NCBI RefSeq assembly: GCF_004348725.1
Contig: NZ_SMKR01000002.1
Location: 1 to 64,000 of the forward strand
DNA length: 64,000 nucleotides
Reading direction: 5' to 3'
Source of the DNA: Kribbella turkmenica
Lineage (GTDB): Bacteria; Actinomycetota; Actinomycetes; Propionibacteriales; Kribbellaceae
The translations under genes were made by a program, and so were the position numbers. Below the pieces are notes generated by a model that saw nothing but the letters and a program-made list of their open reading frames with translations, made no database searches and had not been told where the DNA came from. Below, in pieces: positions 1 through 64,000 of this stretch. How positions within the stretch are numbered: the first letter of the stretch is position 1; every line of letters begins with the position of its first letter.

Positions 1-1
1 C

Positions 2-1219
2 CGCAGGACCGTGCTCGGTGCGCTCGCCGCCGGACTGCCCACGGCGGCTGCGACCGGCTGGCCCACCACGGCGGCCGCCGCTGACACACTGGGCGGCATG
101 CGTCCGCACCCGGCTCCACGACCGGTCGCTCCGGTGAACGCCGAGGTCGCCGCCGCTCACAGCGCCGCGTACAAGACGCTGCCGGACGTGGTCGTCGGTG
201 TCGACGTCGAGGACCTGATGAAGATCCACACCGCGGCCGACGCCGAGGCACTTCGCCCGCAACTGGTCGCCCAGGTGTGGAAGGACACCGGCGTGCTGCC
301 GACCGGTCTGCCGACGCTACGACGCGACGTCGGTGTGCCGGCCGAGTTGCCGCCCCTGACCGGCGTACGGCGCTACGACCGGCTCGAGATCGCAATGCCG
401 TTCGGGTACGTCGCCACGGTGTTCGTCGTGGAGCCGGAGCGGCGTACGCACCGGCGGGTCGCCTTCTACCACAACGGGCACGGTGAACCGCTGGACACGT
501 TGCAGCGGGTGACCCAGGGGCTGCTGGACCACGGCTACGTCGTCCTGCTGTTCGCCATGCCGTTCTACCACTGGAACCCGAAGACCCTGCAGGACCCGGT
601 CGACCCGGCCGTGCAGCAGCAGCCGTCGCACAACGACCTCAACCTGTGGGAGTCGGCGACGTACTCACCGCTGGCGCTGTTCCTGGAGCCGCTCGCGGTG
701 GCGATGAACCACGTCCAGGCGGCGTACCGGCCGTCGTCGGTGCAGATGATCGGGCTGTCCGGCGGTGGCTGGGCGACGACGATCTACCCGGCCCTCGATC
801 CGCGGATCACCCGGTCGTACCCGACCGCGGGCTCACTGCCGTTCTTCGTCCGGCCGGGATCGCCGAAGCCGAGCCCGACCCGCGGGGACTGGGAGCAGCG
901 CGCGGACAAGCAGCCCGGGTTCTACGGCCTGGCCGACTTCCCGGACATCTACGCGCTCGGGGCCGTCGGGCGGCACCGCCGGCAGATGCAGATTCTCAAC
1001 CGGTTCGACGACTGCTGCTTCAACGGCGTCGGCCATCGCGCGTACGAGGCCGCCGTACGGCACCGGATCTCGCTGATCGGCACCGATGCCGAGAGCAACG
1101 AGACAGACGGGCACTGGGAGCTCCTGGAGGACGCCACCCACGGCGACCACACGATCAGCCCCTACGCCCTGTCGGTCATCCTCTGGGACCTCGACACCCA
1201 CTGCGCCCATCTTCCCTGA
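2..1219 (+). CDS. Secreted alpha/beta hydrolase, 5'-truncated by window edge
   Basis: The frame is open to the window edge. Its first visible residues, R-R-T-V-L-G followed by an Ala-rich hydrophobic stretch, are the middle of a twin-arginine signal peptide, so the true start lies upstream of base 1. About 405 residues are visible. Counting from the GTG at base 11, a nucleophile elbow G-L-S-G-G-G-W puts the serine near residue 250, and an Asp-Gly-His pair near the C-terminus (DATHGDH) could supply the catalytic His. This supports a serine alpha/beta hydrolase acting outside the cell. The substrate is not evident. Its neighbourhood of pectin enzymes suggests an ester on a plant polysaccharide, but that is inference. 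It converges on a GH28 gene across a long hairpin. Confidence 0.75.
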   Translation, partial: RRTVLGALAAGLPTAAATGWPTTAAAADTLGGMRPHPAPRPVAPVNAEVAAAHSAAYKTLPDVVVGVDVEDLMKIHTAADAEALRPQLVAQVWKDTGVLPTGLPTLRRDVGVPAELPPLTGVRRYDRLEIAMPFGYVATVFVVEPERRTHRRVAFYHNGHGEPLDTLQRVTQGLLDHGYVVLLFAMPFYHWNPKTLQDPVDPAVQQQPSHNDLNLWESATYSPLALFLEPLAVAMNHVQAAYRPSSVQMIGLSGGGWATTIYPALDPRITRSYPTAGSLPFFVRPGSPKPSPTRGDWEQRADKQPGFYGLADFPDIYALGAVGRHRRQMQILNRFDDCCFNGVGHRAYEAAVRHRISLIGTDAESNETDGHWELLEDATHGDHTISPYALSVILWDLDTHCAHLP

Positions 1220-1246
1220 GCCTTCCCTCCGACCGGATCTCCCCCC

Positions 1247-1322
1247 GGGACCGGGGACACCATCTGGGGACCTCGGACATGTCGTGCTATGTCCTAGGTC
1301 CCCATTTGGTGTTCCAGGTCCC
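1247..1322. terminator. Long imperfect hairpin between convergent genes
   Basis: Two arms of about 34 bases face each other around an 8-base loop at 1281-1288. From the loop outward the paired blocks are GGACAT/ATGTCC, TGGGGACCT/AGGTCCCCA, GGGACACCA/TGGTGTTCC (one wobble) and GGGACC/GGTCCC, separated by one- or two-base mismatches. It lies between the stop of the alpha/beta hydrolase and the stop of a convergent GH28 gene, so a bidirectional terminator is the simplest reading. The stem is much longer than usual for that role. Confidence 0.7.
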
Positions 1323-1349
1323 GACCGGCGGGAGGGCGGGGGTGAGGAG

Positions 1350-2639
1350 TCAGCGGAGTTGGTGGACGTCGGTGATAGGGTGGGTATTGACGGTGACGTT
1401 GTCGAAGGTGAGGGCGGCGTGCTGGACGGTGCTGGGGAGGTCGACGGTGAAGCTGCAGTCGACCAGGCGGAAGTTCTTGATGGTAGAGCGGCGGTAGCCG
1501 CGGAGCATCAGCGCGTTGCGGGCGTGGCCGACGGTGACATCGCGGAGCTCGACGTTGCGGACGACCGGCGTCAGCGGGCCGGTGTCGCCCTCGCCGCGGT
1601 GGAAGTTGCACTGGACAACTTCCTTCAGCAGGTTGGAGATGGTGATGTCGCGCAGGTAGACGTTCTCCGCGAACCCGCCGCGGACCGAGTTGGTCTTGAT
1701 GTAGAGACCGAAGTACAGCGCAGGCCCGCCGATCGAGCAATCCCGGACGAAGACGTTGCGAACCCCGCCGGTCATGTCCGAGCCGAGGGTGATCGCGCCG
1801 TACTTCACCCGCATCACGCAGTTCTCGATCAGGATGTCTTCCGACGGCACGTTGATCAGCAACCCGTCCGCCTCCCGGCCCGATTTGATCGCGATGCAGT
1901 CGTCGCCGGCGTCGAACGTGCAGCCGCGGATCACCACCGACCGGCAGGACTCGACGTCCACGCCGTCGTTGTTCGGTCCCTGGCTGTCGATGACGACGTC
2001 CTGCACAGTCACGTTCCGGCACAGGACCGGGTGGACCTGCCAGAACGGCGACCGCACGATCGTCACCGCCTCGATCAGCACGTTCGTGCACTCGTAGGGC
2101 TGGATGAAACTCGACCGCAGGTGATGCCCCGGTCCGTACACCCGCTCGGCCAGCGGTACGCCGAACGCGCTCTGGTCCCGCAGGTCGGTGAAGTCCTCGT
2201 CGCACTGGTGGAACCATCCCCACCAGCTGTCCCAGCCTGCCTGTCCGTCGAGCGTGCCCGATCCGGTGACCGCGATGTCGGTGCAGCCGTAGGCGTAGAC
2301 GAACGGCGAGTAGTTCAGCACCTCCAGGCCTTCGTACCGCGTCTTGACGATCGGAAGGTAGTCGGCCGGGTCCGTGCTGAAGAGCAAGGTGCCGACCACG
2401 TGCAGGTTGACGTACGACTTCAGGTGAACGGCGCCGGTGAGGAACGTCCCCTCCGGCACCACCACCCGCCCGCCGCCGGCCGCATGACAGGCCTCGATCG
2501 CCGCGCGCACAGCCTTCGAAGCATCCGTCCGCCCATCACCGACGGCGCCGTACGCCGTGATCGGGAAGTCGGCGTCCGGGAAGCTCGGTGCCTGCACGTC
2601 CGCGAGGATCCTGTCGGCATCCGGCCAGCCGACGGTCAC
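1350..2639 (-). CDS. GH28 family glycosidase lacking a signal peptide
   Basis: This 429-residue right-handed beta-helix protein belongs to glycoside hydrolase family 28 (polygalacturonases and relatives). The aspartates of the family active site are visible as NNDG (Asp225) and GDD (Asp246, Asp247). The usual Gly-His-Gly is replaced by Lys-Tyr-Gly around residue 280, and the usual RIK motif reads YIK. The start is a GTG whose GTGA overlaps the stop of the upstream GH28 gene, indicating translational coupling. The protein begins directly at what is the mature region of its paralogues, with no Tat or Sec signal, so it probably acts in the cytoplasm on imported oligosaccharides. It is the last gene of a three-gene GH28 run. 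Confidence 0.85.
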   Translation of the reverse strand: MTVGWPDADRILADVQAPSFPDADFPITAYGAVGDGRTDASKAVRAAIEACHAAGGGRVVVPEGTFLTGAVHLKSYVNLHVVGTLLFSTDPADYLPIVKTRYEGLEVLNYSPFVYAYGCTDIAVTGSGTLDGQAGWDSWWGWFHQCDEDFTDLRDQSAFGVPLAERVYGPGHHLRSSFIQPYECTNVLIEAVTIVRSPFWQVHPVLCRNVTVQDVVIDSQGPNNDGVDVESCRSVVIRGCTFDAGDDCIAIKSGREADGLLINVPSEDILIENCVMRVKYGAITLGSDMTGGVRNVFVRDCSIGGPALYFGLYIKTNSVRGGFAENVYLRDITISNLLKEVVQCNFHRGEGDTGPLTPVVRNVELRDVTVGHARNALMLRGYRRSTIKNFRLVDCSFTVDLPSTVQHAALTFDNVTVNTHPITDVHQLR

Positions 2640-4045
2640 AGGAGCTGGGCCGGGTCGGTGATCAACTGCCCGTTGACCGTGAAGTTCTGGAACGACAGGT
2701 CGACGTCGCGGATCGTGCTGGCCCGGTCGACGGTGAAGTCGCAGTCGATCAGGCGGAAGTCCTGGATCGGCGACCGTGGATAGCCCTGGGCGAAGAAGGC
2801 GCCGCGGGCATGGTCGACGGTGACATTGCGCAGCTCGACGTTGCGCACCCGCGGAGTCAACGGACCGATGTCGCCCTCGCTGCGGTAGAAATCGCAGGAG
2901 GCGACCTCCTTGGTGAGGTTCGAGATCCGCAGGTTGTTCAGGTAGATGTTCTCGGCGTAGCCGCCGCGCACCGAGTTCGTCTTGATGTACAGGCCGAAGT
3001 ACAGGTTCGGGCTGCCGATCGTGCAGTTGCGGACGAAGACGTTGCGCACCCCACCGGTCATCTCGCTGCCGATGGTGATCGCGCCGTACCGGACGTTCAT
3101 CGTGCAGTCCTCGATCAGGATGTTCTCCGACGGGACGTTCACCCGCAGCCCGTCGGTGCCGCGACCGGACTTGATCGCGATGCAGTCGTCGCCGCAGTCG
3201 AACGTGCAGCCGCGGATCACGACGTACTGCGAACACTCGGGGTCGATACCGTCGTTGTTCGGGCCGCGGCTGTCGATGTGCACTCCGCGGACGGTGATGT
3301 TGCGCGACCGCACCGGGTGGATCTCCCAGAACGGCGACCGGACGATCTTCACGCCGTCGATCAACACGTTGCGGCAGGAGTAGGTCTCGATGAACGCGGC
3401 CCGCAGGAAGTGGCCGGTGCCGAAGACCCGGTCCTCGACCGGTACGCCGTCCTCGGCCATGGCATGCAGGGCCTTCGCGTCGTTGCTGGACGGGCCGACC
3501 CACGACCACCAGGTCTCCCAGGTCGCCTGACCGTCCAGCGTGCCGGTGCCGGTGACGGCGATGTTCTCGCAGTCGCGGGCGTAGATGAGTGGCGAGTAGT
3601 TCATGCACTCGACGCCCTCGAAGCGGGTCAGGACGACCGGCAGGTACTGCGCCGGGTCGGCGCTGAACAGCAGCGTCGCGCCCTCGGACACGTGCAGGTT
3701 GACGTTGGACCTCAGGTGGATCGCGCCGGTGAGGAACGTGCCGGCCGGTACGACGACCCGGCCGCCACCTGCTCGGTGGCAGGCTTCGATCGCCGTGCGG
3801 ATGGCGGCGGTCGCATCGGTGCCCCCGTCGGCGATCGCGCCGTACCGGGTGATCGGGAAATCGCGGGCCGGGAAGTGCGGCGGCTGGGTCCTGCGCAGGA
3901 TGTCGCCGACCTGGCCCCAGCCAGGCCCGGAAGGACCGTCGGCCGCGGCTGCCGGGACGGCGCCGAGAGCGGCACCAGCCGCCGGCGCGAGGGCAGCGCC
4001 GGCGGTGAGCCGGAGGAAGTTCTTGCGGGTGAAGGGTTCGTGCAC
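2636..4045 (-). CDS. Tat-secreted GH28 family glycosidase
   Basis: The product is 469 residues with an N-terminal FTRKNFLRL segment followed by an Ala-rich hydrophobic stretch, which resembles a Tat signal with Lys in place of the second Arg. The rest is a GH28 beta-helix. Active-site aspartates are present (NNDG, Asp265; GDD, Asp286 and Asp287). The canonical His of GHG is Tyr320 (RYG), and the RIK Arg is Tyr353 (YIK). The start chosen is the second of two adjacent GTG codons, five bases after AAGGAG. It lies 14 bases downstream of the 4060-5502 gene and overlaps the next gene by GTGA. It likely cleaves a pectic backbone or side chain outside the cell. The exact linkage is uncertain because of the altered active site. 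Confidence 0.85.
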   Translation of the reverse strand: MHEPFTRKNFLRLTAGAALAPAAGAALGAVPAAAADGPSGPGWGQVGDILRRTQPPHFPARDFPITRYGAIADGGTDATAAIRTAIEACHRAGGGRVVVPAGTFLTGAIHLRSNVNLHVSEGATLLFSADPAQYLPVVLTRFEGVECMNYSPLIYARDCENIAVTGTGTLDGQATWETWWSWVGPSSNDAKALHAMAEDGVPVEDRVFGTGHFLRAAFIETYSCRNVLIDGVKIVRSPFWEIHPVRSRNITVRGVHIDSRGPNNDGIDPECSQYVVIRGCTFDCGDDCIAIKSGRGTDGLRVNVPSENILIEDCTMNVRYGAITIGSEMTGGVRNVFVRNCTIGSPNLYFGLYIKTNSVRGGYAENIYLNNLRISNLTKEVASCDFYRSEGDIGPLTPRVRNVELRNVTVDHARGAFFAQGYPRSPIQDFRLIDCDFTVDRASTIRDVDLSFQNFTVNGQLITDPAQLL

Positions 4046-4059
4046 CACGTCTCCTTGAG

Positions 4060-5502
4060 CTAGTTGTCGACCCGGGCGCCGTTGATCCAGACCTGCTCGA
4101 GACGGAGGTCCTCGACGTACTGGATCGAGTTCGCCTCCTCCATGCCGTCGAACCGGCAGGCGTGCAGCCGGATGCCGCGGAGCGCGTCGTCGGCCAGGCC
4201 GAGCAGGTTCAGGGCCCGCGGCGCGGAGGCCGCGGTCAGGTGGGTGATGGTGATGCCGTGCACGTCCGGCGGGTAGTCGCCGGTGATCACGTTCGCGTAG
4301 TTCAGCACGATCTCGATCACCGCGTCCGCGGCCCGCCCGACGGTCACCCGCCGTACGTCGATGTTCGCGATCGTGCCGCCGCGGTTCGGGTTGCTCTTGA
4401 TCCGGATCGCGCGTTCCAGCCGCGGGCTGCTCATCCGGCAGTCCCGGACGAAGATGTCCATCACGCCACCGGTGGTCTCGCTGCCGGCGGTGACCCCGCC
4501 GTTGCCGTCGGCCATCTCGCAGTCGCGGACGACGGCGTACCGGGTGGGCACGTTCACCCGGCGGCCGTCGGCGTCCTTGCCGGCCTTGAACGCGATGCAG
4601 TCGTCGCCGGTGGAGATCGTGCAGCGCTCGATCAGCACGTCGGTGCAGGACTCCGGGTCGATGCCGTCGTTGTTCGGCCCGTGCGGGCTGTCGACGGTCA
4701 CGCCGCGGACGGTGACGTTGCGGCACAGCACCGGGTGGAGGTTCCACATCGGCGAGTCCTTGACGGTGATGTCCTCGAGGAGGATGTTCTGGCAGCGGTT
4801 GAACTGCAGCAGGTTCGGCCGGAGGTGGTGGCCCTCGCCGAACACCCGCTCCTCGACCGGCACGCCGTCCTCGGCCATCGCGAGCAGCAGCGTCTTGTCG
4901 GGGCCTTCGTTCGGCGGCGGGCCGCCGGTCCAGTCCCACCAGTGCGTCTCGTCCGCACGGCCGTCGAGCACGCCGGATCCGGTGACCGCGATGTTGCGCT
5001 GGCGGTAGGCGTAGACGAAGGGGGAGTAGTTGTAGCACTCCGTGCCTTCGTACCGCGTCGGCACGACCGGCAGGTACGCCGCCGGGTCCTGGCTGAACGC
5101 CAGCCGCGACCCGGCCTCCAGGTGCAGGTCGACGTCGCTGAGCAGATGGACGGCACCGGTGCGGAAGTCACCGGCGGGTACGACGACGTGGCCGCCGCCG
5201 GACCGGTGACACGCCTCGATCGCGGCCCGGATCGCCGCCGTGCAGTCGGTCGCGTCGTCGCCGACCGCGCCGAAAGTGGTGATATCGAACCAGCGGTCGG
5301 GGAACTGCGGCGGCTTGATCCGGTCGAGGATCCGGGCGATCTGCGCGTCCGCGGCGGCCTCGTCAGGCAACGGTGCCGGCGCCGCGGTGGAGGCCGGTCC
5401 GGTCGAGGCGGCGGCCGGGGCGGTGCCGCCGCCTAGGACAGCGCCGGTGGCGAACGCTCCTGCGGTGAGGAGCACGGTGCGTCGACGGAGCTGCTCGGAC
5501 AT
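4060..5502 (-). CDS. Tat-secreted GH28 family glycosidase
   Basis: This 480-residue protein opens with RRRTVLLTAGAFATG, a clear twin-arginine signal, followed by a short Ala/Pro linker. It is the first gene of the three-gene minus-strand GH28 run. The ATG at 5502 is preceded by GGAGG at good spacing; an upstream in-frame ATG at 5550 lies inside the operator and is unlikely. Catalytic aspartates are Asp279 (NNDG) and Asp300/Asp301 (GDD). The family His is Asn334 (GNG), while RIK is kept (IRIKSN), so it is the closest of the four to a classical polygalacturonase around the Arg. Its promoter, facing the fourth GH28 gene, carries a LacI-type operator just after the -10 box. Confidence 0.87.
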   Translation of the reverse strand: MSEQLRRRTVLLTAGAFATGAVLGGGTAPAAASTGPASTAAPAPLPDEAAADAQIARILDRIKPPQFPDRWFDITTFGAVGDDATDCTAAIRAAIEACHRSGGGHVVVPAGDFRTGAVHLLSDVDLHLEAGSRLAFSQDPAAYLPVVPTRYEGTECYNYSPFVYAYRQRNIAVTGSGVLDGRADETHWWDWTGGPPPNEGPDKTLLLAMAEDGVPVEERVFGEGHHLRPNLLQFNRCQNILLEDITVKDSPMWNLHPVLCRNVTVRGVTVDSPHGPNNDGIDPESCTDVLIERCTISTGDDCIAFKAGKDADGRRVNVPTRYAVVRDCEMADGNGGVTAGSETTGGVMDIFVRDCRMSSPRLERAIRIKSNPNRGGTIANIDVRRVTVGRAADAVIEIVLNYANVITGDYPPDVHGITITHLTAASAPRALNLLGLADDALRGIRLHACRFDGMEEANSIQYVEDLRLEQVWINGARVDN

Positions 5503-5535
5503 ACGGCCTCCACGGGGCGGATCCTGACAACCGGA

Positions 5536-5549
5536 TGCAAACGATTGCA
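5536..5549. promoter_or_regulatory. LacI-type operator in the divergent GH28 promoter region
   Basis: The near-palindrome TGCAAACGATTGCA has a central CG as expected for LacI-family sites. It sits just downstream of the minus-strand -10 box and 34 bases before the ATG at 5502. Exactly the same 14 bases recur at 8166-8179 before the GH42 gene, and a LacI gene lies between the two. Confidence 0.75.
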
Positions 5550-5553
5550 ATCG

Positions 5554-5582
5554 ATCGTGCCCGGCGGTGGGCGAGGTGTCAA
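5554..5582 (-). promoter_or_regulatory. Promoter for the minus-strand GH28 operon
   Basis: On the minus strand TTGACA (5582-5577) is followed after 17 bases by CACGAT (5559-5554). The -35 is perfect and the -10 weak. The expected start of transcription falls at the edge of the operator at 5536-5549, so repressor binding would block initiation. Confidence 0.55.
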
Positions 5583-5602
5583 CGGCTCGGCGCGACCAAG
5601 TC

Positions 5603-5630
5603 TTGACTGGGCCGGGATCTCTTGGATACT
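5603..5630 (+). promoter_or_regulatory. Promoter for the plus-strand GH28 gene
   Basis: TTGACT at 5603-5608 and GATACT at 5625-5630 are 16 bases apart. A weaker operator-like site, TGCAAAGGTTTACC (5635-5648), follows the -10 box immediately and shares its left half with the operator at 5536-5549. Confidence 0.6.
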
Positions 5631-5677
5631 TGCGTGCAAAGGTTTACCCCGATCACCCGAACGGAAGGTGCCCGCCC

Positions 5678-7081
5678 ATGCATCCCACCCGCCGTCACAT
5701 TCTCGGACTGGGCCTCGGCGGGGTCGTTGCCGCAGGCATCGGTTCGCCCCTGTCCGCGGCCGCCGCCGACGACCGGGAGTGGTCGGTGCGATCCAGGATC
5801 CGCCCGCCGGGGTTCCGCGACGCCTGGTTCCCCATCACCGCCTACGGCGCCACGCCGGAGCGCGCGACCGCCGGTGTCAACCGTGCCGTCCTTGCCTGTC
5901 ACCAGTCCGGCGGCGGCCATGTCGTCGTACCGCCCGGCGTCTGGCACACCGGCGCGATCACCCTGCTCAGCAACGTCGACCTGCATCTGCAGGAGGGGGC
6001 GACGCTGCGCTTCAGCACGGACCCGGCCGACTACCTGCCGGTCGTCCGGACCCGCTGGCAGGCCGTCGAGGTCTACAACTACTCGCCGCTGATCCGTGCC
6101 GAGGGGCAGACCGACATCGCGATCACCGGCGCCGGTACGCTCGACGGCGCCGGCGACAACCAGCACTGGTGGTACTGGATCGGCAGTGGACAGTACGGCT
6201 GGCATCCCGGCCTGCCGAACCAGCGCGCCGACTGGGGCGAGCTCGAGCGGATGAACAACGAGCAGGTCCCGCTCGACCAGCGGGTCTTCGGCGAGGGGCA
6301 CTACCTGCGGCCGAGCTTCATCCAGCCGTTCCGCTGCACGAACGTGCTGATCGAGGGCGTCACCGTGCGCAACTCGCCGATGTGGACGATCCATCCCCTG
6401 GAGTGCCGCAACGTCACCGTCCGCGGTGTCACCGTCGACAACCTCGGCCCGAACGGCGACGGCTGCAACCCGGAGTCCTGCACCGACGTCCTGATCCGCG
6501 ACTGCACCTTCACGACGCACGACGACTGCATCGCGATCAAGTCCGGCCGGGACGCCGACGGCCGCCGGCTCGGCCTGCCGTCGCGCGGCATCATCGTCGA
6601 GGACTGCACCTTCGTCAGCGGCGGCGCCGCGGTCGCGATCGGCAGCGAGATGAGCGGCGGGGTCCAGGACGTCTGGGTCCGGCGCCTGCACATGCCGCCG
6701 GACCCGGCCGCCGAGGAGGCCTGGATGCAGTGGGTGCTGTGCGTGAAGTCGACCTCGACCCGCGGCGGGTACGTCCGCCACATCAGCGTGCACGACGTCG
6801 ACTCCCGGGCCTGGATGTATCGTCCTTTGGAGATCACCTTCAGCTACCAGGGTGGTGGCAACCAGACGCTGTTCCCCGACGTGCGGGACATCCGGTTCGA
6901 CCGGGTCCGGGTCGCGCGGGCCGAGCGGGCGTACCGGATGGTGGGAGCGGAGACTCGGCGGATTCGTTCCGTCGCGGTCACCAACAGCCGGTTCGACCAG
7001 GTCGCGGCGGAAGCTGTCGTACAGTACGCCGACGATGTGACGATCCGGAACGTGTGGATCGGAGACAGTCGGGTGGGGTGA
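5678..7081 (+). CDS. Tat-secreted GH28 family glycosidase, most divergent copy
   Basis: This is a 467-residue protein with TRRHILGLGLGGVVAAG, a twin-arginine signal, then a GH28 beta-helix. The start at 5678 was chosen because it places the Tat motif at the N-terminus; GGAAGG lies about nine bases upstream. Active-site aspartates are Asp261 (in GDGC rather than NDGI) and Asp282/Asp283 (HDD rather than GDD). The canonical His of GHG is Gly316, and the RIK Arg is Cys (LCVKST). These changes make ordinary polygalacturonase activity doubtful; a related exo-acting or side-chain specificity is more likely. It is divergent from the three other GH28 genes and 30 bases upstream of the LacI regulator, with which it is probably co-transcribed. 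Confidence 0.82.
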   Translation: MHPTRRHILGLGLGGVVAAGIGSPLSAAAADDREWSVRSRIRPPGFRDAWFPITAYGATPERATAGVNRAVLACHQSGGGHVVVPPGVWHTGAITLLSNVDLHLQEGATLRFSTDPADYLPVVRTRWQAVEVYNYSPLIRAEGQTDIAITGAGTLDGAGDNQHWWYWIGSGQYGWHPGLPNQRADWGELERMNNEQVPLDQRVFGEGHYLRPSFIQPFRCTNVLIEGVTVRNSPMWTIHPLECRNVTVRGVTVDNLGPNGDGCNPESCTDVLIRDCTFTTHDDCIAIKSGRDADGRRLGLPSRGIIVEDCTFVSGGAAVAIGSEMSGGVQDVWVRRLHMPPDPAAEEAWMQWVLCVKSTSTRGGYVRHISVHDVDSRAWMYRPLEITFSYQGGGNQTLFPDVRDIRFDRVRVARAERAYRMVGAETRRIRSVAVTNSRFDQVAAEAVVQYADDVTIRNVWIGDSRVG

Positions 7082-7111
7082 CGGCGCCCCGGCCCGTGGA
7101 GAAGGCGAGAG

Positions 7112-8125
7112 GTGAGCGTGGCGGAGCGGGTTCGGCTGATCGACGTGGCGCGCGAGGCGGGCACGTCGGTGTCGACCGTGTCCCGGGCGCTGAACGGTTC
7201 CGACCTGATCTCACCCGAGGTGGTCGCGCATGTACGCGCGGTCGCCGGGGAGCTGGGCTACCGCGCGGACAGACGGGCGCAGGAGTTCAAGCTGGGCCGG
7301 CCGCTGACGGTCGGGGTGACCGTCCCGGATCTGACGAACCCGTTTTTCTCCGAGGTGCTGAAGGGTCTCGCGGCCGCTGCCCGGGCCGGCGGCTACCGGC
7401 TGCTGATCGGGGAGAGCGGCGAGGACCCGGCGGAGGAGCTGCGACTCGTCGAGGAGCTTGTGGACCACTCCGGCGCGCTGGTGCTGTGCAGCTCCCGGCT
7501 GACCCGGGCCGGCCTGGAGAAGGCACTCGCGCTGCCGGTTCCGGTCGTGTGCATCAACCGCACGGTGAAGAACGCGGGCGTCGTCGCGATCGACTACCGC
7601 GCGGCGAGCCGGCTCCTGCTCGAGCACCTCACCGGTCTGGGCCATCGGCGGGTCCTGTACGTCGGCGGTCCGGCGACCTCCTGGTCGGACGGCGAGCGCC
7701 GGCGGACGTTGCGTCGTACGGCGCGCTCCCTCGACGTCACCCTGGACGAGATCGAGGGCGGCTGGGCCGGGCACCACGGCTACGACGCAGGGCCGACCGT
7801 ACTGCGCAGTCGCGCGACCGCCGTGATCACCTTCAACGACCTCGTCGGGGTCGGCCTGCTCAGCTGGCTGCTCGACAACGACGTCGACGTCCCGGCCGAG
7901 CTGTCCGTCGCCTCGTACGACGACATCCCCATCGCCGCCTACGCGCGCCCTCCGCTGACCTCGCTCCGCAACGAACGCGCGAAGTTGGGCGAGCTCGCCT
8001 GGCGGCAGCTGACCGCGCGTCTGGCCGGTGACGATTGGCCCGGCCCTGACCTTCTCGCACCGGAGCTGGTCGTCCGCGCGAGTACCGGCCCGGCCCGCCG
8101 TCGCGCCCGCATCCGCACCACCTGA
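7112..8125 (+). CDS. LacI family transcriptional regulator
   Basis: This 337-residue regulator has a LacI helix-turn-helix at about residues 8-27 (LIDVAREAGTSVSTVSRALN) followed by the YRADRRAQ hinge and a periplasmic-binding-protein-like sugar-sensing domain (TVGVTVPDLTNPFF onward, with SYDDIPIA near the end). Length is typical. GTG at 7112 is used; a GTG at 7118 is an alternative with a closer ribosome binding site. It sits between a GH28 gene and a GH42/GH2 pair. Identical LacI-type operators occur in both flanking promoter regions, so it most likely represses both the GH28 set and the galactosidase genes until a pectic oligosaccharide or galactose-type inducer binds. Confidence 0.9.
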   Translation: MSVAERVRLIDVAREAGTSVSTVSRALNGSDLISPEVVAHVRAVAGELGYRADRRAQEFKLGRPLTVGVTVPDLTNPFFSEVLKGLAAAARAGGYRLLIGESGEDPAEELRLVEELVDHSGALVLCSSRLTRAGLEKALALPVPVVCINRTVKNAGVVAIDYRAASRLLLEHLTGLGHRRVLYVGGPATSWSDGERRRTLRRTARSLDVTLDEIEGGWAGHHGYDAGPTVLRSRATAVITFNDLVGVGLLSWLLDNDVDVPAELSVASYDDIPIAAYARPPLTSLRNERAKLGELAWRQLTARLAGDDWPGPDLLAPELVVRASTGPARRRARIRTT

Positions 8126-8164
8126 CCTTGCCCCCAAACCTTCGTCCGCTTGTCGAATTGTCGT

Positions 8165-8180
8165 GTGCAAACGATTGCAC
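8165..8180. promoter_or_regulatory. LacI-type operator before the GH42 gene
   Basis: The sequence GTGCAAACGATTGCAC contains the same 14-base core as the site at 5536-5549, with matching G/C flanks that extend the inverted repeat. It overlaps a possible -35 element (TTGCAC, 8175-8180). Confidence 0.75.
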
Positions 8181-8203
8181 TGTAGGCGTCTGATCGGTTA
8201 ACT
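8175..8203 (+). promoter_or_regulatory. Possible promoter of the GH42-GH2 pair, leaderless
   Basis: TTGCAC (8175-8180), 17 bases, then TTAACT (8198-8203). Transcription would start at about 8210, essentially at the ATG at 8211. No Shine-Dalgarno sequence precedes that ATG, which fits a leaderless message. The -10 match is weak. Confidence 0.35.
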
Positions 8204-8210
8204 TCTACGC

Positions 8211-13194
<4,984 letters not shown>

Positions 13195-13221
13195 CTTCCC
13201 GCTGGCCAGTTCGAGGCTCTG

Positions 13222-13287
13222 CCCGCGGCCGGCGATGCGGGAGCGGACCGGATGGCTGCTCCCGACCGCTGACCGGGAGAAACTGTC
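13222..13287 (+). promoter_or_regulatory. Candidate attenuation leader with competing hairpins
   Basis: Four short segments can pair in alternative ways: CCCGC (13222-13226) with GCGGG (13237-13241); CGGGAGC (13238-13244) with GCTCCCG (13258-13264); and CTCCCG (13259-13264) with CGGGAG (13274-13279). The last segment contains the Shine-Dalgarno sequence eight bases before the ATG at 13288. Pairing 3:4 would hide it and pairing 2:3 would free it. GC-rich DNA makes such complementarity fairly easy by chance, so this is a hypothesis. Confidence 0.4.
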
Positions 13288-14331
13288 ATGCCCTCTGCGC
13301 GCCACGGCGCGGCGCAGTCGATCGACCGGGCGATGCGGCTCGGCGAGCAGCCGCTGGTGCTGGTGCGAACCGTCACCGGCCTGGAACGCCTGACCGCCGC
13401 CGAGCTCACCGCGGCCCGTCATCGCGTGATCGGCCTGTCCAAACGTCAACTCGTCGTCGAACCGGCCGCCGCCACGCTCATCACCGAACCACCTCGCCTG
13501 GCCGACGACCTCTTCGTCGTCCAGGCAGTCGTTCCCGATCCGGGGCGGACGCGGGCCGGGCTCGTCGCGGCGGTCGTGGGTGTCCGTGGGCTGGTGTGCC
13601 CGGTCGCTGGTGACTTCGCTGTCAGCGCGTCGTTCCAGGGACCGCGGAACTACAACCGGTTCGACATCGAGGATCTCGTCGGTGGTGTCCTGGGTGAGCT
13701 GTCCAGGTCGGACTATCACTCCCGGCGTGATGGCACGCGTCCGCCGGCCGACCGGGTCGATTGGCGGGTGGTGCTCGACGGTACGGCGATGTGGGTCGGC
13801 GTGCGGCCCTTCGACGTACCGCTGCATCGCCGGGAGTGGCGCCGCCGGACGGTGGCCGGGAGTCTGCACCCACCGGTCGCCGCTGCGATGGCACGGCTTG
13901 CCGAGATCGCACCCGGCGATCGGGTGCTGGATCCGTTCTGCGGGGCCGGCACCCTGTTGCTCGAGGCCGACGCGATCTCGCCGGACGCGACGTACGTCGG
14001 CATCGACCGCTCCCCGGAGGCGGTTGCCGCCGCCCGCGCCAACACCGGGACGCGCGGTCACATCCACTGGCGAACCGGCGACGCCCGCCACCTGCCCGTG
14101 CGCGTCGACCGCATCGTCACCAATCCGCCCTGGGGTGTCCGCGTGGCCATCGGTGACCTCACACCGTACCTGAACCAATGGCACCGGACCCACGCCGGCC
14201 GTGTGGTCACGATCCTCAACCAGCACCAGGCCGAAACGATGATCACCAACCCCACCTGGCGAATCCTCGACACCCACAACCTCACAGTCGCCGGCCAACA
14301 CCCTCAAATCATCATCGCCGAGCCAACGTGA
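13288..14331 (+). CDS. THUMP-type SAM-dependent RNA methyltransferase
   Basis: This 347-residue protein has an N-terminal THUMP-like region (residues about 20-190) and a C-terminal Rossmann methyltransferase. The SAM motif is DPFCGAGT (215-222), the acidic loop is GIDRS, and the catalytic NPPWG motif is at 279-283, which is the signature of N2-guanine or N6-adenine RNA methylases of the Trm14/TrmN/RlmL group. The target (tRNA or 23S rRNA) cannot be told from sequence. The ATG has GGGAG eight bases upstream. It follows the GH2 gene in the same direction but is functionally unrelated. Its 3' end overlaps the broken HIT gene by 20 bases. Confidence 0.85.
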   Translation: MPSARHGAAQSIDRAMRLGEQPLVLVRTVTGLERLTAAELTAARHRVIGLSKRQLVVEPAAATLITEPPRLADDLFVVQAVVPDPGRTRAGLVAAVVGVRGLVCPVAGDFAVSASFQGPRNYNRFDIEDLVGGVLGELSRSDYHSRRDGTRPPADRVDWRVVLDGTAMWVGVRPFDVPLHRREWRRRTVAGSLHPPVAAAMARLAEIAPGDRVLDPFCGAGTLLLEADAISPDATYVGIDRSPEAVAAARANTGTRGHIHWRTGDARHLPVRVDRIVTNPPWGVRVAIGDLTPYLNQWHRTHAGRVVTILNQHQAETMITNPTWRILDTHNLTVAGQHPQIIIAEPT

Positions 14332-14641
14332 AGTACTCCCGCAGCTGGCGGGTGGAGATTCCGGCACAGCCGTAGGTGTGCCGGATCGCCACCGCGACGT
14401 CGCGTACTACGTCGTGCACCGCGTGCCCGTAGGACGGCGGCAGGTCGTACAGGTTCTCGTGGTGTGCAGTCGGGACGACGAGCACGTGCCCGCGGTTGTT
14501 CGGCCACCAGCGTGAGGCTACGAATGCCAGTGCACGGTCGGTGCGGAGGACGATGTCCTGTTGTTTGGTCAGGTCGTCCTCACCGCCGCCGATCAATCGG
14601 CAGAACGGGCAGTCGTAGTCGTCAGGCTCGTGGTTGAACAT
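14312..14641 (-). pseudogene. HIT family gene, 3'-truncated
   Basis: The 109-residue frame begins as a normal HIT-family protein: CPFCRLIGG near the N-terminus, then GHVLVVPTAHHENLYDL and GISTRQ. In intact members GISTRQ is followed by about 30 residues carrying the His-x-His-x-His active-site triad. Here the frame diverges to LREYFTLARR and stops, inside the 3' end of the convergent methyltransferase gene. The catalytic triad is therefore missing. A rearrangement or deletion at about 14,330 is the likely cause. The start is three bases after the stop of the GH95-like gene. Confidence 0.7.
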
Positions 14642-14644
14642 GTC

Positions 14645-17389
14645 CTACCGCGGGGTGATGAAGGTGATGTAGCTGGAGTTGCCTTTGCCTTCCACGGCTG
14701 AGTTGGCGCCGAGGGCGAGTTGGCCGGCGGGGACGTCTCGTGCGAAGAGGAGCAGACGTTGGTCTGTGGTGCCTACGGTCTCGCCTGTGCGGGTGTAGTC
14801 GTTCAGCCAGGTCGGCCACCAGTCGTTCTCGCCTCGCGGGTCGAAGGCGACGTACACGGTGGCCGGGGCGGTCAGGTCGAGGGTGATGTAGTCGGCCGGC
14901 CCGGTGCGTTTGGAGTCGTCGTTGGAGCCGGGGACCATCGCCTCGCCCGTCAGCGACGCGGGCAGGTCGGTGATCGTGTAGCTGCGGTCGACGTAGATCT
15001 CCGCACCCGGCTGTGCTTTCACCAGGTTCGACAGCTTGTCAGGCGTCCGCACCGTGACCAGGTCGCTCAGCACCGGCGGCTCACTCGCCGGTACGCCGAG
15101 CATCCGCGAGCCGACCGTCTTCACCTCCGTCGCCGCCTGCCCGGTCAGCGGCACATGCTCGAACGACGAAAGCGGAACGGCGACCCGTTCGACCACATAG
15201 GAGTGGTTGGCGAGCACGGGCACGGTGATCACCTCATCAGTGCTCGGTCCGACGAGCGTCCGGCCGCGGGAGTCGACCACACGCACCTCCTGTCCCGCCC
15301 ACGGGTTCCGGACCTGCAGAGACTCACGCGACCCTGCCTCGATCCCGACCAGGCTGACCACACCGTCCCGCACCTCGGTGCTGATCCGGTGCCCACCCTC
15401 GATCTCGACGGACCCGGCGACGTCCCACTCGCGCGGCCACGCCGGCGCGACGTCCACGACATCGTCGTACGACTGGACCAGTGCTTCCTGCAGACCGGTG
15501 GTCAGCACACCGCCCCACTCGTTGTAGAAGCTCTGCTGCCGAACGGGTTCGCGCCCGGTCCGGTGCACGGTGAAGCCGTTCGGGAAGATCTGGAAGTCCT
15601 CGATGCCCTTCAGCAGCAGCCGCTTCACCTCGTCGGCCAGCCCGAGCCGGGCCGCCCACGTGGTGTCCATGCCCCAGTCCTTGTCCTGCGGGTAGACCCG
15701 CTGGCGGTACGTCGCCTGCATCAACTCGGACGACTCGTCGAACAGCCCCCACGGCCAGAGCACCTCCATCTCCGGGTTCTGCGTGTTGTGCGCCTCCTCG
15801 TCGGTACCGGACCATGCGATCACCTCCTCGCCGCCACGCTGCACGGTCCGGAACGGCGGTAGCTTGCCGACGGCTGTCCGCAGCCGAGCAGCGAGCTCAG
15901 AGTCTCCACGGGCAGCCGCGAGATCCGCGACGATCGGGAAGATCACCCGCATCGCCGCCAGGTCCGGCGCCGGGTCGTCGGTGTCCCACTGGACCTCGAG
16001 CGCGTTCACGTGCTCGAGGTGCAGGTAGCCGTCCTCACCAGGCGTCAGCGCGGTCAGGTGGAACTCCGCGATGTCGCGGATCAGCGGATAGGCGCGGTCC
16101 AGCAGTGCGCGGTCGCCGGTGTAGCGGTACTGCCACCAGATGTTGTTCACCAACTCCGGGCCGCTGCTCAGGATGCGCTTGACCCAGCCCGGTTCGGACA
16201 TGTTGTCGCAGCCGTCGCCAGTACCGTCGTACCGCAGGAACTCCGGCAAGCACGTCCCCTGTGCGCCGATCCAGTGATCGTGCGTCCACTTCTTCATCAG
16301 CTCGGCACGGTCGAGGTAGAACCGGAAGTACGGCGCGTTGAACTCGCCGATCCCGGCCCCCAGGTTGGACGAGATCAGCATCCGCAAGTTGAAGTGCCAG
16401 TACGAGTCCTGCGCCCAGTCGGCCTGGTCCTTCGCCGACGAGAACATCCGGACGACGCCGCCGTGCGTACTGGGCACCGGTGACCGCATCGACGCGGCCA
16501 TCGTGTAGAGCTGCAACGTCCGCAGGGTCTCGACGTACTCACCGGTGCCGTCGGCCGACGTGATCCGCAGCGGGGCGGCCTTCGCCCAGAACGCGTGCCA
16601 CCAGTCGAGGTGCTCGCTGCGCGACTCGGCCACGGCCCGGCGCGCGGCCTTCGCGACGTCACCACCCTGGTACGACGGTACGCCGACAACCAGCCGGAAC
16701 GACCCGTCGGCGTTGGGCCGGAACGTGATCCGGACGGTCAGGGGGTCGATCACCGAGGCCGACACGTCCCGCGCGCGAGCCGTCATCGCGGCGACGGCTC
16801 CGGTGAGACTGCCCGAGGCGGCGTCCCGGAAGGTCTCCGCCAGCGCGGCGACCGCGCCGGTCGCCGCGGCGGTCGGCGTCCGGCCCTCCCACAGCTTGAG
16901 GTCCGCGGTCTGCGTCGTGCCGGGATCGGCGCCGGTCACCTCGAGGACGAACTGGTCGGCGTCCGCGCGGACGTAGGACCGGGCCGACATACCGCCGCCG
17001 TGCTGGACAACCTGGCCGTCGTACATCGCGAGCCGGCCGGTGTAGTCGGCGGCCCGCATCAGCGGTTGCAGGCCGGGGACGACCAGACGTCCGGCGGACT
17101 TGAGCTCGGGAAACGTGTCGACGCGGTTGAGCTGAGCGGTGTAGCCCTTCTCGGCCCACACCGCCGCGCCGAGCACGCCGTTGCCGAGCGGCATCGCCTG
17201 GTAGGCACGCCAGGCCGGTCCCTTCTGGACGAGATCGGACCGGGAGACGAGCCCGGCGGGATCGGTGCGCAGCGCACCGTCGTGCCAGGCGGTGGCCGGG
17301 AGCTCCTCGGCCTGGCTCGAGACGAACGGCACCGAGCTGGTGCCGACGGCAAGTAATGTCGCGAGGAGGGGTAAGGACAGTCGAAGCAT
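14645..17389 (-). CDS. Secreted GH95-like (alpha/alpha)-barrel protein
   Basis: This 914-residue protein has a Sec signal (LRLSLPLLATLLAVGTSSV) and an overall layout like GH95 or DUF5703 proteins: an N-terminal beta domain with PLGNGVLGAAVW, a helical barrel (WAQDSYWHFNLRML, then RYTGDRALLDRAYPLIRDIAEF), and a C-terminal beta region of about 150 residues. It is only distantly related to the neighbouring GH95 enzyme, and an equivalent of that enzyme's catalytic glutamate was not confirmed. GGAAGG lies seven bases before the ATG. It follows the aldo/keto reductase by 23 bases in the fucose-type operon, so it probably acts on the same extracellular glycan. The specific activity is unknown. Confidence 0.7.
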   Translation of the reverse strand: MLRLSLPLLATLLAVGTSSVPFVSSQAEELPATAWHDGALRTDPAGLVSRSDLVQKGPAWRAYQAMPLGNGVLGAAVWAEKGYTAQLNRVDTFPELKSAGRLVVPGLQPLMRAADYTGRLAMYDGQVVQHGGGMSARSYVRADADQFVLEVTGADPGTTQTADLKLWEGRTPTAAATGAVAALAETFRDAASGSLTGAVAAMTARARDVSASVIDPLTVRITFRPNADGSFRLVVGVPSYQGGDVAKAARRAVAESRSEHLDWWHAFWAKAAPLRITSADGTGEYVETLRTLQLYTMAASMRSPVPSTHGGVVRMFSSAKDQADWAQDSYWHFNLRMLISSNLGAGIGEFNAPYFRFYLDRAELMKKWTHDHWIGAQGTCLPEFLRYDGTGDGCDNMSEPGWVKRILSSGPELVNNIWWQYRYTGDRALLDRAYPLIRDIAEFHLTALTPGEDGYLHLEHVNALEVQWDTDDPAPDLAAMRVIFPIVADLAAARGDSELAARLRTAVGKLPPFRTVQRGGEEVIAWSGTDEEAHNTQNPEMEVLWPWGLFDESSELMQATYRQRVYPQDKDWGMDTTWAARLGLADEVKRLLLKGIEDFQIFPNGFTVHRTGREPVRQQSFYNEWGGVLTTGLQEALVQSYDDVVDVAPAWPREWDVAGSVEIEGGHRISTEVRDGVVSLVGIEAGSRESLQVRNPWAGQEVRVVDSRGRTLVGPSTDEVITVPVLANHSYVVERVAVPLSSFEHVPLTGQAATEVKTVGSRMLGVPASEPPVLSDLVTVRTPDKLSNLVKAQPGAEIYVDRSYTITDLPASLTGEAMVPGSNDDSKRTGPADYITLDLTAPATVYVAFDPRGENDWWPTWLNDYTRTGETVGTTDQRLLLFARDVPAGQLALGANSAVEGKGNSSYITFITPR

Positions 17390-17412
17390 GGATCAGCCTT
17401 CCGGGGCGGGAA

Positions 17413-18264
17413 CTACAGGCAAGCGTGCAGAGCGGTCCACAGGTCGGGCGGCAGCGGTTGCCCCCAGAGCTCGACGTTCTCGCGGGCCTCGGTCGCGGTG
17501 GCACAGCCGATCAGGACTGTCGTCACGGCGGGATGGGTGGCCGGGAAACGCATCGCGGCCGCCTTGAGCGGGACGCCGTACGACGCGCACACCCTGGCCA
17601 ACCGGTCGACCCGGTCGACGATCCCGGGCGGTGCCGGGCGGTAGTCGTACGTCGAGCCGCCGGCCAGGATGCCGGAGTTGAAGACGCCGCCGGCGACCAC
17701 GGCGACGTCGCGGCCGGCGGCGAGCGGGAGCAGGTCGTCCGCGGCCGAGCGGTCGAGCAGGGTGTAGCGGCCGGCGATCAGCACGACGTCGAGGTCGGTG
17801 TCGCGGACGAAACGGGCCGGGATCTCCGGGCTGTTCATGCCGATCCCGATCGCGCCGATCACGCCTTGGCGGCGGAGGTCGTCGAGCACCGGGTACGCCT
17901 CGTCGAGCGCCTGCCGCACGTGGTCGTCCGGGTCGTGCAGGTGGACGATGTCGACCCGGTCGAGCCCGAGCCGGGTGAGGCTCTCCTCGACCGACCGCGA
18001 GATCCCGTCCGCGCTGAAGTCGTACTCCACCTGATCTCCCACGACCCGCCGCCCGGCCTTCGTGCTGACCTTGTACGACGTTCGCTCCACTCCTGCCAGC
18101 GCAAGACCGAGCCGCCGCTCGGCCGAACCCGCTCCGTACAGGGGAGCCGTGTCGAAGTAGTCGACGCCGGCTCCGAGCGCTTCCTCGACCGCAGCCTGAG
18201 CGGCAGCCGACTCACCTTCGGCCAGTGGTGCCGTGCCCAGCCCCAGCGGACCGAGCACCGTCAT
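17413..18264 (-). CDS. Aldo/keto reductase, probable L-fucose (threo-aldose) dehydrogenase
   Basis: The product is 283 residues with the aldo/keto reductase tetrad Asp38, Tyr43 (DTAPLYG), Lys69 (STKAGR) and His110 (HLHDPD). The overall pattern (GLGTAPL at the N-terminus, LDVVLIAGRYTLLD) resembles the L-fucose / D-threo-aldose 1-dehydrogenase and pyridoxal dehydrogenase branch, which oxidises a sugar to its lactone with NAD(P). Its ATG overlaps the stop of the GH95 gene by four bases. The GH95 enzyme upstream would release L-fucose or L-galactose, and the lactonase-type amidohydrolase in the same operon would open the lactone formed here, so this substrate assignment is consistent with context. 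Confidence 0.78.
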   Translation of the reverse strand: MTVLGPLGLGTAPLAEGESAAAQAAVEEALGAGVDYFDTAPLYGAGSAERRLGLALAGVERTSYKVSTKAGRRVVGDQVEYDFSADGISRSVEESLTRLGLDRVDIVHLHDPDDHVRQALDEAYPVLDDLRRQGVIGAIGIGMNSPEIPARFVRDTDLDVVLIAGRYTLLDRSAADDLLPLAAGRDVAVVAGGVFNSGILAGGSTYDYRPAPPGIVDRVDRLARVCASYGVPLKAAAMRFPATHPAVTTVLIGCATATEARENVELWGQPLPPDLWTALHACL

Positions 18265-20702
18265 GGCCGGGGCTCGATGAAGTAGTCGACTCCTGGGCGG
18301 GTGCGGAACTCGACGACACCGTCCTCCGGGCGGGCGAAGGCGACTGGGCCGGCGGAAGACTTGACGTCGACCTCGATGCCGGTGCGCAGCTTCAGGCGGT
18401 TGCCCAGGAAAGAGTTGATGCGGGCTCGGGTCAGTTGGCCGTCGGACCAGGTGAGCTCCAGATCGAAACCGCCGCGGGCGCGGAGGCCCCGGACCTTGCC
18501 GGTGGGGAAGGCGGCAGGCAGGCACGGCAGCAGGGCGACCTCGCCGGAGTGGCTCTGCATGATCATCTCGGTGATGCCGGAGACACCGCCGAAGTTGCCG
18601 TCGATCTGGAACGGCGGGTGCAGGTCGAAGAGGTTCGGTGCCGTTCGGCCGGGAGCCAGCAACTGGGTCAGGTGCTTGTACGCGTTGTCCGGCTCGAGCA
18701 GGCGCGCCCGCATGTTCAGCTTCCACGCGAGCGACCAGCCCGCCGTCACCGCCGGTCCCCGGAGCTCCAGTGACTTCCGGGCCGCGTCGGCGAGTTCCGG
18801 CGTACGGCGCGGGGTGATCTGGTCGCTCGGGAAGAGCGCCCACAGGTGGGAGATATGGCGGCTGGTCTCCAGCGCGGCCTCCTCCCAATCGATCAGCCAC
18901 TCCTGGATCTGGCCGAGGTACCCGACCTGGATCGGCGGCAGCTTGGACCGCGCCTCGGCGACCTGCGCGGCCATGCCGGCGTCCTTGCCCAGCAGGGCGG
19001 CGGCCTGGCCGAAGATCTTGAACAGGTCGTGCAGGATCTCGCTGTCCATCGCCGGACCGGCGCAGATACTGACGCCCTCGTTGTCGTAGTCGTGGTGCTT
19101 CACTTCGGGCGAGTGCGACGGGCTGGTCACCAGATAGCCCGTCGGTCCGTCCGTCTGCAACTGGTCGAGGAAGAACTCCACACACCCGCGCAGCACCGGG
19201 TAGTACTGCCGCAGCATGTCCAGGTCGCCGGTGTACTCGTACCGTTCCCAGAACAGCAACGACAGCCACGCACCGCCGGTCGGCCAGACACCGTAGTACG
19301 CGAAGTCCACCGGAGCGGTCCCGCGCCAGCCGTCGGTGTTGTGGTGCGCGACCCAGCCGGGCGCGTCGTACATCACCTCGGCAGTCCGCGCGCCGGACTC
19401 GGCCAGCTCGGCGATCATCTGGAACAGCGGGTCCCAGCACTCCGCGAGGTTCGCCGGGCCGGCAGGCCAGTAGTTCATCTCGCAGTTGATGTTCAGGGTG
19501 AACTTCGACTGCCACTCGGGCAGCATCTTGTAGCTCCAGATGCCCTGCAGGTTCGCCGGCTGGCCCGGGCTGCGTGAGCTGGAGATCAGCAGGTACCGGC
19601 CGAACTGGTAGTACAGCGCGGCCAGTTGCGGATCCCCGCCGTTGCGGAAGGCGACCACCCGCTGATCGGTCGGGAGCGCGATCGCGTCCGACGTCCCGAG
19701 GTCGAGGTCCAGCCGGCCGAACAGCCGCCGGTAGTCCTCGACGTGCGCCTTCCGGAGCAGCCCGTACGCCGGGCGCGACGAGGGCAGCGGGGCCGACGCC
19801 CGAGTCACCTGGTCGGCACTGACGTCGAGGTAGTTGCGGTAGCTCGACCCGATCGACAGCACCAGCGTGACCGCATCCGCACCCGCGACAGTGAGCTTGC
19901 CGTCAGCAACCTTCGTGGCCCCGCCCTCGGCGAAGGCCCGGGCGAGCGCGCAGAACCCGACGGACCCCGTCAGCCCCTCCGCGTCGCCGCTGATCCCGTT
20001 CAGCGCCAGCGTCCGGTCGTCGTACCGATCGACCGTCGCGGTCTGTGGGGTGGTGAAGGTCGCGTCGAAGGACAGCGCGCCGGCGCGGTCGGCAGTCAGC
20101 CGCATCACCAGCAGTTGCGCGGGATGGCTGACGAACACCTCACGCCGGTAGTGCACGCCGTCGGCGACGTAGCTGACCGAGGTGATCGCGCTGGTCAGGT
20201 CCAGTTCCCGCCGGTACGACGTGACGCCGGCCTCGGTGATGCCCGGGAACGTCAGCATCAGGTCGCCGACCGGTTGGTACTGCATCTGCTCGGTCGGGCG
20301 GCCCATGAACTTCTCGTCGGCCAGCATCTGCGCGGCCAGGTAGTCCTCCTCGGCGATCAGCCGGCGGATCTCCGGCAGCGCCTCCCGGCCGGCCGGGTCG
20401 TCGTACTGGTGCGGTCCGCCGGCCCAGATCGAGTCCTCGTTCAGCTGGAGCTGCTCGGTCGCGATCCCGCCGTACACCATCGCGCCGAGCCGGCCGTTGC
20501 CGACGGCAAGCGCCTGGAGCCATTCGGTGGCGGGCCGGGTGTACCAGAGTTGCAGCGGGTTGGTGTCGCTGCCCACCGGTCCGGGGGCGGCAGTGGCGGT
20601 CAGGGGATCGGTCAGCGAATCGGTCAGGGCGCCGGCGACGACTGCGGTGCCGGCCGCGGCGCCGGCGGTCCGCAGGACCTGGCGTCGGGTGTACTCGTTC
20701 AT
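18261..20702 (-). CDS. GH95 alpha-L-fucosidase / alpha-L-galactosidase, Tat-secreted
   Basis: This 813-residue enzyme starts with TRRQVLRTAGAAAG, a twin-arginine signal. The N-terminal beta domain (AVGNGRLGAMVYGG) and helical barrel (PANLQGIWSY) are typical of family 95. Two active-site asparagines are visible in FTLNINCEMNYW (Asn404, Asn406) and the general acid is probably Glu601 (QIQEW), matching the arrangement in characterised 1,2-alpha-L-fucosidases. FQIDGNFGG is also present. Members cleave alpha-L-fucose or alpha-L-galactose from plant glycans. GGGAG precedes the ATG by nine bases. It lies 13 bases after the amidohydrolase gene in a tightly packed operon. Confidence 0.92.
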   Translation of the reverse strand: MNEYTRRQVLRTAGAAAGTAVVAGALTDSLTDPLTATAAPGPVGSDTNPLQLWYTRPATEWLQALAVGNGRLGAMVYGGIATEQLQLNEDSIWAGGPHQYDDPAGREALPEIRRLIAEEDYLAAQMLADEKFMGRPTEQMQYQPVGDLMLTFPGITEAGVTSYRRELDLTSAITSVSYVADGVHYRREVFVSHPAQLLVMRLTADRAGALSFDATFTTPQTATVDRYDDRTLALNGISGDAEGLTGSVGFCALARAFAEGGATKVADGKLTVAGADAVTLVLSIGSSYRNYLDVSADQVTRASAPLPSSRPAYGLLRKAHVEDYRRLFGRLDLDLGTSDAIALPTDQRVVAFRNGGDPQLAALYYQFGRYLLISSSRSPGQPANLQGIWSYKMLPEWQSKFTLNINCEMNYWPAGPANLAECWDPLFQMIAELAESGARTAEVMYDAPGWVAHHNTDGWRGTAPVDFAYYGVWPTGGAWLSLLFWERYEYTGDLDMLRQYYPVLRGCVEFFLDQLQTDGPTGYLVTSPSHSPEVKHHDYDNEGVSICAGPAMDSEILHDLFKIFGQAAALLGKDAGMAAQVAEARSKLPPIQVGYLGQIQEWLIDWEEAALETSRHISHLWALFPSDQITPRRTPELADAARKSLELRGPAVTAGWSLAWKLNMRARLLEPDNAYKHLTQLLAPGRTAPNLFDLHPPFQIDGNFGGVSGITEMIMQSHSGEVALLPCLPAAFPTGKVRGLRARGGFDLELTWSDGQLTRARINSFLGNRLKLRTGIEVDVKSSAGPVAFARPEDGVVEFRTRPGVDYFIEPRP

Positions 20703-20715
20703 GAGGGCGGTCTCC

Positions 20716-21624
20716 CTAGGGGCGGTAGGTGCGCTGGGCGGTGCCGCGGAACACGTCGTTGTGTGCGGCCGCCGGCAGCAGTTCAGCGGTACGGCGAAGG
20801 ACCTCGGCGCGTGTGCTCGACAGCGTGCACACGGGCCAGTCGGAGCCGAACATCAACCGGTCACTGCCGAAGAGGCCGAGCGTGACGTCGATGAGTTCGG
20901 CCAGGGTGTCGGAGGCGAGGTGGGCGGTGCCGGAGAGCTTGACGGTGACGTTCGGGCGGTCGGCGAGTGCCTTCATCCCGGTCAGCCAGTCGTCTGTCGG
21001 GGCGGCGGGGTTGCCGAGGTGGTCGAGGACCAGGCGGGCGCCGGGTACGGCGCCGGCGAGCCGGGCGGCCCCGAGCAGGGCGGGTGGGCGGAGCAGCAGG
21101 TCGATCGCGAGTCCGGCGTCGGCGGCGGCGCAAACTCCGCGGACGAACCCGGCGTCGTCGAGTGCCCCGGGGTCGGTCTGGTCGGCGGGTGGGCAGCGGA
21201 CGCCGACGAGCTTGGTGTGCTCGGGGAACGAGGCGCTGCGGTGGAGGTCGAACCAGCCGACGACGCCGAGGACCGCGGGTGTGGCCGCGGCGAGGCCGAG
21301 CAGGTCGGTGACTTCGAGGGGGTCGGCGTCGGCCTGGACGAGGATGGTGTCCGGCAGCCGGCCGCCGCCGGACCGGGCGAGGTCGGGGAGGGTGAAGTCG
21401 CGGCGGAGCGGGTGCCCGGCAGGCAACCACGGGAGAGCCCGCCGGGAGGTGTCCCACAGGTGCACGTGGGCGTCGAGGTGATGGACGGCGGCGGCGTGAT
21501 CAGCGAGGGGCGCGGGGGTGGCGGAGGGCACCCAGGCCGGGAGGCGAGCCGCGGTTGCGGGCCGGAGTGGAGGCTCGGTCGGGTGGTCGCGCGGAGAGGG
21601 GCGGGTTTCCGGCGGATCAGTCAT
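20716..21624 (-). CDS. Amidohydrolase family lactonase (L-fuconolactonase type)
   Basis: This 302-residue protein belongs to the COG3618 amidohydrolase group. DAHVHLWD gives the metal-binding His-x-His at about residue 52, VLDHLGNP a further His, and FGSDWPV the catalytic Asp near residue 265. Members open sugar lactones, notably L-fucono- and L-rhamnono-1,4-lactone. The first 45 residues are Pro/Ala-rich and not part of the fold, so translation may start later, for example at the GTG for Val32. The annotated ATG overlaps the GntR stop by eight bases. Placed next to a GH95 gene and a fucose-dehydrogenase-like enzyme, an L-fuconolactonase role is most likely. Confidence 0.8.
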   Translation of the reverse strand: MTDPPETRPSPRDHPTEPPLRPATAARLPAWVPSATPAPLADHAAAVHHLDAHVHLWDTSRRALPWLPAGHPLRRDFTLPDLARSGGGRLPDTILVQADADPLEVTDLLGLAAATPAVLGVVGWFDLHRSASFPEHTKLVGVRCPPADQTDPGALDDAGFVRGVCAAADAGLAIDLLLRPPALLGAARLAGAVPGARLVLDHLGNPAAPTDDWLTGMKALADRPNVTVKLSGTAHLASDTLAELIDVTLGLFGSDRLMFGSDWPVCTLSSTRAEVLRRTAELLPAAAHNDVFRGTAQRTYRP

Positions 21625-22732
21625 GGCGGCTCGCGGGTCTGGTGATCGAGGACTCGCCGCGGGCGTGCGCCGAGAACAGCCGGGCCGCGTCCTCGGGGTC
21701 CGTCCCGGCCAGCACCTCGACCAGGTCGATGTGCCGGCGGGCCATCAGCCCCCAGTCACCGGCGTACATGGCGTTCGAGACGACCTGCAGGTTCCACAGC
21801 GCGGGCTCGAGCGTGCGCCAGACCTTCAGCAGCATCGAGTTCCCGCTGGTCGCGAGCACCTGCCGGTGGAAGCGCAGGTCGGCCTCGCGGAACGCGCCGA
21901 TGTCGTGGTGCTCGGCCGCCTCCGTCATCCGCCGGACCTCGATCCGGAGCAGGTCGAGCTCCTCCGGCGGCACGTGCCCGGTCGCGCGGCGGGCGGCCGC
22001 GCTCTCGAGCAGCACGCGGACCTCGCGCGCCTCCCGGGCCTCGACCTGGGAGATCTCGGTGACGAAGTTGCCCAGTCGCGGCCGGTACGTGACCAGCCCC
22101 TCGTGCGCCAGCCGCCGGACCGCTTCCCGGGCCGGTGTCTGGCTGGTGCCGAGGACGCGGGCGATCTCGGACTCGACCACCCGCACCCCCGGCGCGAGCT
22201 CGCCGGACAGGATCCAGCCGCGGATGGCCTCGTAGACGCGGTCCGACAGTAGTTCGGTGTCGGTCGACGGAGGCGGTGCGGGTTGCGCCGCGCGCAACGC
22301 GAGGCCGCCGCCGGTCCGGTGCCGGTGGATCTCCTCGCGCCGGCGCCGGGCGACGGTCGACTGCGACGCTCCGTGAGCGGCGGCGACCTCGCGGGTCGAC
22401 AGCGGGTGTCCGGATTCGGCCATCGATCCTGCGCCGGCCGCACCCAGCCGGACCCGGTCGACCATCCGCGGCCGGCCGCTGCGCATCCCGTCGTCGAGGC
22501 CGGCCATCCCCATCCGCAGGAACCGGCGCCGCCACTTGCCGACCGTGCCGGGGGTGACCGTGAGCAGGTCCGCGACGTCCTTGTTCGACTGCCCCTCGGC
22601 GCAGGCGAGCACGATCCGGGCGCGCAACCGCATCGCCGGGTGGGTTCCGTTCCCGGCGGCGAGATGGCTGAGCGCGGCGTGCTCGGCCGGCGACAGGGTC
22701 AGCGGCGACTTGGGGCGTCCGGCGTCGGGCAT
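21617..22732 (-). CDS. GntR (FadR-type) regulator with N-terminal IS630-like HTH domain
   Basis: This 371-residue protein is a fusion. Residues about 8-75 (LTLSPAEHAALSHLA, then RARIVLACAEGQSNKDVA, VGKWRRRF and GLDDGMRSGRPR) match the DNA-binding head of IS630-type transposases. After a linker with a second Arg-rich helix (ASQSTVARRRREEIHRH), residues about 155-371 form a normal GntR winged helix (DRVYEAIRGWILSGELAPG, TPAREAVRRLAHEGLV) and an FCD ligand domain with its metal-binding histidines. The ATG at 22732 gives a natural start; a TTG at 22768 would add 12 residues. It heads the fucose-type operon and is divergent from the ABC transporter, so it probably controls both. Confidence 0.85.
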   Translation of the reverse strand: MPDAGRPKSPLTLSPAEHAALSHLAAGNGTHPAMRLRARIVLACAEGQSNKDVADLLTVTPGTVGKWRRRFLRMGMAGLDDGMRSGRPRMVDRVRLGAAGAGSMAESGHPLSTREVAAAHGASQSTVARRRREEIHRHRTGGGLALRAAQPAPPPSTDTELLSDRVYEAIRGWILSGELAPGVRVVESEIARVLGTSQTPAREAVRRLAHEGLVTYRPRLGNFVTEISQVEAREAREVRVLLESAAARRATGHVPPEELDLLRIEVRRMTEAAEHHDIGAFREADLRFHRQVLATSGNSMLLKVWRTLEPALWNLQVVSNAMYAGDWGLMARRHIDLVEVLAGTDPEDAARLFSAHARGESSITRPASRHD

Positions 22733-22810
22733 GGCTGCATGGTGACCCGGCGCACACCGGTCTGCCAACCCTTTATGGTGCGGACTTCTGACTCACGGCA
22801 TCCAGTTTGC

Positions 22811-22826
22811 CGTTTAAACGTTGACA
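22811..22826 (+). promoter_or_regulatory. Palindrome abutting a -35 box upstream of the ABC transporter
   Basis: CGTTTAAACG (22811-22820) is a perfect 10-base palindrome in otherwise GC-rich sequence. It is followed directly by TTGACA (22821-22826), a perfect -35 for the plus operon; no good -10 was found at the usual distance. A regulator bound here would contact the -35. The local GntR regulator is the obvious candidate. Confidence 0.4.
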
Positions 22827-22909
22827 TTTCAGCGTCACGCTCTGCATCGTCGATCGCTAACGACGCCCGGCCGCCCCCGACGCCGGGACGATCCGAGGAG
22901 GACCCGGAG

Positions 22910-24205
22910 ATGGCTCGTTCGATACGGCGACAGTCGCCACGGCGACGGTACTCACCGCGACTGGCTGCCCTGCCGGCGGCGGTCGCGATCCTGGTGGGCG
23001 TGGCGGGCTGCGGCGGCGGTTTCAGCGAGGAAGGCTCCGCCGGTGGCAGCACCGGCGAGGTGCGGATGCTGGTGAACATCACTCCCAATCTGACGAAGGG
23101 TTACTGGGAGGACCTGGTCAAGCCGTTCGAGGACGCGAACCCGGGCGTCGACGTGAAGATCGAGGCACCCACCGGTCAGGGCGTGAAGGACACCTTGCCC
23201 CAGTTGCTCGCGGCCGGCAACGCGCCGGACGTGGTCGAGACGCTGATGGCCGACAAGACGCTCGCGCCACAGATGCTGGAGCTCACCGACCAGGCCTGGA
23301 CCAAGGACACGCCGCTGGTCGAGCAGGCCGCGCTGGACGGGAAGGTCTACACCGTCGGCGTCGGTCAGCAGGCGCAGTCGCTGGTGTTCTACAACAAGGA
23401 CGCGTTCGCCAAGGCCGGGATCGGCGCCCCGCCGAAGAACCTGGACGAGCTGACCGCCGCGATGGGCAAGCTGAAGGCCGCCGGTTACCTGCCGCTGCAG
23501 ACCGCGGGCGACTACGTGACCGGCCTGCAGTTGCTGCAGCTCAGTGACCCGTCGATCGCGAGCAAGTACCCGGACTGGTACCAGCAGGTCAACGCCAAGC
23601 AGGTCACCGTCGGCCAGACCATGCTGCCGCTGCTGCAGCGCTACGAGTCCTGGATCAAGAACGGGTACGTCGACAAGAACGCGCTCGGCCTGGACGACGT
23701 GAACGCGCAGACCAACTTCCTCACCGGCAAGTCCGCGATGTACATCATGGGCAGCTGGTTCGTCCGGACGGCCGAGAGCCAGAAGCCCGCCTTCGACCTC
23801 GGCGTGTTCGCGGCGCCGACCGAGGCCGGCCAGCCCTCCCCTGGTCCGCAGGGCGTCACGATGGCGGCGCCGTACATGGTGCTGAAGTCGACCGAGCAGC
23901 GTGACCTCGCGGTCAAGCTGGTGCAGTACCTCGTCACCGACGAGGCCGCCGTCCAGAGCCAGCTGAAGCAGGACGGGAACTTCCGCAAGGGCTTCACCGA
24001 CGAGCTGACGCCGCTCGGTCAGCAGGTGCAGGAAATCCTCGACCGGGCGCCGAAGCACGTCGCCCAGGGCGAGGGATACGGCGCCACCACGCTGCCGCAG
24101 GGATTCAACGGGGAGTGGAACAAGGCGGTCCAGAGCCTCTACACCGGCAAGTCCGCGGCCGACGTCGCCAAGCGCATCGACAGCTGGATGGGGTCGAAGT
24201 CGTGA
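22910..24205 (+). CDS. CUT1 ABC transporter sugar-binding lipoprotein
   Basis: The product is 431 residues with a cationic N-terminus, a hydrophobic core and lipobox VAGC at about residue 26, so it is a membrane-anchored solute-binding protein. The rest is a family 1 extracellular solute-binding fold (YWEDLVKPFEDANPGVDVKI, LVFYNKDAFAKAG, SAMYIMGSWF). GAGGAGG stands eight bases before the ATG. It is first in an eight-gene plus-strand operon and is followed by two permeases with GTGA and ATGA overlaps. It should capture an oligosaccharide released by the GH95 and beta-helix enzymes encoded around it. Confidence 0.92.
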   Translation: MARSIRRQSPRRRYSPRLAALPAAVAILVGVAGCGGGFSEEGSAGGSTGEVRMLVNITPNLTKGYWEDLVKPFEDANPGVDVKIEAPTGQGVKDTLPQLLAAGNAPDVVETLMADKTLAPQMLELTDQAWTKDTPLVEQAALDGKVYTVGVGQQAQSLVFYNKDAFAKAGIGAPPKNLDELTAAMGKLKAAGYLPLQTAGDYVTGLQLLQLSDPSIASKYPDWYQQVNAKQVTVGQTMLPLLQRYESWIKNGYVDKNALGLDDVNAQTNFLTGKSAMYIMGSWFVRTAESQKPAFDLGVFAAPTEAGQPSPGPQGVTMAAPYMVLKSTEQRDLAVKLVQYLVTDEAAVQSQLKQDGNFRKGFTDELTPLGQQVQEILDRAPKHVAQGEGYGATTLPQGFNGEWNKAVQSLYTGKSAADVAKRIDSWMGSKS

Positions 24206-25098
24206 GCACCCCGGCAGCGGCCGTCCGCCTGCGGGACCGGCTGACCACCGCGAGCATGGTCGGTCCCGCGCTGCTGCTCTTCGTGGTGATGCTCGTGGTC
24301 CCGGTCGGGCTGTCGATCTACCTGAGCCTGACCGACTGGAACGGCTACAGCGCGAACCCGGCGATCGTCGGACTCCAGAACTACGTCGACCTGGCCCGCA
24401 GCGAGGAGGCACTCCGGGCCGGGTGGGTGACCCTGTTGATCGCCGCCGTCGGCACCGTGCTGCTCAGCGTGCTGGGCCTCGGGTTCGCGCTGCTGGTGAA
24501 CGGAGCGTCCCGGCTGAACGCGTTCTTCCGGGTCGTGCTGTTCTACCCGCACGTCCTGAGCGCGCTGGTCGTGGGCTTCCTCTGGAGCGCTGTCCTCGGT
24601 ACGTCGGGTGTCGTCAACGGCTGGCTGACGTCCAAGGGCGCCGAGGTGCTGCCGTTCCTGTCGAACCCGACCTGGGCGCTCGCCAGCCTGATCGGCGTAC
24701 TGGTCTGGGCCGGGTTCGGCGTGAACGTCGTGCTCTACCTGGCGGGGTTGCAGACGGTGTCGCGGGACCTGCTCGAGGCGGCGCGGATCGACGGGGCGTC
24801 CCCGCGCCAGGCCTTCCTGAACGTCACGTTGCCCGCGCTCGCGCCGGTGGTCACGGTCAACCTGGTGCTCTCGCTGGTCACGCTGCTGAAGACGTACGAC
24901 CTGGTCGTCTCACTGACCGGCGGTGGTCCGGCCGGCTCCACCCAGACAGCGGCGTACCTGATCCTGTGGGACTCGTTCCACAACAACGCGCTCGGCTTCG
25001 GTTCGGCGCAGTCCGTCGTCCTGATGATCGTCACCGCGGGGCTCGCGCTCACGGTCGCCCGGTTGCGCTCGCGAGCGGACCAAGGGGCGCAGGCATGA
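24202..25098 (+). CDS. CUT1 ABC transporter permease (MalF type)
   Basis: This 298-residue membrane protein has about six hydrophobic segments (for example GPALLLFVVMLVVPVGLSIY) and the EAA loop EAARIDGASPRQAFLNVTLP near residue 205, which contacts the ATPase. GTG at 24202 overlaps the stop of the binding-protein gene by GTGA; a longer upstream reading lacks membrane character. It pairs with the next permease to form the channel for the imported sugar. No ATP-binding subunit is encoded nearby, so it likely uses a shared MsiK-like ATPase encoded elsewhere. Confidence 0.93.
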   Translation: MSTPAAAVRLRDRLTTASMVGPALLLFVVMLVVPVGLSIYLSLTDWNGYSANPAIVGLQNYVDLARSEEALRAGWVTLLIAAVGTVLLSVLGLGFALLVNGASRLNAFFRVVLFYPHVLSALVVGFLWSAVLGTSGVVNGWLTSKGAEVLPFLSNPTWALASLIGVLVWAGFGVNVVLYLAGLQTVSRDLLEAARIDGASPRQAFLNVTLPALAPVVTVNLVLSLVTLLKTYDLVVSLTGGGPAGSTQTAAYLILWDSFHNNALGFGSAQSVVLMIVTAGLALTVARLRSRADQGAQA

Positions 25099-25979
25099 GT
25101 GCGATCCGGATGCCACGGATCAGGACCGGGGTGGTGCAGCCCAGGCCGATCGAGCTGACGGGTGCCGGCCGGATCGCGTTCCTGATCCTGACGAGCGTGC
25201 TGATGCTGGTGCCGATGTACCTGCTCGTGGTGAGCGCGTTCAAGTCGCAGGAGGACATCCTCACCCACCCGTTCTCGCTGTCACCGGACCTGCTGACGAC
25301 GGAGCACCTGCAGAGCGCCTGGACCAACCCCGACTTCAACATCCTCAAGGGGTACGCCGTCACCGCGCTGTTCGTGGTCCTGGTGAACGTGCTGTCGGTC
25401 GTCCTCGCCGGACCGGTGTCGTACGTGATCGCCCGCCGGACCGAGCGCCGGTACCGCGCCCTGCTGCTGCTGTTCGTGGCCGGCACGTTCATCCCCAGCC
25501 AGGTGCTGGTGATCCCGGTCGTCTACACGCTGAAGTTCCTCGGCCTGATGGGGACGATCCCAGGGTTCGTGCTGTTCGAGACCACGCTGACGCTGCCGTT
25601 CTCGATCTTCCTGTACGCCGGCTACATCATGACGATCCCGGCCAGCCTGGACGAGGCGGCCGCGGTCGACGGCGCCGGCAAGCACCGGATCTTGTGGTCG
25701 ATCGTGTTCCCGTTGATGAAGCCCGCCGTGGTGACGATGGTCATCCTGAACACCTTCTCGGTGTGGAACGACTTCGTGAACCCGCAGATCATCCTCGGTC
25801 CGGGCAGCGGTCTCTACACGGTCACCACCGGCGTGTACGCCGCGGTGAGCCAGTACTCGACCGACTACACGGTCGTCTTCCCGACGCTGCTGCTCGCGGT
25901 GGCGCCACTGCTGGTGGTCTTCGTGCTGCTGCAGCGGCACGTGATCAGCGGCCTCACCGCAGGAGCGACGAAGGGATGA
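25095..25979 (+). CDS. CUT1 ABC transporter permease (MalG type)
   Basis: This 294-residue inner-membrane permease has six hydrophobic segments and the EAA loop DEAAAVDGAGKHRILWSIVF at about residues 185-204. The ATG overlaps the previous permease stop by four bases, and its own stop overlaps the next ATG, so expression is tightly coupled. It is the second half of the channel for the sugar bound by the lipoprotein at 22910-24205. Confidence 0.93.
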   Translation: MSAIRMPRIRTGVVQPRPIELTGAGRIAFLILTSVLMLVPMYLLVVSAFKSQEDILTHPFSLSPDLLTTEHLQSAWTNPDFNILKGYAVTALFVVLVNVLSVVLAGPVSYVIARRTERRYRALLLLFVAGTFIPSQVLVIPVVYTLKFLGLMGTIPGFVLFETTLTLPFSIFLYAGYIMTIPASLDEAAAVDGAGKHRILWSIVFPLMKPAVVTMVILNTFSVWNDFVNPQIILGPGSGLYTVTTGVYAAVSQYSTDYTVVFPTLLLAVAPLLVVFVLLQRHVISGLTAGATKG

Positions 25980-27931
25980 CGATGACCAGCAACGCATCCG
26001 CCGCCGCGGTCGCGGCCCCACCGCACGTCGTCGCCCAGACGCCCGTCGGCAGCCCGCCCGCGTGGGCGATCATGCAGCGCCGCCTGTTCGACGTGATGGA
26101 CGAGGGGTGGTGGCTGTTCCGCGAACGCTACTGCCTGCCCGACGGCAGCCTGCGGTACGCCGGACCCGTCCCGAGCCGCGACGGCGCGGACGACTTCTAC
26201 GAGGCGTTCGTGAACTGGCCGGTGCTCTATCAGCTCGGCGGTGCGGACGACCTGATCGACGTCGCCAAGTGGCACTGGGAAGGCGTCACCCGGCAGCTCA
26301 CCGACCTCGGGTTCCTGGTGGACGAGTTCGAGCGCGGCTACGACTGGTTCCACCTCGGCGAGTCGATGATCTTCTTCTACTCGCTGTGCGCGGCCGACCC
26401 GGGCGACGAGGAGTTCCGCGAGCGCGCGTACCGGTTCGCCGAGCTGTACCTGCCGGGCTCGCCGGCGGGCAACTACGACGCCGCCACCCGGACGATCCGC
26501 GCGCCGCACAACGGCGGCGGAGGTCCGCGCTGGGGGATCAACGACGAGTGGCGTTCGTACGGCGCCGACCTGACGACCATGCGGGTCTTCGGCCTGCCGC
26601 TGCCCGGCGTCCCGGGCATCCGGACCTGGAACGACCTGAAGGATCCGGCCAAGGCCGACCTGATGGGCGCGGAGATGATCCGCCGGCTCGGCGCCGGCGA
26701 CGTCGCGGTGAACCTCGCCGCGACCACGCTGACCGCGAACGCCTGGCTCTACGACCACAACGACCGCTTCGCGGCCTGGACGCTGGAGTACCTCGACGCC
26801 TGGCAGGAGCGGGCCGCGGCGAACGGCGGACTGCTGCCGGACAACGCTGGACCGAGCGGTGAGGTCGGCGAGCTGCACGGCGGCCGCTGGTACGGCGGCA
26901 ACTACGGCTGGAACTGGCCGCACGGTGTGTACTCCGTCGGCTCGGCCGCCTGTATCGCGGCCGTGAACGGCGCCCTGCTGACCGGCGACCCGAGCAGGCT
27001 CGACGTCGCGCGCACGCTGCTCGACCACCTGTACGAACGGGGCATCACGGCCGCCGTCGACGACACCGACCTGAGCATCCGCGACCGGTGGCAGGCCGAG
27101 CTGGGCGAGGACTGCGCGAAGCCGACCCTGCTGATCCCGAACCGCTACGGCGACGACGGCTGGTTCGACTACCAGCCGCCGCAACTGGGGCTGCCGGTCT
27201 GGCTGTGGCAGGCGGCCTTCGAGCCGTCCGACCGGGAACGCCTGCGGCGGCTCCGGGAGCGCAGCGGCTACGACTGGCGGACCGTGCGCGACTTCCGGAA
27301 CAAGGAGGACGCCGGTCACGAGGCGCCCTGGCTCGCCTACCTCGCCGGTGACAACCCCGGCTACCCCGAGGCGATGCTGGGGGTCGCGTTGTCCCAGGTG
27401 CAACGCCGGATGGATTTGATGGCCGTCGACACCGTCGACCCGGCCGACCTGAACATCCACCACTGGCAGCGGCACAACCCGGTCGCGACCGAGGCTCTGC
27501 TGCAGTTGACCACCGGCACTCCGCAGCTGCTCTACAACGGCGGCCTGCTGCCGTTGCGCGTGCTGTACCTCGACCCCGAACGCGGCCGTCCCGGTCTGCC
27601 CGCCGACGTCGCCGCGCTGGTCGACACGGTCGAGCCGGACCGCACCGGTCTGCAACTGGTGAACCTGTCCGCGACCCAGGCCCGCCGGGTGATCGTCCAG
27701 GCCGGCAGCTTCGGCACCGACCGGATCGACGAGGCCGTCGTCACCACCGCCACCGGTGACTACCCCGGCCCGGCCGCCGCCTACACCTCGCCGCCACCCG
27801 CTCCGGGCACCGAGACGATCGTTGTCGGCGGCAACAGACTTGACGTCACGATGCCGCCGGGCCGGACCGTCCGGCTCGACCTGCGGCTCACCCGCAACGC
27901 CTATCGCGCCGCCCACGTGGCGCTTGACTGA
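25976..27931 (+). CDS. Unassigned cytoplasmic carbohydrate-operon protein
   Basis: This 651-residue protein has no signal peptide and no family I can name with confidence. Residues 30-520 are helix-rich with many Trp/Tyr/Asp clusters (GWWLFRERYCLPDGS, DDFYEAFVNWPVLY, NYGWNWPHGVYSVGSA), which resembles (alpha/alpha)-toroid glycosidases and lyases. The last 110 residues look like a small beta domain (LQLVNLSATQARRVIVQ). It overlaps the permease gene by ATGA and is eight bases from the RraA gene, so it very likely processes the imported oligosaccharide inside the cell. A glycoside hydrolase, lyase or sugar epimerase is possible. Confidence 0.7.
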   Translation: MTMTSNASAAAVAAPPHVVAQTPVGSPPAWAIMQRRLFDVMDEGWWLFRERYCLPDGSLRYAGPVPSRDGADDFYEAFVNWPVLYQLGGADDLIDVAKWHWEGVTRQLTDLGFLVDEFERGYDWFHLGESMIFFYSLCAADPGDEEFRERAYRFAELYLPGSPAGNYDAATRTIRAPHNGGGGPRWGINDEWRSYGADLTTMRVFGLPLPGVPGIRTWNDLKDPAKADLMGAEMIRRLGAGDVAVNLAATTLTANAWLYDHNDRFAAWTLEYLDAWQERAAANGGLLPDNAGPSGEVGELHGGRWYGGNYGWNWPHGVYSVGSAACIAAVNGALLTGDPSRLDVARTLLDHLYERGITAAVDDTDLSIRDRWQAELGEDCAKPTLLIPNRYGDDGWFDYQPPQLGLPVWLWQAAFEPSDRERLRRLRERSGYDWRTVRDFRNKEDAGHEAPWLAYLAGDNPGYPEAMLGVALSQVQRRMDLMAVDTVDPADLNIHHWQRHNPVATEALLQLTTGTPQLLYNGGLLPLRVLYLDPERGRPGLPADVAALVDTVEPDRTGLQLVNLSATQARRVIVQAGSFGTDRIDEAVVTTATGDYPGPAAAYTSPPPAPGTETIVVGGNRLDVTMPPGRTVRLDLRLTRNAYRAAHVALD

Positions 27932-27939
27932 GGAGACAT

Positions 27940-28746
27940 ATGAGCAGCGGTACCGAACAAGCCCCCGTGGCCCCGGTCTGGGACCTCCCGGTGCGCGGCG
28001 AGAACCCGCCGGCCCCGGACCCCGGTCTGGTGTCCCGGCTGTCCAGGATCGGGTCGGCCACCGCCTGCGCCCGGTTACACGGGCAGGGCATCCGGCGGAC
28101 GTTCGTCGACGGGCCGACCAGCATGCTGCCCGGCAAGAAGGTCGTCGGCCGCGCGCTGACGCTGCAGTTCATGCCGCAGCGCGAGGACATCGCCGACGGC
28201 CAGACGCAGGAGTACATCGAGCGCAGTACGGCGCTGTGGGCTGTCCTCGACGAGGTCCAGCCCGGTGACGTACTCGTGGTGCAGGCGTACGGCAGCCACA
28301 CCACCGGCTGCTTCGGCGACATGCTGGTCCGCTACTTCAAGCTCCGTGGCGGTGCCGGCATCGTGGTGGACGGCCGGATCCGCGACGTTCCCCGGGTGTC
28401 GCAGCTCGACGTCCCGATCTGGTCCACCGGCGCCACCCCGCACTACGCGTCCCAGTCCGAGCTCTTTCCCTGGGCCTACAACGTCCCGGTCGCGGTCGGC
28501 GGCGTCCTCGCGCTGCCCGGTGACCTGGTCGTGGCCGACGACGACGGCGCCGTCGTCGTACCGCGGCAACGGGCGGAGGCCGTCGTCCAGGCGGCCGCCG
28601 AGCACGACGCGTGGGAGAAGTTCAGCCGTCGCCGGATCGACGAGGGCGCACCGCTGCGCGACTACTACCCCCTGACCGAGAAGACCCGCCTCGAGTACGA
28701 AGCCTGGCGCACCACGCAGAACGGCAACGGTGCAGCCGGGGACTGA
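27940..28746 (+). CDS. RraA / HMG-aldolase family protein
   Basis: This 268-residue protein belongs to the RraA-like fold, which includes 4-hydroxy-4-methyl-2-oxoglutarate aldolases and oxaloacetate decarboxylases. The core is seen in GDVLVVQAYGSHTTGCFGDML, then GAGIVVDGRIRDVPRV (the Arg-Asp metal and substrate motif) and GDLVVADDDGAVVVP. GAGGAGA is six bases before the ATG. An N-terminal extension of about 30 residues precedes the domain. Placed after the transporter and the unassigned enzyme, it may cleave a 2-keto-3-deoxy sugar acid at the end of the pathway; true RraA (RNase E regulator) function is unlikely here. Confidence 0.82.
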   Translation: MSSGTEQAPVAPVWDLPVRGENPPAPDPGLVSRLSRIGSATACARLHGQGIRRTFVDGPTSMLPGKKVVGRALTLQFMPQREDIADGQTQEYIERSTALWAVLDEVQPGDVLVVQAYGSHTTGCFGDMLVRYFKLRGGAGIVVDGRIRDVPRVSQLDVPIWSTGATPHYASQSELFPWAYNVPVAVGGVLALPGDLVVADDDGAVVVPRQRAEAVVQAAAEHDAWEKFSRRRIDEGAPLRDYYPLTEKTRLEYEAWRTTQNGNGAAGD

Positions 28747-28769
28747 CCCCTGAGAGGACCCCGCCCAAC

Positions 28770-30632
28770 ATGTCCACAAAGAGAACCAGGCGTACGGCGT
28801 TCAGCGTCGGCGCCGGGGCGGTAGCCGCCGCCCTGGTGGCCGTGGCTGCCGTCCAGCTGAACACCCAGCCCGCGGGCGCCGCCAAGTGCGAGAACTTCTA
28901 CGTCGCACCGAACGGCGACGACCAGGCCAAAGGCACCGAGAAGAGCCCGTGGAAGACGATCACCCGGGCCCGCGACGAGATCCGGAACAAGCGGCTCAAC
29001 GACCGGATTGGCTGCGACATCACCGTCAACCTGAAGGCCGGCGAGTACCCGGTCTCGTCCACCGTCCGGTTCGACCAGCGCGACTCCGGCAGGAACGGCC
29101 ACCGGGTCGTCTACCGCAGCATCGACGGGCCGGGGAAGGCGACCCTGTCCGGGGCCGAGGAGATCACCGGCTGGACGCCGTACCGAGACGGCATCTACAA
29201 GGCGAGGATCGACGCCTCGAAGCCGTTCTACACGCTGTTCGAGGACGGCACCCGGGCCACCAACGCCCGCTACCCGAACCGCGGCACCGAGGACACCTGG
29301 TCGCCGTACCTGACGTCCATCCTCTACGAGGAGGACAAGATGGACGTCCGCAACTGGATGTGGGGCAAGCCCGGTGACTGGGACCCGAGCTGGGACCTGA
29401 GCCAGGCGTCGGTGACCATCTGGTCCGGCGGCTCGTGGTCGTGGTTCACCGACACGATCCCATTGCTGGACACGAACTTCAGGAAGACCCAGACGACGCT
29501 CAAGCACTGGACCCGCTACGCGATGGTCAACAGCCGCGGCGGCTCCCGGTACTTCTTCCACAACTCGCTCAGCTTCCTCGACCAGCCGGGGGAGTACTAC
29601 CTGGACTACAAGGCCGGCGAGGTCTACTACAAGCCGCGCGGCGGCACGATGGACGGCGTCAAGGTGCTCCGGCCGACTGTGAAGACCGTGCTCGACCTGG
29701 CCGGGAAGTCGGCCGACGACCGGCTGCACGACGTCACCTTCGACGGGCTCGGGGTGCAGTACTCCGACTTCGTCACCTGGTACCGCAGCGGCTGGGTGTC
29801 CAGCGGCGATGCCGGCGTGGAGCACAAGTACCCGGAGTACGACCGGCAGATCGAGCTGCCGCGGAACCGGTTCGGCGCGATCCGGCTGACCAACACCAGC
29901 AACATCGACCTGACCAGGCTGCGGGTGTCGGACACCGGGTTCAGCGGGATCTACCTGCTGTTCGCCAACGACCACACCCGAATCACCGACAGCCTGCTGG
30001 AGAACATCGGTGCCGACGGCATCAAGGTGGAGGGCGGCTGGCCCGGTGAGGGCGACCTGAACAACCACCACACGATCTCGAACGTCTTCATCGACCATGT
30101 CGGCGAGTTGGTACCGGGTGACGCGGCCGGGATCGAGCTGATGGACACCGGCGACAACACGGTCTCGAACGTCCACGTCCAGCACAGCGCCCGCTACGGC
30201 ATCAGCCTGGAGTCGCGGCCCGAGGTCAAGGACGGCGAGCAGTACACGTCCGGCAACAGCTTCAAATACATCCGGCTGGAAAAGACCGGTCTCGACAGCG
30301 GCGACATGGGCGCGTTCTACACCTACGGCGTCGACAACCAGGAGCCGCACCCGGTGCAGAACACGGTCGAGCAGATGGTGGTCGGGGACGTGATCCCGGA
30401 CCCGTCGATGCCGGACGCCGGCGGCACCCGCGGCGTGCACATGGACGCCGGTGGTTGCGGATTCTCGTTCGCGAACATCGAGGTCGGGAAGGTCTCCGAC
30501 GACAAGTACCAGTCGTACAGGTGCAACCAGGTCACCAACGCCAACTGGGCCGAGGGTTTCGACGCCGCGAAGATGGAGTACGACAAGATCGGCGTACTGC
30601 CCACCTTCCCGTACGACGTGACGGGGCGGTGA
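28770..30632 (+). CDS. Secreted right-handed beta-helix protein, tandem copy 1
   Basis: This 620-residue protein has an N-terminal signal (TKRTRRTAFSVGAGAVAAALV, with an RR pair compatible with Tat). The mature part opens FYVAPNGDDQAKGTEKSPWKT and continues as parallel beta-helix repeats with many Asn/Gly turns. The pattern resembles secreted beta-helix glycosidases such as the GH120/GH141-type families, but I cannot assign a family. Conserved features in all three copies include GSWSWFTDT, YYKPRGGTMDG, ENIGADGIKVEGGWPGEGD and VHMDAGGCGFSF. It starts 23 bases after the RraA gene and is followed by two close paralogues, so it belongs to the transporter operon and likely trims the same polymer outside the cell. 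Confidence 0.85.
   Translation: MSTKRTRRTAFSVGAGAVAAALVAVAAVQLNTQPAGAAKCENFYVAPNGDDQAKGTEKSPWKTITRARDEIRNKRLNDRIGCDITVNLKAGEYPVSSTVRFDQRDSGRNGHRVVYRSIDGPGKATLSGAEEITGWTPYRDGIYKARIDASKPFYTLFEDGTRATNARYPNRGTEDTWSPYLTSILYEEDKMDVRNWMWGKPGDWDPSWDLSQASVTIWSGGSWSWFTDTIPLLDTNFRKTQTTLKHWTRYAMVNSRGGSRYFFHNSLSFLDQPGEYYLDYKAGEVYYKPRGGTMDGVKVLRPTVKTVLDLAGKSADDRLHDVTFDGLGVQYSDFVTWYRSGWVSSGDAGVEHKYPEYDRQIELPRNRFGAIRLTNTSNIDLTRLRVSDTGFSGIYLLFANDHTRITDSLLENIGADGIKVEGGWPGEGDLNNHHTISNVFIDHVGELVPGDAAGIELMDTGDNTVSNVHVQHSARYGISLESRPEVKDGEQYTSGNSFKYIRLEKTGLDSGDMGAFYTYGVDNQEPHPVQNTVEQMVVGDVIPDPSMPDAGGTRGVHMDAGGCGFSFANIEVGKVSDDKYQSYRCNQVTNANWAEGFDAAKMEYDKIGVLPTFPYDVTGR
30085..30632 (+). repeat. Near-identical repeat shared with 31944-32488
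   Basis: The 3' ends of beta-helix copies 1 and 2 share long runs of identical bases, including synonymous positions (for example the segments encoding HVGELVPGDAAGIELMDTGD and MDAGGCGFSFANIEVG). One codon differs in number near the end. Such DNA-level identity beyond protein need indicates recent duplication or conversion. Confidence 0.75.
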
Positions 30633-30637
30633 CCGGG

Positions 30638-32488
30638 ATGCGAGTAGTGGGTGGACTGGTCATCGGTCTGGCTCTCGGAGTGATCGGCGCAGGCACCGCG
30701 CTCGGCGCGAAACCCGCCGAGCAGACGGGCTGCCGGTCGTTCTGGGTCGCACCGGACGGCAAGGACTCGGCCCAGGGCACGGAGTCGAAGCCCTGGCGCA
30801 CGATCGAACACGCACGTGACACCATCCGCACGCGCGGGTGGAACCGGCACCTGTCCTGTGACCTGGTGGTCAACGTGAAGGCGGGGACCTACCAGGTCGA
30901 CCAGACGATCGCCTTCGACGACCGCGACTCCGGGTCGAACGGACACAAGGTCGTCTACCGGAGCGCCGACGGGCCCGGGAAGGCCGTGCTCCAGGCAGCG
31001 CGGGAGGTCACCGGCTGGACGCCGTACAAGGACGGCATCTTCAAAGCCACGGTGGACGCCGACGAGCCGTTCTACACGCTGTACGTCGACGGCGAACGCG
31101 CCACCACCGCGCGGTACCCGAACCGGCGGTCCGACGAGGAGTGGGCGCCGTACCTGGAGTCGGTGCTGATCGAGCCGGAGAAGGAGGCGGTCCGCGACCA
31201 GGTCGGCTACACCGCGGGCGACTGGGACGAGACCTGGAACCTGAACAGCTACACCGACTGGCCGGCGCAGCTGATGATCTGGTCCGGCGGCTCCTGGAGC
31301 TGGTTCACCGACACGGTGCCGATCAAGAACGCGGACTGGAAGGACAACAAGGTCATCCTGGACTACTGGACCCGGTACGCGATGATCAACTCCCGGGCCG
31401 GTTCGCGGTACTTCGTCCAGAACTCGCTCGACCTGCTCGACGCCGAGGACGAGTACTACCTCGACTGGGCGGCTAAGGAGCTGTACTACAAGCCGCGCGG
31501 CGGCACGATGGACGGCAAGCGCGTGCTGCGGCCGACGCAGACCGAGGTGCTGTCGCTGGCCGGAGTCTCCCCGGCCCGCCGGCTGCAGGACGTCGCGTTC
31601 AAGGGGCTCGGCATCGCCGGCACCGACTTCATGCAGTGGTACCGGTCGGGCTGGATCAGTGCGGGTGACTCCGGTCAGAAGCACAAGTACCCGGAGTACG
31701 ACCGGCAGATCGAGATGACCCGGAACCGGTTCGGCTCGGTCACGCTGACCAACACCCGCAACGTCGACCTCACCGGACTGCACCTGCGCGACACCGGCTA
31801 CCACGGTGTCTACCTGCTGGCGGCCAACGACCACGTCTCGGTGACCGACAGCCTGCTGGAGAACATCGGCGGCGACGGGATCAAGGTCGAGGGTGGTTAC
31901 CCGGGCGAGGGTGACGTCTCGAACCACAACACGTTCAGCAACCTCTTCATCGACCATGTCGGCGAGTTGGTGCCGGGTGACGCGGCCGGGATCGAGCTGA
32001 TGGACACCGGCGACAACACGGTCTCGAACGTCCACGTCCAGCACAGTGCGCGCTATGGCATCAGTCTGGAGTCGCGGCCGGAGGTGAAGGACGGTGAGCA
32101 ATACGCGTCCGGCAACAGCTTCAAGTACATCCGGTTGGAGGAGACGGGGCTGGACAGTGGCGACATGGGTGCGTTCTACACCTATGGCGTGGACAACCAG
32201 GAGCCGCATCCGGTGCAGAACACGGTGGAGCAGATGGTGATCACCGATGTGATCCCGGATGCCTCGATGCCGGACAGCGGTACCCGCGGTGTGCACATGG
32301 ACGCCGGTGGTTGCGGATTCTCGTTCGCGAACATCGAGGTCGGCCAGGTGACCGATGACAAGTACCAGTCGTACAGGTGCAACCAGGTGACGAACGCCAA
32401 CTGGGCCGAGGGTTTCGACGCCGCGAAGATGGAGTACGACAAGATCGGCGTGCTGGCGTCCTTCCCGTACGACGTGGCGGGGCGGTGA
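30638..32488 (+). CDS. Secreted right-handed beta-helix protein, tandem copy 2
   Basis: The product is 616 residues with a Sec-type signal (MRVVGGLVIGLALGVIGAG) and the same beta-helix architecture as its neighbours. ATG at 30638 was chosen; an in-frame GTG at 30629 overlaps the previous stop by GTGA and could serve for coupling. Its last 180 residues are almost identical to copy 1, also at the DNA level, whereas its signal peptide is almost identical to copy 3. This mosaic points to recent gene conversion among the three. Substrate is presumed to be the plant glycan served by the adjacent transporter. Confidence 0.85.
   Translation: MRVVGGLVIGLALGVIGAGTALGAKPAEQTGCRSFWVAPDGKDSAQGTESKPWRTIEHARDTIRTRGWNRHLSCDLVVNVKAGTYQVDQTIAFDDRDSGSNGHKVVYRSADGPGKAVLQAAREVTGWTPYKDGIFKATVDADEPFYTLYVDGERATTARYPNRRSDEEWAPYLESVLIEPEKEAVRDQVGYTAGDWDETWNLNSYTDWPAQLMIWSGGSWSWFTDTVPIKNADWKDNKVILDYWTRYAMINSRAGSRYFVQNSLDLLDAEDEYYLDWAAKELYYKPRGGTMDGKRVLRPTQTEVLSLAGVSPARRLQDVAFKGLGIAGTDFMQWYRSGWISAGDSGQKHKYPEYDRQIEMTRNRFGSVTLTNTRNVDLTGLHLRDTGYHGVYLLAANDHVSVTDSLLENIGGDGIKVEGGYPGEGDVSNHNTFSNLFIDHVGELVPGDAAGIELMDTGDNTVSNVHVQHSARYGISLESRPEVKDGEQYASGNSFKYIRLEETGLDSGDMGAFYTYGVDNQEPHPVQNTVEQMVITDVIPDASMPDSGTRGVHMDAGGCGFSFANIEVGQVTDDKYQSYRCNQVTNANWAEGFDAAKMEYDKIGVLASFPYDVAGR
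31944..32488 (+). repeat. Second copy of the beta-helix 3' repeat
   Basis: This is the partner of 30085-30632, in the same orientation and offset by 1859 bases at its start. It could act as a site for recombination that deletes or amplifies one beta-helix gene. Confidence 0.75.
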
Positions 32489-32493
32489 GTCAG

Positions 32494-34323
32494 ATGCGTG
32501 TACTGGGTGGAGTGGTCATCGGTCTGGCTCTCGGAGTGATCGGCGCAGGCACCGCGCTGGGCGCGAAACCCGCCGCGCACACCGGCGGATGCCCCTCGTT
32601 CTGGGTGTCACCGGCCGGCGACGACGCCGGGCCGGGGACGGAACGCAAGCCGTGGAAGACGGTGGAGCACGCCCGCGACACCCTGCGGGTCCGCAAGCTC
32701 GACTGCGCGCCGGTGGTCAACCTGCGGGCCGGAACGTATCGGGTCGACCAGACGATCACCTTCGACGACCGCGATTCGGGAACGACCTACCGGAGCGTGG
32801 ACGGTCCGGGGAAGGCGGTGTTCGAGGGCGCCACGGAGGTCACCGGCTGGACGCCGTACAAGGACGGCATCTTCAAGGCGCCGGTGGACATCGACAAGCC
32901 GTTCCACACGCTGTACGCCGACGGGAAGCGTGCCACCACGGCCCGCTATCCCAACCGGCGGTCGGACGACGAGTGGGCGCCGTACCTGCGCTCGATCCTG
33001 TTCGACCCGACCAAGGAGGCGGTCCGCGACCAGCTCGGCTTCAACGCCGGCGACTGGGACCCGTCCTGGGACCTGCGGCTCGGGACGTCGTGGCCGGCGC
33101 AGGTCACGGTCTGGTCGGGTGGCTCGTGGTCATGGTTCACCGACACCGTGCCGCTGCTCGACATCAACCACACCAAGCGGCGGACGACGCTGATCTACCC
33201 GGCCCGGTACGGGTTCGTCAACTCCGGCGGCGGATCGCGGTACTTCGTGCAGAACTCGCTCAGTCTGCTCGACCAAGACGGCGAGTACTACCTGGACTAC
33301 CCGGCGAAGCAGCTGTACTACAAGCCGCGCGGCGGGACCATGGACGGCGTCAAGGTGCGGCGGCCGACGGTCGCCGAGGTGTTCTCGATCAAGGGTGTGT
33401 CGGCGAACCGGCGAGTGGAGAACCTGACCCTCGACGGTCTGGCGATCCAGCACACCGACTTCACGGAGTGGTACCGCTACGGCTGGAACGGCACCGGCGG
33501 GTCCGGGTTCCGGCACAAGTACCCGAAGTACGACACCCAGATCGAGCTCCCGCGGAACCGGTGGGGCGCGATCACGCTGACCAACACCCGCGGTGTCACG
33601 CTGACCCGGATGCACCTGCGGCAGACCGGCTTCACCGCGGTCGAGCTGCTGTTCGCGAACGAGCGGACGACGGTCTCGGACAGTCTGTTCGAGCACCTCG
33701 GCAACGACGGCATCAAGGTCGAGGGCGGCTGGCCCGGTGAGGGCGACCTTGCCCACAGCAACGTCTTCACCAACAACTACATCCACCACGTCGGCGAGCT
33801 GGTCCCGGGCGACTCGGCCGGCGTCGAGATCATGAACAGCGGCCGCAACGAGATCAGTCACACGGTTGTCGAGCACGGCGCCCGGTACGGCATCAGCATC
33901 GAGTCGCGGCCGGAGATCCCGAACGCCGACAACTACGCCGGCGGCAACACCGTCCACCACGTGCGGCTGTCGCACCTGGCCAAGGACAGCGGCGACACCG
34001 GTCCGTTCTACGCGTACGGCGTACGCAACCAACCGCCGTACACGCCGGACGCGGCGGTGTCGCAGCTGGTGATCGACGACGCCAACGCCGATCCGTCGAT
34101 GCCGGACAGCAAGCCGTACGGCGTGCACATGGACTTCGGCGGCTGCGGGTTCGCGTTCTCCGACGTGAAGGTGACGAACACCCAGAACGACCCGTACCAC
34201 GGGCCGTCGGCGGGACCGTGCGACACCTTCGAGAACGTCAGCTGGGAGGACGGGTTCGACGACTCCCGGATGGAGTACGACCGGATCGGCGTCCTGCCGT
34301 CGTTCCCGTACGACAAGCCCTGA
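32494..34323 (+). CDS. Secreted right-handed beta-helix protein, tandem copy 3
   Basis: This 609-residue protein has a signal peptide (MRVLGGVVIGLALGVIGAG) nearly the same as copy 2 at DNA level, while the rest is more divergent: about ten residues are missing early on (DSGTTYRSVDGPGKAV) and the C-terminus differs (CDTFENVSWEDGFDDSRMEYD). Core motifs are retained (YYKPRGGTMDG, GIKVEGGWPGEGD, MDFGGCGFAF). ATG at 32494 was used; a GTG at 32485 overlaps the previous stop. It is the last gene of the operon and is followed by a strong hairpin. A specificity different from copies 1 and 2 is plausible. Confidence 0.84.
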   Translation: MRVLGGVVIGLALGVIGAGTALGAKPAAHTGGCPSFWVSPAGDDAGPGTERKPWKTVEHARDTLRVRKLDCAPVVNLRAGTYRVDQTITFDDRDSGTTYRSVDGPGKAVFEGATEVTGWTPYKDGIFKAPVDIDKPFHTLYADGKRATTARYPNRRSDDEWAPYLRSILFDPTKEAVRDQLGFNAGDWDPSWDLRLGTSWPAQVTVWSGGSWSWFTDTVPLLDINHTKRRTTLIYPARYGFVNSGGGSRYFVQNSLSLLDQDGEYYLDYPAKQLYYKPRGGTMDGVKVRRPTVAEVFSIKGVSANRRVENLTLDGLAIQHTDFTEWYRYGWNGTGGSGFRHKYPKYDTQIELPRNRWGAITLTNTRGVTLTRMHLRQTGFTAVELLFANERTTVSDSLFEHLGNDGIKVEGGWPGEGDLAHSNVFTNNYIHHVGELVPGDSAGVEIMNSGRNEISHTVVEHGARYGISIESRPEIPNADNYAGGNTVHHVRLSHLAKDSGDTGPFYAYGVRNQPPYTPDAAVSQLVIDDANADPSMPDSKPYGVHMDFGGCGFAFSDVKVTNTQNDPYHGPSAGPCDTFENVSWEDGFDDSRMEYDRIGVLPSFPYDKP

Positions 34324-34351
34324 CGGACACCGAGCACACCTGCGGGCACGG

Positions 34352-34392
34352 ACCGCGCTGATCGCCGGAGACGCTTCCGGCGACAGCGCGGT
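34352..34392 (+). terminator. Hairpin terminator of the transporter/beta-helix operon
   Basis: ACCGCGCTG (34352-34360) and TCGCCGGA (34362-34369) pair perfectly with TCCGGCGA (34376-34383) and CAGCGCGGT (34384-34392), with one bulged A and a six-base loop. It lies 28 bases after the last beta-helix stop. There is no T-run, which is common for actinobacterial terminators. Confidence 0.75.
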
Positions 34393-34502
34393 TCGTCCGA
34401 TTTCCGGTCGAGTCTTCGCTCTGACTGGCCGATTCCGGCCACGACGCACCACGCGGGCTGCGCTCGTCGCCAAGACGCGCCAAGATCGTTCCCCGGGGGG
34501 AC

Positions 34503-34516
34503 GGAAAGCGTTCTCC
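34503..34516. promoter_or_regulatory. LacI-type operator candidate before the second transporter
   Basis: GGAAAGCGTTCTCC is a near-palindrome with a central CG, resembling LacI-family sites of the GAAAGCG/CGCTTTC type. It differs from the TGCAAACGATTGCA site used in the GH28 region, so a different LacI regulator is implied. It is 46 bases before the permease start at 34562, and no regulator gene is adjacent. Confidence 0.45.
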
Positions 34517-34561
34517 GCCCCGAGGGAGCGCTGCGTTCACCGACGACGCAGGGAGTGTTGC

Positions 34562-35608
34562 GTGGCTCGAACAGACGGAATCCTCAGCCCGCAAGCCGAC
34601 AAATCCACCCACATCGATCAGGCCGGCGCGACCGGTTCCGGACCCCCGGGCCCCAGCGCGACCGGCAGATCCTCACCGCCGACCGGCAAGCCGTCGCTGT
34701 CGTGGTGGGCGCGCGCCAGGCGGGACAAGGTCCTGCTGCTGATGGCCGTCCCCGGTCTCGGCCTGCTGCTCGCCTTCCACTACCTGCCGTTGCTCGGCAA
34801 CCTGATCGCGTTCCAGGAGTACCTGCCGTTCGTGCCGATGGGCCGCAGCGCGTGGGTCGGTCTGGACAACTTCGCGGTCATCTTCAACGGCGACGCCGAG
34901 TTCCTGAACGCGCTGAAGAACACGGTGCTGATCACGCTCGTCCAGGTGGTCTTCGTCCTCCCGGCACCGATCGCGCTCGCGCTGCTGCTGAACAGCCTGC
35001 TGTCGGAGCGGATCAAGCGGGTCGTCCAGTCGGTGCTGTACCTGCCGCACTTCCTCTCCTGGGTGATCGTGATCGCGATCTTCCAGCAGATCCTCGGCGG
35101 CAGCGGCCTGATCAACAACGTGCTGCGGTCCCAGGGCATCGAGACGATCGACTTCCTCGGCAACCCCGACAGCTTCATCGCGCTGCTCACCAGCCAGGTG
35201 ATCTGGAAGGACACCGGGTGGGGGACGATCCTGTTCCTGGCCGCGCTGACCCAGATCGACCCCGGCCTGTACGAGGCCGCGCGGGTCGACGGTGCCTCGC
35301 GGCTGCGGCAGCTGTGGCACGTCACCGTGCCGGGGATCCGCGGACTGATCATCCTGCTGCTGATCCTGCGGCTCGGCGACTCGCTGACCGTCGGCTTCGA
35401 GCAGATCATCCTGCAACAGAACCTGGTCGGCAGACCGGCCAGTGAGGTCCTGGACACCTACGTCTACAACAACGGCGTCCTCGCAGGTCAATGGGGTGTG
35501 TCGGCCGCGGTCGGCCTGGTGAAGGGTCTGGTTGCCGTCGTCCTGGTGATCGGCGCCAACAAGATCGCGCACGTCTTCGGCGAGGCGGGGGTGTATCGCA
35601 AATCATGA
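34562..35608 (+). CDS. ABC transporter permease, LplB/YteP type
   Basis: The product is 348 residues with an unusually long hydrophilic Ser/Pro/Gly N-terminus of about 50 residues before the first membrane segment (KVLLLMAVPGLGLLLAFHYLP). Six hydrophobic segments follow, with the EAA loop EAARVDGASRLRQLWHVTVP near residue 240. The pattern is that of the LplB/YteP branch of CUT1 permeases, which import large pectin-derived oligosaccharides such as unsaturated rhamnogalacturonides. GTG at 34562 is preceded by GGGAG six bases away. It is the first gene of a three-gene transporter operon with no ATPase. Confidence 0.9.
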   Translation: MARTDGILSPQADKSTHIDQAGATGSGPPGPSATGRSSPPTGKPSLSWWARARRDKVLLLMAVPGLGLLLAFHYLPLLGNLIAFQEYLPFVPMGRSAWVGLDNFAVIFNGDAEFLNALKNTVLITLVQVVFVLPAPIALALLLNSLLSERIKRVVQSVLYLPHFLSWVIVIAIFQQILGGSGLINNVLRSQGIETIDFLGNPDSFIALLTSQVIWKDTGWGTILFLAALTQIDPGLYEAARVDGASRLRQLWHVTVPGIRGLIILLLILRLGDSLTVGFEQIILQQNLVGRPASEVLDTYVYNNGVLAGQWGVSAAVGLVKGLVAVVLVIGANKIAHVFGEAGVYRKS

Positions 35609-35723
35609 CTGCCTTTCTGCCCGGGCCGTCGGCGCCGGCGGGATCCTGGGGCCTCGGCTCCCGGCCTTCCGTCGCTCCAGTCGCTGCTTTCCCTCCACCC
35701 CTCAGTCCAGGCCGGGAGGCCCC

Positions 35724-36653
35724 ATGACCACGACGAATCTGCAACGACCGGTTCGGGCGCCCGGCCGGTCCCAGGGGATCGAGGACAATCCCGCGATCCC
35801 GGTGCGGGTGATCAAGGGCGTCGTGCTGGTGCTGTGCTGCGTGGTGGTGATCGTGCCGTTCATCGGGGTGATCTCGACCAGCATCGCCAGCCAGGCCCAC
35901 GTGACCAACTCCGGCGGCTTCGTCCTCTGGCCGGACGGCATCAACCTGGACTCCTACCGGACGATCTTCAACGGCGGCGTGGTCCTGCGGGCGCTCGGCG
36001 TCAGCTTCGTGATCACGATCGGCGGCACGTTGATCAGCCTTGTCGGGTCCACCATGCTGGCGTACGCGCTCAGCCGGCCGGGCTCCTTCGGGCAGCGGCC
36101 GATGCTGATGATCGTGCTGTTCAGCCTGTTGTTCAGCCCCGGCCTGATCCCGAACTACCTGGTGGTCAAGCAGTTCGGCCTGCTCGACTCGCTGCTGGCA
36201 CTGATCCTGCCGACCGCGATCAGCGGCTTCAACGTGATCATCCTGCGGGCGTTCTTCATGGGCATCCCGGACTCGGTGGTCGACTCGGCCCGGATCGACG
36301 GTGCCGGTGACTTCCGGATCTTCTGGTCGATCGTGCTGCCGCTGTCGCGCGCCGTCCTCGCGGTCATCGGGCTGTTCTACGCGGTCGGCTACTGGAACGC
36401 GTTCTTCAGCGCGATGCTTTACATCAGCGACACCGCGAAGTGGCCGCTGCAACTGGTGCTGCGCACGTACGTGGTCAACAACACCGAGCTCAGCAGCGGT
36501 GACCTCGGTGGGGCGGGTGCCGACCAGCTCCCGCCGCAGGAGTCGATCCAGATGGCGATCCTGGTGGTGTCCCTGGTACCGATCCTGATCGTCTACCCGT
36601 TCCTCCAGCGGCACTTCGCCAAGGGCATGCTGACCGGGGCGGTGAAGGGATGA
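35724..36653 (+). CDS. ABC transporter permease, LplC/YtcP type
   Basis: This 309-residue permease has six hydrophobic segments and the EAA-like loop VVDSARIDGAGDFRIFWSIV at about residues 185-204. Features such as LQLVLRTYVVNNTE and IQMAILVVSLVPILIVYPFLQ are typical of the LplC/YtcP branch. GGGAGG is four bases before the ATG. The 115 bases between it and the first permease hold no gene or obvious signal. Its stop overlaps the start of the binding-protein gene (ATGA). Confidence 0.92.
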   Translation: MTTTNLQRPVRAPGRSQGIEDNPAIPVRVIKGVVLVLCCVVVIVPFIGVISTSIASQAHVTNSGGFVLWPDGINLDSYRTIFNGGVVLRALGVSFVITIGGTLISLVGSTMLAYALSRPGSFGQRPMLMIVLFSLLFSPGLIPNYLVVKQFGLLDSLLALILPTAISGFNVIILRAFFMGIPDSVVDSARIDGAGDFRIFWSIVLPLSRAVLAVIGLFYAVGYWNAFFSAMLYISDTAKWPLQLVLRTYVVNNTELSSGDLGGAGADQLPPQESIQMAILVVSLVPILIVYPFLQRHFAKGMLTGAVKG

Positions 36654-38269
36654 GCATGATCAGCCGACGAACCCTCCTCGGTGGATCGCTGGCGGCGGTC
36701 GCCACGGCCGGTGGCCTGAGCGGCTGCGCGACCGTGACCAGGTCGACCGACATCGCGGCGCTGAACAGGCCGGTGGCGTTGCCGACGTACAAGCGGTTCG
36801 ACGGGCCGAAGCCGGACTTGCCGCGAAGCCACCCACTGATGCCGGACTGCTTCTACCGGTTCCCGGACCGGCCGGTCCGGACGACCGACGGCTCACCCGG
36901 TGACGGCAGCGACATCTCCGGCACCGCGCCGACGTCCAACCCGATCCCGCCGACCGCGGACCGCAACCCGTACTGGCAGGAACTGAACCGCCGACTCGGC
37001 TCACCGCTGGCGCTGACGATCTCGTCCGCGGCCGACTATCCCAACAAGTTCGCGACGTCGGTGGCCGGCGACACCCTCGGCGACCTGTTCAACGTCGACT
37101 CGGCGTTCGCCTACCTGCCGCAGTTCCTCGAGGCGCGGGCGCAGGACCTGACGGAGTACCTGTCCGGCGACGCGATCCTGGACTACCCGTTCCTGGCCAA
37201 CCTGTCCACCGAGTCCTGGCGCGGGTGCGTGTACTCCGGCGGCATCCGGGCGGTCCCGATCCAGCGCGGGGTGATGTCGACCGACCTGCTGCTGGCCCGG
37301 CAGGACATCCTCGACAAGCTCGGGGTCGAGCTCGGGTCGCCCGACCTGGACGAGCTGGTCAAGGTGGCCAGGACGGTCACCGACGAGAAGAAGAAACGGT
37401 GGGCGTTCGCCGTGCCGCCCCGGTGGGCGCTGAGCGCGATGCTGGGGCTGCCGAGGGACTGGGAGGTTCGCGACGGCCGGCTGGTGCACAGCTGGGAACT
37501 CCCGGAACACAAGGAGATGCTGGTGATCACCCAGCAGATGGCCTCCGACGGGCTGATCCATCCCGACGGGGTGGCGAAGCACAACCAGAAGGTCTGGTTC
37601 AGCCAGGGGTCGGCGGTGATGACGCAGGACACCTACTCGTCGATCCAGAGCTTCTACCGGCGCAGTGTGGTGAAGGAGTTCGCGATCACGATCCCGGTCG
37701 TCCGCAACGCCGCGGGCAAGACCGGACGGGTCCTGCTGGGCAAGCCGAACAACTCGATCGCGGCGATCAAACCCAGCTCGCCCGAGCGGACGAAGATGCT
37801 GCTCGGGGTGCTGAACTGGATGGCCGCGCCGTTCGGGACCGAGGAGTACCTGTTCCGCAAGTTCGGGCAGGCCGGTCGGCACTACACGCTGAACGGCACC
37901 GACCCGGTGCTGACCGAGGCCGGCCAGAGCGAGGTCTGCCTGGGCGAGTTCCCGATCCAGTACCTGGCCGACGGCGGCTACCCGGTCTACTTCCCCGGGC
38001 ATCCGGAGGCGGTCGACATGGCCTACGCACATCTCGAGGCGGTCCTGCCCACCGCGGTGCTGCCGTCGACGTACGGGCTCTACTCGCCGACCGAGTCCAC
38101 CAAGGGCAAGGTTTTCACCAGCCGCATGGACGCCCTCACCAAGGACATCCAGCTCGGCCGGGCGAAGCCCGCCGCCTGGGACGAGGCCGTCGCCGACTGG
38201 CGGAAGTCCGGTGGGGACGCGATCCGCCACGAGTACGAAGAAGCGATGTCCGCTCAGGGCCGCAAGTAG
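36650..38269 (+). CDS. ABC transporter substrate-binding lipoprotein (LplA/YtcQ type)
   Basis: This 539-residue protein has SRRTLLGGSLAAVATAGGLSGC, a twin-arginine signal ending in a lipobox, so it is exported folded and lipid-anchored. Its length (over 500 residues) and pairing with LplB/LplC-type permeases match the large binding proteins for pectic oligosaccharides. The region after the signal is Pro-rich, then comes a normal two-lobed solute-binding fold (DTLGDLFNVDSAFAYLPQFLE, GLIHPDGVAKHNQKVWFSQGSAVM). It ends just before a perfect hairpin terminator. Confidence 0.9.
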   Translation: MSMISRRTLLGGSLAAVATAGGLSGCATVTRSTDIAALNRPVALPTYKRFDGPKPDLPRSHPLMPDCFYRFPDRPVRTTDGSPGDGSDISGTAPTSNPIPPTADRNPYWQELNRRLGSPLALTISSAADYPNKFATSVAGDTLGDLFNVDSAFAYLPQFLEARAQDLTEYLSGDAILDYPFLANLSTESWRGCVYSGGIRAVPIQRGVMSTDLLLARQDILDKLGVELGSPDLDELVKVARTVTDEKKKRWAFAVPPRWALSAMLGLPRDWEVRDGRLVHSWELPEHKEMLVITQQMASDGLIHPDGVAKHNQKVWFSQGSAVMTQDTYSSIQSFYRRSVVKEFAITIPVVRNAAGKTGRVLLGKPNNSIAAIKPSSPERTKMLLGVLNWMAAPFGTEEYLFRKFGQAGRHYTLNGTDPVLTEAGQSEVCLGEFPIQYLADGGYPVYFPGHPEAVDMAYAHLEAVLPTAVLPSTYGLYSPTESTKGKVFTSRMDALTKDIQLGRAKPAAWDEAVADWRKSGGDAIRHEYEEAMSAQGRK

Positions 38270-38277
38270 CCCTGGAT

Positions 38278-38313
38278 GCCGAGCGCACCGTCCGAGGGGA
38301 CGGTGCGCTCGGC
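38278..38313. terminator. Perfect 16-bp hairpin between convergent genes
   Basis: Bases 38278-38293 (starting GCCGAGCGCACC) pair perfectly with 38298-38313 around a four-base GAGG loop, followed by TCTTCTC on the plus strand. It sits between the binding-protein stop and the convergent SGNH hydrolase stop, and should terminate transcription from both sides. Confidence 0.88.
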
Positions 38314-38318
38314 TCTTC

Positions 38319-39572
38319 TCAGTCGCAGCGCAAGGTGTCCAGGTCCGCGGCATGCCCCATCGCGTAGCTGCCGGCGTCATTCGGGTGGAGGCCGTCACCC
38401 CCGTCGTACGCCGTCCGGAGCCGGCTGGGATCGGCGGGATCCCGGGTGGCGGCGTCGAAGTCGACCACGCCGTCGAACTCACCGCTGGTACGGATGAAGG
38501 TGTTGACGGCCTGCCGGACGCCCTCCTTCTCCGGCGTGTACACGAACGAGCCGCCGACCGGCGTGATCGTCCCGCCGACGACGCACCGTCCGGAGGCGTG
38601 CACGCGGGTGATCAACTGCCGGTAGCCGTCGATCAGTTCGGCCGTGGTCGCGCCGGCATAGATGTCGTTGATCCCTTCGAGCACCAGAACGGTCCGTACG
38701 CCGGGCTTCGTCAGCACGTCCCGGTCGAGCCGGGCCAGCGCGCTCGGCCCCGCACTGCCGGCCTTCGCGACGCCGTTGAGCACCCGGTTGCCGGAGATCC
38801 CCTCGTTCGAGACGGCGAGCCGCCGGTGCTCGGGCAGTTCGGCGTACCGGTCGGCCAGCACGTCCGGCCAGCGGCGGTTCGTGTCGATCGTCGAACCGAC
38901 CGACGAGGTGATCGAGTCGCCGAGCGTCGCCACCGTCGCCACCTGCTGCGGCGCACTCACGATCGCGGCGTTGAGGAAGAACCACGCCGAGGACTCGGTC
39001 TGGTACGCCGTGGCCGACTCGTCGGCCGCGTGGTCACCGGAGACCGACTTGTAGCTGTGCTGCATGGCCCGGTTGTGGGCCGTGATCACGCCCGTCGTGC
39101 CGACCACGTGCAGACTCACCGTGAGGCTGGTCTGCGCCGGCACCGGGCCGGGCAACGGGTCACTGATCGCGAGGCCACCCGGCGGGATCCGCACCGACGT
39201 CTTCCCGCCGAACGTCAGCCGCCGACTGGTCCCCGCGACGACGGTCGCACCGGCCTGGTGCCGGCCGACGTACACCGAGTCGGTGACCAGCGGCTGGTCG
39301 CCGTGGGCGTTCGACAACCTGATCCGCAGGTCCGATCCACCGACGCTCGTCCGCAGGATGTTCCGCACGGTCATGTCGGTCAGGGGCCCGCCGGCGATGT
39401 CGTCGCTCGCACCCCACGTCGTCACCAGCCGCGTCCCGTGCCCGCCCGCCGGGCTCGCCGCCGCCGGTCCGTCCGCCGCTCCGTCCGGGGCGGCGGAGTC
39501 CACCAGGCCCGCCGCGCCCACCGCCATCACCAGCACACTCGCGCCTGCTCGGCGCCACCAGGAAGTATTCAT
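38319..39572 (-). CDS. Secreted SGNH/GDSL esterase
   Basis: The product is 417 residues with a signal peptide (SWWRRAGASVLVMAVGAAG), an N-terminal beta domain of about 150 residues, and a C-terminal SGNH hydrolase. Catalytic blocks are visible: GDS (Ser220, TLGDSITSS), the Gly block NEGISGNR (Gly259, Asn262), LEGINDI, and Asp-x-x-His in DGLHPND near the end. Such two-domain secreted SGNH proteins often deacetylate pectin or xylan, which would suit the neighbouring oligosaccharide transporter, but the substrate is not proven. An AT-rich patch (ATAGATATAA, 39591-39600) upstream probably contains its -10 region. Confidence 0.85.
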   Translation of the reverse strand: MNTSWWRRAGASVLVMAVGAAGLVDSAAPDGAADGPAAASPAGGHGTRLVTTWGASDDIAGGPLTDMTVRNILRTSVGGSDLRIRLSNAHGDQPLVTDSVYVGRHQAGATVVAGTSRRLTFGGKTSVRIPPGGLAISDPLPGPVPAQTSLTVSLHVVGTTGVITAHNRAMQHSYKSVSGDHAADESATAYQTESSAWFFLNAAIVSAPQQVATVATLGDSITSSVGSTIDTNRRWPDVLADRYAELPEHRRLAVSNEGISGNRVLNGVAKAGSAGPSALARLDRDVLTKPGVRTVLVLEGINDIYAGATTAELIDGYRQLITRVHASGRCVVGGTITPVGGSFVYTPEKEGVRQAVNTFIRTSGEFDGVVDFDAATRDPADPSRLRTAYDGGDGLHPNDAGSYAMGHAADLDTLRCD

Positions 39573-39629
39573 TCTGCCAAGTCACCGCTGAATAGATATA
39601 ACCTCAACGAGTTGCAGCTGTTGCAGCGC

Positions 39630-39644
39630 CGAACGGCCCGTTCG
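39630..39644. promoter_or_regulatory. Palindrome upstream of the helicase gene
   Basis: CGAACGG-C-CCGTTCG is a perfect 15-base inverted repeat, 35 bases before the helicase ATG. It resembles an actinobacterial LexA box (CGAAC-N4-GTTCG) but has a five-base spacer. A further half-site CCGAACGG follows at 39650-39657. Confidence 0.45.
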
Positions 39645-39679
39645 CCGAGCCGAACGGTCGTCGGGGACAATGGGTCGCG

Positions 39680-42181
39680 ATGACGCTGACCGAGAGAGTT
39701 CCGGCGAGCACCGACGCCGATGCCCTGTACGACGCCTTCGCGAGCTGGGTGGGGGAGCAGGGGATCTCGCTGTACCCGGCGCAGGAGGAGGCGCTGATCG
39801 AGGTGATGACCGGGTCGAACGTGATCCTGTCGACGCCGACCGGTTCGGGCAAGAGCCTGGTCGCCACCGGGTCGCACTTCTCGGCGCTCGCCAACGGCAG
39901 GCGCACCTTCTACACCGCGCCGATCAAGGCGCTGGTATCGGAGAAGTTCTTCGCGTTGTGCGACGTCTTCGGGGCCGACAAGGTCGGCATGCTGACCGGC
40001 GACGCGGCGGTGAACGCCGGTGCCCCGATCATCTGCTGCACCGCCGAGGTGCTCGCCAACGTCGCGCTCCGCGAGGGCGCCGCGGCCGACGTCGGCCAGG
40101 TGGTGATGGACGAGTTCCACTTCTACTCCGAGCCCGACCGCGGCTGGGCCTGGCAGGTGCCGCTGCTCGAGTTGCCGAACGCGCAGTTCGTCCTGATGTC
40201 CGCGACCCTCGGCGACGTCGAGCGGTTCGAGATCGACCTGTCGCGGCGGACCGGCCGGCCGACCGCGATCGTGTCGAGCGCCGAGCGCCCGGTGCCGCTG
40301 ATCTACAAGTACGTCACCACCGCGCTGCACGAGACGCTCGAGGAACTGCTCACCACCCACCAGGCGCCGGTGTACGTCGTCCACTTCACCCAGGCCGCCG
40401 CGCTCGAACGTGCCCAGGCGCTGACCAGCATCAACGTCTCCTCGAAGGAGGAGAAGGAGAAGATCAACGAGCTGATCGGCGGCTTCCGGTTCAGCAAGGG
40501 GTTCGGCCGGACGCTGCAGCGGCTGGTGAAGCACGGGATCGGCGTCCACCACGCCGGCATGCTGCCGAAGTACCGCCGGCTGGTCGAGCAGCTCGCGCAG
40601 GCCGGGCTGCTCAAGGTCATCTGCGGCACCGACACCCTCGGCGTCGGCATCAACGTCCCGATCCGCACCGTCGTACTCACCGCCCTGAGCAAGTACGACG
40701 GACGGCGCCAGCGGATCCTGAAGGCGCGGGAGTTCCACCAGATCGCGGGCCGGGCGGGACGGGCCGGCTACGACACCTCCGGCACGGTCGTGGTGCAGGC
40801 ACCGGATCACGTGGTGGAGAACGTGAAGGCACTGGCCAAGGCGGGTGACGACCCGAAGAAGCAGCGCAAGGTGCAGCGGAAGAAGCCGCCGGAGGGGTTC
40901 GTCACCTGGGGCGAGGACACGTTCGACCGGCTGGTCGCGGCCGAGCCGGAGGCGCTGCAGTCGCGGATGCGCGTCAGCCACGCGATGCTCCTCAACGTGA
41001 TCGCCCGCGACGGCGACGCGTTCGCGAGCATGCGGCGGCTGCTCCGCGACAACCACGAGGACGCCCGGGCCCAGGTCCGGCTGATCCGCCGCGCGATCCA
41101 GATCTATCGCACCCTGCTCACCGCCGGCGTGGTCGAGCGGCTGGACGAGCCGGACGAGAACGGCCGGATGCTGCGGCTGACCGTCGACCTGCAGAAGGAC
41201 TTCAGCCTCAACCAGCCGTTGTCGACGTTCGCGCTGGCCGCGCTCGACCTGCTCGACCCGGAGAGCCCGGAGTACGCGCTGGACGTGGTCTCCGTCATCG
41301 AGGCGACCCTGGAGGACCCGCGGGCAGTGCTGTGGGCGCAGGAGCACCACGCCAGGGGCGAGGCCGTGAACGCGATGAAGGCCGAGGGGATCGAGTACGA
41401 GGAGCGGATGGAGCTGCTCGAGGACGTGAGCTGGCCGAAGCCGCTCAACGAGTTGCTCGAGGCAACATTCGAGATGTACCGGCAGACCCATCCGTGGATC
41501 GCGGACACCGGGTTGTCACCGAAGTCGGTGGTCCGGGACATGTTCGAGCGGGCGATGACGTTCGGCGAGTTCATCGGCTTCTACGGGCTGGCCCGGTCCG
41601 AGGGCATCGTGCTGCGTTACCTGAGCGACGCCTACAAGGCGCTGCGGCAGACCGTGCCACCCGACAAGGTGAACGAGGACCTGACCGACCTGGTCGAGTG
41701 GCTCGGTGAGGTCGTCCGGCAGACCGACTCCAGCCTGCTGGACGAGTGGGAGGAGCTGACGAACCCGGCGGCCGAGGTGGTCGCCGAGCCGACGCCGGCC
41801 GGCCCACGCCGGATCACCCTGAACAGCAGGGCTTTCCGGGTCCTGGTCCGCAACGCGATGTTCCGCCGGGTCGAGCTCGTCTCGCTGCACCGGTGGGCCG
41901 AGCTCGGCCGGCTCGACGCCGACGCGGGCTGGGACGCCGGCCGCTGGGCCGAGGCCGGTACGGCGTACTACGCGGAGCACTCCACCCTCGACACCGGCCC
42001 GGCTGCCCGCGGCCCCGCGCTCTTCCTCGTCGAGGAACACCCGGGTTACTGGGAGGTCCAGCAGATCATCGACGACCCGGAGGGCAACCACGACTGGCGG
42101 ATCACTGCGACCGTGGACCTGGCCGCCTCCGACGAGGCCGGCGACCTGGTCCTCGAGATGGTCTCGTTCAAGCCCCTCTAG
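39680..42181 (+). CDS. DEAD/DEAH-box helicase with C-terminal DUF3516
   Basis: This 833-residue superfamily 2 helicase has Walker A TPTGSGKS (52-59), a DEFH box (143-147), an SAT motif in LMSATLG, and motif VI in QIAGRAGRAG. The C-terminal part from about residue 400 corresponds to the DUF3516 region found in many actinobacterial helicases of unknown role, probably RNA- or DNA-repair-related. A possible -10 (GACAAT) lies eight bases before the ATG and no clear Shine-Dalgarno sequence is seen. The stop codon overlaps the convergent fabV stop in CTAG. Confidence 0.88.
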   Translation: MTLTERVPASTDADALYDAFASWVGEQGISLYPAQEEALIEVMTGSNVILSTPTGSGKSLVATGSHFSALANGRRTFYTAPIKALVSEKFFALCDVFGADKVGMLTGDAAVNAGAPIICCTAEVLANVALREGAAADVGQVVMDEFHFYSEPDRGWAWQVPLLELPNAQFVLMSATLGDVERFEIDLSRRTGRPTAIVSSAERPVPLIYKYVTTALHETLEELLTTHQAPVYVVHFTQAAALERAQALTSINVSSKEEKEKINELIGGFRFSKGFGRTLQRLVKHGIGVHHAGMLPKYRRLVEQLAQAGLLKVICGTDTLGVGINVPIRTVVLTALSKYDGRRQRILKAREFHQIAGRAGRAGYDTSGTVVVQAPDHVVENVKALAKAGDDPKKQRKVQRKKPPEGFVTWGEDTFDRLVAAEPEALQSRMRVSHAMLLNVIARDGDAFASMRRLLRDNHEDARAQVRLIRRAIQIYRTLLTAGVVERLDEPDENGRMLRLTVDLQKDFSLNQPLSTFALAALDLLDPESPEYALDVVSVIEATLEDPRAVLWAQEHHARGEAVNAMKAEGIEYEERMELLEDVSWPKPLNELLEATFEMYRQTHPWIADTGLSPKSVVRDMFERAMTFGEFIGFYGLARSEGIVLRYLSDAYKALRQTVPPDKVNEDLTDLVEWLGEVVRQTDSSLLDEWEELTNPAAEVVAEPTPAGPRRITLNSRAFRVLVRNAMFRRVELVSLHRWAELGRLDADAGWDAGRWAEAGTAYYAEHSTLDTGPAARGPALFLVEEHPGYWEVQQIIDDPEGNHDWRITATVDLAASDEAGDLVLEMVSFKPL

Positions 42182-43352
42182 CGCCCGGCCACTCCACGTC
42201 GACCTCCGTCGGCGCCTCGTAGTCGACCCCCGGTACGTCGAAGCCGTACAACCGCCGTACCTCGGAAAGGAACCAGCCGGCGTCGGCGACATCCGCGATG
42301 TTGTCCCGGGTCGCTGCCTCCCACTGGGCGCGGACGGCGGCCTGGACGTCGTCGGCCAGCTCCCACCGGTCCAGCCGGATGCGGCCCTCGCCGTCGAGAT
42401 CGAACGGCGCCTCGCCGGTGAGCTGGTCCCACAGCGCCACCGACTGCTGGATGGGGGTCTGCAGGCTGTCGCCGAGGACCTTGTGCAGCAGGCTGACGTA
42501 CAGCCCGATGCCGGGAATCGCGGACGACGCCTGGGTGACGGCGGCGCCGTTCACCGACGTCATCGCCCGGACGCCGTCCTTGCCGAGCGTCCGCGCGGTC
42601 TGCTCGAGGTCGGCCTTCGCCGCGCCGATCGAGCCCTGGCGGTAGATCGGGCCGGTGAGCTCGGAGCCGATGTAGGTGAGGGCGACGGTGTTGAAGCCCG
42701 GCAGGAGCAGTCGGCGCTCCTCGAGCGCCGTGACCCAGCGGGCCCAGTCCTCACCGCCCATCACCTTCACGGTCTGGGCGATCTCGTCCTCGGTCGCGAC
42801 GTCGATGCCGACCTCCTGGAGGACCGGCCGCCCGTCCTCGAAGGCGAGGCTCTTGGTGGTGTGTGGGGCACCGATCGCCTTGAGCGCGGACTGGTAGGTC
42901 TCGCCGGTACGCGGGTCGACGCGACGAGGCGCGGCCACGCTGTAGATCAGGTGGTCGATCCCGCCCCACCGCTCGGCGATCAGGTCGAGCACCTCGGTCT
43001 TCGTGGTGTCCGCGAAGGCGTCCGCGTTGACGAAGTGGAACTCCCGGCCGAACTCGGCGGCCAGCACCGCGGTCTCGGCGGTCCGGTACCACCCGGCGGT
43101 CGCGGTACGACGAGCCGTCGGTGCCTTCTCGAAGGACACGCCGATCCCGTCGATCCCGTAGCGCGCCAGCCCGGCGATCGTCGCGGCCAGGCCGTAGCCG
43201 GAGCTCGACCCGATGACGAGCGCGGTCCGGCGTTCCGGTGCTCGGCGGTCGACCTTGGCGGCCGCATCCCGGACCAGCCGGGCGCACCCGGCTGGATGCG
43301 AGTCCAGGAAGAGGAAACCACGGCCGAGGGGCTTGATCACGCGCTCAGTCAT
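42178..43352 (-). CDS. fabV: Trans-2-enoyl-ACP/CoA reductase FabV
   Basis: The 394-residue product matches the FabV/TER family of NADH-dependent enoyl reductases. It has the cofactor-binding loop VIGSSSGYGLA (residues 46-56), YSVAAPRR at about 137-144, and the catalytic Tyr237-x8-Lys246 in IYRQGSIGAAKADL, which is the spacing diagnostic for FabV rather than FabI. It carries out the last reduction in fatty acid elongation or reduces crotonyl-CoA. FabV enzymes are often triclosan-tolerant (family knowledge). TAGGGT sits six bases before the ATG and no Shine-Dalgarno sequence is visible, suggesting a leaderless message. Confidence 0.92.
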
Positions 43353-43358
43353 GCGCCG

Positions 43359-43364
43359 ACCCTA
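43359..43364 (-). promoter_or_regulatory. -10 box TAGGGT of fabV, leaderless
   Basis: On the minus strand TAGGGT is followed by six bases and then the ATG, so transcription would start at or next to the start codon. The same arrangement occurs before sppA and the mutase gene. Confidence 0.55.
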
Positions 43365-43365
43365 C

Positions 43366-44652
43366 TTAATTCCAGTACATCTCCGCGTCGTCGGGCTCGA
43401 CCGTGACGTCCGCACCCAGGCGGCGCAGGTTGCCGGCGAAGTCGGTGTAGCCGCGGTGCACGTGGTGCGCGGCGGACACCAGCGTCTCGCCCTCGGCCGC
43501 GAGGCCCGCGAGCACGAGGGCCGCGCCGGCCCGGATGTCCGAGGCCACGACCGGGGCACCGGACAGTCGCGGTACGCCTCGGACGACCGCGTGGTGCCCG
43601 TCGGTCTGGATCTGGGCGCCGAGCCGGGTCAGCTCCTGCGCGAACGTGAACCGGCCCTCGAACAGGTTCTCGGTCACCATCGCCGCACCGTCGCTGATCG
43701 AGTTCAGTGCGATCACGAACGCTTGCAGGTCGGTCGCGAATCCCGGGTACGGCAGCGTGACCACGTCCACCGGCTTCGGCCGGTCGTTCATCCGCACGCG
43801 GAAGCCGGACTCCAGCACGCTGATCTCCGCGCCGGCCTTGGACAGCTTGTCCAGCGGCAGTTCGAGGTGCTCGGCATGGCCGTTCGTAACCGTCACGTCA
43901 CCCTTGGTGATCGCGGCCGCGAACGCCCAGCTTCCGGACACGATCCGGTCCGGGACGACGACGTGCTCGACCGGCCTGAGCAGGCCGGTCACCCCGGTGA
44001 TCTCGATCCGCGGCGACCCGGCGCCGTCGACCTGGGCGCCCATCGCGACCAGCATCGCGGCGATGTCCTGGATCTCCGGCTCCCGGGCGGCGTTCTCGAT
44101 CACCGTCGTACCGCGGGCCAGCACCGCGGCCATCATGATCGTCTCGGTCGCGCCGACGCTCGGGAAGTCCAGCCAGATCTCGGCGCCGTGCAGGCCCTGC
44201 GGCGCCTCGGCGATGACGAAACCGTGCTCGATGTGCACCTTCGCGCCCATCGCCTCCAGCCCGGCGACGTGCATGTTCAGTCCGCGGGAGCCGATGTTGT
44301 CGCCACCCGGCAGGGCCACCTCCGCCCGGCCGCAGCGGGCCAGCAGCGGACCGAGCACCGAGATCGACGCCCGGAGCTTGCGGACGAGCTCGTAGTCACA
44401 CTGGTACCCGACCTCGCCCGGTACGGCGATCGTCGCGGTCCGCTCGCCCGGGTCCACCGTGACGGAGCAGCCGAGCGTGTCCAGCAACTGGGCCATGAAG
44501 GTCACGTCGAGGATGCTCGGCACCTGCCGCAGCAGCGTCGTACCCTCCGCCAGCAGGGCCGCTGCCATCAACTTGAGCACACTGTTCTTCGCCCCGGCGA
44601 CTTCCACCGCTCCCTCGAGCCGTGCCTCACCCGCGATCCGAAACCGTTCCAC
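43366..44652 (-). CDS. murA: UDP-N-acetylglucosamine 1-carboxyvinyltransferase MurA, Asp-type
   Basis: This 428-residue enzyme catalyses the first committed step of peptidoglycan synthesis. Lys22 (GAKNSVLKL), Arg91, Arg123 and the Asp of TDLQ are in place. The residue aligned with the usual catalytic Cys is Asp118 (PGGDNIGSR), as in mycobacterial MurA. The GTG at 44652 was chosen because VERFRIAG aligns with homologue N-termini; an ATG at 44703 would overlap the divergent adenosyltransferase start codon. TACAGT stands six bases upstream of the GTG, indicating a leaderless transcript. Confidence 0.93.
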
Positions 44653-44658
44653 CGGTCG

Positions 44659-44664
44659 ACTGTA
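44659..44664 (-). promoter_or_regulatory. -10 box TACAGT of murA, leaderless
   Basis: On the minus strand TACAGT is followed by six bases and the GTG start. It supports the shorter murA start and is only 25 bases from the divergent promoter box of the adenosyltransferase gene. Confidence 0.45.
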
Positions 44665-44689
44665 GCGTTTGAGTGTCACGGGCTTTGCG

Positions 44690-44695
44690 TAGAGT
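44690..44695 (+). promoter_or_regulatory. -10 box TAGAGT of the adenosyltransferase gene, leaderless
   Basis: TAGAGT is six bases before the ATG at 44702, and TTTGAG (44668-44673) lies 16 bases upstream as a possible -35. No Shine-Dalgarno sequence is present. Confidence 0.5.
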
Positions 44696-44701
44696 CCTTC
44701 C

Positions 44702-45286
44702 ATGGCTGTGAACTTGACGCGGATCTACACCCGGACCGGTGACGCCGGCGAGACCCGCCTGGGCGACAACTCGACGACCTCGAAGACGGACCCCCGGCTG
44801 GCCGCGTACGGCGAGGTGGACGAGGCGAACTCGGCGATCGGAGTGGCCGTCGCCGCCGGGCACCTGAACAGCGCGCTGGTAATGCTGCTGACCCGGATCC
44901 AGAACGACCTGTTCGACGTCGGCGCCGACCTGTGCAACCCGATCACGCCGAACCCGGAGTACCCGCCGCTGCGGATCACCCAGGAGTACGTCGACCGGCT
45001 CGAGGGCTGGTGCGACGACTACAACAGCCGGTTGACCAAGCTCCGCTCGTTCGTCCTGCCCGGCGGCACCGAGGGCGCCGCCTACCTGAACGTCGCCCGC
45101 ACCGTCGTCCGGCGCGCCGAGCGGGCCGGCTGGGCCGCTGTCGAGGCCCACGGCCCGTCGGTCAACCTGCTCGCGCTCACGTACCTGAACCGCCTGTCCG
45201 ACCTGCTCTTCATCCTCGGCCGGGTGGCGAACCTGTCCTCCGGCGGCGACGTCCTCTGGGTCCCGGGTGGCGAACGCCGCCAGTGA
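44702..45286 (+). CDS. PduO-type cob(I)alamin adenosyltransferase
   Basis: This 194-residue protein has the N-terminal ATP-binding motif [17 protein letters not shown] and the later [12 protein letters not shown] and [12 protein letters not shown] segments typical of PduO/MMAB adenosyltransferases. It converts cob(I)alamin and ATP to adenosylcobalamin, the cofactor of the ethylmalonyl-CoA mutase encoded 3 kb away. It is divergent from murA with only 49 bases between starts and converges on sppA with a 12-base gap. Confidence 0.93.
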
Positions 45287-45298
45287 CCGTCGGCCGGA

Positions 45299-46951
45299 CT
45301 ACACCAGCTGCCAGTTCAGCGGCATCCGCAGCAGGCCTTCGGGCGGCAGCCCGAGCGCGCTGTAGATGCCGGTGGTCAGGCCGTCCAGGGTCAGCGGCTG
45401 GGCCTTGACCGCCAGGTCGTCGGTGGTCGTGGGCGCACGCAGCTGGTCCAGAAGGTTCCGGTGCGGGACCGTCGCCAGCCCGATGTTGTCGCGGTCGAGC
45501 CCCGCCCGGTTGCAAGCGATCGTCAGCGCGTGCTGGAAGCCGCCCAGCTCGTCGACCAGCTTGCGGGCGTGCGCGTCGGCGCCCGTCCAGACCCGGCCGC
45601 GGGCGAAAGCTTCCAACTGCTCCTCGGGCAGACCGCGGTCCTGGGCGGCCTTGGCGACGAAGTCCTGGTAGATGCGGTCGAGGGTCTCCTCCAGCCGGGT
45701 CCACTGCTCGTCGGTGAACTCCTCCTGGGCGGAGAACATCCGCGCGTTCTCGCCCTCGGACACGGCCTGCTGCGAGATGCCGATCCGGCCGAGCGCGTCC
45801 CGGACGACGCCCTTGCCGGTCAGGACGCCGATCGACCCGGTGATCGTGCTCGGCTGTGCGACGATCACGTCGGCCGGCATGGAGACGAAGTACCCGCCGG
45901 ACGCGGCCACACTGCCCATCGACGCGATCACCGGTCGCCCGGTCGAGCGCAGCCGCAGCACCTCGTTCCGGATCGCGTCCGAGGCGACGTACGAGCCACC
46001 CGGACTGTCGACCCGCAGAATGACGGCCTTCACCTTGTCGTTGTCCGCGACGGCGCGCAGCGCGGCCCCGATCGTGTCGGACCCGGAGCTGGACCCACCG
46101 AGCGGGCTGCTGGAGTTCCGGCCCACGCTGATCCCACCGGACACCCGGACGACGGCCACCAACGGCTTCTGGGGCCACGGCAGCTGCTTGCGCAGGTCGT
46201 GCACCGTCCGCGGTCCGCGGCGGATGTACCGCTCGGCCAGCAGACGGGTGATCTCACCGAGTCCCTTCCGCAGTTCGTCGTACACGTCGGAGCGGTAGCC
46301 GATCCGGTCCACCAGCCCGGCTTCGAGCCCGGCCCGCGCGGGCAGGGGCGCGCTGTTCACGAGCTCGCGCACGCGGGCGGTGTCGAGCCGCCGCCGGACC
46401 GCGATGCCCTCGACGATCTGCTCGAACGCCGATTCCGCCAGCCGCGACGCCATCTCGCGGGCCGGCTCGGTCATCTCCTTCTCGGTGAAGGTGTCGGCGG
46501 CGGTCTTGTACTCGCGGCGCTTGCCGAACTGCGGGATCACGCCGGCCTTGTCCAGGGCGGCGCGGACGAATACCGCCTGCACGGAGATACCGGTGATCGC
46601 GAGGTCGCCGGACGGCTGCACCCAGATCTCGTCGAACGCGGTCGCCAGGTAGTACGGCACGGTGCCGTGACCGGTCTCGCCGAACGACTCGGTCCACGCG
46701 ACCGCGGCCTTGCCCGACGTCCGGAAGTCCGCGACCGCCTCGCGCAGGTCCTGCACCTGGGCGAGCGACAGCCGTTGCCCGCCGAGATGGGCGACCAGGC
46801 CGACGACCGAGTCGTCGCGGGCGCCCTTGCGGAGAGCCGCCACCAGCTCCCGCAGGGTCGGCAGGTGCCGCGAACGGAACGCGGCGACCGGCGAGGCGGG
46901 CGGCGTCTCGAGGACGCCCCGGGTCAGATCGAGCTCGAGCAGAATCCCCAT
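45299..46951 (-). CDS. sppA: Signal peptide peptidase SppA, long form
   Basis: The 550-residue product contains two tandem S49 protease domains, as in the 67-kDa E. coli-type SppA. The catalytic dyad is Lys149 (REYKTAAD) in the first domain and Ser351 (GSVAASGGYF) in the second. Unlike the E. coli enzyme there is no obvious N-terminal membrane segment, so it may be cytoplasmic or peripherally attached. It would degrade released signal peptides. TAGGGT six bases upstream of the ATG suggests leaderless expression. Confidence 0.9.
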   Translation of the reverse strand: MGILLELDLTRGVLETPPASPVAAFRSRHLPTLRELVAALRKGARDDSVVGLVAHLGGQRLSLAQVQDLREAVADFRTSGKAAVAWTESFGETGHGTVPYYLATAFDEIWVQPSGDLAITGISVQAVFVRAALDKAGVIPQFGKRREYKTAADTFTEKEMTEPAREMASRLAESAFEQIVEGIAVRRRLDTARVRELVNSAPLPARAGLEAGLVDRIGYRSDVYDELRKGLGEITRLLAERYIRRGPRTVHDLRKQLPWPQKPLVAVVRVSGGISVGRNSSSPLGGSSSGSDTIGAALRAVADNDKVKAVILRVDSPGGSYVASDAIRNEVLRLRSTGRPVIASMGSVAASGGYFVSMPADVIVAQPSTITGSIGVLTGKGVVRDALGRIGISQQAVSEGENARMFSAQEEFTDEQWTRLEETLDRIYQDFVAKAAQDRGLPEEQLEAFARGRVWTGADAHARKLVDELGGFQHALTIACNRAGLDRDNIGLATVPHRNLLDQLRAPTTTDDLAVKAQPLTLDGLTTGIYSALGLPPEGLLRMPLNWQLV

Positions 46952-46957
46952 GGTCCG

Positions 46958-46963
46958 ACCCTA
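46958..46963 (-). promoter_or_regulatory. -10 box TAGGGT of sppA, leaderless
   Basis: TAGGGT on the minus strand is followed by six bases and the ATG at 46951, identical in layout to fabV. Confidence 0.55.
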
Positions 46964-47042
46964 GACCCGTGCACAAAGCACGCTCGGCGGACGGTGGGCG
47001 AGGGGCTCTGCGGCCAGGTGGACCGGCCTGCGGAGGCCGAGC

Positions 47043-47375
47043 TCAGGGAGCGTCGAGGAGCCCGCGGGCGGCGGTCTCGTCCCGCGGCCAGACGTACACC
47101 GTCCAGCCGTCCTTGGTCCGGGCCGCGGTCGCCGTAATGCCGAAGTCCTTCAGCATCGAAACCTTCACCCGGGCCTCGTTGTACGTGCGCACCGTCCGGA
47201 CGTCGATCAGCAGCCCGAACGAGTCCCGCTCCGCCGGGCGCTGGTCGACACGCCGGACCAGCGAGCCGCCCTTCGCCTTCGAGAAGGCCCAGCGGCACAG
47301 CAGTACCATCAGCCCGGCCAGGGCGATGGCGACGAGAGGGAACACGAAGTACTGCTCGGCGAACACGGACACCAT
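47043..47375 (-). CDS. Small single-pass membrane protein of unknown function
   Basis: This 110-residue protein has one hydrophobic segment at about residues 9-29 (YFVFPLVAIALAGLMVLLCRW) followed by a basic stretch and a cytoplasmic alpha/beta domain of about 65 residues (RTYNEARVKVSMLKDFGITATAARTKDGWTVYVW). The longer upstream reading is low-complexity and unlikely. The soluble domain resembles small SPOR- or DUF-type folds in actinobacteria, but I cannot name a family. It is divergent from the STAS gene and 91 bases from sppA. Confidence 0.6.
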   Translation of the reverse strand: MVSVFAEQYFVFPLVAIALAGLMVLLCRWAFSKAKGGSLVRRVDQRPAERDSFGLLIDVRTVRTYNEARVKVSMLKDFGITATAARTKDGWTVYVWPRDETAARGLLDAP

Positions 47376-47506
47376 TGTCGCGCGAAAGAAAAGGTCGTGA
47401 GGTCTTGGCAACCTTTCGTGGTCCCGGGGAGTCTTTACGATCACAAGCAGCACGCTGCAGTGCGGCCGATGACTCGGGGGCCGCCGGGAGAGCGGAGGGC
47501 ACGGAC

Positions 47507-47851
47507 ATGCTCGCACCGACCCACGACCAAACAGCAACGAACATCACGACGCCGAACAACGTCGTTCATCTGACCGGAATCCTGGACGTCCGCTCCGTCG
47601 GCGACGTCCGGCAGACCCTGAACACCGTGATCGACTCCTCGGTCGGCGACGTGATCGTGGACCTCGAGCAGGTCGACGCGGTCGACGCCACCGGCCTCGG
47701 CCTGCTGGTCGCGACCCACCGCCGGACCCAGCTCCTGGGCCGGCAACTCGTCCTCCGGCACCCGGTGCCGTCGGTGGTCCGCATCCTCGCCGTCACCCGC
47801 CTGCACCGGATCCTCCGGGTCGAGCGGGCCCCGCTGGCGATCATCGCCTGA
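47507..47851 (+). CDS. STAS-domain protein (anti-sigma factor antagonist type)
   Basis: This 114-residue protein is a single STAS domain (VVHLTGILDVRSVGDVRQ, then VDAVDATGLGLLVATHRR) like SpoIIAA/RsbV. The serine that is phosphorylated in SpoIIAA (DSSGLG) is Thr62 here (DATGLG), still a possible phosphorylation site. The extra N-terminal 15 residues are Thr/Asn-rich. GGAGGG lies seven bases before the ATG. No anti-sigma kinase gene is adjacent, so its partner is elsewhere. A role in sigma-factor or stress control is inferred from the family. Confidence 0.82.
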   Translation: MLAPTHDQTATNITTPNNVVHLTGILDVRSVGDVRQTLNTVIDSSVGDVIVDLEQVDAVDATGLGLLVATHRRTQLLGRQLVLRHPVPSVVRILAVTRLHRILRVERAPLAIIA

Positions 47852-47911
47852 TGTGATCCAGACCCCTGGTGACACCGGTCACGAGGTGAGGACTCGTGCT
47901 GAAAGACGGCC

Positions 47912-47917
47912 TAGGGT
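47912..47917 (+). promoter_or_regulatory. -10 box TAGGGT of the mutase gene, leaderless
   Basis: TAGGGT is seven bases before the ATG at 47925. Purine-rich bases upstream are not at Shine-Dalgarno distance, so a leaderless transcript is likely. Confidence 0.5.
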
Positions 47918-47924
47918 CGCGTCC

Positions 47925-49904
47925 ATGGCGACCACGAAGGATCGACCGTGGGTGATGCGGACGTACGCGGGCCACTCGTCCGCGGCCGAGTCCAACGCGC
48001 TGTTCCGGCGGAACCTGGCCAAGGGCCAGACCGGTCTGTCGGTCGCGTTCGACCTGCCGACGCAGACCGGGTACGACGCCGACCACCCACTGGCCAAGGG
48101 TGAGGTCGGGAAGGTCGGCGTACCGGTCGCGCACCTCGGCGACGTGCGAGCCCTGTTCGACCGGATCCCGCTCGCGCAGATGAACACCTCGATGACGATC
48201 AACGCCACCGCGATGTGGCTCCTGGCGCTCTACCAGGTGGCCGCGCAGGAACAGGGCGCGCTGCCGTCCGAGCTCACCGGGACGACGCAGAACGACATCG
48301 TCAAGGAGTACCTGTCGCGGGGCACGTACGCGTTCCCGCCGGACGCGTCGCTGCGGCTGACCACGGACGTCATCGCCTACACCGTCGCGCAGATGCCGAA
48401 GTGGAACCCGATCAACATCTGCAGCTACCACCTGCAGGAGGCCGGGGCGACTCCCGTCCAGGAACTCGCGTTCGCGCTGTCCACGGCGACCGCCGTACTC
48501 GACCGGGTCCGCGACGGCGGGCAGGTGCCGGTGGAGCGCTTCGGCGACGTCGTGCAGCGGATCTCGTTCTTCGTGAACGCCGGGGTGCGGTTCATCGAGG
48601 AGACCTGCAAGATGCGCGCGTTCGTGCGCCTGTGGGACGACCTCACCCTCAACCGGTACGGCGTGACCGACGCGAAGGCTCGCCGGCTGCGGTACGGCGT
48701 CCAGGTCAACTCCCTGGGACTCACCGAGGCGCAGCCGGAGAACAACGTGCAGCGGATCGTCCTCGAGATGCTCGGCGTCACGCTGTCGAAGAACGCCCGC
48801 GCGCGGGCCGTGCAGCTGCCGGCCTGGAACGAAGCCCTCGGCCTGCCGCGCCCCTGGGACCAGCAGTGGTCGCTGCGCATGCAGCAGGTGCTCGCCTACG
48901 AGTCCGACCTGCTCGAGTACGACGACATCTTCGACGGCTCGCACGTCATCGAGGCGAAGGTCGACGAGCTGGTGGCGGGTGCGCGCGAGGAGATCGACCG
49001 CGTGCAGGCGATGGGCGGTGCGGTGGCGGCCGTCGAGAGCGGCTACCTGAAGCAGGCGCTGGTCGCGTCGCACGCCGGACGCCGGCAGCGGATCGAATCC
49101 GGCGAGCAGGTCGTCGTCGGGGTGAACAGGTTCGAGAACACCGAGCCGTCGCCGCTGACCGCGGACCTCGGCACCGCGATCCAGACGGTCGACCCGGCCG
49201 CCGAGAGCGCCGCGCTCGAATCGCTGCGGACGTGGCGTGCCGAGCGGGACGGCAGGGCGGTCGAGACCGCGCTCGCCAAGCTGCGCGAGGTCGCGAAAGG
49301 CAGCGGCAACCTGATGCCGGTCACCCTCGAGTGCGCCCGTGCGGGCGTGACGACAGGGGAGTGGGCCGGCGTCCTGCGGGAGATGTTCGGCGAGTACCGC
49401 GCGCCGACCGGGGTGTCCGGATCCGTCGGCGTCTCCGGCGGCGGTGAAGCGATCGCCGCCGTACGGTCCAAGGTCGCCGCCACGTCCGAGGAGCTGGGCG
49501 GGCGGCTGCGCTTCCTCGTCGGCAAGCCCGGCCTCGACGGACACTCGAACGGCGCCGAGCAGGTCGCCGTCCGCGCCCGCGACGTCGGCTTCGAGGTGAT
49601 CTACCAGGGCATCCGGCTCACCCCCGACCAGATCGTCGCCGCCGCCGTCGCCGAGGACGTCCACTGCGTCGGCCTCTCGATCCTGTCCGGCTCCCACATG
49701 GAACTCGTCCCCCAGGTCGTGGCCGGCCTCCGCGAAGCCGGCCTGGAAGACGTCCCCGTCGTCGTCGGCGGCATCGTCCCCGACGCCGACGCCCGAACCC
49801 TCCGCACCGCCGGCGTAGCCGCCGTCTACACCCCCAAGGACTACGACCTCACCGGCATGATGTCCGACGTAGTGAACGTCATCCGCCGAGCCAACAAACT
49901 GTAG
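47925..49904 (+). CDS. ecm: Ethylmalonyl-CoA mutase (MeaA-like), B12-dependent
   Basis: The 659-residue product matches the single-chain ethylmalonyl-CoA mutase / MeaA group. The N-terminal TIM barrel begins RPWVMRTYAGHSSA and contains GQTGLSVAFDLPTQTGYD and NINTIS-equivalent blocks such as MNTSMTINATAMWLL. The C-terminal cobalamin-binding domain has the base-off motif DGHSNG (Asp-x-His-x-x-Gly) in GKPGLDGHSNGAEQ. It converts ethylmalonyl-CoA to methylsuccinyl-CoA in the ethylmalonyl-CoA pathway for acetyl-CoA assimilation. The crotonyl-CoA carboxylase/reductase partner is not in the window. The nearby adenosyltransferase can supply its cofactor. Confidence 0.9.
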   Translation: MATTKDRPWVMRTYAGHSSAAESNALFRRNLAKGQTGLSVAFDLPTQTGYDADHPLAKGEVGKVGVPVAHLGDVRALFDRIPLAQMNTSMTINATAMWLLALYQVAAQEQGALPSELTGTTQNDIVKEYLSRGTYAFPPDASLRLTTDVIAYTVAQMPKWNPINICSYHLQEAGATPVQELAFALSTATAVLDRVRDGGQVPVERFGDVVQRISFFVNAGVRFIEETCKMRAFVRLWDDLTLNRYGVTDAKARRLRYGVQVNSLGLTEAQPENNVQRIVLEMLGVTLSKNARARAVQLPAWNEALGLPRPWDQQWSLRMQQVLAYESDLLEYDDIFDGSHVIEAKVDELVAGAREEIDRVQAMGGAVAAVESGYLKQALVASHAGRRQRIESGEQVVVGVNRFENTEPSPLTADLGTAIQTVDPAAESAALESLRTWRAERDGRAVETALAKLREVAKGSGNLMPVTLECARAGVTTGEWAGVLREMFGEYRAPTGVSGSVGVSGGGEAIAAVRSKVAATSEELGGRLRFLVGKPGLDGHSNGAEQVAVRARDVGFEVIYQGIRLTPDQIVAAAVAEDVHCVGLSILSGSHMELVPQVVAGLREAGLEDVPVVVGGIVPDADARTLRTAGVAAVYTPKDYDLTGMMSDVVNVIRRANKL

Positions 49905-49968
49905 GTCTGCACGACAACGGGATCCTGTGCTCGGGTTCGACTGTGCGTGTGGGTGGTAGAAGGGACGC

Positions 49969-50799
49969 ATGGCTGCTGACAACGCTCAGGTGACTCGAGA
50001 GCTCTTCAACGGTGCGCAGATCCCGGTGATGGGGCTGGGGGTCTGGCAGGTGCCGGAGGGGCGGCAGTGTGAGCAGGCGGTGACCTGGGCACTCGAAGCC
50101 GGGTATCGGTTGATCGACACGGCCCAGGCGTACGGGAACGAGGCGAGTGTCGGGCGGGCGATCCGGAGCAGCGGCATCCCGCGGGAGGACATCTTCCTCA
50201 CCACGAAGTTCTACCCGGGACGCCGGGACCCGCTCGCCGAGGCGGAGAAGAGCCTGCGGCGACTCGACACCGAGTATGTCGACCTGTACCTGATCCACTG
50301 GCCGCAGGGTGGGCCGACCTGGGCCTGGTCCGGCATGGAGAAGGCGTGCGAGGCCGGCCTGGCGAAGGCGATCGGCATCTCGAACTTCGGCGCGGACGAG
50401 CTCCAGGAACTGCTGGAGGTGAGCCAGATCCCGCCCGCGGTCAACCAGGTCCTGTTCAGTCCGTTCGAGTACCGCCGCGCTCTGGTCGAAGCCGGAGACC
50501 AGGCGGGCGTGGTCACCCAGGCCTACAGCCCGCTGGGAACCGGGCGGCACCTCGACGACCCGGTCGTCGGCCGCATTGCCGAGGCCGTCGGCCGCACGCC
50601 TGCGCAGGTCCTCATCCGCTGGGCGGTCCAGAAGGGCCTGTCGGTCATCCCCAAGTCCACCCACCGCGAACGCATCGAGGCCAACTTCGCCGTCTTCGAC
50701 TTCGAGCTCGACGACGACGCTGTCGCCGCGCTCGACTCCCTCGACACCACCCACCGGACCGCCGACGCCTTGGGCCGCGGCGAGAAGTGGTGGTCCTGA
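49969..50799 (+). CDS. Aldo/keto reductase (2,5-diketo-gluconate reductase type)
   Basis: This 276-residue protein has the full catalytic tetrad: Asp50 and Tyr55 (IDTAQAYGN), Lys80 (LTTKFYP) and His110 (LIHWPQ), and the cofactor region IPKSTHRERIEANF. It is an NADPH-dependent carbonyl reductase of the AKR5-like group, typical substrates being small aldehydes and keto-sugars. GAAGGG is four bases before the ATG. It stands alone, 64 bases after the mutase gene, with no evident pathway partner. Confidence 0.87.
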   Translation: MAADNAQVTRELFNGAQIPVMGLGVWQVPEGRQCEQAVTWALEAGYRLIDTAQAYGNEASVGRAIRSSGIPREDIFLTTKFYPGRRDPLAEAEKSLRRLDTEYVDLYLIHWPQGGPTWAWSGMEKACEAGLAKAIGISNFGADELQELLEVSQIPPAVNQVLFSPFEYRRALVEAGDQAGVVTQAYSPLGTGRHLDDPVVGRIAEAVGRTPAQVLIRWAVQKGLSVIPKSTHRERIEANFAVFDFELDDDAVAALDSLDTTHRTADALGRGEKWWS

Positions 50800-50853
50800 C
50801 GGGCGCCGGCGATCAGCTGCCGGACGAGGGCGTGGGCTCGAACCCGGTACCCG

Positions 50854-51354
50854 TCAGCCCGCGGACTTCTCCCGGAGGAGGTCTTCGACGGCCTTCGGGA
50901 TGGTGGTTTCGAAGTCGAGGAGTTTGACCCAGGTGGGGGTGACGGTGATGACGACCATCTCGGCGTAGAGGGACTTCACGCCGGCTTCCCAGCCGGGGTA
51001 CTGCTCGTCGGTCATCACCTTGTGGCCGGCGTGCAGGTAGCCCTCAGGAACGCCCTGGACGAGCTCCACCTCGGCGGCGCCGCGGATGAGCAGCACCTTG
51101 GGCGGGAAGGCGCCGGTGTCGATGGTGAGGGCGACGCGCGGGTTCTTGCGGAGGGCGGCGACCTTGGCGGACTTCGACGTCGTCGCCATCACGATCTGCG
51201 AGCCTTCGGTCCAGAAACCGATCGGGATGGCGCGCGGGTCGCCGTCGACCGCGGTGTACGCCAAGCGTGCGGGCTCGTTGCCGTTGAGCAGCGCCTGGGC
51301 GTACGGCTTGGCCAGGATCGCGGCGATCTCGTCCGGCGTCATGGTTGCGGTCAT
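50854..51354 (-). CDS. Pyridoxamine 5'-phosphate oxidase-like flavin protein
   Basis: This 166-residue protein belongs to the split-barrel PPOX family (AYTAVDGDPRAIPIGFWTEGSQIVM, then LRKNPRVALTIDTG). These proteins bind FMN or F420 and reduce diverse small molecules. ATG at 51354 was chosen because AGGA lies eight bases upstream; a longer reading to 51423 adds a basic segment without family support. It is divergent from the unknown protein at 51441. Confidence 0.8.
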   Translation of the reverse strand: MTATMTPDEIAAILAKPYAQALLNGNEPARLAYTAVDGDPRAIPIGFWTEGSQIVMATTSKSAKVAALRKNPRVALTIDTGAFPPKVLLIRGAAEVELVQGVPEGYLHAGHKVMTDEQYPGWEAGVKSLYAEMVVITVTPTWVKLLDFETTIPKAVEDLLREKSAG

Positions 51355-51440
51355 GGTGCGGATCCTTTCCATCGGGAGGTCGTTCTCACCCGGGGGACGA
51401 AGCCGACGCACGGTCCTCGACATCGATAGGTTGACCGATC

Positions 51441-53327
51441 GTGGAGATTTTCGGATTCGGTGCCGGGACGGTTCAGGTCGGTGACGACGGGGCGGTCGAG
51501 CGGGTGGTGCACCCGGACGGCCGGCAGGTGCTGCTCGAGGACGACGGCGGGGTGCACGACACGCTGCACGCCTGGGGCAAGGGTTTCATGGTCACCGACA
51601 GGGGCAGTCACCGGTTCGACCACCCCCCGTCGGTGCGGTGGCGGCAGACCGGGATCGACCTTCTGTACCAACCGGGCGAGCTCGAGCTGCGCGTCGGCCG
51701 CCGGTTCGGTGCGCAGTGGACGGAGACGTACGAGGTCCGCAACCCGACCGCCGAGCCGGTCGAGATCGGGTCGCTTGCAATCAGCACGCCGTACCGCGAC
51801 ATCTACCGTTCGAGCCGGGAGAGTCTGACCGGGGCGGTCCACGCGCACGTGTGGACGGGCGGTGCGGACGCGTGGGTCTGGGCGGTCCCGATGGACGGCA
51901 GTGGACCCGGGCTCGGCCTGCAGCTCAAGGAGGGCGAGCTGTGGGCGTACTCGGTCGAGTCGCGCGAGGCCGGCACCGGCAGCAACATCCGCGGCCACCT
52001 CTACCTGCACGTCACCGATCACGCCCGCGCTCCGCACGCGATGGGCGGCCAAGCCCCGATCACACTCGCCCCGGGAGCGTCGTACCGCTGGACCTGGCAG
52101 CTCTCCTGGTACGCCGACCTGCCCGCCTTCCACGCGGACCGGCGACCCCTGATCGACGCGGACCGGCTGGCGGCCCGAACCGGGCAGACGATCCAGCTGA
52201 CCGGCGCAGGACCGACCGAGGTCACCAGTGACGAGCCGGGCGTGGTGCATGTCGACGCGACGGACGGCCACCGGACCGCGCGGATCGCTGTCCTGTTCCA
52301 CGAACCACTCGAGGAGATCGTCGGACGACGGGTCCGGTTCATCCTCGACAAGCAGCGCCGGCCGGAGCTGGCGGACAGCCGCAGGTTCGCGTTCGTGCCG
52401 TACGACAACGACAGCGGGCTCACCGTGCTGTCCGGCGCGTGGGGCGACTGGTCGGACGCGCGCGAACGGATCGGGATGGCGATCCTGCTGCAAGAGGTGC
52501 GCGATCGCGGGTGGGGCGATCGCGCGGAGCTGGACGAGGCGCTCGCCGGGTACGAACGGTTCGTCCGCGAGCACCTGGTCGACGCGGACGGCACGGTGCA
52601 GGACGACAGCATCCACCAGGGCCGGGTGCGGCTCTACAACTTCCCGTGGTTCGCCCGGTTCCTGCTCGGCCAGGGCGATCGGGCTGCCGCGACCCGCATC
52701 CTCGAGCGGTACTACGAGCTCGGCGGCGCGCACTTCCTCGCCTTCGACCTCGGCCCGCTGCTGAGTGAACTCGGGCTGCGCGACCGGCTCGTCGAGCACG
52801 CGCGCACGTTCCTCGAGTACGGCGACGAACTGCCGCCGCACGAGGTGAACTACGAGCAGTCGATGGTCGCGCCGCTGCTCGAGCTCCTGGTCGCGGCGTA
52901 CCGGATCGCGCCCGACCAGATCGACGGCGGCGAGCTGAACCGCCGGCTGGGCTGGCTGACCGCGTTCGCCGCCGACCAGCCCGACGTCCGGCTGCGGCAC
53001 GTGCCGATCCGGCACTGGGACGGGTACTGGTTCGGCCGGCTGCGGCTGTGGGGCGACGTCTTCCCGCACTACTGGTCCGCGCTGAGCGCGGTCGTGTACG
53101 CCGCCTGGCCGCGCGAGCTGGTCGATCCGGCGGCCGCGTCCTGGCTGGATGCGGCCACCGACGCGATCCTGCGTGCGAACCTGGTCAACTTCGCGACCGA
53201 CGGTACGGCGACCTGCGCGTTCGTCTACCCGAGCTGCGTCAACGGCCAGCCGGCGTACGTCGCCGACCCGCTGGCCAACGACCAGGACTGGGCCCTCGTC
53301 TACGCGCTCAGGCTGGGTCTCGACTGA
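51441..53327 (+). CDS. Unassigned 628-residue protein, probable (alpha/alpha) carbohydrate enzyme
   Basis: No signal peptide is present. Residues 1-240 look like an all-beta supersandwich (WTETYEVRNPTAEPVEIGSLAI, ASYRWTWQLSWYADLP), and residues about 330-628 are helical repeats (YERFVREHLVDADG, RLYNFPWFARFLLGQGDRAAATRILERYYELGG), the arrangement seen in several glycosidase and lyase families with a beta sandwich followed by an (alpha/alpha) barrel. I cannot name the family or confirm catalytic acids. TAGGTT eight bases before the GTG may be its -10. Its 3' end overlaps the convergent PEP-mutase-family gene by 20 bases. Confidence 0.7.
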   Translation: MEIFGFGAGTVQVGDDGAVERVVHPDGRQVLLEDDGGVHDTLHAWGKGFMVTDRGSHRFDHPPSVRWRQTGIDLLYQPGELELRVGRRFGAQWTETYEVRNPTAEPVEIGSLAISTPYRDIYRSSRESLTGAVHAHVWTGGADAWVWAVPMDGSGPGLGLQLKEGELWAYSVESREAGTGSNIRGHLYLHVTDHARAPHAMGGQAPITLAPGASYRWTWQLSWYADLPAFHADRRPLIDADRLAARTGQTIQLTGAGPTEVTSDEPGVVHVDATDGHRTARIAVLFHEPLEEIVGRRVRFILDKQRRPELADSRRFAFVPYDNDSGLTVLSGAWGDWSDARERIGMAILLQEVRDRGWGDRAELDEALAGYERFVREHLVDADGTVQDDSIHQGRVRLYNFPWFARFLLGQGDRAAATRILERYYELGGAHFLAFDLGPLLSELGLRDRLVEHARTFLEYGDELPPHEVNYEQSMVAPLLELLVAAYRIAPDQIDGGELNRRLGWLTAFAADQPDVRLRHVPIRHWDGYWFGRLRLWGDVFPHYWSALSAVVYAAWPRELVDPAAASWLDAATDAILRANLVNFATDGTATCAFVYPSCVNGQPAYVADPLANDQDWALVYALRLGLD

Positions 53328-54027
53328 GCCGGGGCAGGAGGTCGCGGAGCACGCCCATCAGGTACTTGTGCACGCTCGTCCCGTACGAGATCCGGATCGC
53401 CCCGGCCGCGACCAGCTCCGCCGCCGTCGGGCCGTCCGGTGCGGCGTGCGCGTTGATCGGCCCGCCGATCCCGGCGACGAGCTCCGGGAGGACGTCGGTC
53501 GGCGCGAAGATCGGGTAGACGCAGTCCGCGCCGGCCCGGCGGTAGAGGCGCCCCCGCTCGATGGCGTCGGCAGTGCGCTTGCGGGACAGGAAGGTGTCCA
53601 CGCGCGCGTTGACGACCAGGTCCGCCCCCGCGGTGGCGCGGACCTCGGCCAGGTAGTCCGCCTGGCGCGCCGGGTCGACAAGCACGTCGCCGACCGAGTC
53701 CTCCAGGTTGCAGCCGACCGCCCCGGTCTCGAGCAGCCGCTGGGCGAACTCCTTCGGCGGCAGACCGTAGCCGGCCTCCAGGTCGGCGGTCACCGGTACG
53801 TCGACCGCCCGGGCGATCCGCGCGACGGCGGTGAACATCTCCGCCGCCGGGGTCGCCTGACCGTCGTCGTACCCGAGCACGCGGGCGACCGCGCCGCTGC
53901 TGGTCGCCACCGCGGGGAATCCGGCCTCGGCCACGATCCGCGCGCTGACCGGATCCCAGGCGTTCGGCAGGATGAGCGGCGTGCCGCCGTGGTGCAGCGC
54001 GCGGAACAGTTCGGCGTTCGATGCCAT
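53308..54027 (-). CDS. Isocitrate lyase / PEP mutase family protein
   Basis: The 239-residue product has the family signatures LPNAWDPVSARIVAEAGFPAVATSS at the N-terminus, DLEAGYG (metal ligands) and NLEDS. The active-site Cys of isocitrate lyase is absent, which points to the PEP mutase / oxaloacetate decarboxylase / 2,3-dimethylmalate lyase-type branch. ATG at 54027 starts four bases after the stop of the AhpD-like gene, so the two are an operon. The exact C-C or P-C bond cleaved is unknown. Confidence 0.83.
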   Translation of the reverse strand: MASNAELFRALHHGGTPLILPNAWDPVSARIVAEAGFPAVATSSGAVARVLGYDDGQATPAAEMFTAVARIARAVDVPVTADLEAGYGLPPKEFAQRLLETGAVGCNLEDSVGDVLVDPARQADYLAEVRATAGADLVVNARVDTFLSRKRTADAIERGRLYRRAGADCVYPIFAPTDVLPELVAGIGGPINAHAAPDGPTAAELVAAGAIRISYGTSVHKYLMGVLRDLLPRLSRDPA

Positions 54028-54031
54028 CGGG

Positions 54032-54493
54032 TCAGCTCGGCTTGTAGTGGCCGGGCTCCATCCGCCCGGTGACACCGATCCGGGTCCAGGCGTTGATCGT
54101 GACGATGAGCGCGATCAGCTGGGCCAGGTCCTTGTCGTCGAACGCCTTGGCGGCGAGGTCGTACACGTCGTCCGGCACGTGGTCGACGCTGATCAGCGTG
54201 ATCGCGTCGGTCAGCTCGAGCGCGGCCTGCTCCTGCTGGGAGTAGAACGTGCGCGACTCGCGCCAGACCGGGAGCAGGGCGATCCGCTGCTGGTTGTCAC
54301 CGAGGTGCAGCAGGTCGAGGGAGTGCATGTCGGTGCAGTAGGAGCAGCCGTTCAGCTGGGAGGCGCGGATCCGGACCAGGTGGGCCAGCGCCGGGTCGAG
54401 GCCGGTGGCCGAGACCGCGTCCAGCTCGATCATCGCCTGGTAGAAGCCGGGTACGAGGTTGGCGAGTTTGACCCGCCGCGTCGAAGTGCTCAT
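54032..54493 (-). CDS. AhpD-like alkylhydroperoxidase / carboxymuconolactone decarboxylase family protein
   Basis: This 153-residue protein carries the redox motif Cys50-x-x-Cys53 with His57 (GCSYCTDMH) in an all-alpha AhpD-type fold. Such proteins reduce peroxides or act as thiol oxidoreductases. GGTGG precedes the ATG. It is upstream of the PEP-mutase-family gene with a four-base gap and 76 bases downstream of an alpha/beta hydrolase on the same strand. Confidence 0.86.
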   Translation of the reverse strand: MSTSTRRVKLANLVPGFYQAMIELDAVSATGLDPALAHLVRIRASQLNGCSYCTDMHSLDLLHLGDNQQRIALLPVWRESRTFYSQQEQAALELTDAITLISVDHVPDDVYDLAAKAFDDKDLAQLIALIVTINAWTRIGVTGRMEPGHYKPS

Positions 54494-54569
54494 GGCACCA
54501 CCGTAGGTCCCGAACGGCCCGGGCCCCTGGTCCATTTCCGCAGTGAATCCAGGGGCCATTCCCGTCGGC

Positions 54570-55403
54570 TCAGGTTTGCGGCATCGGCGCGTCCAGGAAC
54601 GGCAGGACGACGTCGCGGACGAGGTCGGTGCGGGCGAGACCGGAGAAGTGCGTGGTACCCGGGAAGACCGCGAGCTGGGAGGCGGGGACGCCGGCGAAGT
54701 CGCCGTTCACGTCGCTGCCGCGCAGCTGCGCGAACTTCACCGCGTGCTCGAGCTTGACCGCGTCGTTGTCGCCGACGGTGATCAGCGTGGGCGCGGCGTA
54801 CCCGCGGACGTCGTCGTCGGTCCAGCCGCCGGCGCCGGTGTCGTAGCCGCCGAGCTTGGTCAGCAGAACCTGCAGGTGCTCGTGGTCCGGGTGCGGCGAC
54901 TTGGCCAGGTAGTCCGCCTCCATCGGCGTACCGGCGATCATCTCGACCTTCATCTCGCCGACCGCGTCGGCGTTCTCCTCGCGGTCGCCGGACGGGTGAA
55001 ACGAGACCGACGAGATGATTGCTTTGCGCACCAGTTCGGGGTTGCGGATGGCCAGGTGCAGCGCGACCGCCCCGCCCACGCTGAAGCCGAACACGTCGAC
55101 CTTCGGCACGCCGAGGTGCGCCAGCAGCCCGACCACGTCGCCGGCCAGCGACTCGGTGCCGAGCGGGCGGTCGGCGTCGTTCGTCCGGCCGTGCCCCTGG
55201 AAGTCGGTGGCGATCACCCGGCGGTTCGCGGCGAGGCTCGGCAGCAGCTCGCCGAACTGCAGGTCGATGTTGAACAACCCGCCGTGCAGGAGGAGCAGCG
55301 GCGTCCCGCCGGAACCGTGGAGCTCGTAGTACATCTGCAGGCCGTTCACCGGCGCGTAGCCGGACTCCGGTGCGGACGGAACGGGAGTGGTCTGGTCGGT
55401 CAC
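54570..55403 (-). CDS. Alpha/beta hydrolase
   Basis: The 277-residue cytoplasmic protein has the nucleophile elbow GFSVGG (Ser108), an oxyanion HGG motif (LLLLHGGLFN), Asp in TVGDNDAV and His in PGTTHFSG. GTG at 55403 was chosen since GGGGAG lies seven bases upstream; the longer reading starts in unrelated sequence. The substrate is unknown; lactonases, esterases and haloperoxidase-like enzymes share this pattern. It is divergent from the ferritin-like gene across a region with a strong palindrome. Confidence 0.85.
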   Translation of the reverse strand: MTDQTTPVPSAPESGYAPVNGLQMYYELHGSGGTPLLLLHGGLFNIDLQFGELLPSLAANRRVIATDFQGHGRTNDADRPLGTESLAGDVVGLLAHLGVPKVDVFGFSVGGAVALHLAIRNPELVRKAIISSVSFHPSGDREENADAVGEMKVEMIAGTPMEADYLAKSPHPDHEHLQVLLTKLGGYDTGAGGWTDDDVRGYAAPTLITVGDNDAVKLEHAVKFAQLRGSDVNGDFAGVPASQLAVFPGTTHFSGLARTDLVRDVVLPFLDAPMPQT

Positions 55404-55546
55404 GGCGGCTCTCCCCTTGGAGTGGTGCGGAACAGATCGAACGCCGAGGACTGTTGCTTCCCCGCGCGTTGCCGCGATGCTAACCGCAGACCCGTCCACC
55501 TGCGGCCGGGCTTCGAAGAGGAGATGTCGTTGACTTCACAGATTTC

Positions 55547-55568
55547 TGACTGACTGATCAGTCAGTCA
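55547..55568. promoter_or_regulatory. Perfect 22-bp palindromic TetR operator
   Basis: The half-site TGACTGACTGA (55547-55557) is followed without a gap by its exact reverse complement (55558-55568). It covers a possible -35 (CTGACT, 55550-55555) whose -10 is TATGCT at 55574-55579. A TetR gene is the second gene of the operon downstream, so autorepression is likely. Confidence 0.8.
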
Positions 55569-55627
55569 CTGGCTATGCTGGCAGTGATCGACCGGGCGTT
55601 CCCTTCGACGAAGTGAGGTGCCGCGAA

Positions 55628-56566
55628 ATGGCGCTGGTGAATGCGTCGGTCTCTCGTCGCCGGGGGGACCGCCGGAGGAGAAATCGGCCGAAACTGGCCG
55701 ACCACGTCGACCGGCTGGGGGAGGAGCACCCGCCGATCCCGCTGGACAGCGTCGACTACACGATCCACCGCCCGGCCGAGCTCGCCGGCCGCTTCGGGTC
55801 GGTGCTGTCGTACATGTCGCGGGTCGAGCTCGAGGTGGAGCGGAACGTGCTCGAGCTCAACATCCTGCTGCCCGACCCGCCGGAGGTCGACCGGCACTTC
55901 TACGCCGACGTGTGGCTGCCGCAGGAGACCCACCACGGGATCATCCTCGACCGCGTCCAGGTGCTGGCCGGTCTCGAGCCCGCCGAGCCCAACCTGGACG
56001 ACGTGTCGTTCAAGCTGAAGCTGCTCGGCGCGCTCGGCCGGGCACGCGGCATCCAGGACGTCAGCCGGATGCTGTACTACCTGACCGGACTGGCCACCGA
56101 GCGGTCGGCAGTGCTTGCCTACAACAAGCTTCACGCCGGCCTGCTCGAGCTTGGCGAACGGGCGATCGCGGCCACGGTGGTTGCCCCGATCAAGCGTCAG
56201 GAGCCCGGTCACTTCGCCTACTACCAGATGGCCGCCCGGGAGCTGTGGGCCCAGCTGGGCGGCTGGCAACGCTGGGTGGTCAGGACGTTGCGGAAGCGGA
56301 CGTTCGGCCCGGTGGGGGTCGACACCGACCGGCAGCGGGTCGAGTTCGGCAAGGTGATGAGCGCGCTGGAGATGAGCACCGGCGACGCGGCGGACCTGCG
56401 GCACTACGCCCGCCAGGTCGGCCGGGTCGAGCACGAGCTGCTGTGGGCGCATCGGCAGGGTGTGCGGGTGCCGGACTACATCTTCAAGGCCCTCCGGCGC
56501 GCCGCCGAGGCAGCCGCGGAGTTGAAGGGGGATCACCGGCCCGCCGCTGGACGGAGCGATCTATGA
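55628..56566 (+). CDS. Ferritin-like diiron protein of unknown function
   Basis: This 312-residue protein is almost all helical. It contains pairs of Glu-x-x-His motifs at metal-site spacing, in LPQETHHGIILDR and KRQEPGHFAYYQMAARE, with additional helical acids (LEVERNVLELN, LATERSAVLAYNKLH). This pattern fits a ferritin-like or acyl-ACP-desaturase-type diiron fold rather than any enzyme I can name. The N-terminus is Arg-rich. GAGG is nine bases before the ATG. Its stop overlaps the TetR start (ATGA), so the regulator is co-transcribed and probably controls this gene through the palindrome upstream. Confidence 0.7.
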   Translation: MALVNASVSRRRGDRRRRNRPKLADHVDRLGEEHPPIPLDSVDYTIHRPAELAGRFGSVLSYMSRVELEVERNVLELNILLPDPPEVDRHFYADVWLPQETHHGIILDRVQVLAGLEPAEPNLDDVSFKLKLLGALGRARGIQDVSRMLYYLTGLATERSAVLAYNKLHAGLLELGERAIAATVVAPIKRQEPGHFAYYQMAARELWAQLGGWQRWVVRTLRKRTFGPVGVDTDRQRVEFGKVMSALEMSTGDAADLRHYARQVGRVEHELLWAHRQGVRVPDYIFKALRRAAEAAAELKGDHRPAAGRSDL

Positions 56567-57144
56567 CCGCGCACGCCCCCGCCCGCAACACCAAGCGCCA
56601 GGTGATCATCGAGACCGCCGAGCGCCTGTTCGCCGACTGCGGGTACGACGCGACGTCGACGGCGCGGATCGCCCATGAGGCCGGGGTGCCGTCGGGCCTG
56701 GTGTTCTACCACTTCGCCACCAAGCTGGATCTGCTGCTGGCCGTCGTCCAGGAGCGGCCGACGCCCGGCGACGTCCTCCCGAGCGCGGCGCGTGGCCGCT
56801 CGGTCCGGCAGCGGCTGCGGGCCGTCGTCAGCGTGATGGCCGAGGAGCTCGAGCTCAACCGGTCGGTGCGGATCATCGTCTTCCGGGAGGCCCAGGCACG
56901 CCCGGAGATCGCCGCCCGGGCGGCCGAGTTGTTCGCCGAGGCGGCCGCCACGGTCGCCGAGGTGCTCGGCGGCGCCGAGGACGTCGTCGCCGACCCGGAC
57001 CGGATCCGGACCGCGGCGGAGCTGATCGTCAGCCGGGTGTTCCTCGACGTCATCGCGCTCGGCCGCTCGGACACCGCGCAGAAGCGGCACGCGGCGATGA
57101 TCGACATGCTCGAGGAGTCGCTGACGACACCCGCCCCGGACTGA
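56563..57144 (+). CDS. TetR family transcriptional regulator
   Basis: This 193-residue regulator has a TetR HTH at about residues 13-60 (KRQVIIETAERLFADCGYDATSTARIAHEAG, then SGLVFYHFATKLDLL), followed by a helical ligand domain. It overlaps the ferritin-like gene by four bases. The 22-bp palindrome at 55547-55568 is the likely operator. The ligand is unknown; fatty acyl or redox-related compounds are common for regulators of such diiron proteins. Confidence 0.9.
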   Translation: MTAHAPARNTKRQVIIETAERLFADCGYDATSTARIAHEAGVPSGLVFYHFATKLDLLLAVVQERPTPGDVLPSAARGRSVRQRLRAVVSVMAEELELNRSVRIIVFREAQARPEIAARAAELFAEAAATVAEVLGGAEDVVADPDRIRTAAELIVSRVFLDVIALGRSDTAQKRHAAMIDMLEESLTTPAPD

Positions 57145-57168
57145 GGCCGGGGGATAAGGTCCACTGTC

Positions 57169-58554
57169 ATGGACGGCACCACGGCGGGGGCGGATCTGCA
57201 CCTGGATCTGGCGGCGACGCGCGGGCGGACCGACCTCGTCCGGGCGTTGCACGCCTCGATCCGCAGCGGCCGGCTGCCGGCCGGCACCCGGCTGCCGTCG
57301 TCGCGGTCGCTGGCCAAGGATCTCGGCATCGCCCGCAACACGGTCGCCGACGCCTACGGCCAGCTGGTCGCCGAGGGCTGGCTGACCGCGCGCCAGGGGT
57401 CCGGCACGGTCGTCGCCAACCGCGCCGGCACCCCGCCGGACGCCGTACCGCCGCTGCCGGCCGGGCTGTCCGCGGCGAGGCCCTTCCGGTACGACCTGAT
57501 GCCCGGGGCACCCGACGTGTCGACGTTCCCGCGCAGCGAGTGGCTGGCGGCGGCCCGCAAGGCGTTGCCGTCGGCACCCAACGAGGCGTTCGGGTACGGC
57601 GACCCGCGCGGGCGGATCGAGTTGCGCCGGATGCTGGCCGACTACCTGGCCCGGGCGCGTGGCGTCCGGGCCGACCCGGAGCGGATCCTGATCTGCTCGG
57701 GCTACGTGCAGGCGTTGAGTCTGCTCAGTGAGGTGCTCAGCTCACTGGGCGGGACGACGGTGTCGGTGGAGGAGTTCGGGTACGCGCTGCACCTGGACGT
57801 CGTCCGGTCACGTGGTCTCGAACCGGTGCCGGTCCCGGTCGACGGGTCGGGTGCGCAGGTCTCGGCGTTGTCCGGACAGGCCGCGCTGCTGACGCCGGCG
57901 CACCAGATGCCGACGGGCGTGCCGCTCGCGCCCGAACGCCGAACGGCGGCGGTCGAGTGGGCCCGGGAGGCCGGGGCGGTGCTGATCGAGGACGACTACG
58001 ACGGCGAGTTCCGGTACGACCGGCAGCAGGTGGGTGCACTGCAGGCGCTGGACCCCGAGCGGATCGTGTACACGGGCACGGCGAGCAAGAGTCTCGCGCC
58101 GGGGCTGCGGCTCGCCTGGATGGTGCTGCCGCAGCGGCTGATCGAGCCGGTGGTCGCGGCCAAGCGGACCGCGGACTTCCAGACCGCGACGCTGGACCAG
58201 CTGATCCTCGCCGAGTTCATTGCCTCCGGCCACTACGACCGGAATGTCCGCCGGTGCCGCCTGCACTACCGCCGCCGTCGCGACCGCCTGGTCGAACTGC
58301 TCGCCGTTCGTGCCCCGGAGGTCAAGGTCGCCGGCATCTCCGCCGGTCTGCACGTCCTCCTCGACGTCCCGGGCGACGCCGATGACATCGTCCACCGAGC
58401 CGCCCGCCAGGGCCTCGGCCTGGCCACCCTCAGCAGGTATCACGTCGACCCGACTCCCAGCACCCGCCAGGCGGTCATCGTCGGCTACGGCACCCCACCC
58501 GACCACGCCTACCCCGGCGCCCTCGACCTCCTCTGCCAGGTGCTGGGCGTCTAG
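57169..58554 (+). CDS. MocR/PdxR family regulator (GntR HTH plus aminotransferase domain)
   Basis: The 461-residue product joins an N-terminal GntR winged helix (residues about 10-80: LVRALHASIRSGRLPAGTRLP, ARNTVADAYGQLVAEGWL) to a fold-type I aminotransferase domain. The PLP-binding lysine is Lys307 (GTASKSLAPG). Regulators of this kind often activate vitamin B6 genes or amino-acid metabolism. TAAGGT eight bases before the ATG may be the -10 of a leaderless transcript. It converges on the homocysteine methyltransferase gene, and no pdx genes are nearby. Confidence 0.92.
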   Translation: MDGTTAGADLHLDLAATRGRTDLVRALHASIRSGRLPAGTRLPSSRSLAKDLGIARNTVADAYGQLVAEGWLTARQGSGTVVANRAGTPPDAVPPLPAGLSAARPFRYDLMPGAPDVSTFPRSEWLAAARKALPSAPNEAFGYGDPRGRIELRRMLADYLARARGVRADPERILICSGYVQALSLLSEVLSSLGGTTVSVEEFGYALHLDVVRSRGLEPVPVPVDGSGAQVSALSGQAALLTPAHQMPTGVPLAPERRTAAVEWAREAGAVLIEDDYDGEFRYDRQQVGALQALDPERIVYTGTASKSLAPGLRLAWMVLPQRLIEPVVAAKRTADFQTATLDQLILAEFIASGHYDRNVRRCRLHYRRRRDRLVELLAVRAPEVKVAGISAGLHVLLDVPGDADDIVHRAARQGLGLATLSRYHVDPTPSTRQAVIVGYGTPPDHAYPGALDLLCQVLGV

Positions 58555-58567
58555 CGACCAAGCTTCG

Positions 58568-59434
58568 CTAGCCGATCGCAGCGGCCAGCCTGCGGATGGC
58601 GGCCGGCCCCACTCGGCAGCAGCCGCCGATGTAGCGTGCTCCGGCGGCCAGCCAGCCGGGTGCGAGCGACGTGCTGTCCGCGGCGGACCCGGTCCAGTGG
58701 CGGTCGCCGGCGTTCCAGGACTCGCCGCTGTTCGGGTAGGCGACCGCGGGTCTGCCGGTGACGGCGACCGCGGTTTCGACCGCGTGCTGTACGTCGTCCG
58801 GTGTGCAGCAGTTGATGCCGACCGCAACCACCTGCTCGACGGCGGCCACGGCGAAGGCTTCGGTCAGCGGCTGCCCCGCCCGGGTGCGCGAACCTGCGAT
58901 GGAGTAGGAGAACCAGGCGGGGAAATCCAGTTCGCCCAGCAGCGTGACCAGGACCTCGGCCTCGTCGACGTCGGGGATGGTCTCGATCGCGAGCAGATCC
59001 GGTCCGGCGTCGACGAGCAGTTCGAGGCGCGGACCGTGGAAGTCGCGCAGGACCGACGGGCTCACGCCGTACCGGCCGCGGTACTCCGAGCCGTCCGCGA
59101 GCATCGCGCCGTACGGGCCGACCGATGCGGCCACCAGGCGTCCGGGCTGTTCGTCGCACACCGCCCGGGCGATGCGGACGCTGTCGCCGATCAACCGCTC
59201 GGCCTCGGCCCGCGACACCCCGGCCCGCTCGAACCCGGCCACGCTCGCCTGGTAACTGGCTGTCGTCGCGACCATCGCACCGGCCTCGTAGTACGCCCGG
59301 TGGACCGCGGCGATCTCTGCCGGTGCGTCCCGGAGCAGCCGCGCCGACCACAACGCGTCGGAGAGGTCGTGGCCCCGGTCCTCCAGCGCGTTCGACAGAC
59401 CGCCGTCGAGGATGACCGGCCGGTCAGAGGCCAT
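58568..59434 (-). CDS. mmuM: Homocysteine S-methyltransferase (MmuM type)
   Basis: This 288-residue protein has the zinc-binding cysteines Cys209 (GINCC) and Cys272/Cys273 (GGCCR) and the N-terminal DGGLSNALEDRG of the family. It transfers a methyl group from S-methylmethionine or S-adenosylmethionine to homocysteine, giving methionine. Its ATG overlaps the upstream oxidase stop by 11 bases, so the two are coupled. S-methylmethionine is a plant metabolite, in keeping with the plant-associated lifestyle suggested by other genes. Confidence 0.9.
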   Translation of the reverse strand: MASDRPVILDGGLSNALEDRGHDLSDALWSARLLRDAPAEIAAVHRAYYEAGAMVATTASYQASVAGFERAGVSRAEAERLIGDSVRIARAVCDEQPGRLVAASVGPYGAMLADGSEYRGRYGVSPSVLRDFHGPRLELLVDAGPDLLAIETIPDVDEAEVLVTLLGELDFPAWFSYSIAGSRTRAGQPLTEAFAVAAVEQVVAVGINCCTPDDVQHAVETAVAVTGRPAVAYPNSGESWNAGDRHWTGSAADSTSLAPGWLAAGARYIGGCCRVGPAAIRRLAAAIG

Positions 59435-60350
59435 GGATCAACTCGAAGACCTCGTGGGCGCAGCCCCACGACAGCGTCACGCCGGAGCCGCCGTGGCCGT
59501 AGCAGTGGATGACGGGTTCACCGGTCCTGGTGCGCACGAGCTCGCAGCGGATCGTCGGCCGCGCGGGACGGAGGCCGACGCGGTGCCGGAGGACTTTCGC
59601 CGTGCGGAGCTGAGGAACCAGTTCGGCCGCGCGCTCCAGGATCTGGTCGGCGGTCGCGGGATCGACGGCGAGGTTCCAGTCACCGGGCTCGCTCGTGCCG
59701 CCGACGACCACGTCCTTGTCGCGCGGGACGACGTACGTGAGCTCGCCCGGCGAACGGTCGGCGACGAGCCAGTCGGTCAGCCCGCACTGCTCGACCGTCA
59801 GCACCTGGCCGCGGACCGGGGTGACGGTCGGGTCCGCAGCGGTCAGCCGGGCGCCCAGACCGGTGCAGTTCACGACCACGTCGGCCGTGGTGGGCAGCGC
59901 CGACAGCGCCGCACGGGTCAGCGTGCCGCCTGCCTGCTCGAGCCGCTTGACCAGCGACCGCAGGTAGGCCGGCATCTCGACCAGCGGCGCGGTGAACGCC
60001 CAGCCGTCCTCGAACCCGACCGGCGGCGACGGAACCCTGGTCAGATCGGGCAGCACGTCGGCCCAGGCCGGATCCGGCGTCCGGTGCACCAGGAACTCCC
60101 GTCCGTGCCGCATCCGCACCGACGGCTCGATCTCGGCCAGCTTGGCGAACTCGTCGTACGACGTCCGCGACCAGGCGGCCACCCGGTCCGCGGGAGCCGA
60201 CAGGTACGGGTACCAGATCGCGGCCGCCACCGCGGACGTCGTCTCCAGCGGCAGGTCGCGGGCGAACACGGCCACGTCGTACCCGCCCTCGGCCAGCCGG
60301 ACCGCACAGGTCAGCCCGATCACGCCCGCACCCACCACGATCACGCGCAT
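59424..60350 (-). CDS. FAD-dependent D-amino-acid oxidase family protein
   Basis: The 308-residue product begins with a Rossmann FAD motif (VVGAGVIGL, Gly7/Gly9/Gly12) and ends with CYGHGGSGVTLSWGCA, the characteristic D-amino-acid oxidase C-terminal region. RHRVGLRPARPTIR contains the expected active-site Arg. It probably oxidises a D-amino acid or a related amine, producing hydrogen peroxide. CACAAT lies six bases upstream of the ATG and overlaps an inverted repeat. It is translationally coupled to mmuM. Confidence 0.87.
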   Translation of the reverse strand: MRVIVVGAGVIGLTCAVRLAEGGYDVAVFARDLPLETTSAVAAAIWYPYLSAPADRVAAWSRTSYDEFAKLAEIEPSVRMRHGREFLVHRTPDPAWADVLPDLTRVPSPPVGFEDGWAFTAPLVEMPAYLRSLVKRLEQAGGTLTRAALSALPTTADVVVNCTGLGARLTAADPTVTPVRGQVLTVEQCGLTDWLVADRSPGELTYVVPRDKDVVVGGTSEPGDWNLAVDPATADQILERAAELVPQLRTAKVLRHRVGLRPARPTIRCELVRTRTGEPVIHCYGHGGSGVTLSWGCAHEVFELIHGL

Positions 60351-60363
60351 TCACACATTGTGA
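60351..60363. promoter_or_regulatory. Inverted repeat at the start of the oxidase gene
   Basis: TCACA-CAT-TGTGA is a perfect 13-base inverted repeat directly abutting the ATG of the D-amino-acid-oxidase gene and overlapping its possible -10 (CACAAT on the minus strand). A bound regulator would block transcription. Confidence 0.4.
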
Positions 60364-60399
60364 CGCGCGGGTAGGGATCACGCCACGTCAGCTTCCCGG

Positions 60400-61482
60400 T
60401 CAGCGCAGGTCGACGGCCAACGAGTAGAACCGGGTGATCTGGGTGGCACCGTTGTTGTCGTCCGAGAGCAGGTAGAGCTGCCGGCGGCCGCCGGGGAGGT
60501 GACCGCCGAGGGCGAGGGCCTCGACGTTGTCCAGCAGCGGGTTCGGCTGCGGCTGCTTGGCGACCGCACCTGACGGCGGGCAGTTCACCAGGTCGAACAG
60601 CAGCTCCTTCCGCAGGAACACCTTGTCCGGAGCGTCGGCGAGCGACGCCCGCGCGGTCACGTCGGCGGCCTTGCGCAGCGACACCGTGAACACCCGGATC
60701 GTGTTGCCGACGCCCGGTACGAACGCGCGCTCCATCGACAGCAGTTCGTCCCGGTCCACCACGGCCAGCTCGACCAGCGAGAGCCCGGGATCGGTCTGGT
60801 AGGCGTACTGCGCGACCGGCTGGTAGTCGTGGCCTGGCCGGCCGGCGTACCTGATGATCCGGTTCCGCGAGCGGCCGTCGGCGTCCGTGCCGTCGGGAGC
60901 GAGCGGTCCTTCCATCCCGGCGTACAGGGATCGTTCGTCCGGGCTGACCGCGAGCGACTCGAACGTCGCGTTGGTCGTCGCCTCACCGGCCGGAGCGACC
61001 TGGAACCGCGCGGGCACCGGCAGCGAACCGACCTGCAGCCCGTCGGACAGCCGGAAGCGGCGGATCGACGGCTCGCGCTCGGACGTGGCGAGGAGGGTCC
61101 GCTCACCGCGCTCGACGACCAGGCCCTCGCCGTCGAAGTCGGCACCCGTGTACGGCGTACCGTCCGGGCGCCGCAGGATCGTCATCCCGTCCACGCTGAT
61201 CGTCGGCTCGCTGCTGATGTCGAGGTCGAAGACCCGGGCCGGCGTGGTCCCGACGTTGTCGACCAACGCCACCGCGCTGCTCCGGCCGGTCATGCTCAGC
61301 GCGGACAATCCGGCCACCGGCTGGCCCTCGAACGCCGTCTTGTCCAGCGCGTCGCTGAACCCGAGGAAGCGCGCGTCCCGCGAGCAGGATCCACCTCCGT
61401 CCTGCGGGGCGGCCGCGGCCGTCAAGGGGGTGGTGAGAGCGGTCAGGACAACGGCAGCGGCGAGCGGCTTGTGCCAGCGCAT
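60400..61482 (-). CDS. Secreted esterase-like phytase family protein
   Basis: The 360-residue product has a signal peptide (MRWHKPLAAAVVLTALTTPLTAAAA) and a beta-propeller-like domain of the esterase-like activity of phytase type (FEGQPVAGLSALSM, DFDGEGLVVERGERTLLATSEREPSI, NATFESLAVSPDERSLYAGMEGPL, LDNVEALALGG). Some members hydrolyse phosphoesters, but many are uncharacterised. GGAGGAA is seven bases before the chosen ATG. It is a monocistronic gene between the oxidase pair and the glucarate operon. Confidence 0.83.
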   Translation of the reverse strand: MRWHKPLAAAVVLTALTTPLTAAAAPQDGGGSCSRDARFLGFSDALDKTAFEGQPVAGLSALSMTGRSSAVALVDNVGTTPARVFDLDISSEPTISVDGMTILRRPDGTPYTGADFDGEGLVVERGERTLLATSEREPSIRRFRLSDGLQVGSLPVPARFQVAPAGEATTNATFESLAVSPDERSLYAGMEGPLAPDGTDADGRSRNRIIRYAGRPGHDYQPVAQYAYQTDPGLSLVELAVVDRDELLSMERAFVPGVGNTIRVFTVSLRKAADVTARASLADAPDKVFLRKELLFDLVNCPPSGAVAKQPQPNPLLDNVEALALGGHLPGGRRQLYLLSDDNNGATQITRFYSLAVDLR

Positions 61483-61558
61483 GACATTCCTCCGGCGAGG
61501 GCGAGGTCTGGACGACTGCAACCGATGGAAACCTACCGCGCGCAACACCAGGTGAACA

Positions 61559-62881
61559 TCAGCGCACCAGACAGGGCCGCTTGGGATCGAACACCCAGTC
61601 CTTCAGCAGATACCGCATGGCGATCGCGTCGTCCCGCGCACCCAGCCCGTGCTCCCGGAACAGCTCGTGCGCCGCCGCCAGCGCGTCCCGGTCCAGGTCG
61701 ATCCCGAGGCCCGGACGCGTCGGTACGGCGATCGCACCGTCGGCGATCCGCAGTGGTTCCTTGGTCAGTGACTGACCGTCCTGCCAGATCCAGTGCGTGT
61801 CCAGCGCCGTGATCTCGCCCGGTGCGGCCGCGCCGACCTGGGTGAACATGGCCAGCGAGATGTCGAAGTGGTTGTTCGAGTGCGAACCCCAGGTCAGCCC
61901 GAAGTCGTGGCACAACTGGGCGACCCGCACGGAGCCGGCCATCGTCCAGAAGTGCGGATCCGCAAGCGGGATGTCCACCGCGTCGGTCCGGATCGCGTGC
62001 GCCAGCTCGCGCCAGTCGGTGGCGATCATGTTGGTCGCCGTCCGCAGCCCGGTCGCCCGCCGGAACTCCGCCATCGTCTCGCGCCCGGAGAACCCCTCCT
62101 CCGCCCCGCACGGGTCCTCCACGTACGCGAGCACGTCGTCCAGCCCCGAGCACAACGCGATCGCCTCACGCACCGGCCAGGCGCCGTTCGGATCGACCGT
62201 GATCCGGGCCGACGGGAACCGCTTCGCCAGCGCGGTCACCGCCGCGATCTCCTCCGCGCCGGCGAACACACCACCCTTGAGCTTGAAGTCCGCGAACCCG
62301 TATCGCTCCTGTGCCGCCTCGGCCAGCGCCACCACCGCGTCCGGTGTCAGCGCCGGCCGGCGGCGCAGCGCGGACCAGCGGTCGCCGAATCCGTCGCCGG
62401 TCAGGTACGGCAGGTCCGTACGCGCCGGATCGCCTACGTAGAAGAGGTAGCCGAGCACCGGCACCCGATCGCGCTGCTGCCCGTCACCGAGCAGCTCGGC
62501 CACCGGCACGCCGAGGTGCTGCCCGAACAGGTCGAGCAGCGCCGACTCGAGCCCGGTCACCGCGTGCACCGTCGTCCGCAGGTCGAAGGTCTGCCGGCCA
62601 CGGCCACCGGCGTCCCGATCGGCGAAGGTCCGCGCGACCGTGCGCAGGAGACCGCGGTACCGCGCGACCTCCTGGCCCACAAGTAGTTCCGCCGCCTCGG
62701 CGATCGTCGACGCGATCCGGCCGCCACCGGGGACCTCGCCGACGCCGGTGTTCCCCGAGCTGTCGGTCACGATCACCACGTTCCGGGTGAAGAACGGCCC
62801 GTGCGCCCCGCTCAGATTGAGCAGCAGGCTGTCGTACCCGGCGACCGGCACGACCTCGACCGACGCGACCGTGGGAGTCAC
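61559..62881 (-). CDS. gudD: D-glucarate dehydratase
   Basis: This 440-residue enolase-superfamily enzyme carries the glucarate dehydratase active site: Lys200/Lys202 (FKLKGG), Asp230 (VDPNGAW), Glu255 (VEDPCG), Asn284 and His334 ([10 protein letters not shown]), each about five residues before the E. coli positions. It dehydrates D-glucarate to 5-dehydro-4-deoxy-D-glucarate. The GTG start overlaps the kdgD stop by GTGA. Glucarate and galactarate arise from uronic acids, so this operon complements the pectin enzymes at the other end of the window. Confidence 0.94.
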
Positions 62882-63792
62882 TTGATCCGGCCGATCAGCT
62901 CGGTGAGCTGGGCGAGCTCGTCCTCGGTCAGGTTCTGCAGGGGTGGGCGGACCGGGCCGGCCGGGCGGCCGATCGCGGCCACGCCAGCCTTGACGATCGA
63001 GACGGCGTACCCCTTCTCGCGGTCGCGGATGTCCAGGTAGGGCAGGACGAATTCGTTCAGCTTGCGGTACACGCCCGCGCGGTCCTGTGCCCGGACGTCG
63101 GCGTAGAAGCCCTGGGCGAACTCGGGCACGAAGTTGAAGATGGCCGAGGAGTAGGTGCTGACGCCGAGCTGCAGGAGCGGCAGCGCGAACGTCTCGGCGG
63201 TCGGCAGGCCGCCGATGTAGACCAGCCGGTCACCGACCCGGGCGTAGGTGCGGGTCATCAGCTCGATGTTCCCGACGCCGTCCTTGAGACAGACCAGGTT
63301 CTCGTGGCGGTCCGCGAGCTCCGCGACCGCGACGTCGGTGAAGATCGCATTGGCCCGGCTGTAGACGGTGATGCCGAGCGACGTACTGCGGCAGACGGCG
63401 GAAACGTGCTCGATCAGACCACGTTGGCCGGCCTCGGTGAGGTACGGCGGCAGCAGCAGGATCCCGTCCGCGCCGGCGGCCTCGGCGGCCCGGGCCTGGG
63501 CGATCGCGGCCGCCGTCCCACCGGTCGCGGGCGCGATCACGGGGACCTCGCCGTCGATCTCGGCCACCGCGGTCCGGACGACGGTGTCGATCTCGGCCGG
63601 CGTGAGGGAGAAGCCCTCGCCGGTGCCACCCGCGGCGAACAGGCCGGCCACGTCGTACTGGCTCAGCCAGGCCAGGTGCTCGCGGTAGCCGGTCTCGTCG
63701 AAGCTCAGGTCGTCGTGAAAGTGCGTGACGGGGAAGGACAGCAGCCCGGTCTCGAGCTGAGCGGCCAGTTCGGTCGGGGAGTAGTGGGTCAC
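62878..63792 (-). CDS. kdgD: 5-dehydro-4-deoxyglucarate dehydratase (KdgD)
   Basis: The 304-residue product belongs to the DHDPS/NAL aldolase superfamily. The Schiff-base lysine is Lys170 (VCLKDGVG) and the partner Tyr144 is in [18 protein letters not shown] forms the substrate-binding loop. It decarboxylates and dehydrates 5-dehydro-4-deoxyglucarate to 2-oxoglutarate semialdehyde. It is first in the operon with gudD. TAGCCT six bases before the GTG suggests a leaderless transcript. Confidence 0.93.
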
Positions 63793-63798
63793 GAGGTC

Positions 63799-63804
63799 AG
63801 GCTA
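63799..63804 (-). promoter_or_regulatory. -10 box TAGCCT of kdgD, leaderless
   Basis: On the minus strand TAGCCT is followed by six bases and then the GTG start. No Shine-Dalgarno sequence is visible. TTGGAC lies 19 bases upstream as a possible -35. Confidence 0.45.
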
Positions 63805-63843
63805 GGAACGAGTTCAGATGCCTGTCCAAGATCAATTGTGGAT

Positions 63844-64000
63844 TCATTGATGCTCGGCGAGCATCGTGAGCACGCGATGCAGGACAGGGTTGGTGGATTC
63901 ACGGTGCCAGATCGCGTGCAGTTCGACGGGCTCGCCCGGTACGCCGACCTCGCAGTACGTCACGCCGTCGACGCCGAGGCTGCGCGCCGACGCCGGCACG
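63844..64000 (-). CDS. LysR family regulator, 3' end only
   Basis: The last 51 codons of a minus-strand gene are visible, ending in TGA at 63846-63844. The translated end (VGVPGEPVELHAIWHRESTNPVLHRVLTMLAEHQ, of which the W-H-R and the final helix are most telling) matches the C-terminus of LysR-type substrate-binding domains. The remainder lies beyond base 64000. It is 51 bases upstream of kdgD on the same strand, so it may control the glucarate operon, although kdgD seems to have its own promoter box. Confidence 0.65.
   Translation of the reverse strand, partial: VPASARSLGVDGVTYCEVGVPGEPVELHAIWHRESTNPVLHRVLTMLAEHQ

Follow-up and report, generated by a model that had tools for sequence, protein, structure and literature searches.

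The soil actinobacterium Kribbella carries a conserved cluster whose probable role is to cut fucose-type sugars off plant cell-wall glycans, import the pieces, and oxidize them. Within the stretch of K. turkmenica DNA analyzed here (64,000 nucleotides; the window), block 14645–34323 is read, at a probability of roughly 0.55, as a system under local control through which L-fucose-type sugars from such glycans are used. The sugar used would be L-fucose, possibly 2-O-methyl-L-fucose or L-galactose, and the glycan source most likely pectin side chains. In the full scheme proposed, a secreted GH95 enzyme, a GH139/GH95-like protein, and three GH141-like enzymes would trim the glycan, and a CUT1 ABC transporter would bring in fucose-containing oligosaccharides or the sugar itself. 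A 651-residue protein (U651) would hydrolyze the imported oligosaccharide in the cytosol. The sugar would then be oxidized to a lactone by an aldo/keto reductase (AKR)—the local one or a copy elsewhere—and the lactone opened by an amidohydrolase (AMH). L-fuconate dehydratase (FucD), encoded elsewhere in the genome, would yield 2-keto-3-deoxy-L-fuconate, which an RraA-like protein acting as a class II aldolase would convert into pyruvate and lactaldehyde. A fused GntR regulator would act at the single palindrome of the divergent promoter. The scheme starts from computed features, namely the protein families, the catalytic residues of the GH95 and GH141-like enzymes, the gene order, a conserved candidate operator, the genomic FucD, and the association of U651 with FucD. 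From these we infer the substrates, the reactions of U651 and RraA, regulator binding, and co-regulation. The features are as follows:

4060–13159, both strands: GH28 (minus), then GH28, LacI, GH42, and GH2 (plus); probably associated pectin genes, a functional link being suggested
14645–17389, minus strand: secreted GH95/GH139-like protein of 914 aa with signal peptide (DUF5703_N and part of a GH95 catalytic domain)
17413–18264, minus strand: AKR, cytosolic, accessory, candidate L-fucose/L-galactose 1-dehydrogenase (Pfam; PDB matches)
18261–20702, minus strand: GH95, predicted alpha-L-fucosidase/L-galactosidase, with Tat signal (Pfam; catalytic residues kept)
20716–21624, minus strand: AMH, L-fucono-1,5-lactonase type (NF052480; 6uvz and 4dlf matches)
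21617–22732, minus strand: GntR/FCD regulator carrying an additional IS630-type HTH at its N-terminus (Pfam/NCBIfam)
22733–22909, no strand: divergent promoter region common to both operons, 177 bp, strongly conserved in 9 Kribbella
22809–22820, no strand: candidate operator GCCGTTTAAACG, a 10-bp palindrome near a TTGACA hexamer
22910–24205, plus strand: SBP, ABC (CUT1) sugar-binding lipoprotein (SBP_bac_1)
24202–25098, plus strand: P1, ABC (CUT1) permease 1 (sequence; 4-base overlaps; adjoins U651 in other genera)
25095–25979, plus strand: P2, ABC (CUT1) permease 2 (sequence; conserved beside U651 in other genera)
25976–27931, plus strand: U651, cytosolic, undescribed family, candidate glycoside hydrolase (AF2 fold; invariant acids; FucD co-occurrence)
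27940–28746, plus strand: RraA-like protein, candidate class II keto-deoxy-acid aldolase (PF03737; PRK08245; D-X20-R-D stretch)
28770–30632, plus strand: BH1, secreted GH141-like beta-helix enzyme 1 (GH141_M; BT1002 profile match)
30638–32488, plus strand: BH2, secreted GH141-like beta-helix enzyme 2 (BT1002 comparison; catalytic Asp)
32494–34323, plus strand: BH3, secreted GH141-like beta-helix enzyme 3 (GH141_M; BT1002 comparison; catalytic Asp)
34562–38269, plus strand: LplB/YtcP-type ABC transporter and binding protein, possibly associated

All genes that the original prediction had placed in the block are present and show a high GC3 coding signal. Starts were refined to ATG 18264 for AKR, ATG 30638 for BH2, ATG 32494 for BH3, and, most likely, ATG 22732 for GntR. 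Overlaps of 4 bases join SBP/P1, P1/P2, P2/U651, and AKR/GH95, and one of about 8 bases joins AMH/GntR; the other intergenic gaps in both operons span a few to about 25 bases.

The secreted enzymes are of three types, each of which falls within or next to a fucosidase/L-galactosidase family. GH95 (18261–20702) has all three domains of its family, each over cut-off (533.7, 239.5, and 84.5 bits in Pfam), and its nearest solved relative is 7kmq, XacAfc95 (1.8e-225). Alignment to 7kmq and 4ufc reveals that the catalytic Asn pair, the general acid Glu, and the activating Asp are kept (NINCEMNYWP, SPE, FQIDGNFG). The Thr/His position was dropped as a guide to whether the enzyme prefers L-fucose or L-galactose, the literature showing that it is non-decisive. 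For the other minus-strand glycosidase and the plus-strand beta-helix proteins, the genes stand as first described, and the labels "GH95-like" and "beta-helix" can be sharpened to DUF5703/GH139-GH95 relative and GH141 relatives. The former—the only DUF5703_N protein in the genome—matches DUF5703_N at 33.8 bits (cut-off 26.7) and a partial GH95_cat at 45.8 bits, also over cut-off, and its best PDB match is 9hyq (1.8e-15), a GH139 structure (PMC12282258). GH139 enzymes are 2-O-methyl-L-fucosidases, and in GH139 BT0984 the Gln-Asn pair Q411-N412 is more than 99% conserved. Here the candidate Asn334, placed by motif alone and not by residue alignment to BT0984, is preceded by Phe333 rather than Gln, while NPE 538–540 and Glu465 are, by motif only, plausible equivalents of GH139 N639/E641 and the acid E561. 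Its AF2 model, from a shallow alignment, has a pLDDT of 35, and the protein is classed as a relative rather than a full member of GH139. GH141_M is matched over cut-off by BH1 and BH3 and under cut-off by BH2, the 3′ third of which is near identical to BH1. The BH1 profile matches BT1002 at 6.8e-62 (residues 42–595 against 24–600, across the beta-helix), and the catalytic Asp pair of that fucosidase (D523, D564) aligns with D512/D559. Equivalent pairs are present in all three proteins (D512/D559, D510/D556, and D500/D546 in BH1–BH3, numbered from the fragment starts used). Beta-helix, GH141_M domain, and both catalytic Asp residues are thus shared with GH141, whereas the points of difference are that three actinobacterial copies stand in tandem and that PDB 9rx2 is nearer than BT1002. 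GH141 includes the fucosidase BT1002, the xylanase Xyn141E, and the Wf141 endo-fucanases (PMC12786026); fucosidase activity of BH1–BH3 is a prediction.

A narrower version of the main explanation, the confidence in which overlaps with that in the main one, specifies the target as side chains of rhamnogalacturonan II (RG-II). GH95 would act on terminal L-galactose, the GH141-like enzymes on chain A fucose, and the GH139-like protein on chain B 2-O-methyl-fucose, with AKR working mainly on L-galactose. The RG-II degradome of Bacteroides thetaiotaomicron includes the same three lineages (BT1010, GH95; BT1002, GH141; BT0984, GH139), here assembled in one locus with GH28 genes adjoining the block; AKR is nearest to L-galactose dehydrogenases, and the genome encodes an apiosidase-family protein. 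However, the GH95 of the window is closest to a xyloglucan fucosidase, its Thr/His position is not decisive, and the Gln of the Gln-Asn pair is not visibly kept in the GH139-like protein, so that the RG-II target is possible but doubtful. In contrast to the B. thetaiotaomicron system, Kribbella combines Gram-positive ABC import and sugar-oxidation genes in the locus with an atypical GH139-like protein, and the Bacteroides descriptions consulted mention neither U651 nor RraA.

The oxidation enzymes can be compared with the non-phosphorylating L-fucose pathway, in which FucM, the dehydrogenase FucA, the lactonase FucB, and the dehydratase FucC are followed by the aldolase FucH or by FucF/FucG (PMC11199699). 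Dehydrogenase and lactonase candidates lie in the block and the dehydratase elsewhere in the genome; a mutarotase is present in the relative locus L094, and an SDR and an FAH hydrolase are present in L115. The differences are that the dehydrogenase candidate is an AKR, that a class II, RraA-like protein is the candidate for the aldolase step in place of FucH, and that U651 is extra. AKR (PF00248, 155.7 bits) keeps the Asp-Tyr-Lys-His active site of its family (DTAPLYG, STKAG, and HLHD motifs), and L-galactose dehydrogenases head its PDB matches (7.7e-36), which makes it a candidate for NAD(P)-dependent oxidation of L-fucose or L-galactose. Because it is missing from the operon in six of nine Kribbella, it is regarded as accessory. 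AMH is an Amidohydro_2 protein with PDB matches to 6uvz and 4dlf. Its best matches are 4dlf and the L-fuconolactonase model NF052480; against the latter it reaches 121.8 bits, under the cut-off of 400, which places it in the same wider family as L-fucono-1,5-lactonase rather than assigning an exact function. The family links originally drawn for reductase and amidohydrolase are thereby supported. A fuconate dehydratase is, as had been noted, absent from the window, but the genome has two copies on other contigs. The one on C225, a close homolog of a characterized FucD (1e-173 to 1yey/2hxt), is divergent from a second GH95, and the other, on C101, adjoins an SDR resembling keto-deoxyfuconate dehydrogenase.

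The RraA-like protein, one of only three encoded in the genome, matches PF03737 at 115.5 bits and PRK08245 at 266 bits, over the cut-off of 208. From residue 127 it contains the metal/catalytic motif D-X20-R-D of RraA-like class II aldolases, as DMLVRYFKLRGGAGIVVDGRIRD. Motifs of this kind are mentioned in PMC5065237. The RraA family includes HMG/CHA aldolase as well as FlDet (PMC8563752); family and D-X20-R-D stretch are common to these enzymes and the Kribbella protein, and FlDet demonstrates that keto-deoxy sugar acids are possible substrates of RraA-like proteins. The protein is a candidate class II keto-deoxy-acid aldolase. The literature searched contained no RraA-like L-KDF aldolase and next to nothing linking RraA with L-fuconate, DUF5703 with glycoside hydrolases, or Nanopelagicales with fucose.

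U651 constitutes, as far as its sequence can tell, a new and undescribed family that carries no Pfam or NCBIfam annotation. A PDB profile search gave 0 matches, the best Pfam match across 20 members was no better than E 0.089, and there is no detectable sequence relation to the toroid families GH76, GH47, GH88, or AGE; no signal peptide is visible in the sequence. The AF2 model (pLDDT 80) predicts an (alpha/alpha)6 toroid followed by a C-terminal beta-sandwich, with GH76, GH47, UGL, and AGE as fold neighbors (against GH76, VIA Z 15.8, rmsd 5.0 over 286 residues). The toroid, at residues ~30–515, is shared with the GH76/GH47/GH88/AGE enzymes, whereas the invariant motifs DGxDDxYE, YDWxHxGE, PDN, and WxGGxYGW..PHG and the additional beta-sandwich are U651's own. 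Many acidic residues are invariant but no Cys is, on which ground GH127-like Cys chemistry was rejected.

Across actinobacteria, the presence of U651 tracks L-fuconate dehydratase, that is, fucose-acid metabolism. FucD occurs in all 21 U651 carriers as against 99 of the 395 Actinomycetes genomes overall (P=4e-14), and by genus in 11/11 against 35/138 (P=7e-8); a search of the whole phylum Actinomycetota returned only genomes already known to carry U651. Within ~20 kb of U651 in 29 loci outside the Kribbella orthologues, the neighbors are ABC genes (20), AKR (15), AMH (13), GH141-like (10), RraA (9), and FucD (5). The best out-of-family copy, L093, has AMH, GH95, the fused GntR, SBP-P1-P2-U651-RraA, and a pair of GH141-like genes; its GH95 has a changed orientation, and the GH95/GH139-like protein is missing. 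Locus L096+L115 holds GH141-like, FucD, SDR, FAH hydrolase, AKR, AMH, RraA, U651, and transporter genes all in one; since this amounts to a complete canonical fucose pathway plus the AKR/AMH/RraA/U651 set, that set may act on another sugar. The claim of one pathway is supported as regards fucosidase-type cleavage outside the cell, import, and oxidation in the cytosol—through the GH95/GH141/GH139 relations, the AKR and AMH matches, the tracking of FucD by U651, and L096+L115—but not for a single fixed set: given the Kribbella operons that lack AKR, the gap in L093, and the FucD already encoded elsewhere in the genome, the ten genes are not conserved as one unit. Further neighborhoods vary. A RhaM-type mutarotase comes directly after U651 in L094. 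The U651 relatives of L060–L064, which are five genomes from a different family, lack all the neighbors named above, and this runs against the main reading. The neighbor of U651 in L053 resembles, judged by eye, a heparinase II/III-type lyase and suggests other glycans. In small genomes of 1.3–1.9 Mb, probably planktonic, U651 occurs without RraA and overlaps the gene of a 2-hydroxyacid dehydrogenase (L107) or FucD (L106).

A role for both U651 and RraA in this one pathway is plausible. As a cytosolic hydrolase, U651 would free a fucose-type sugar from imported oligosaccharides, a step not strictly needed if GH95 frees fucose extracellularly. We tentatively extend this: U651 may found a new family of cytosolic glycoside hydrolases, or of related enzymes, for fucose-type oligosaccharides, spread from soil to small-genome, probably planktonic actinobacteria, with the RraA-like protein as an undescribed class II 2-keto-3-deoxy-L-fuconate aldolase. 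Fold scores give middling Z values with many families, and the toroid is common to AGE-type epimerases. An alternative is that U651 works in the cytosol on the free sugar or sugar acid, as an isomerase, epimerase, lyase, or dehydratase. U651-RraA-AKR-AMH would then be an oxidative pathway complete in itself and parallel to that of FucD, with U651 in the dehydratase position. The compact U651-RraA-AKR-AMH sets of L095 and L096 contain no dehydratase, a separate full FucD pathway is present in L096+L115, and U651 overlaps FucD in L106. We know of no toroid enzyme that dehydrates sugar acids, however, and a C-terminal beta-sandwich, found in U651 together with many invariant acids, is a usual feature of hydrolases with a toroid and of polysaccharide lyases. 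As every one of the 21 carriers has FucD, a substitute dehydratase is not required, and a non-hydrolytic U651 appears unlikely.

The regulator is a GntR+FCD protein fused to an IS630-type HTH; Kribbella orthologues and L093 retain this fusion at full length, and other relatives lack it. The palindrome GCCGTTTAAACG is kept in nine of nine Kribbella, twice with one change, and the 7.45-Mb genome contains no second site when one mismatch is allowed. The fused GntR may bind there and co-regulate both operons. A wider regulon was rejected since neither the genome nor the loci of other genera hold another site, and the operator hypothesis is thus not extendable beyond Kribbella. Around the block, the upstream order GH28, GH28, LacI, GH42, GH2 is kept in 4/4 Kribbella checked, and the LplB/YtcP/YtcQ transporter and GDSL follow BH3 in those Kribbella loci that reach far enough (four genomes checked); the LplB/YtcP type also adjoins U651 relatives in L053, L058, L059, L097, and L098. 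Housekeeping neighbors (HIT, helicase) are likewise syntenic, so that genus-level synteny alone proves little and was set aside as evidence. That there is no single system, merely two neighboring operons of separate roles held together by general Kribbella chromosome synteny, would fit these flanks and the variable AKR but is improbable, as L093 carries the combined gene set with changed GH95 orientation, the candidate operator is unique and conserved, and AMH and AKR adjoin U651 in unrelated gene orders.

The use of L-fucose-type sugars proposed for the block places an undescribed family in a defined metabolic context, fucose oxidation, and makes a prediction of its activity testable. It also suggests a way in which Gram-positive degraders with ABC-type import deal with fucosylated pectins of the GH141/GH95 type, known mainly from Bacteroides. 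If the extended reading is right, U651 and the RraA-like protein would be a new branch of bacterial fucose catabolism. The occurrence of the U651 family in very small genomes suggests that its part in the turnover of fucose is a broader one.

ORF calling and translation of the window bear out the two predicted divergent operons, which lie on a 110-kb contig of the Kribbella genome:

Minus strand: GntR fusion regulator (21617-22732), amidohydrolase of the L-fuconolactonase type, GH95 enzyme, aldo/keto reductase (AKR), GH95-like protein
Plus strand: sugar-binding lipoprotein and two permeases of a CUT1 transporter, U651 (a 651-residue protein), RraA-like protein, three secreted beta-helix proteins (BH1-BH3)

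Since genes overlap by 4-8 bases or are separated by short gaps, two transcription units are supported. The set is kept in eight further Kribbella loci, and L093, a locus outside the family, retains the amidohydrolase, GH95, fused GntR, transporter, U651 and RraA together with two GH141-like genes, but the AKR is absent from 6/9 Kribbella loci and BH2 from some. The 177-bp intergenic gap is strongly conserved across nine Kribbella and contains, near TTGACA, GCCGTTTAAACG (22809-22820), for which no further site with at most one mismatch occurs elsewhere in the genome; this candidate operator is probably bound by the regulator. The fused HTH-GntR-FCD regulator is found in Kribbella and L093 and is absent from other relatives. 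Its N-terminal HTH is of the IS630/IS481-transposase type, which would fit domestication of a DNA-binding domain from a transposase.

The best-supported reading of the block is a pathway from secreted trimming to intracellular aldol cleavage. Outside the cell, GH95, GH139-like, and GH141-like enzymes would trim the glycan, and the CUT1 transporter would import the products. U651 may then release the sugar in the cytosol, whereupon the AKR would oxidise it and the amidohydrolase open the lactone. L-fuconate dehydratase (FucD), encoded at another locus, would dehydrate the acid and RraA may cleave the resulting product. The early steps match those of a published non-phosphorylating fucose pathway (PMC11199699), and the last has a precedent in FlDet, a member of the RraA family whose substrate is a keto-deoxy sugar acid (PMC8563752).

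The GH95 enzyme has the complete Pfam architecture and retains the catalytic residues; its closest solved relative is XacAfc95 (7kmq, 1.8e-225), followed by 4ufc. The residue formerly held to distinguish L-fucose from L-galactose is not decisive. BH1-BH3 match GH141_M, and a profile of these proteins and their relatives matches BT1002 (6.8e-62), whose catalytic aspartates D523 and D564, spaced 41 residues apart, align with conserved aspartates present in all three. The 3′ thirds of BH1 and BH2 (30090-30632 versus 31940-32488) are 87-94% identical and the remainder 43-80%, while BH2 shares 92% identity with BH3 at its 5′ end. This is the pattern expected of gene conversion among tandem copies. 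The GH95-like protein carries DUF5703_N and a weak GH95 domain. Its best PDB match is 9hyq, one of two GH139 structures (PMC12282258), but it was kept out of GH139 because presence of the conserved Gln could not be established.

For oxidation, the nearest relatives of the AKR are L-galactose dehydrogenases, and the amidohydrolase comes nearest to the L-fuconolactonase model, with a score far under the model cut-off. A fuconate dehydratase is missing from the window, as first noted, but not from the genome. The gene for an enolase-superfamily protein on contig C225 (37286-38602; 1e-173 to L-fuconate dehydratase) and that for a second GH95 point away from each other, with LplB-type transporter genes following the GH95 gene. 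Contig C101 carries another FucD, 62% identical to the C225 copy, beside an SDR. Within the window, an MR/MLE enolase-superfamily gene beside a DHDPS-family gene (61559-63792) resembles a glucarate/keto-deoxy-glucarate pair.

Neither U651 nor 20 relatives match Pfam or NCBIfam models, and a PDB search with the U651 profile gave no match. U651 is regarded as cytosolic because no signal peptide is visible. AF2 models it (pLDDT 80) as an (alpha/alpha)6 toroid that carries a beta-sandwich at the C-terminus. By fold it lies closest to hydrolases and epimerases of the toroid type, namely GH76 (Z 15.8, 286 residues, 5.0 A), GH47, UGL, and AGE. These matches settle the fold class, not the function, and U651 could still be an isomerase or dehydratase. 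Invariant polar residues among 45 relatives include D56, D69, D72, D73, E76, D123, H126, E129, N166, D168, R237, D242, D289, N290, and H316.

The distribution of U651 ties it to FucD. U651 occurs in 21/395 Actinomycetes genomes and FucD in 99/395, including all 21 U651 carriers (hypergeometric P 4e-14); at the genus level, 11/11 U651-carrying genera have FucD against 35/138 in all (P 7e-8), and this figure is the safer one because related genomes are not independent. Within about 20 kb of 29 U651 loci, Kribbella orthologues left out, ABC permeases occur at 20, AKR at 15, lactonase-type amidohydrolases at 13, GH141-like genes at 10, RraA at 9, and FucD at 5; five loci have none of these. Chance adjacency is unlikely because the 7.45-Mb genome has just three RraA-like genes and four GH141_M matches, three of them the window's own. 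The most telling loci are:

L096+L115: amidohydrolase, SDR, FAH hydrolase, FucD, AKR, GH141-like, then amidohydrolase, AKR, RraA, U651, transporter
L094: U651, RhaM-type mutarotase, amidohydrolase, PfkB-type sugar kinase (by eye), AKR
L104: U651, amidohydrolase, two sulfatases
L106, L107, L116, L117 (small genomes): FucD, SDR (3/4), other enolase-superfamily genes, U651

The SDR beside FucD in the small genomes is 62% identical to that on C101. At L107:7857-10693, L116:16246-19160 and L117:8667-11532, the U651 gene overlaps one for a 2-hydroxyacid dehydrogenase. In L117, and apparently also L116, U651 is directly preceded by a glycerate-kinase-like gene, and 2-methylcitrate-cycle-like genes are close by (by eye). 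At L119:6424-10675 (G000 C347), an apiosidase-family protein close to paired transketolase-like subunits possibly marks an apiose-use locus.

The block's surroundings bear on its substrate. In Kribbella it is flanked on one side by an LplB/YtcP transporter and on the other by a syntenic pectin/galactan cluster (4060-13159: divergent GH28 pair, LacI, GH42, GH2), which suggests pectin as the target, although housekeeping genes there are also syntenic. In the L104 lineage, the sulfatase gene pair immediately before the U651 relative (L104:6186-9092) suggests that the substrate is a sulfated fucan.
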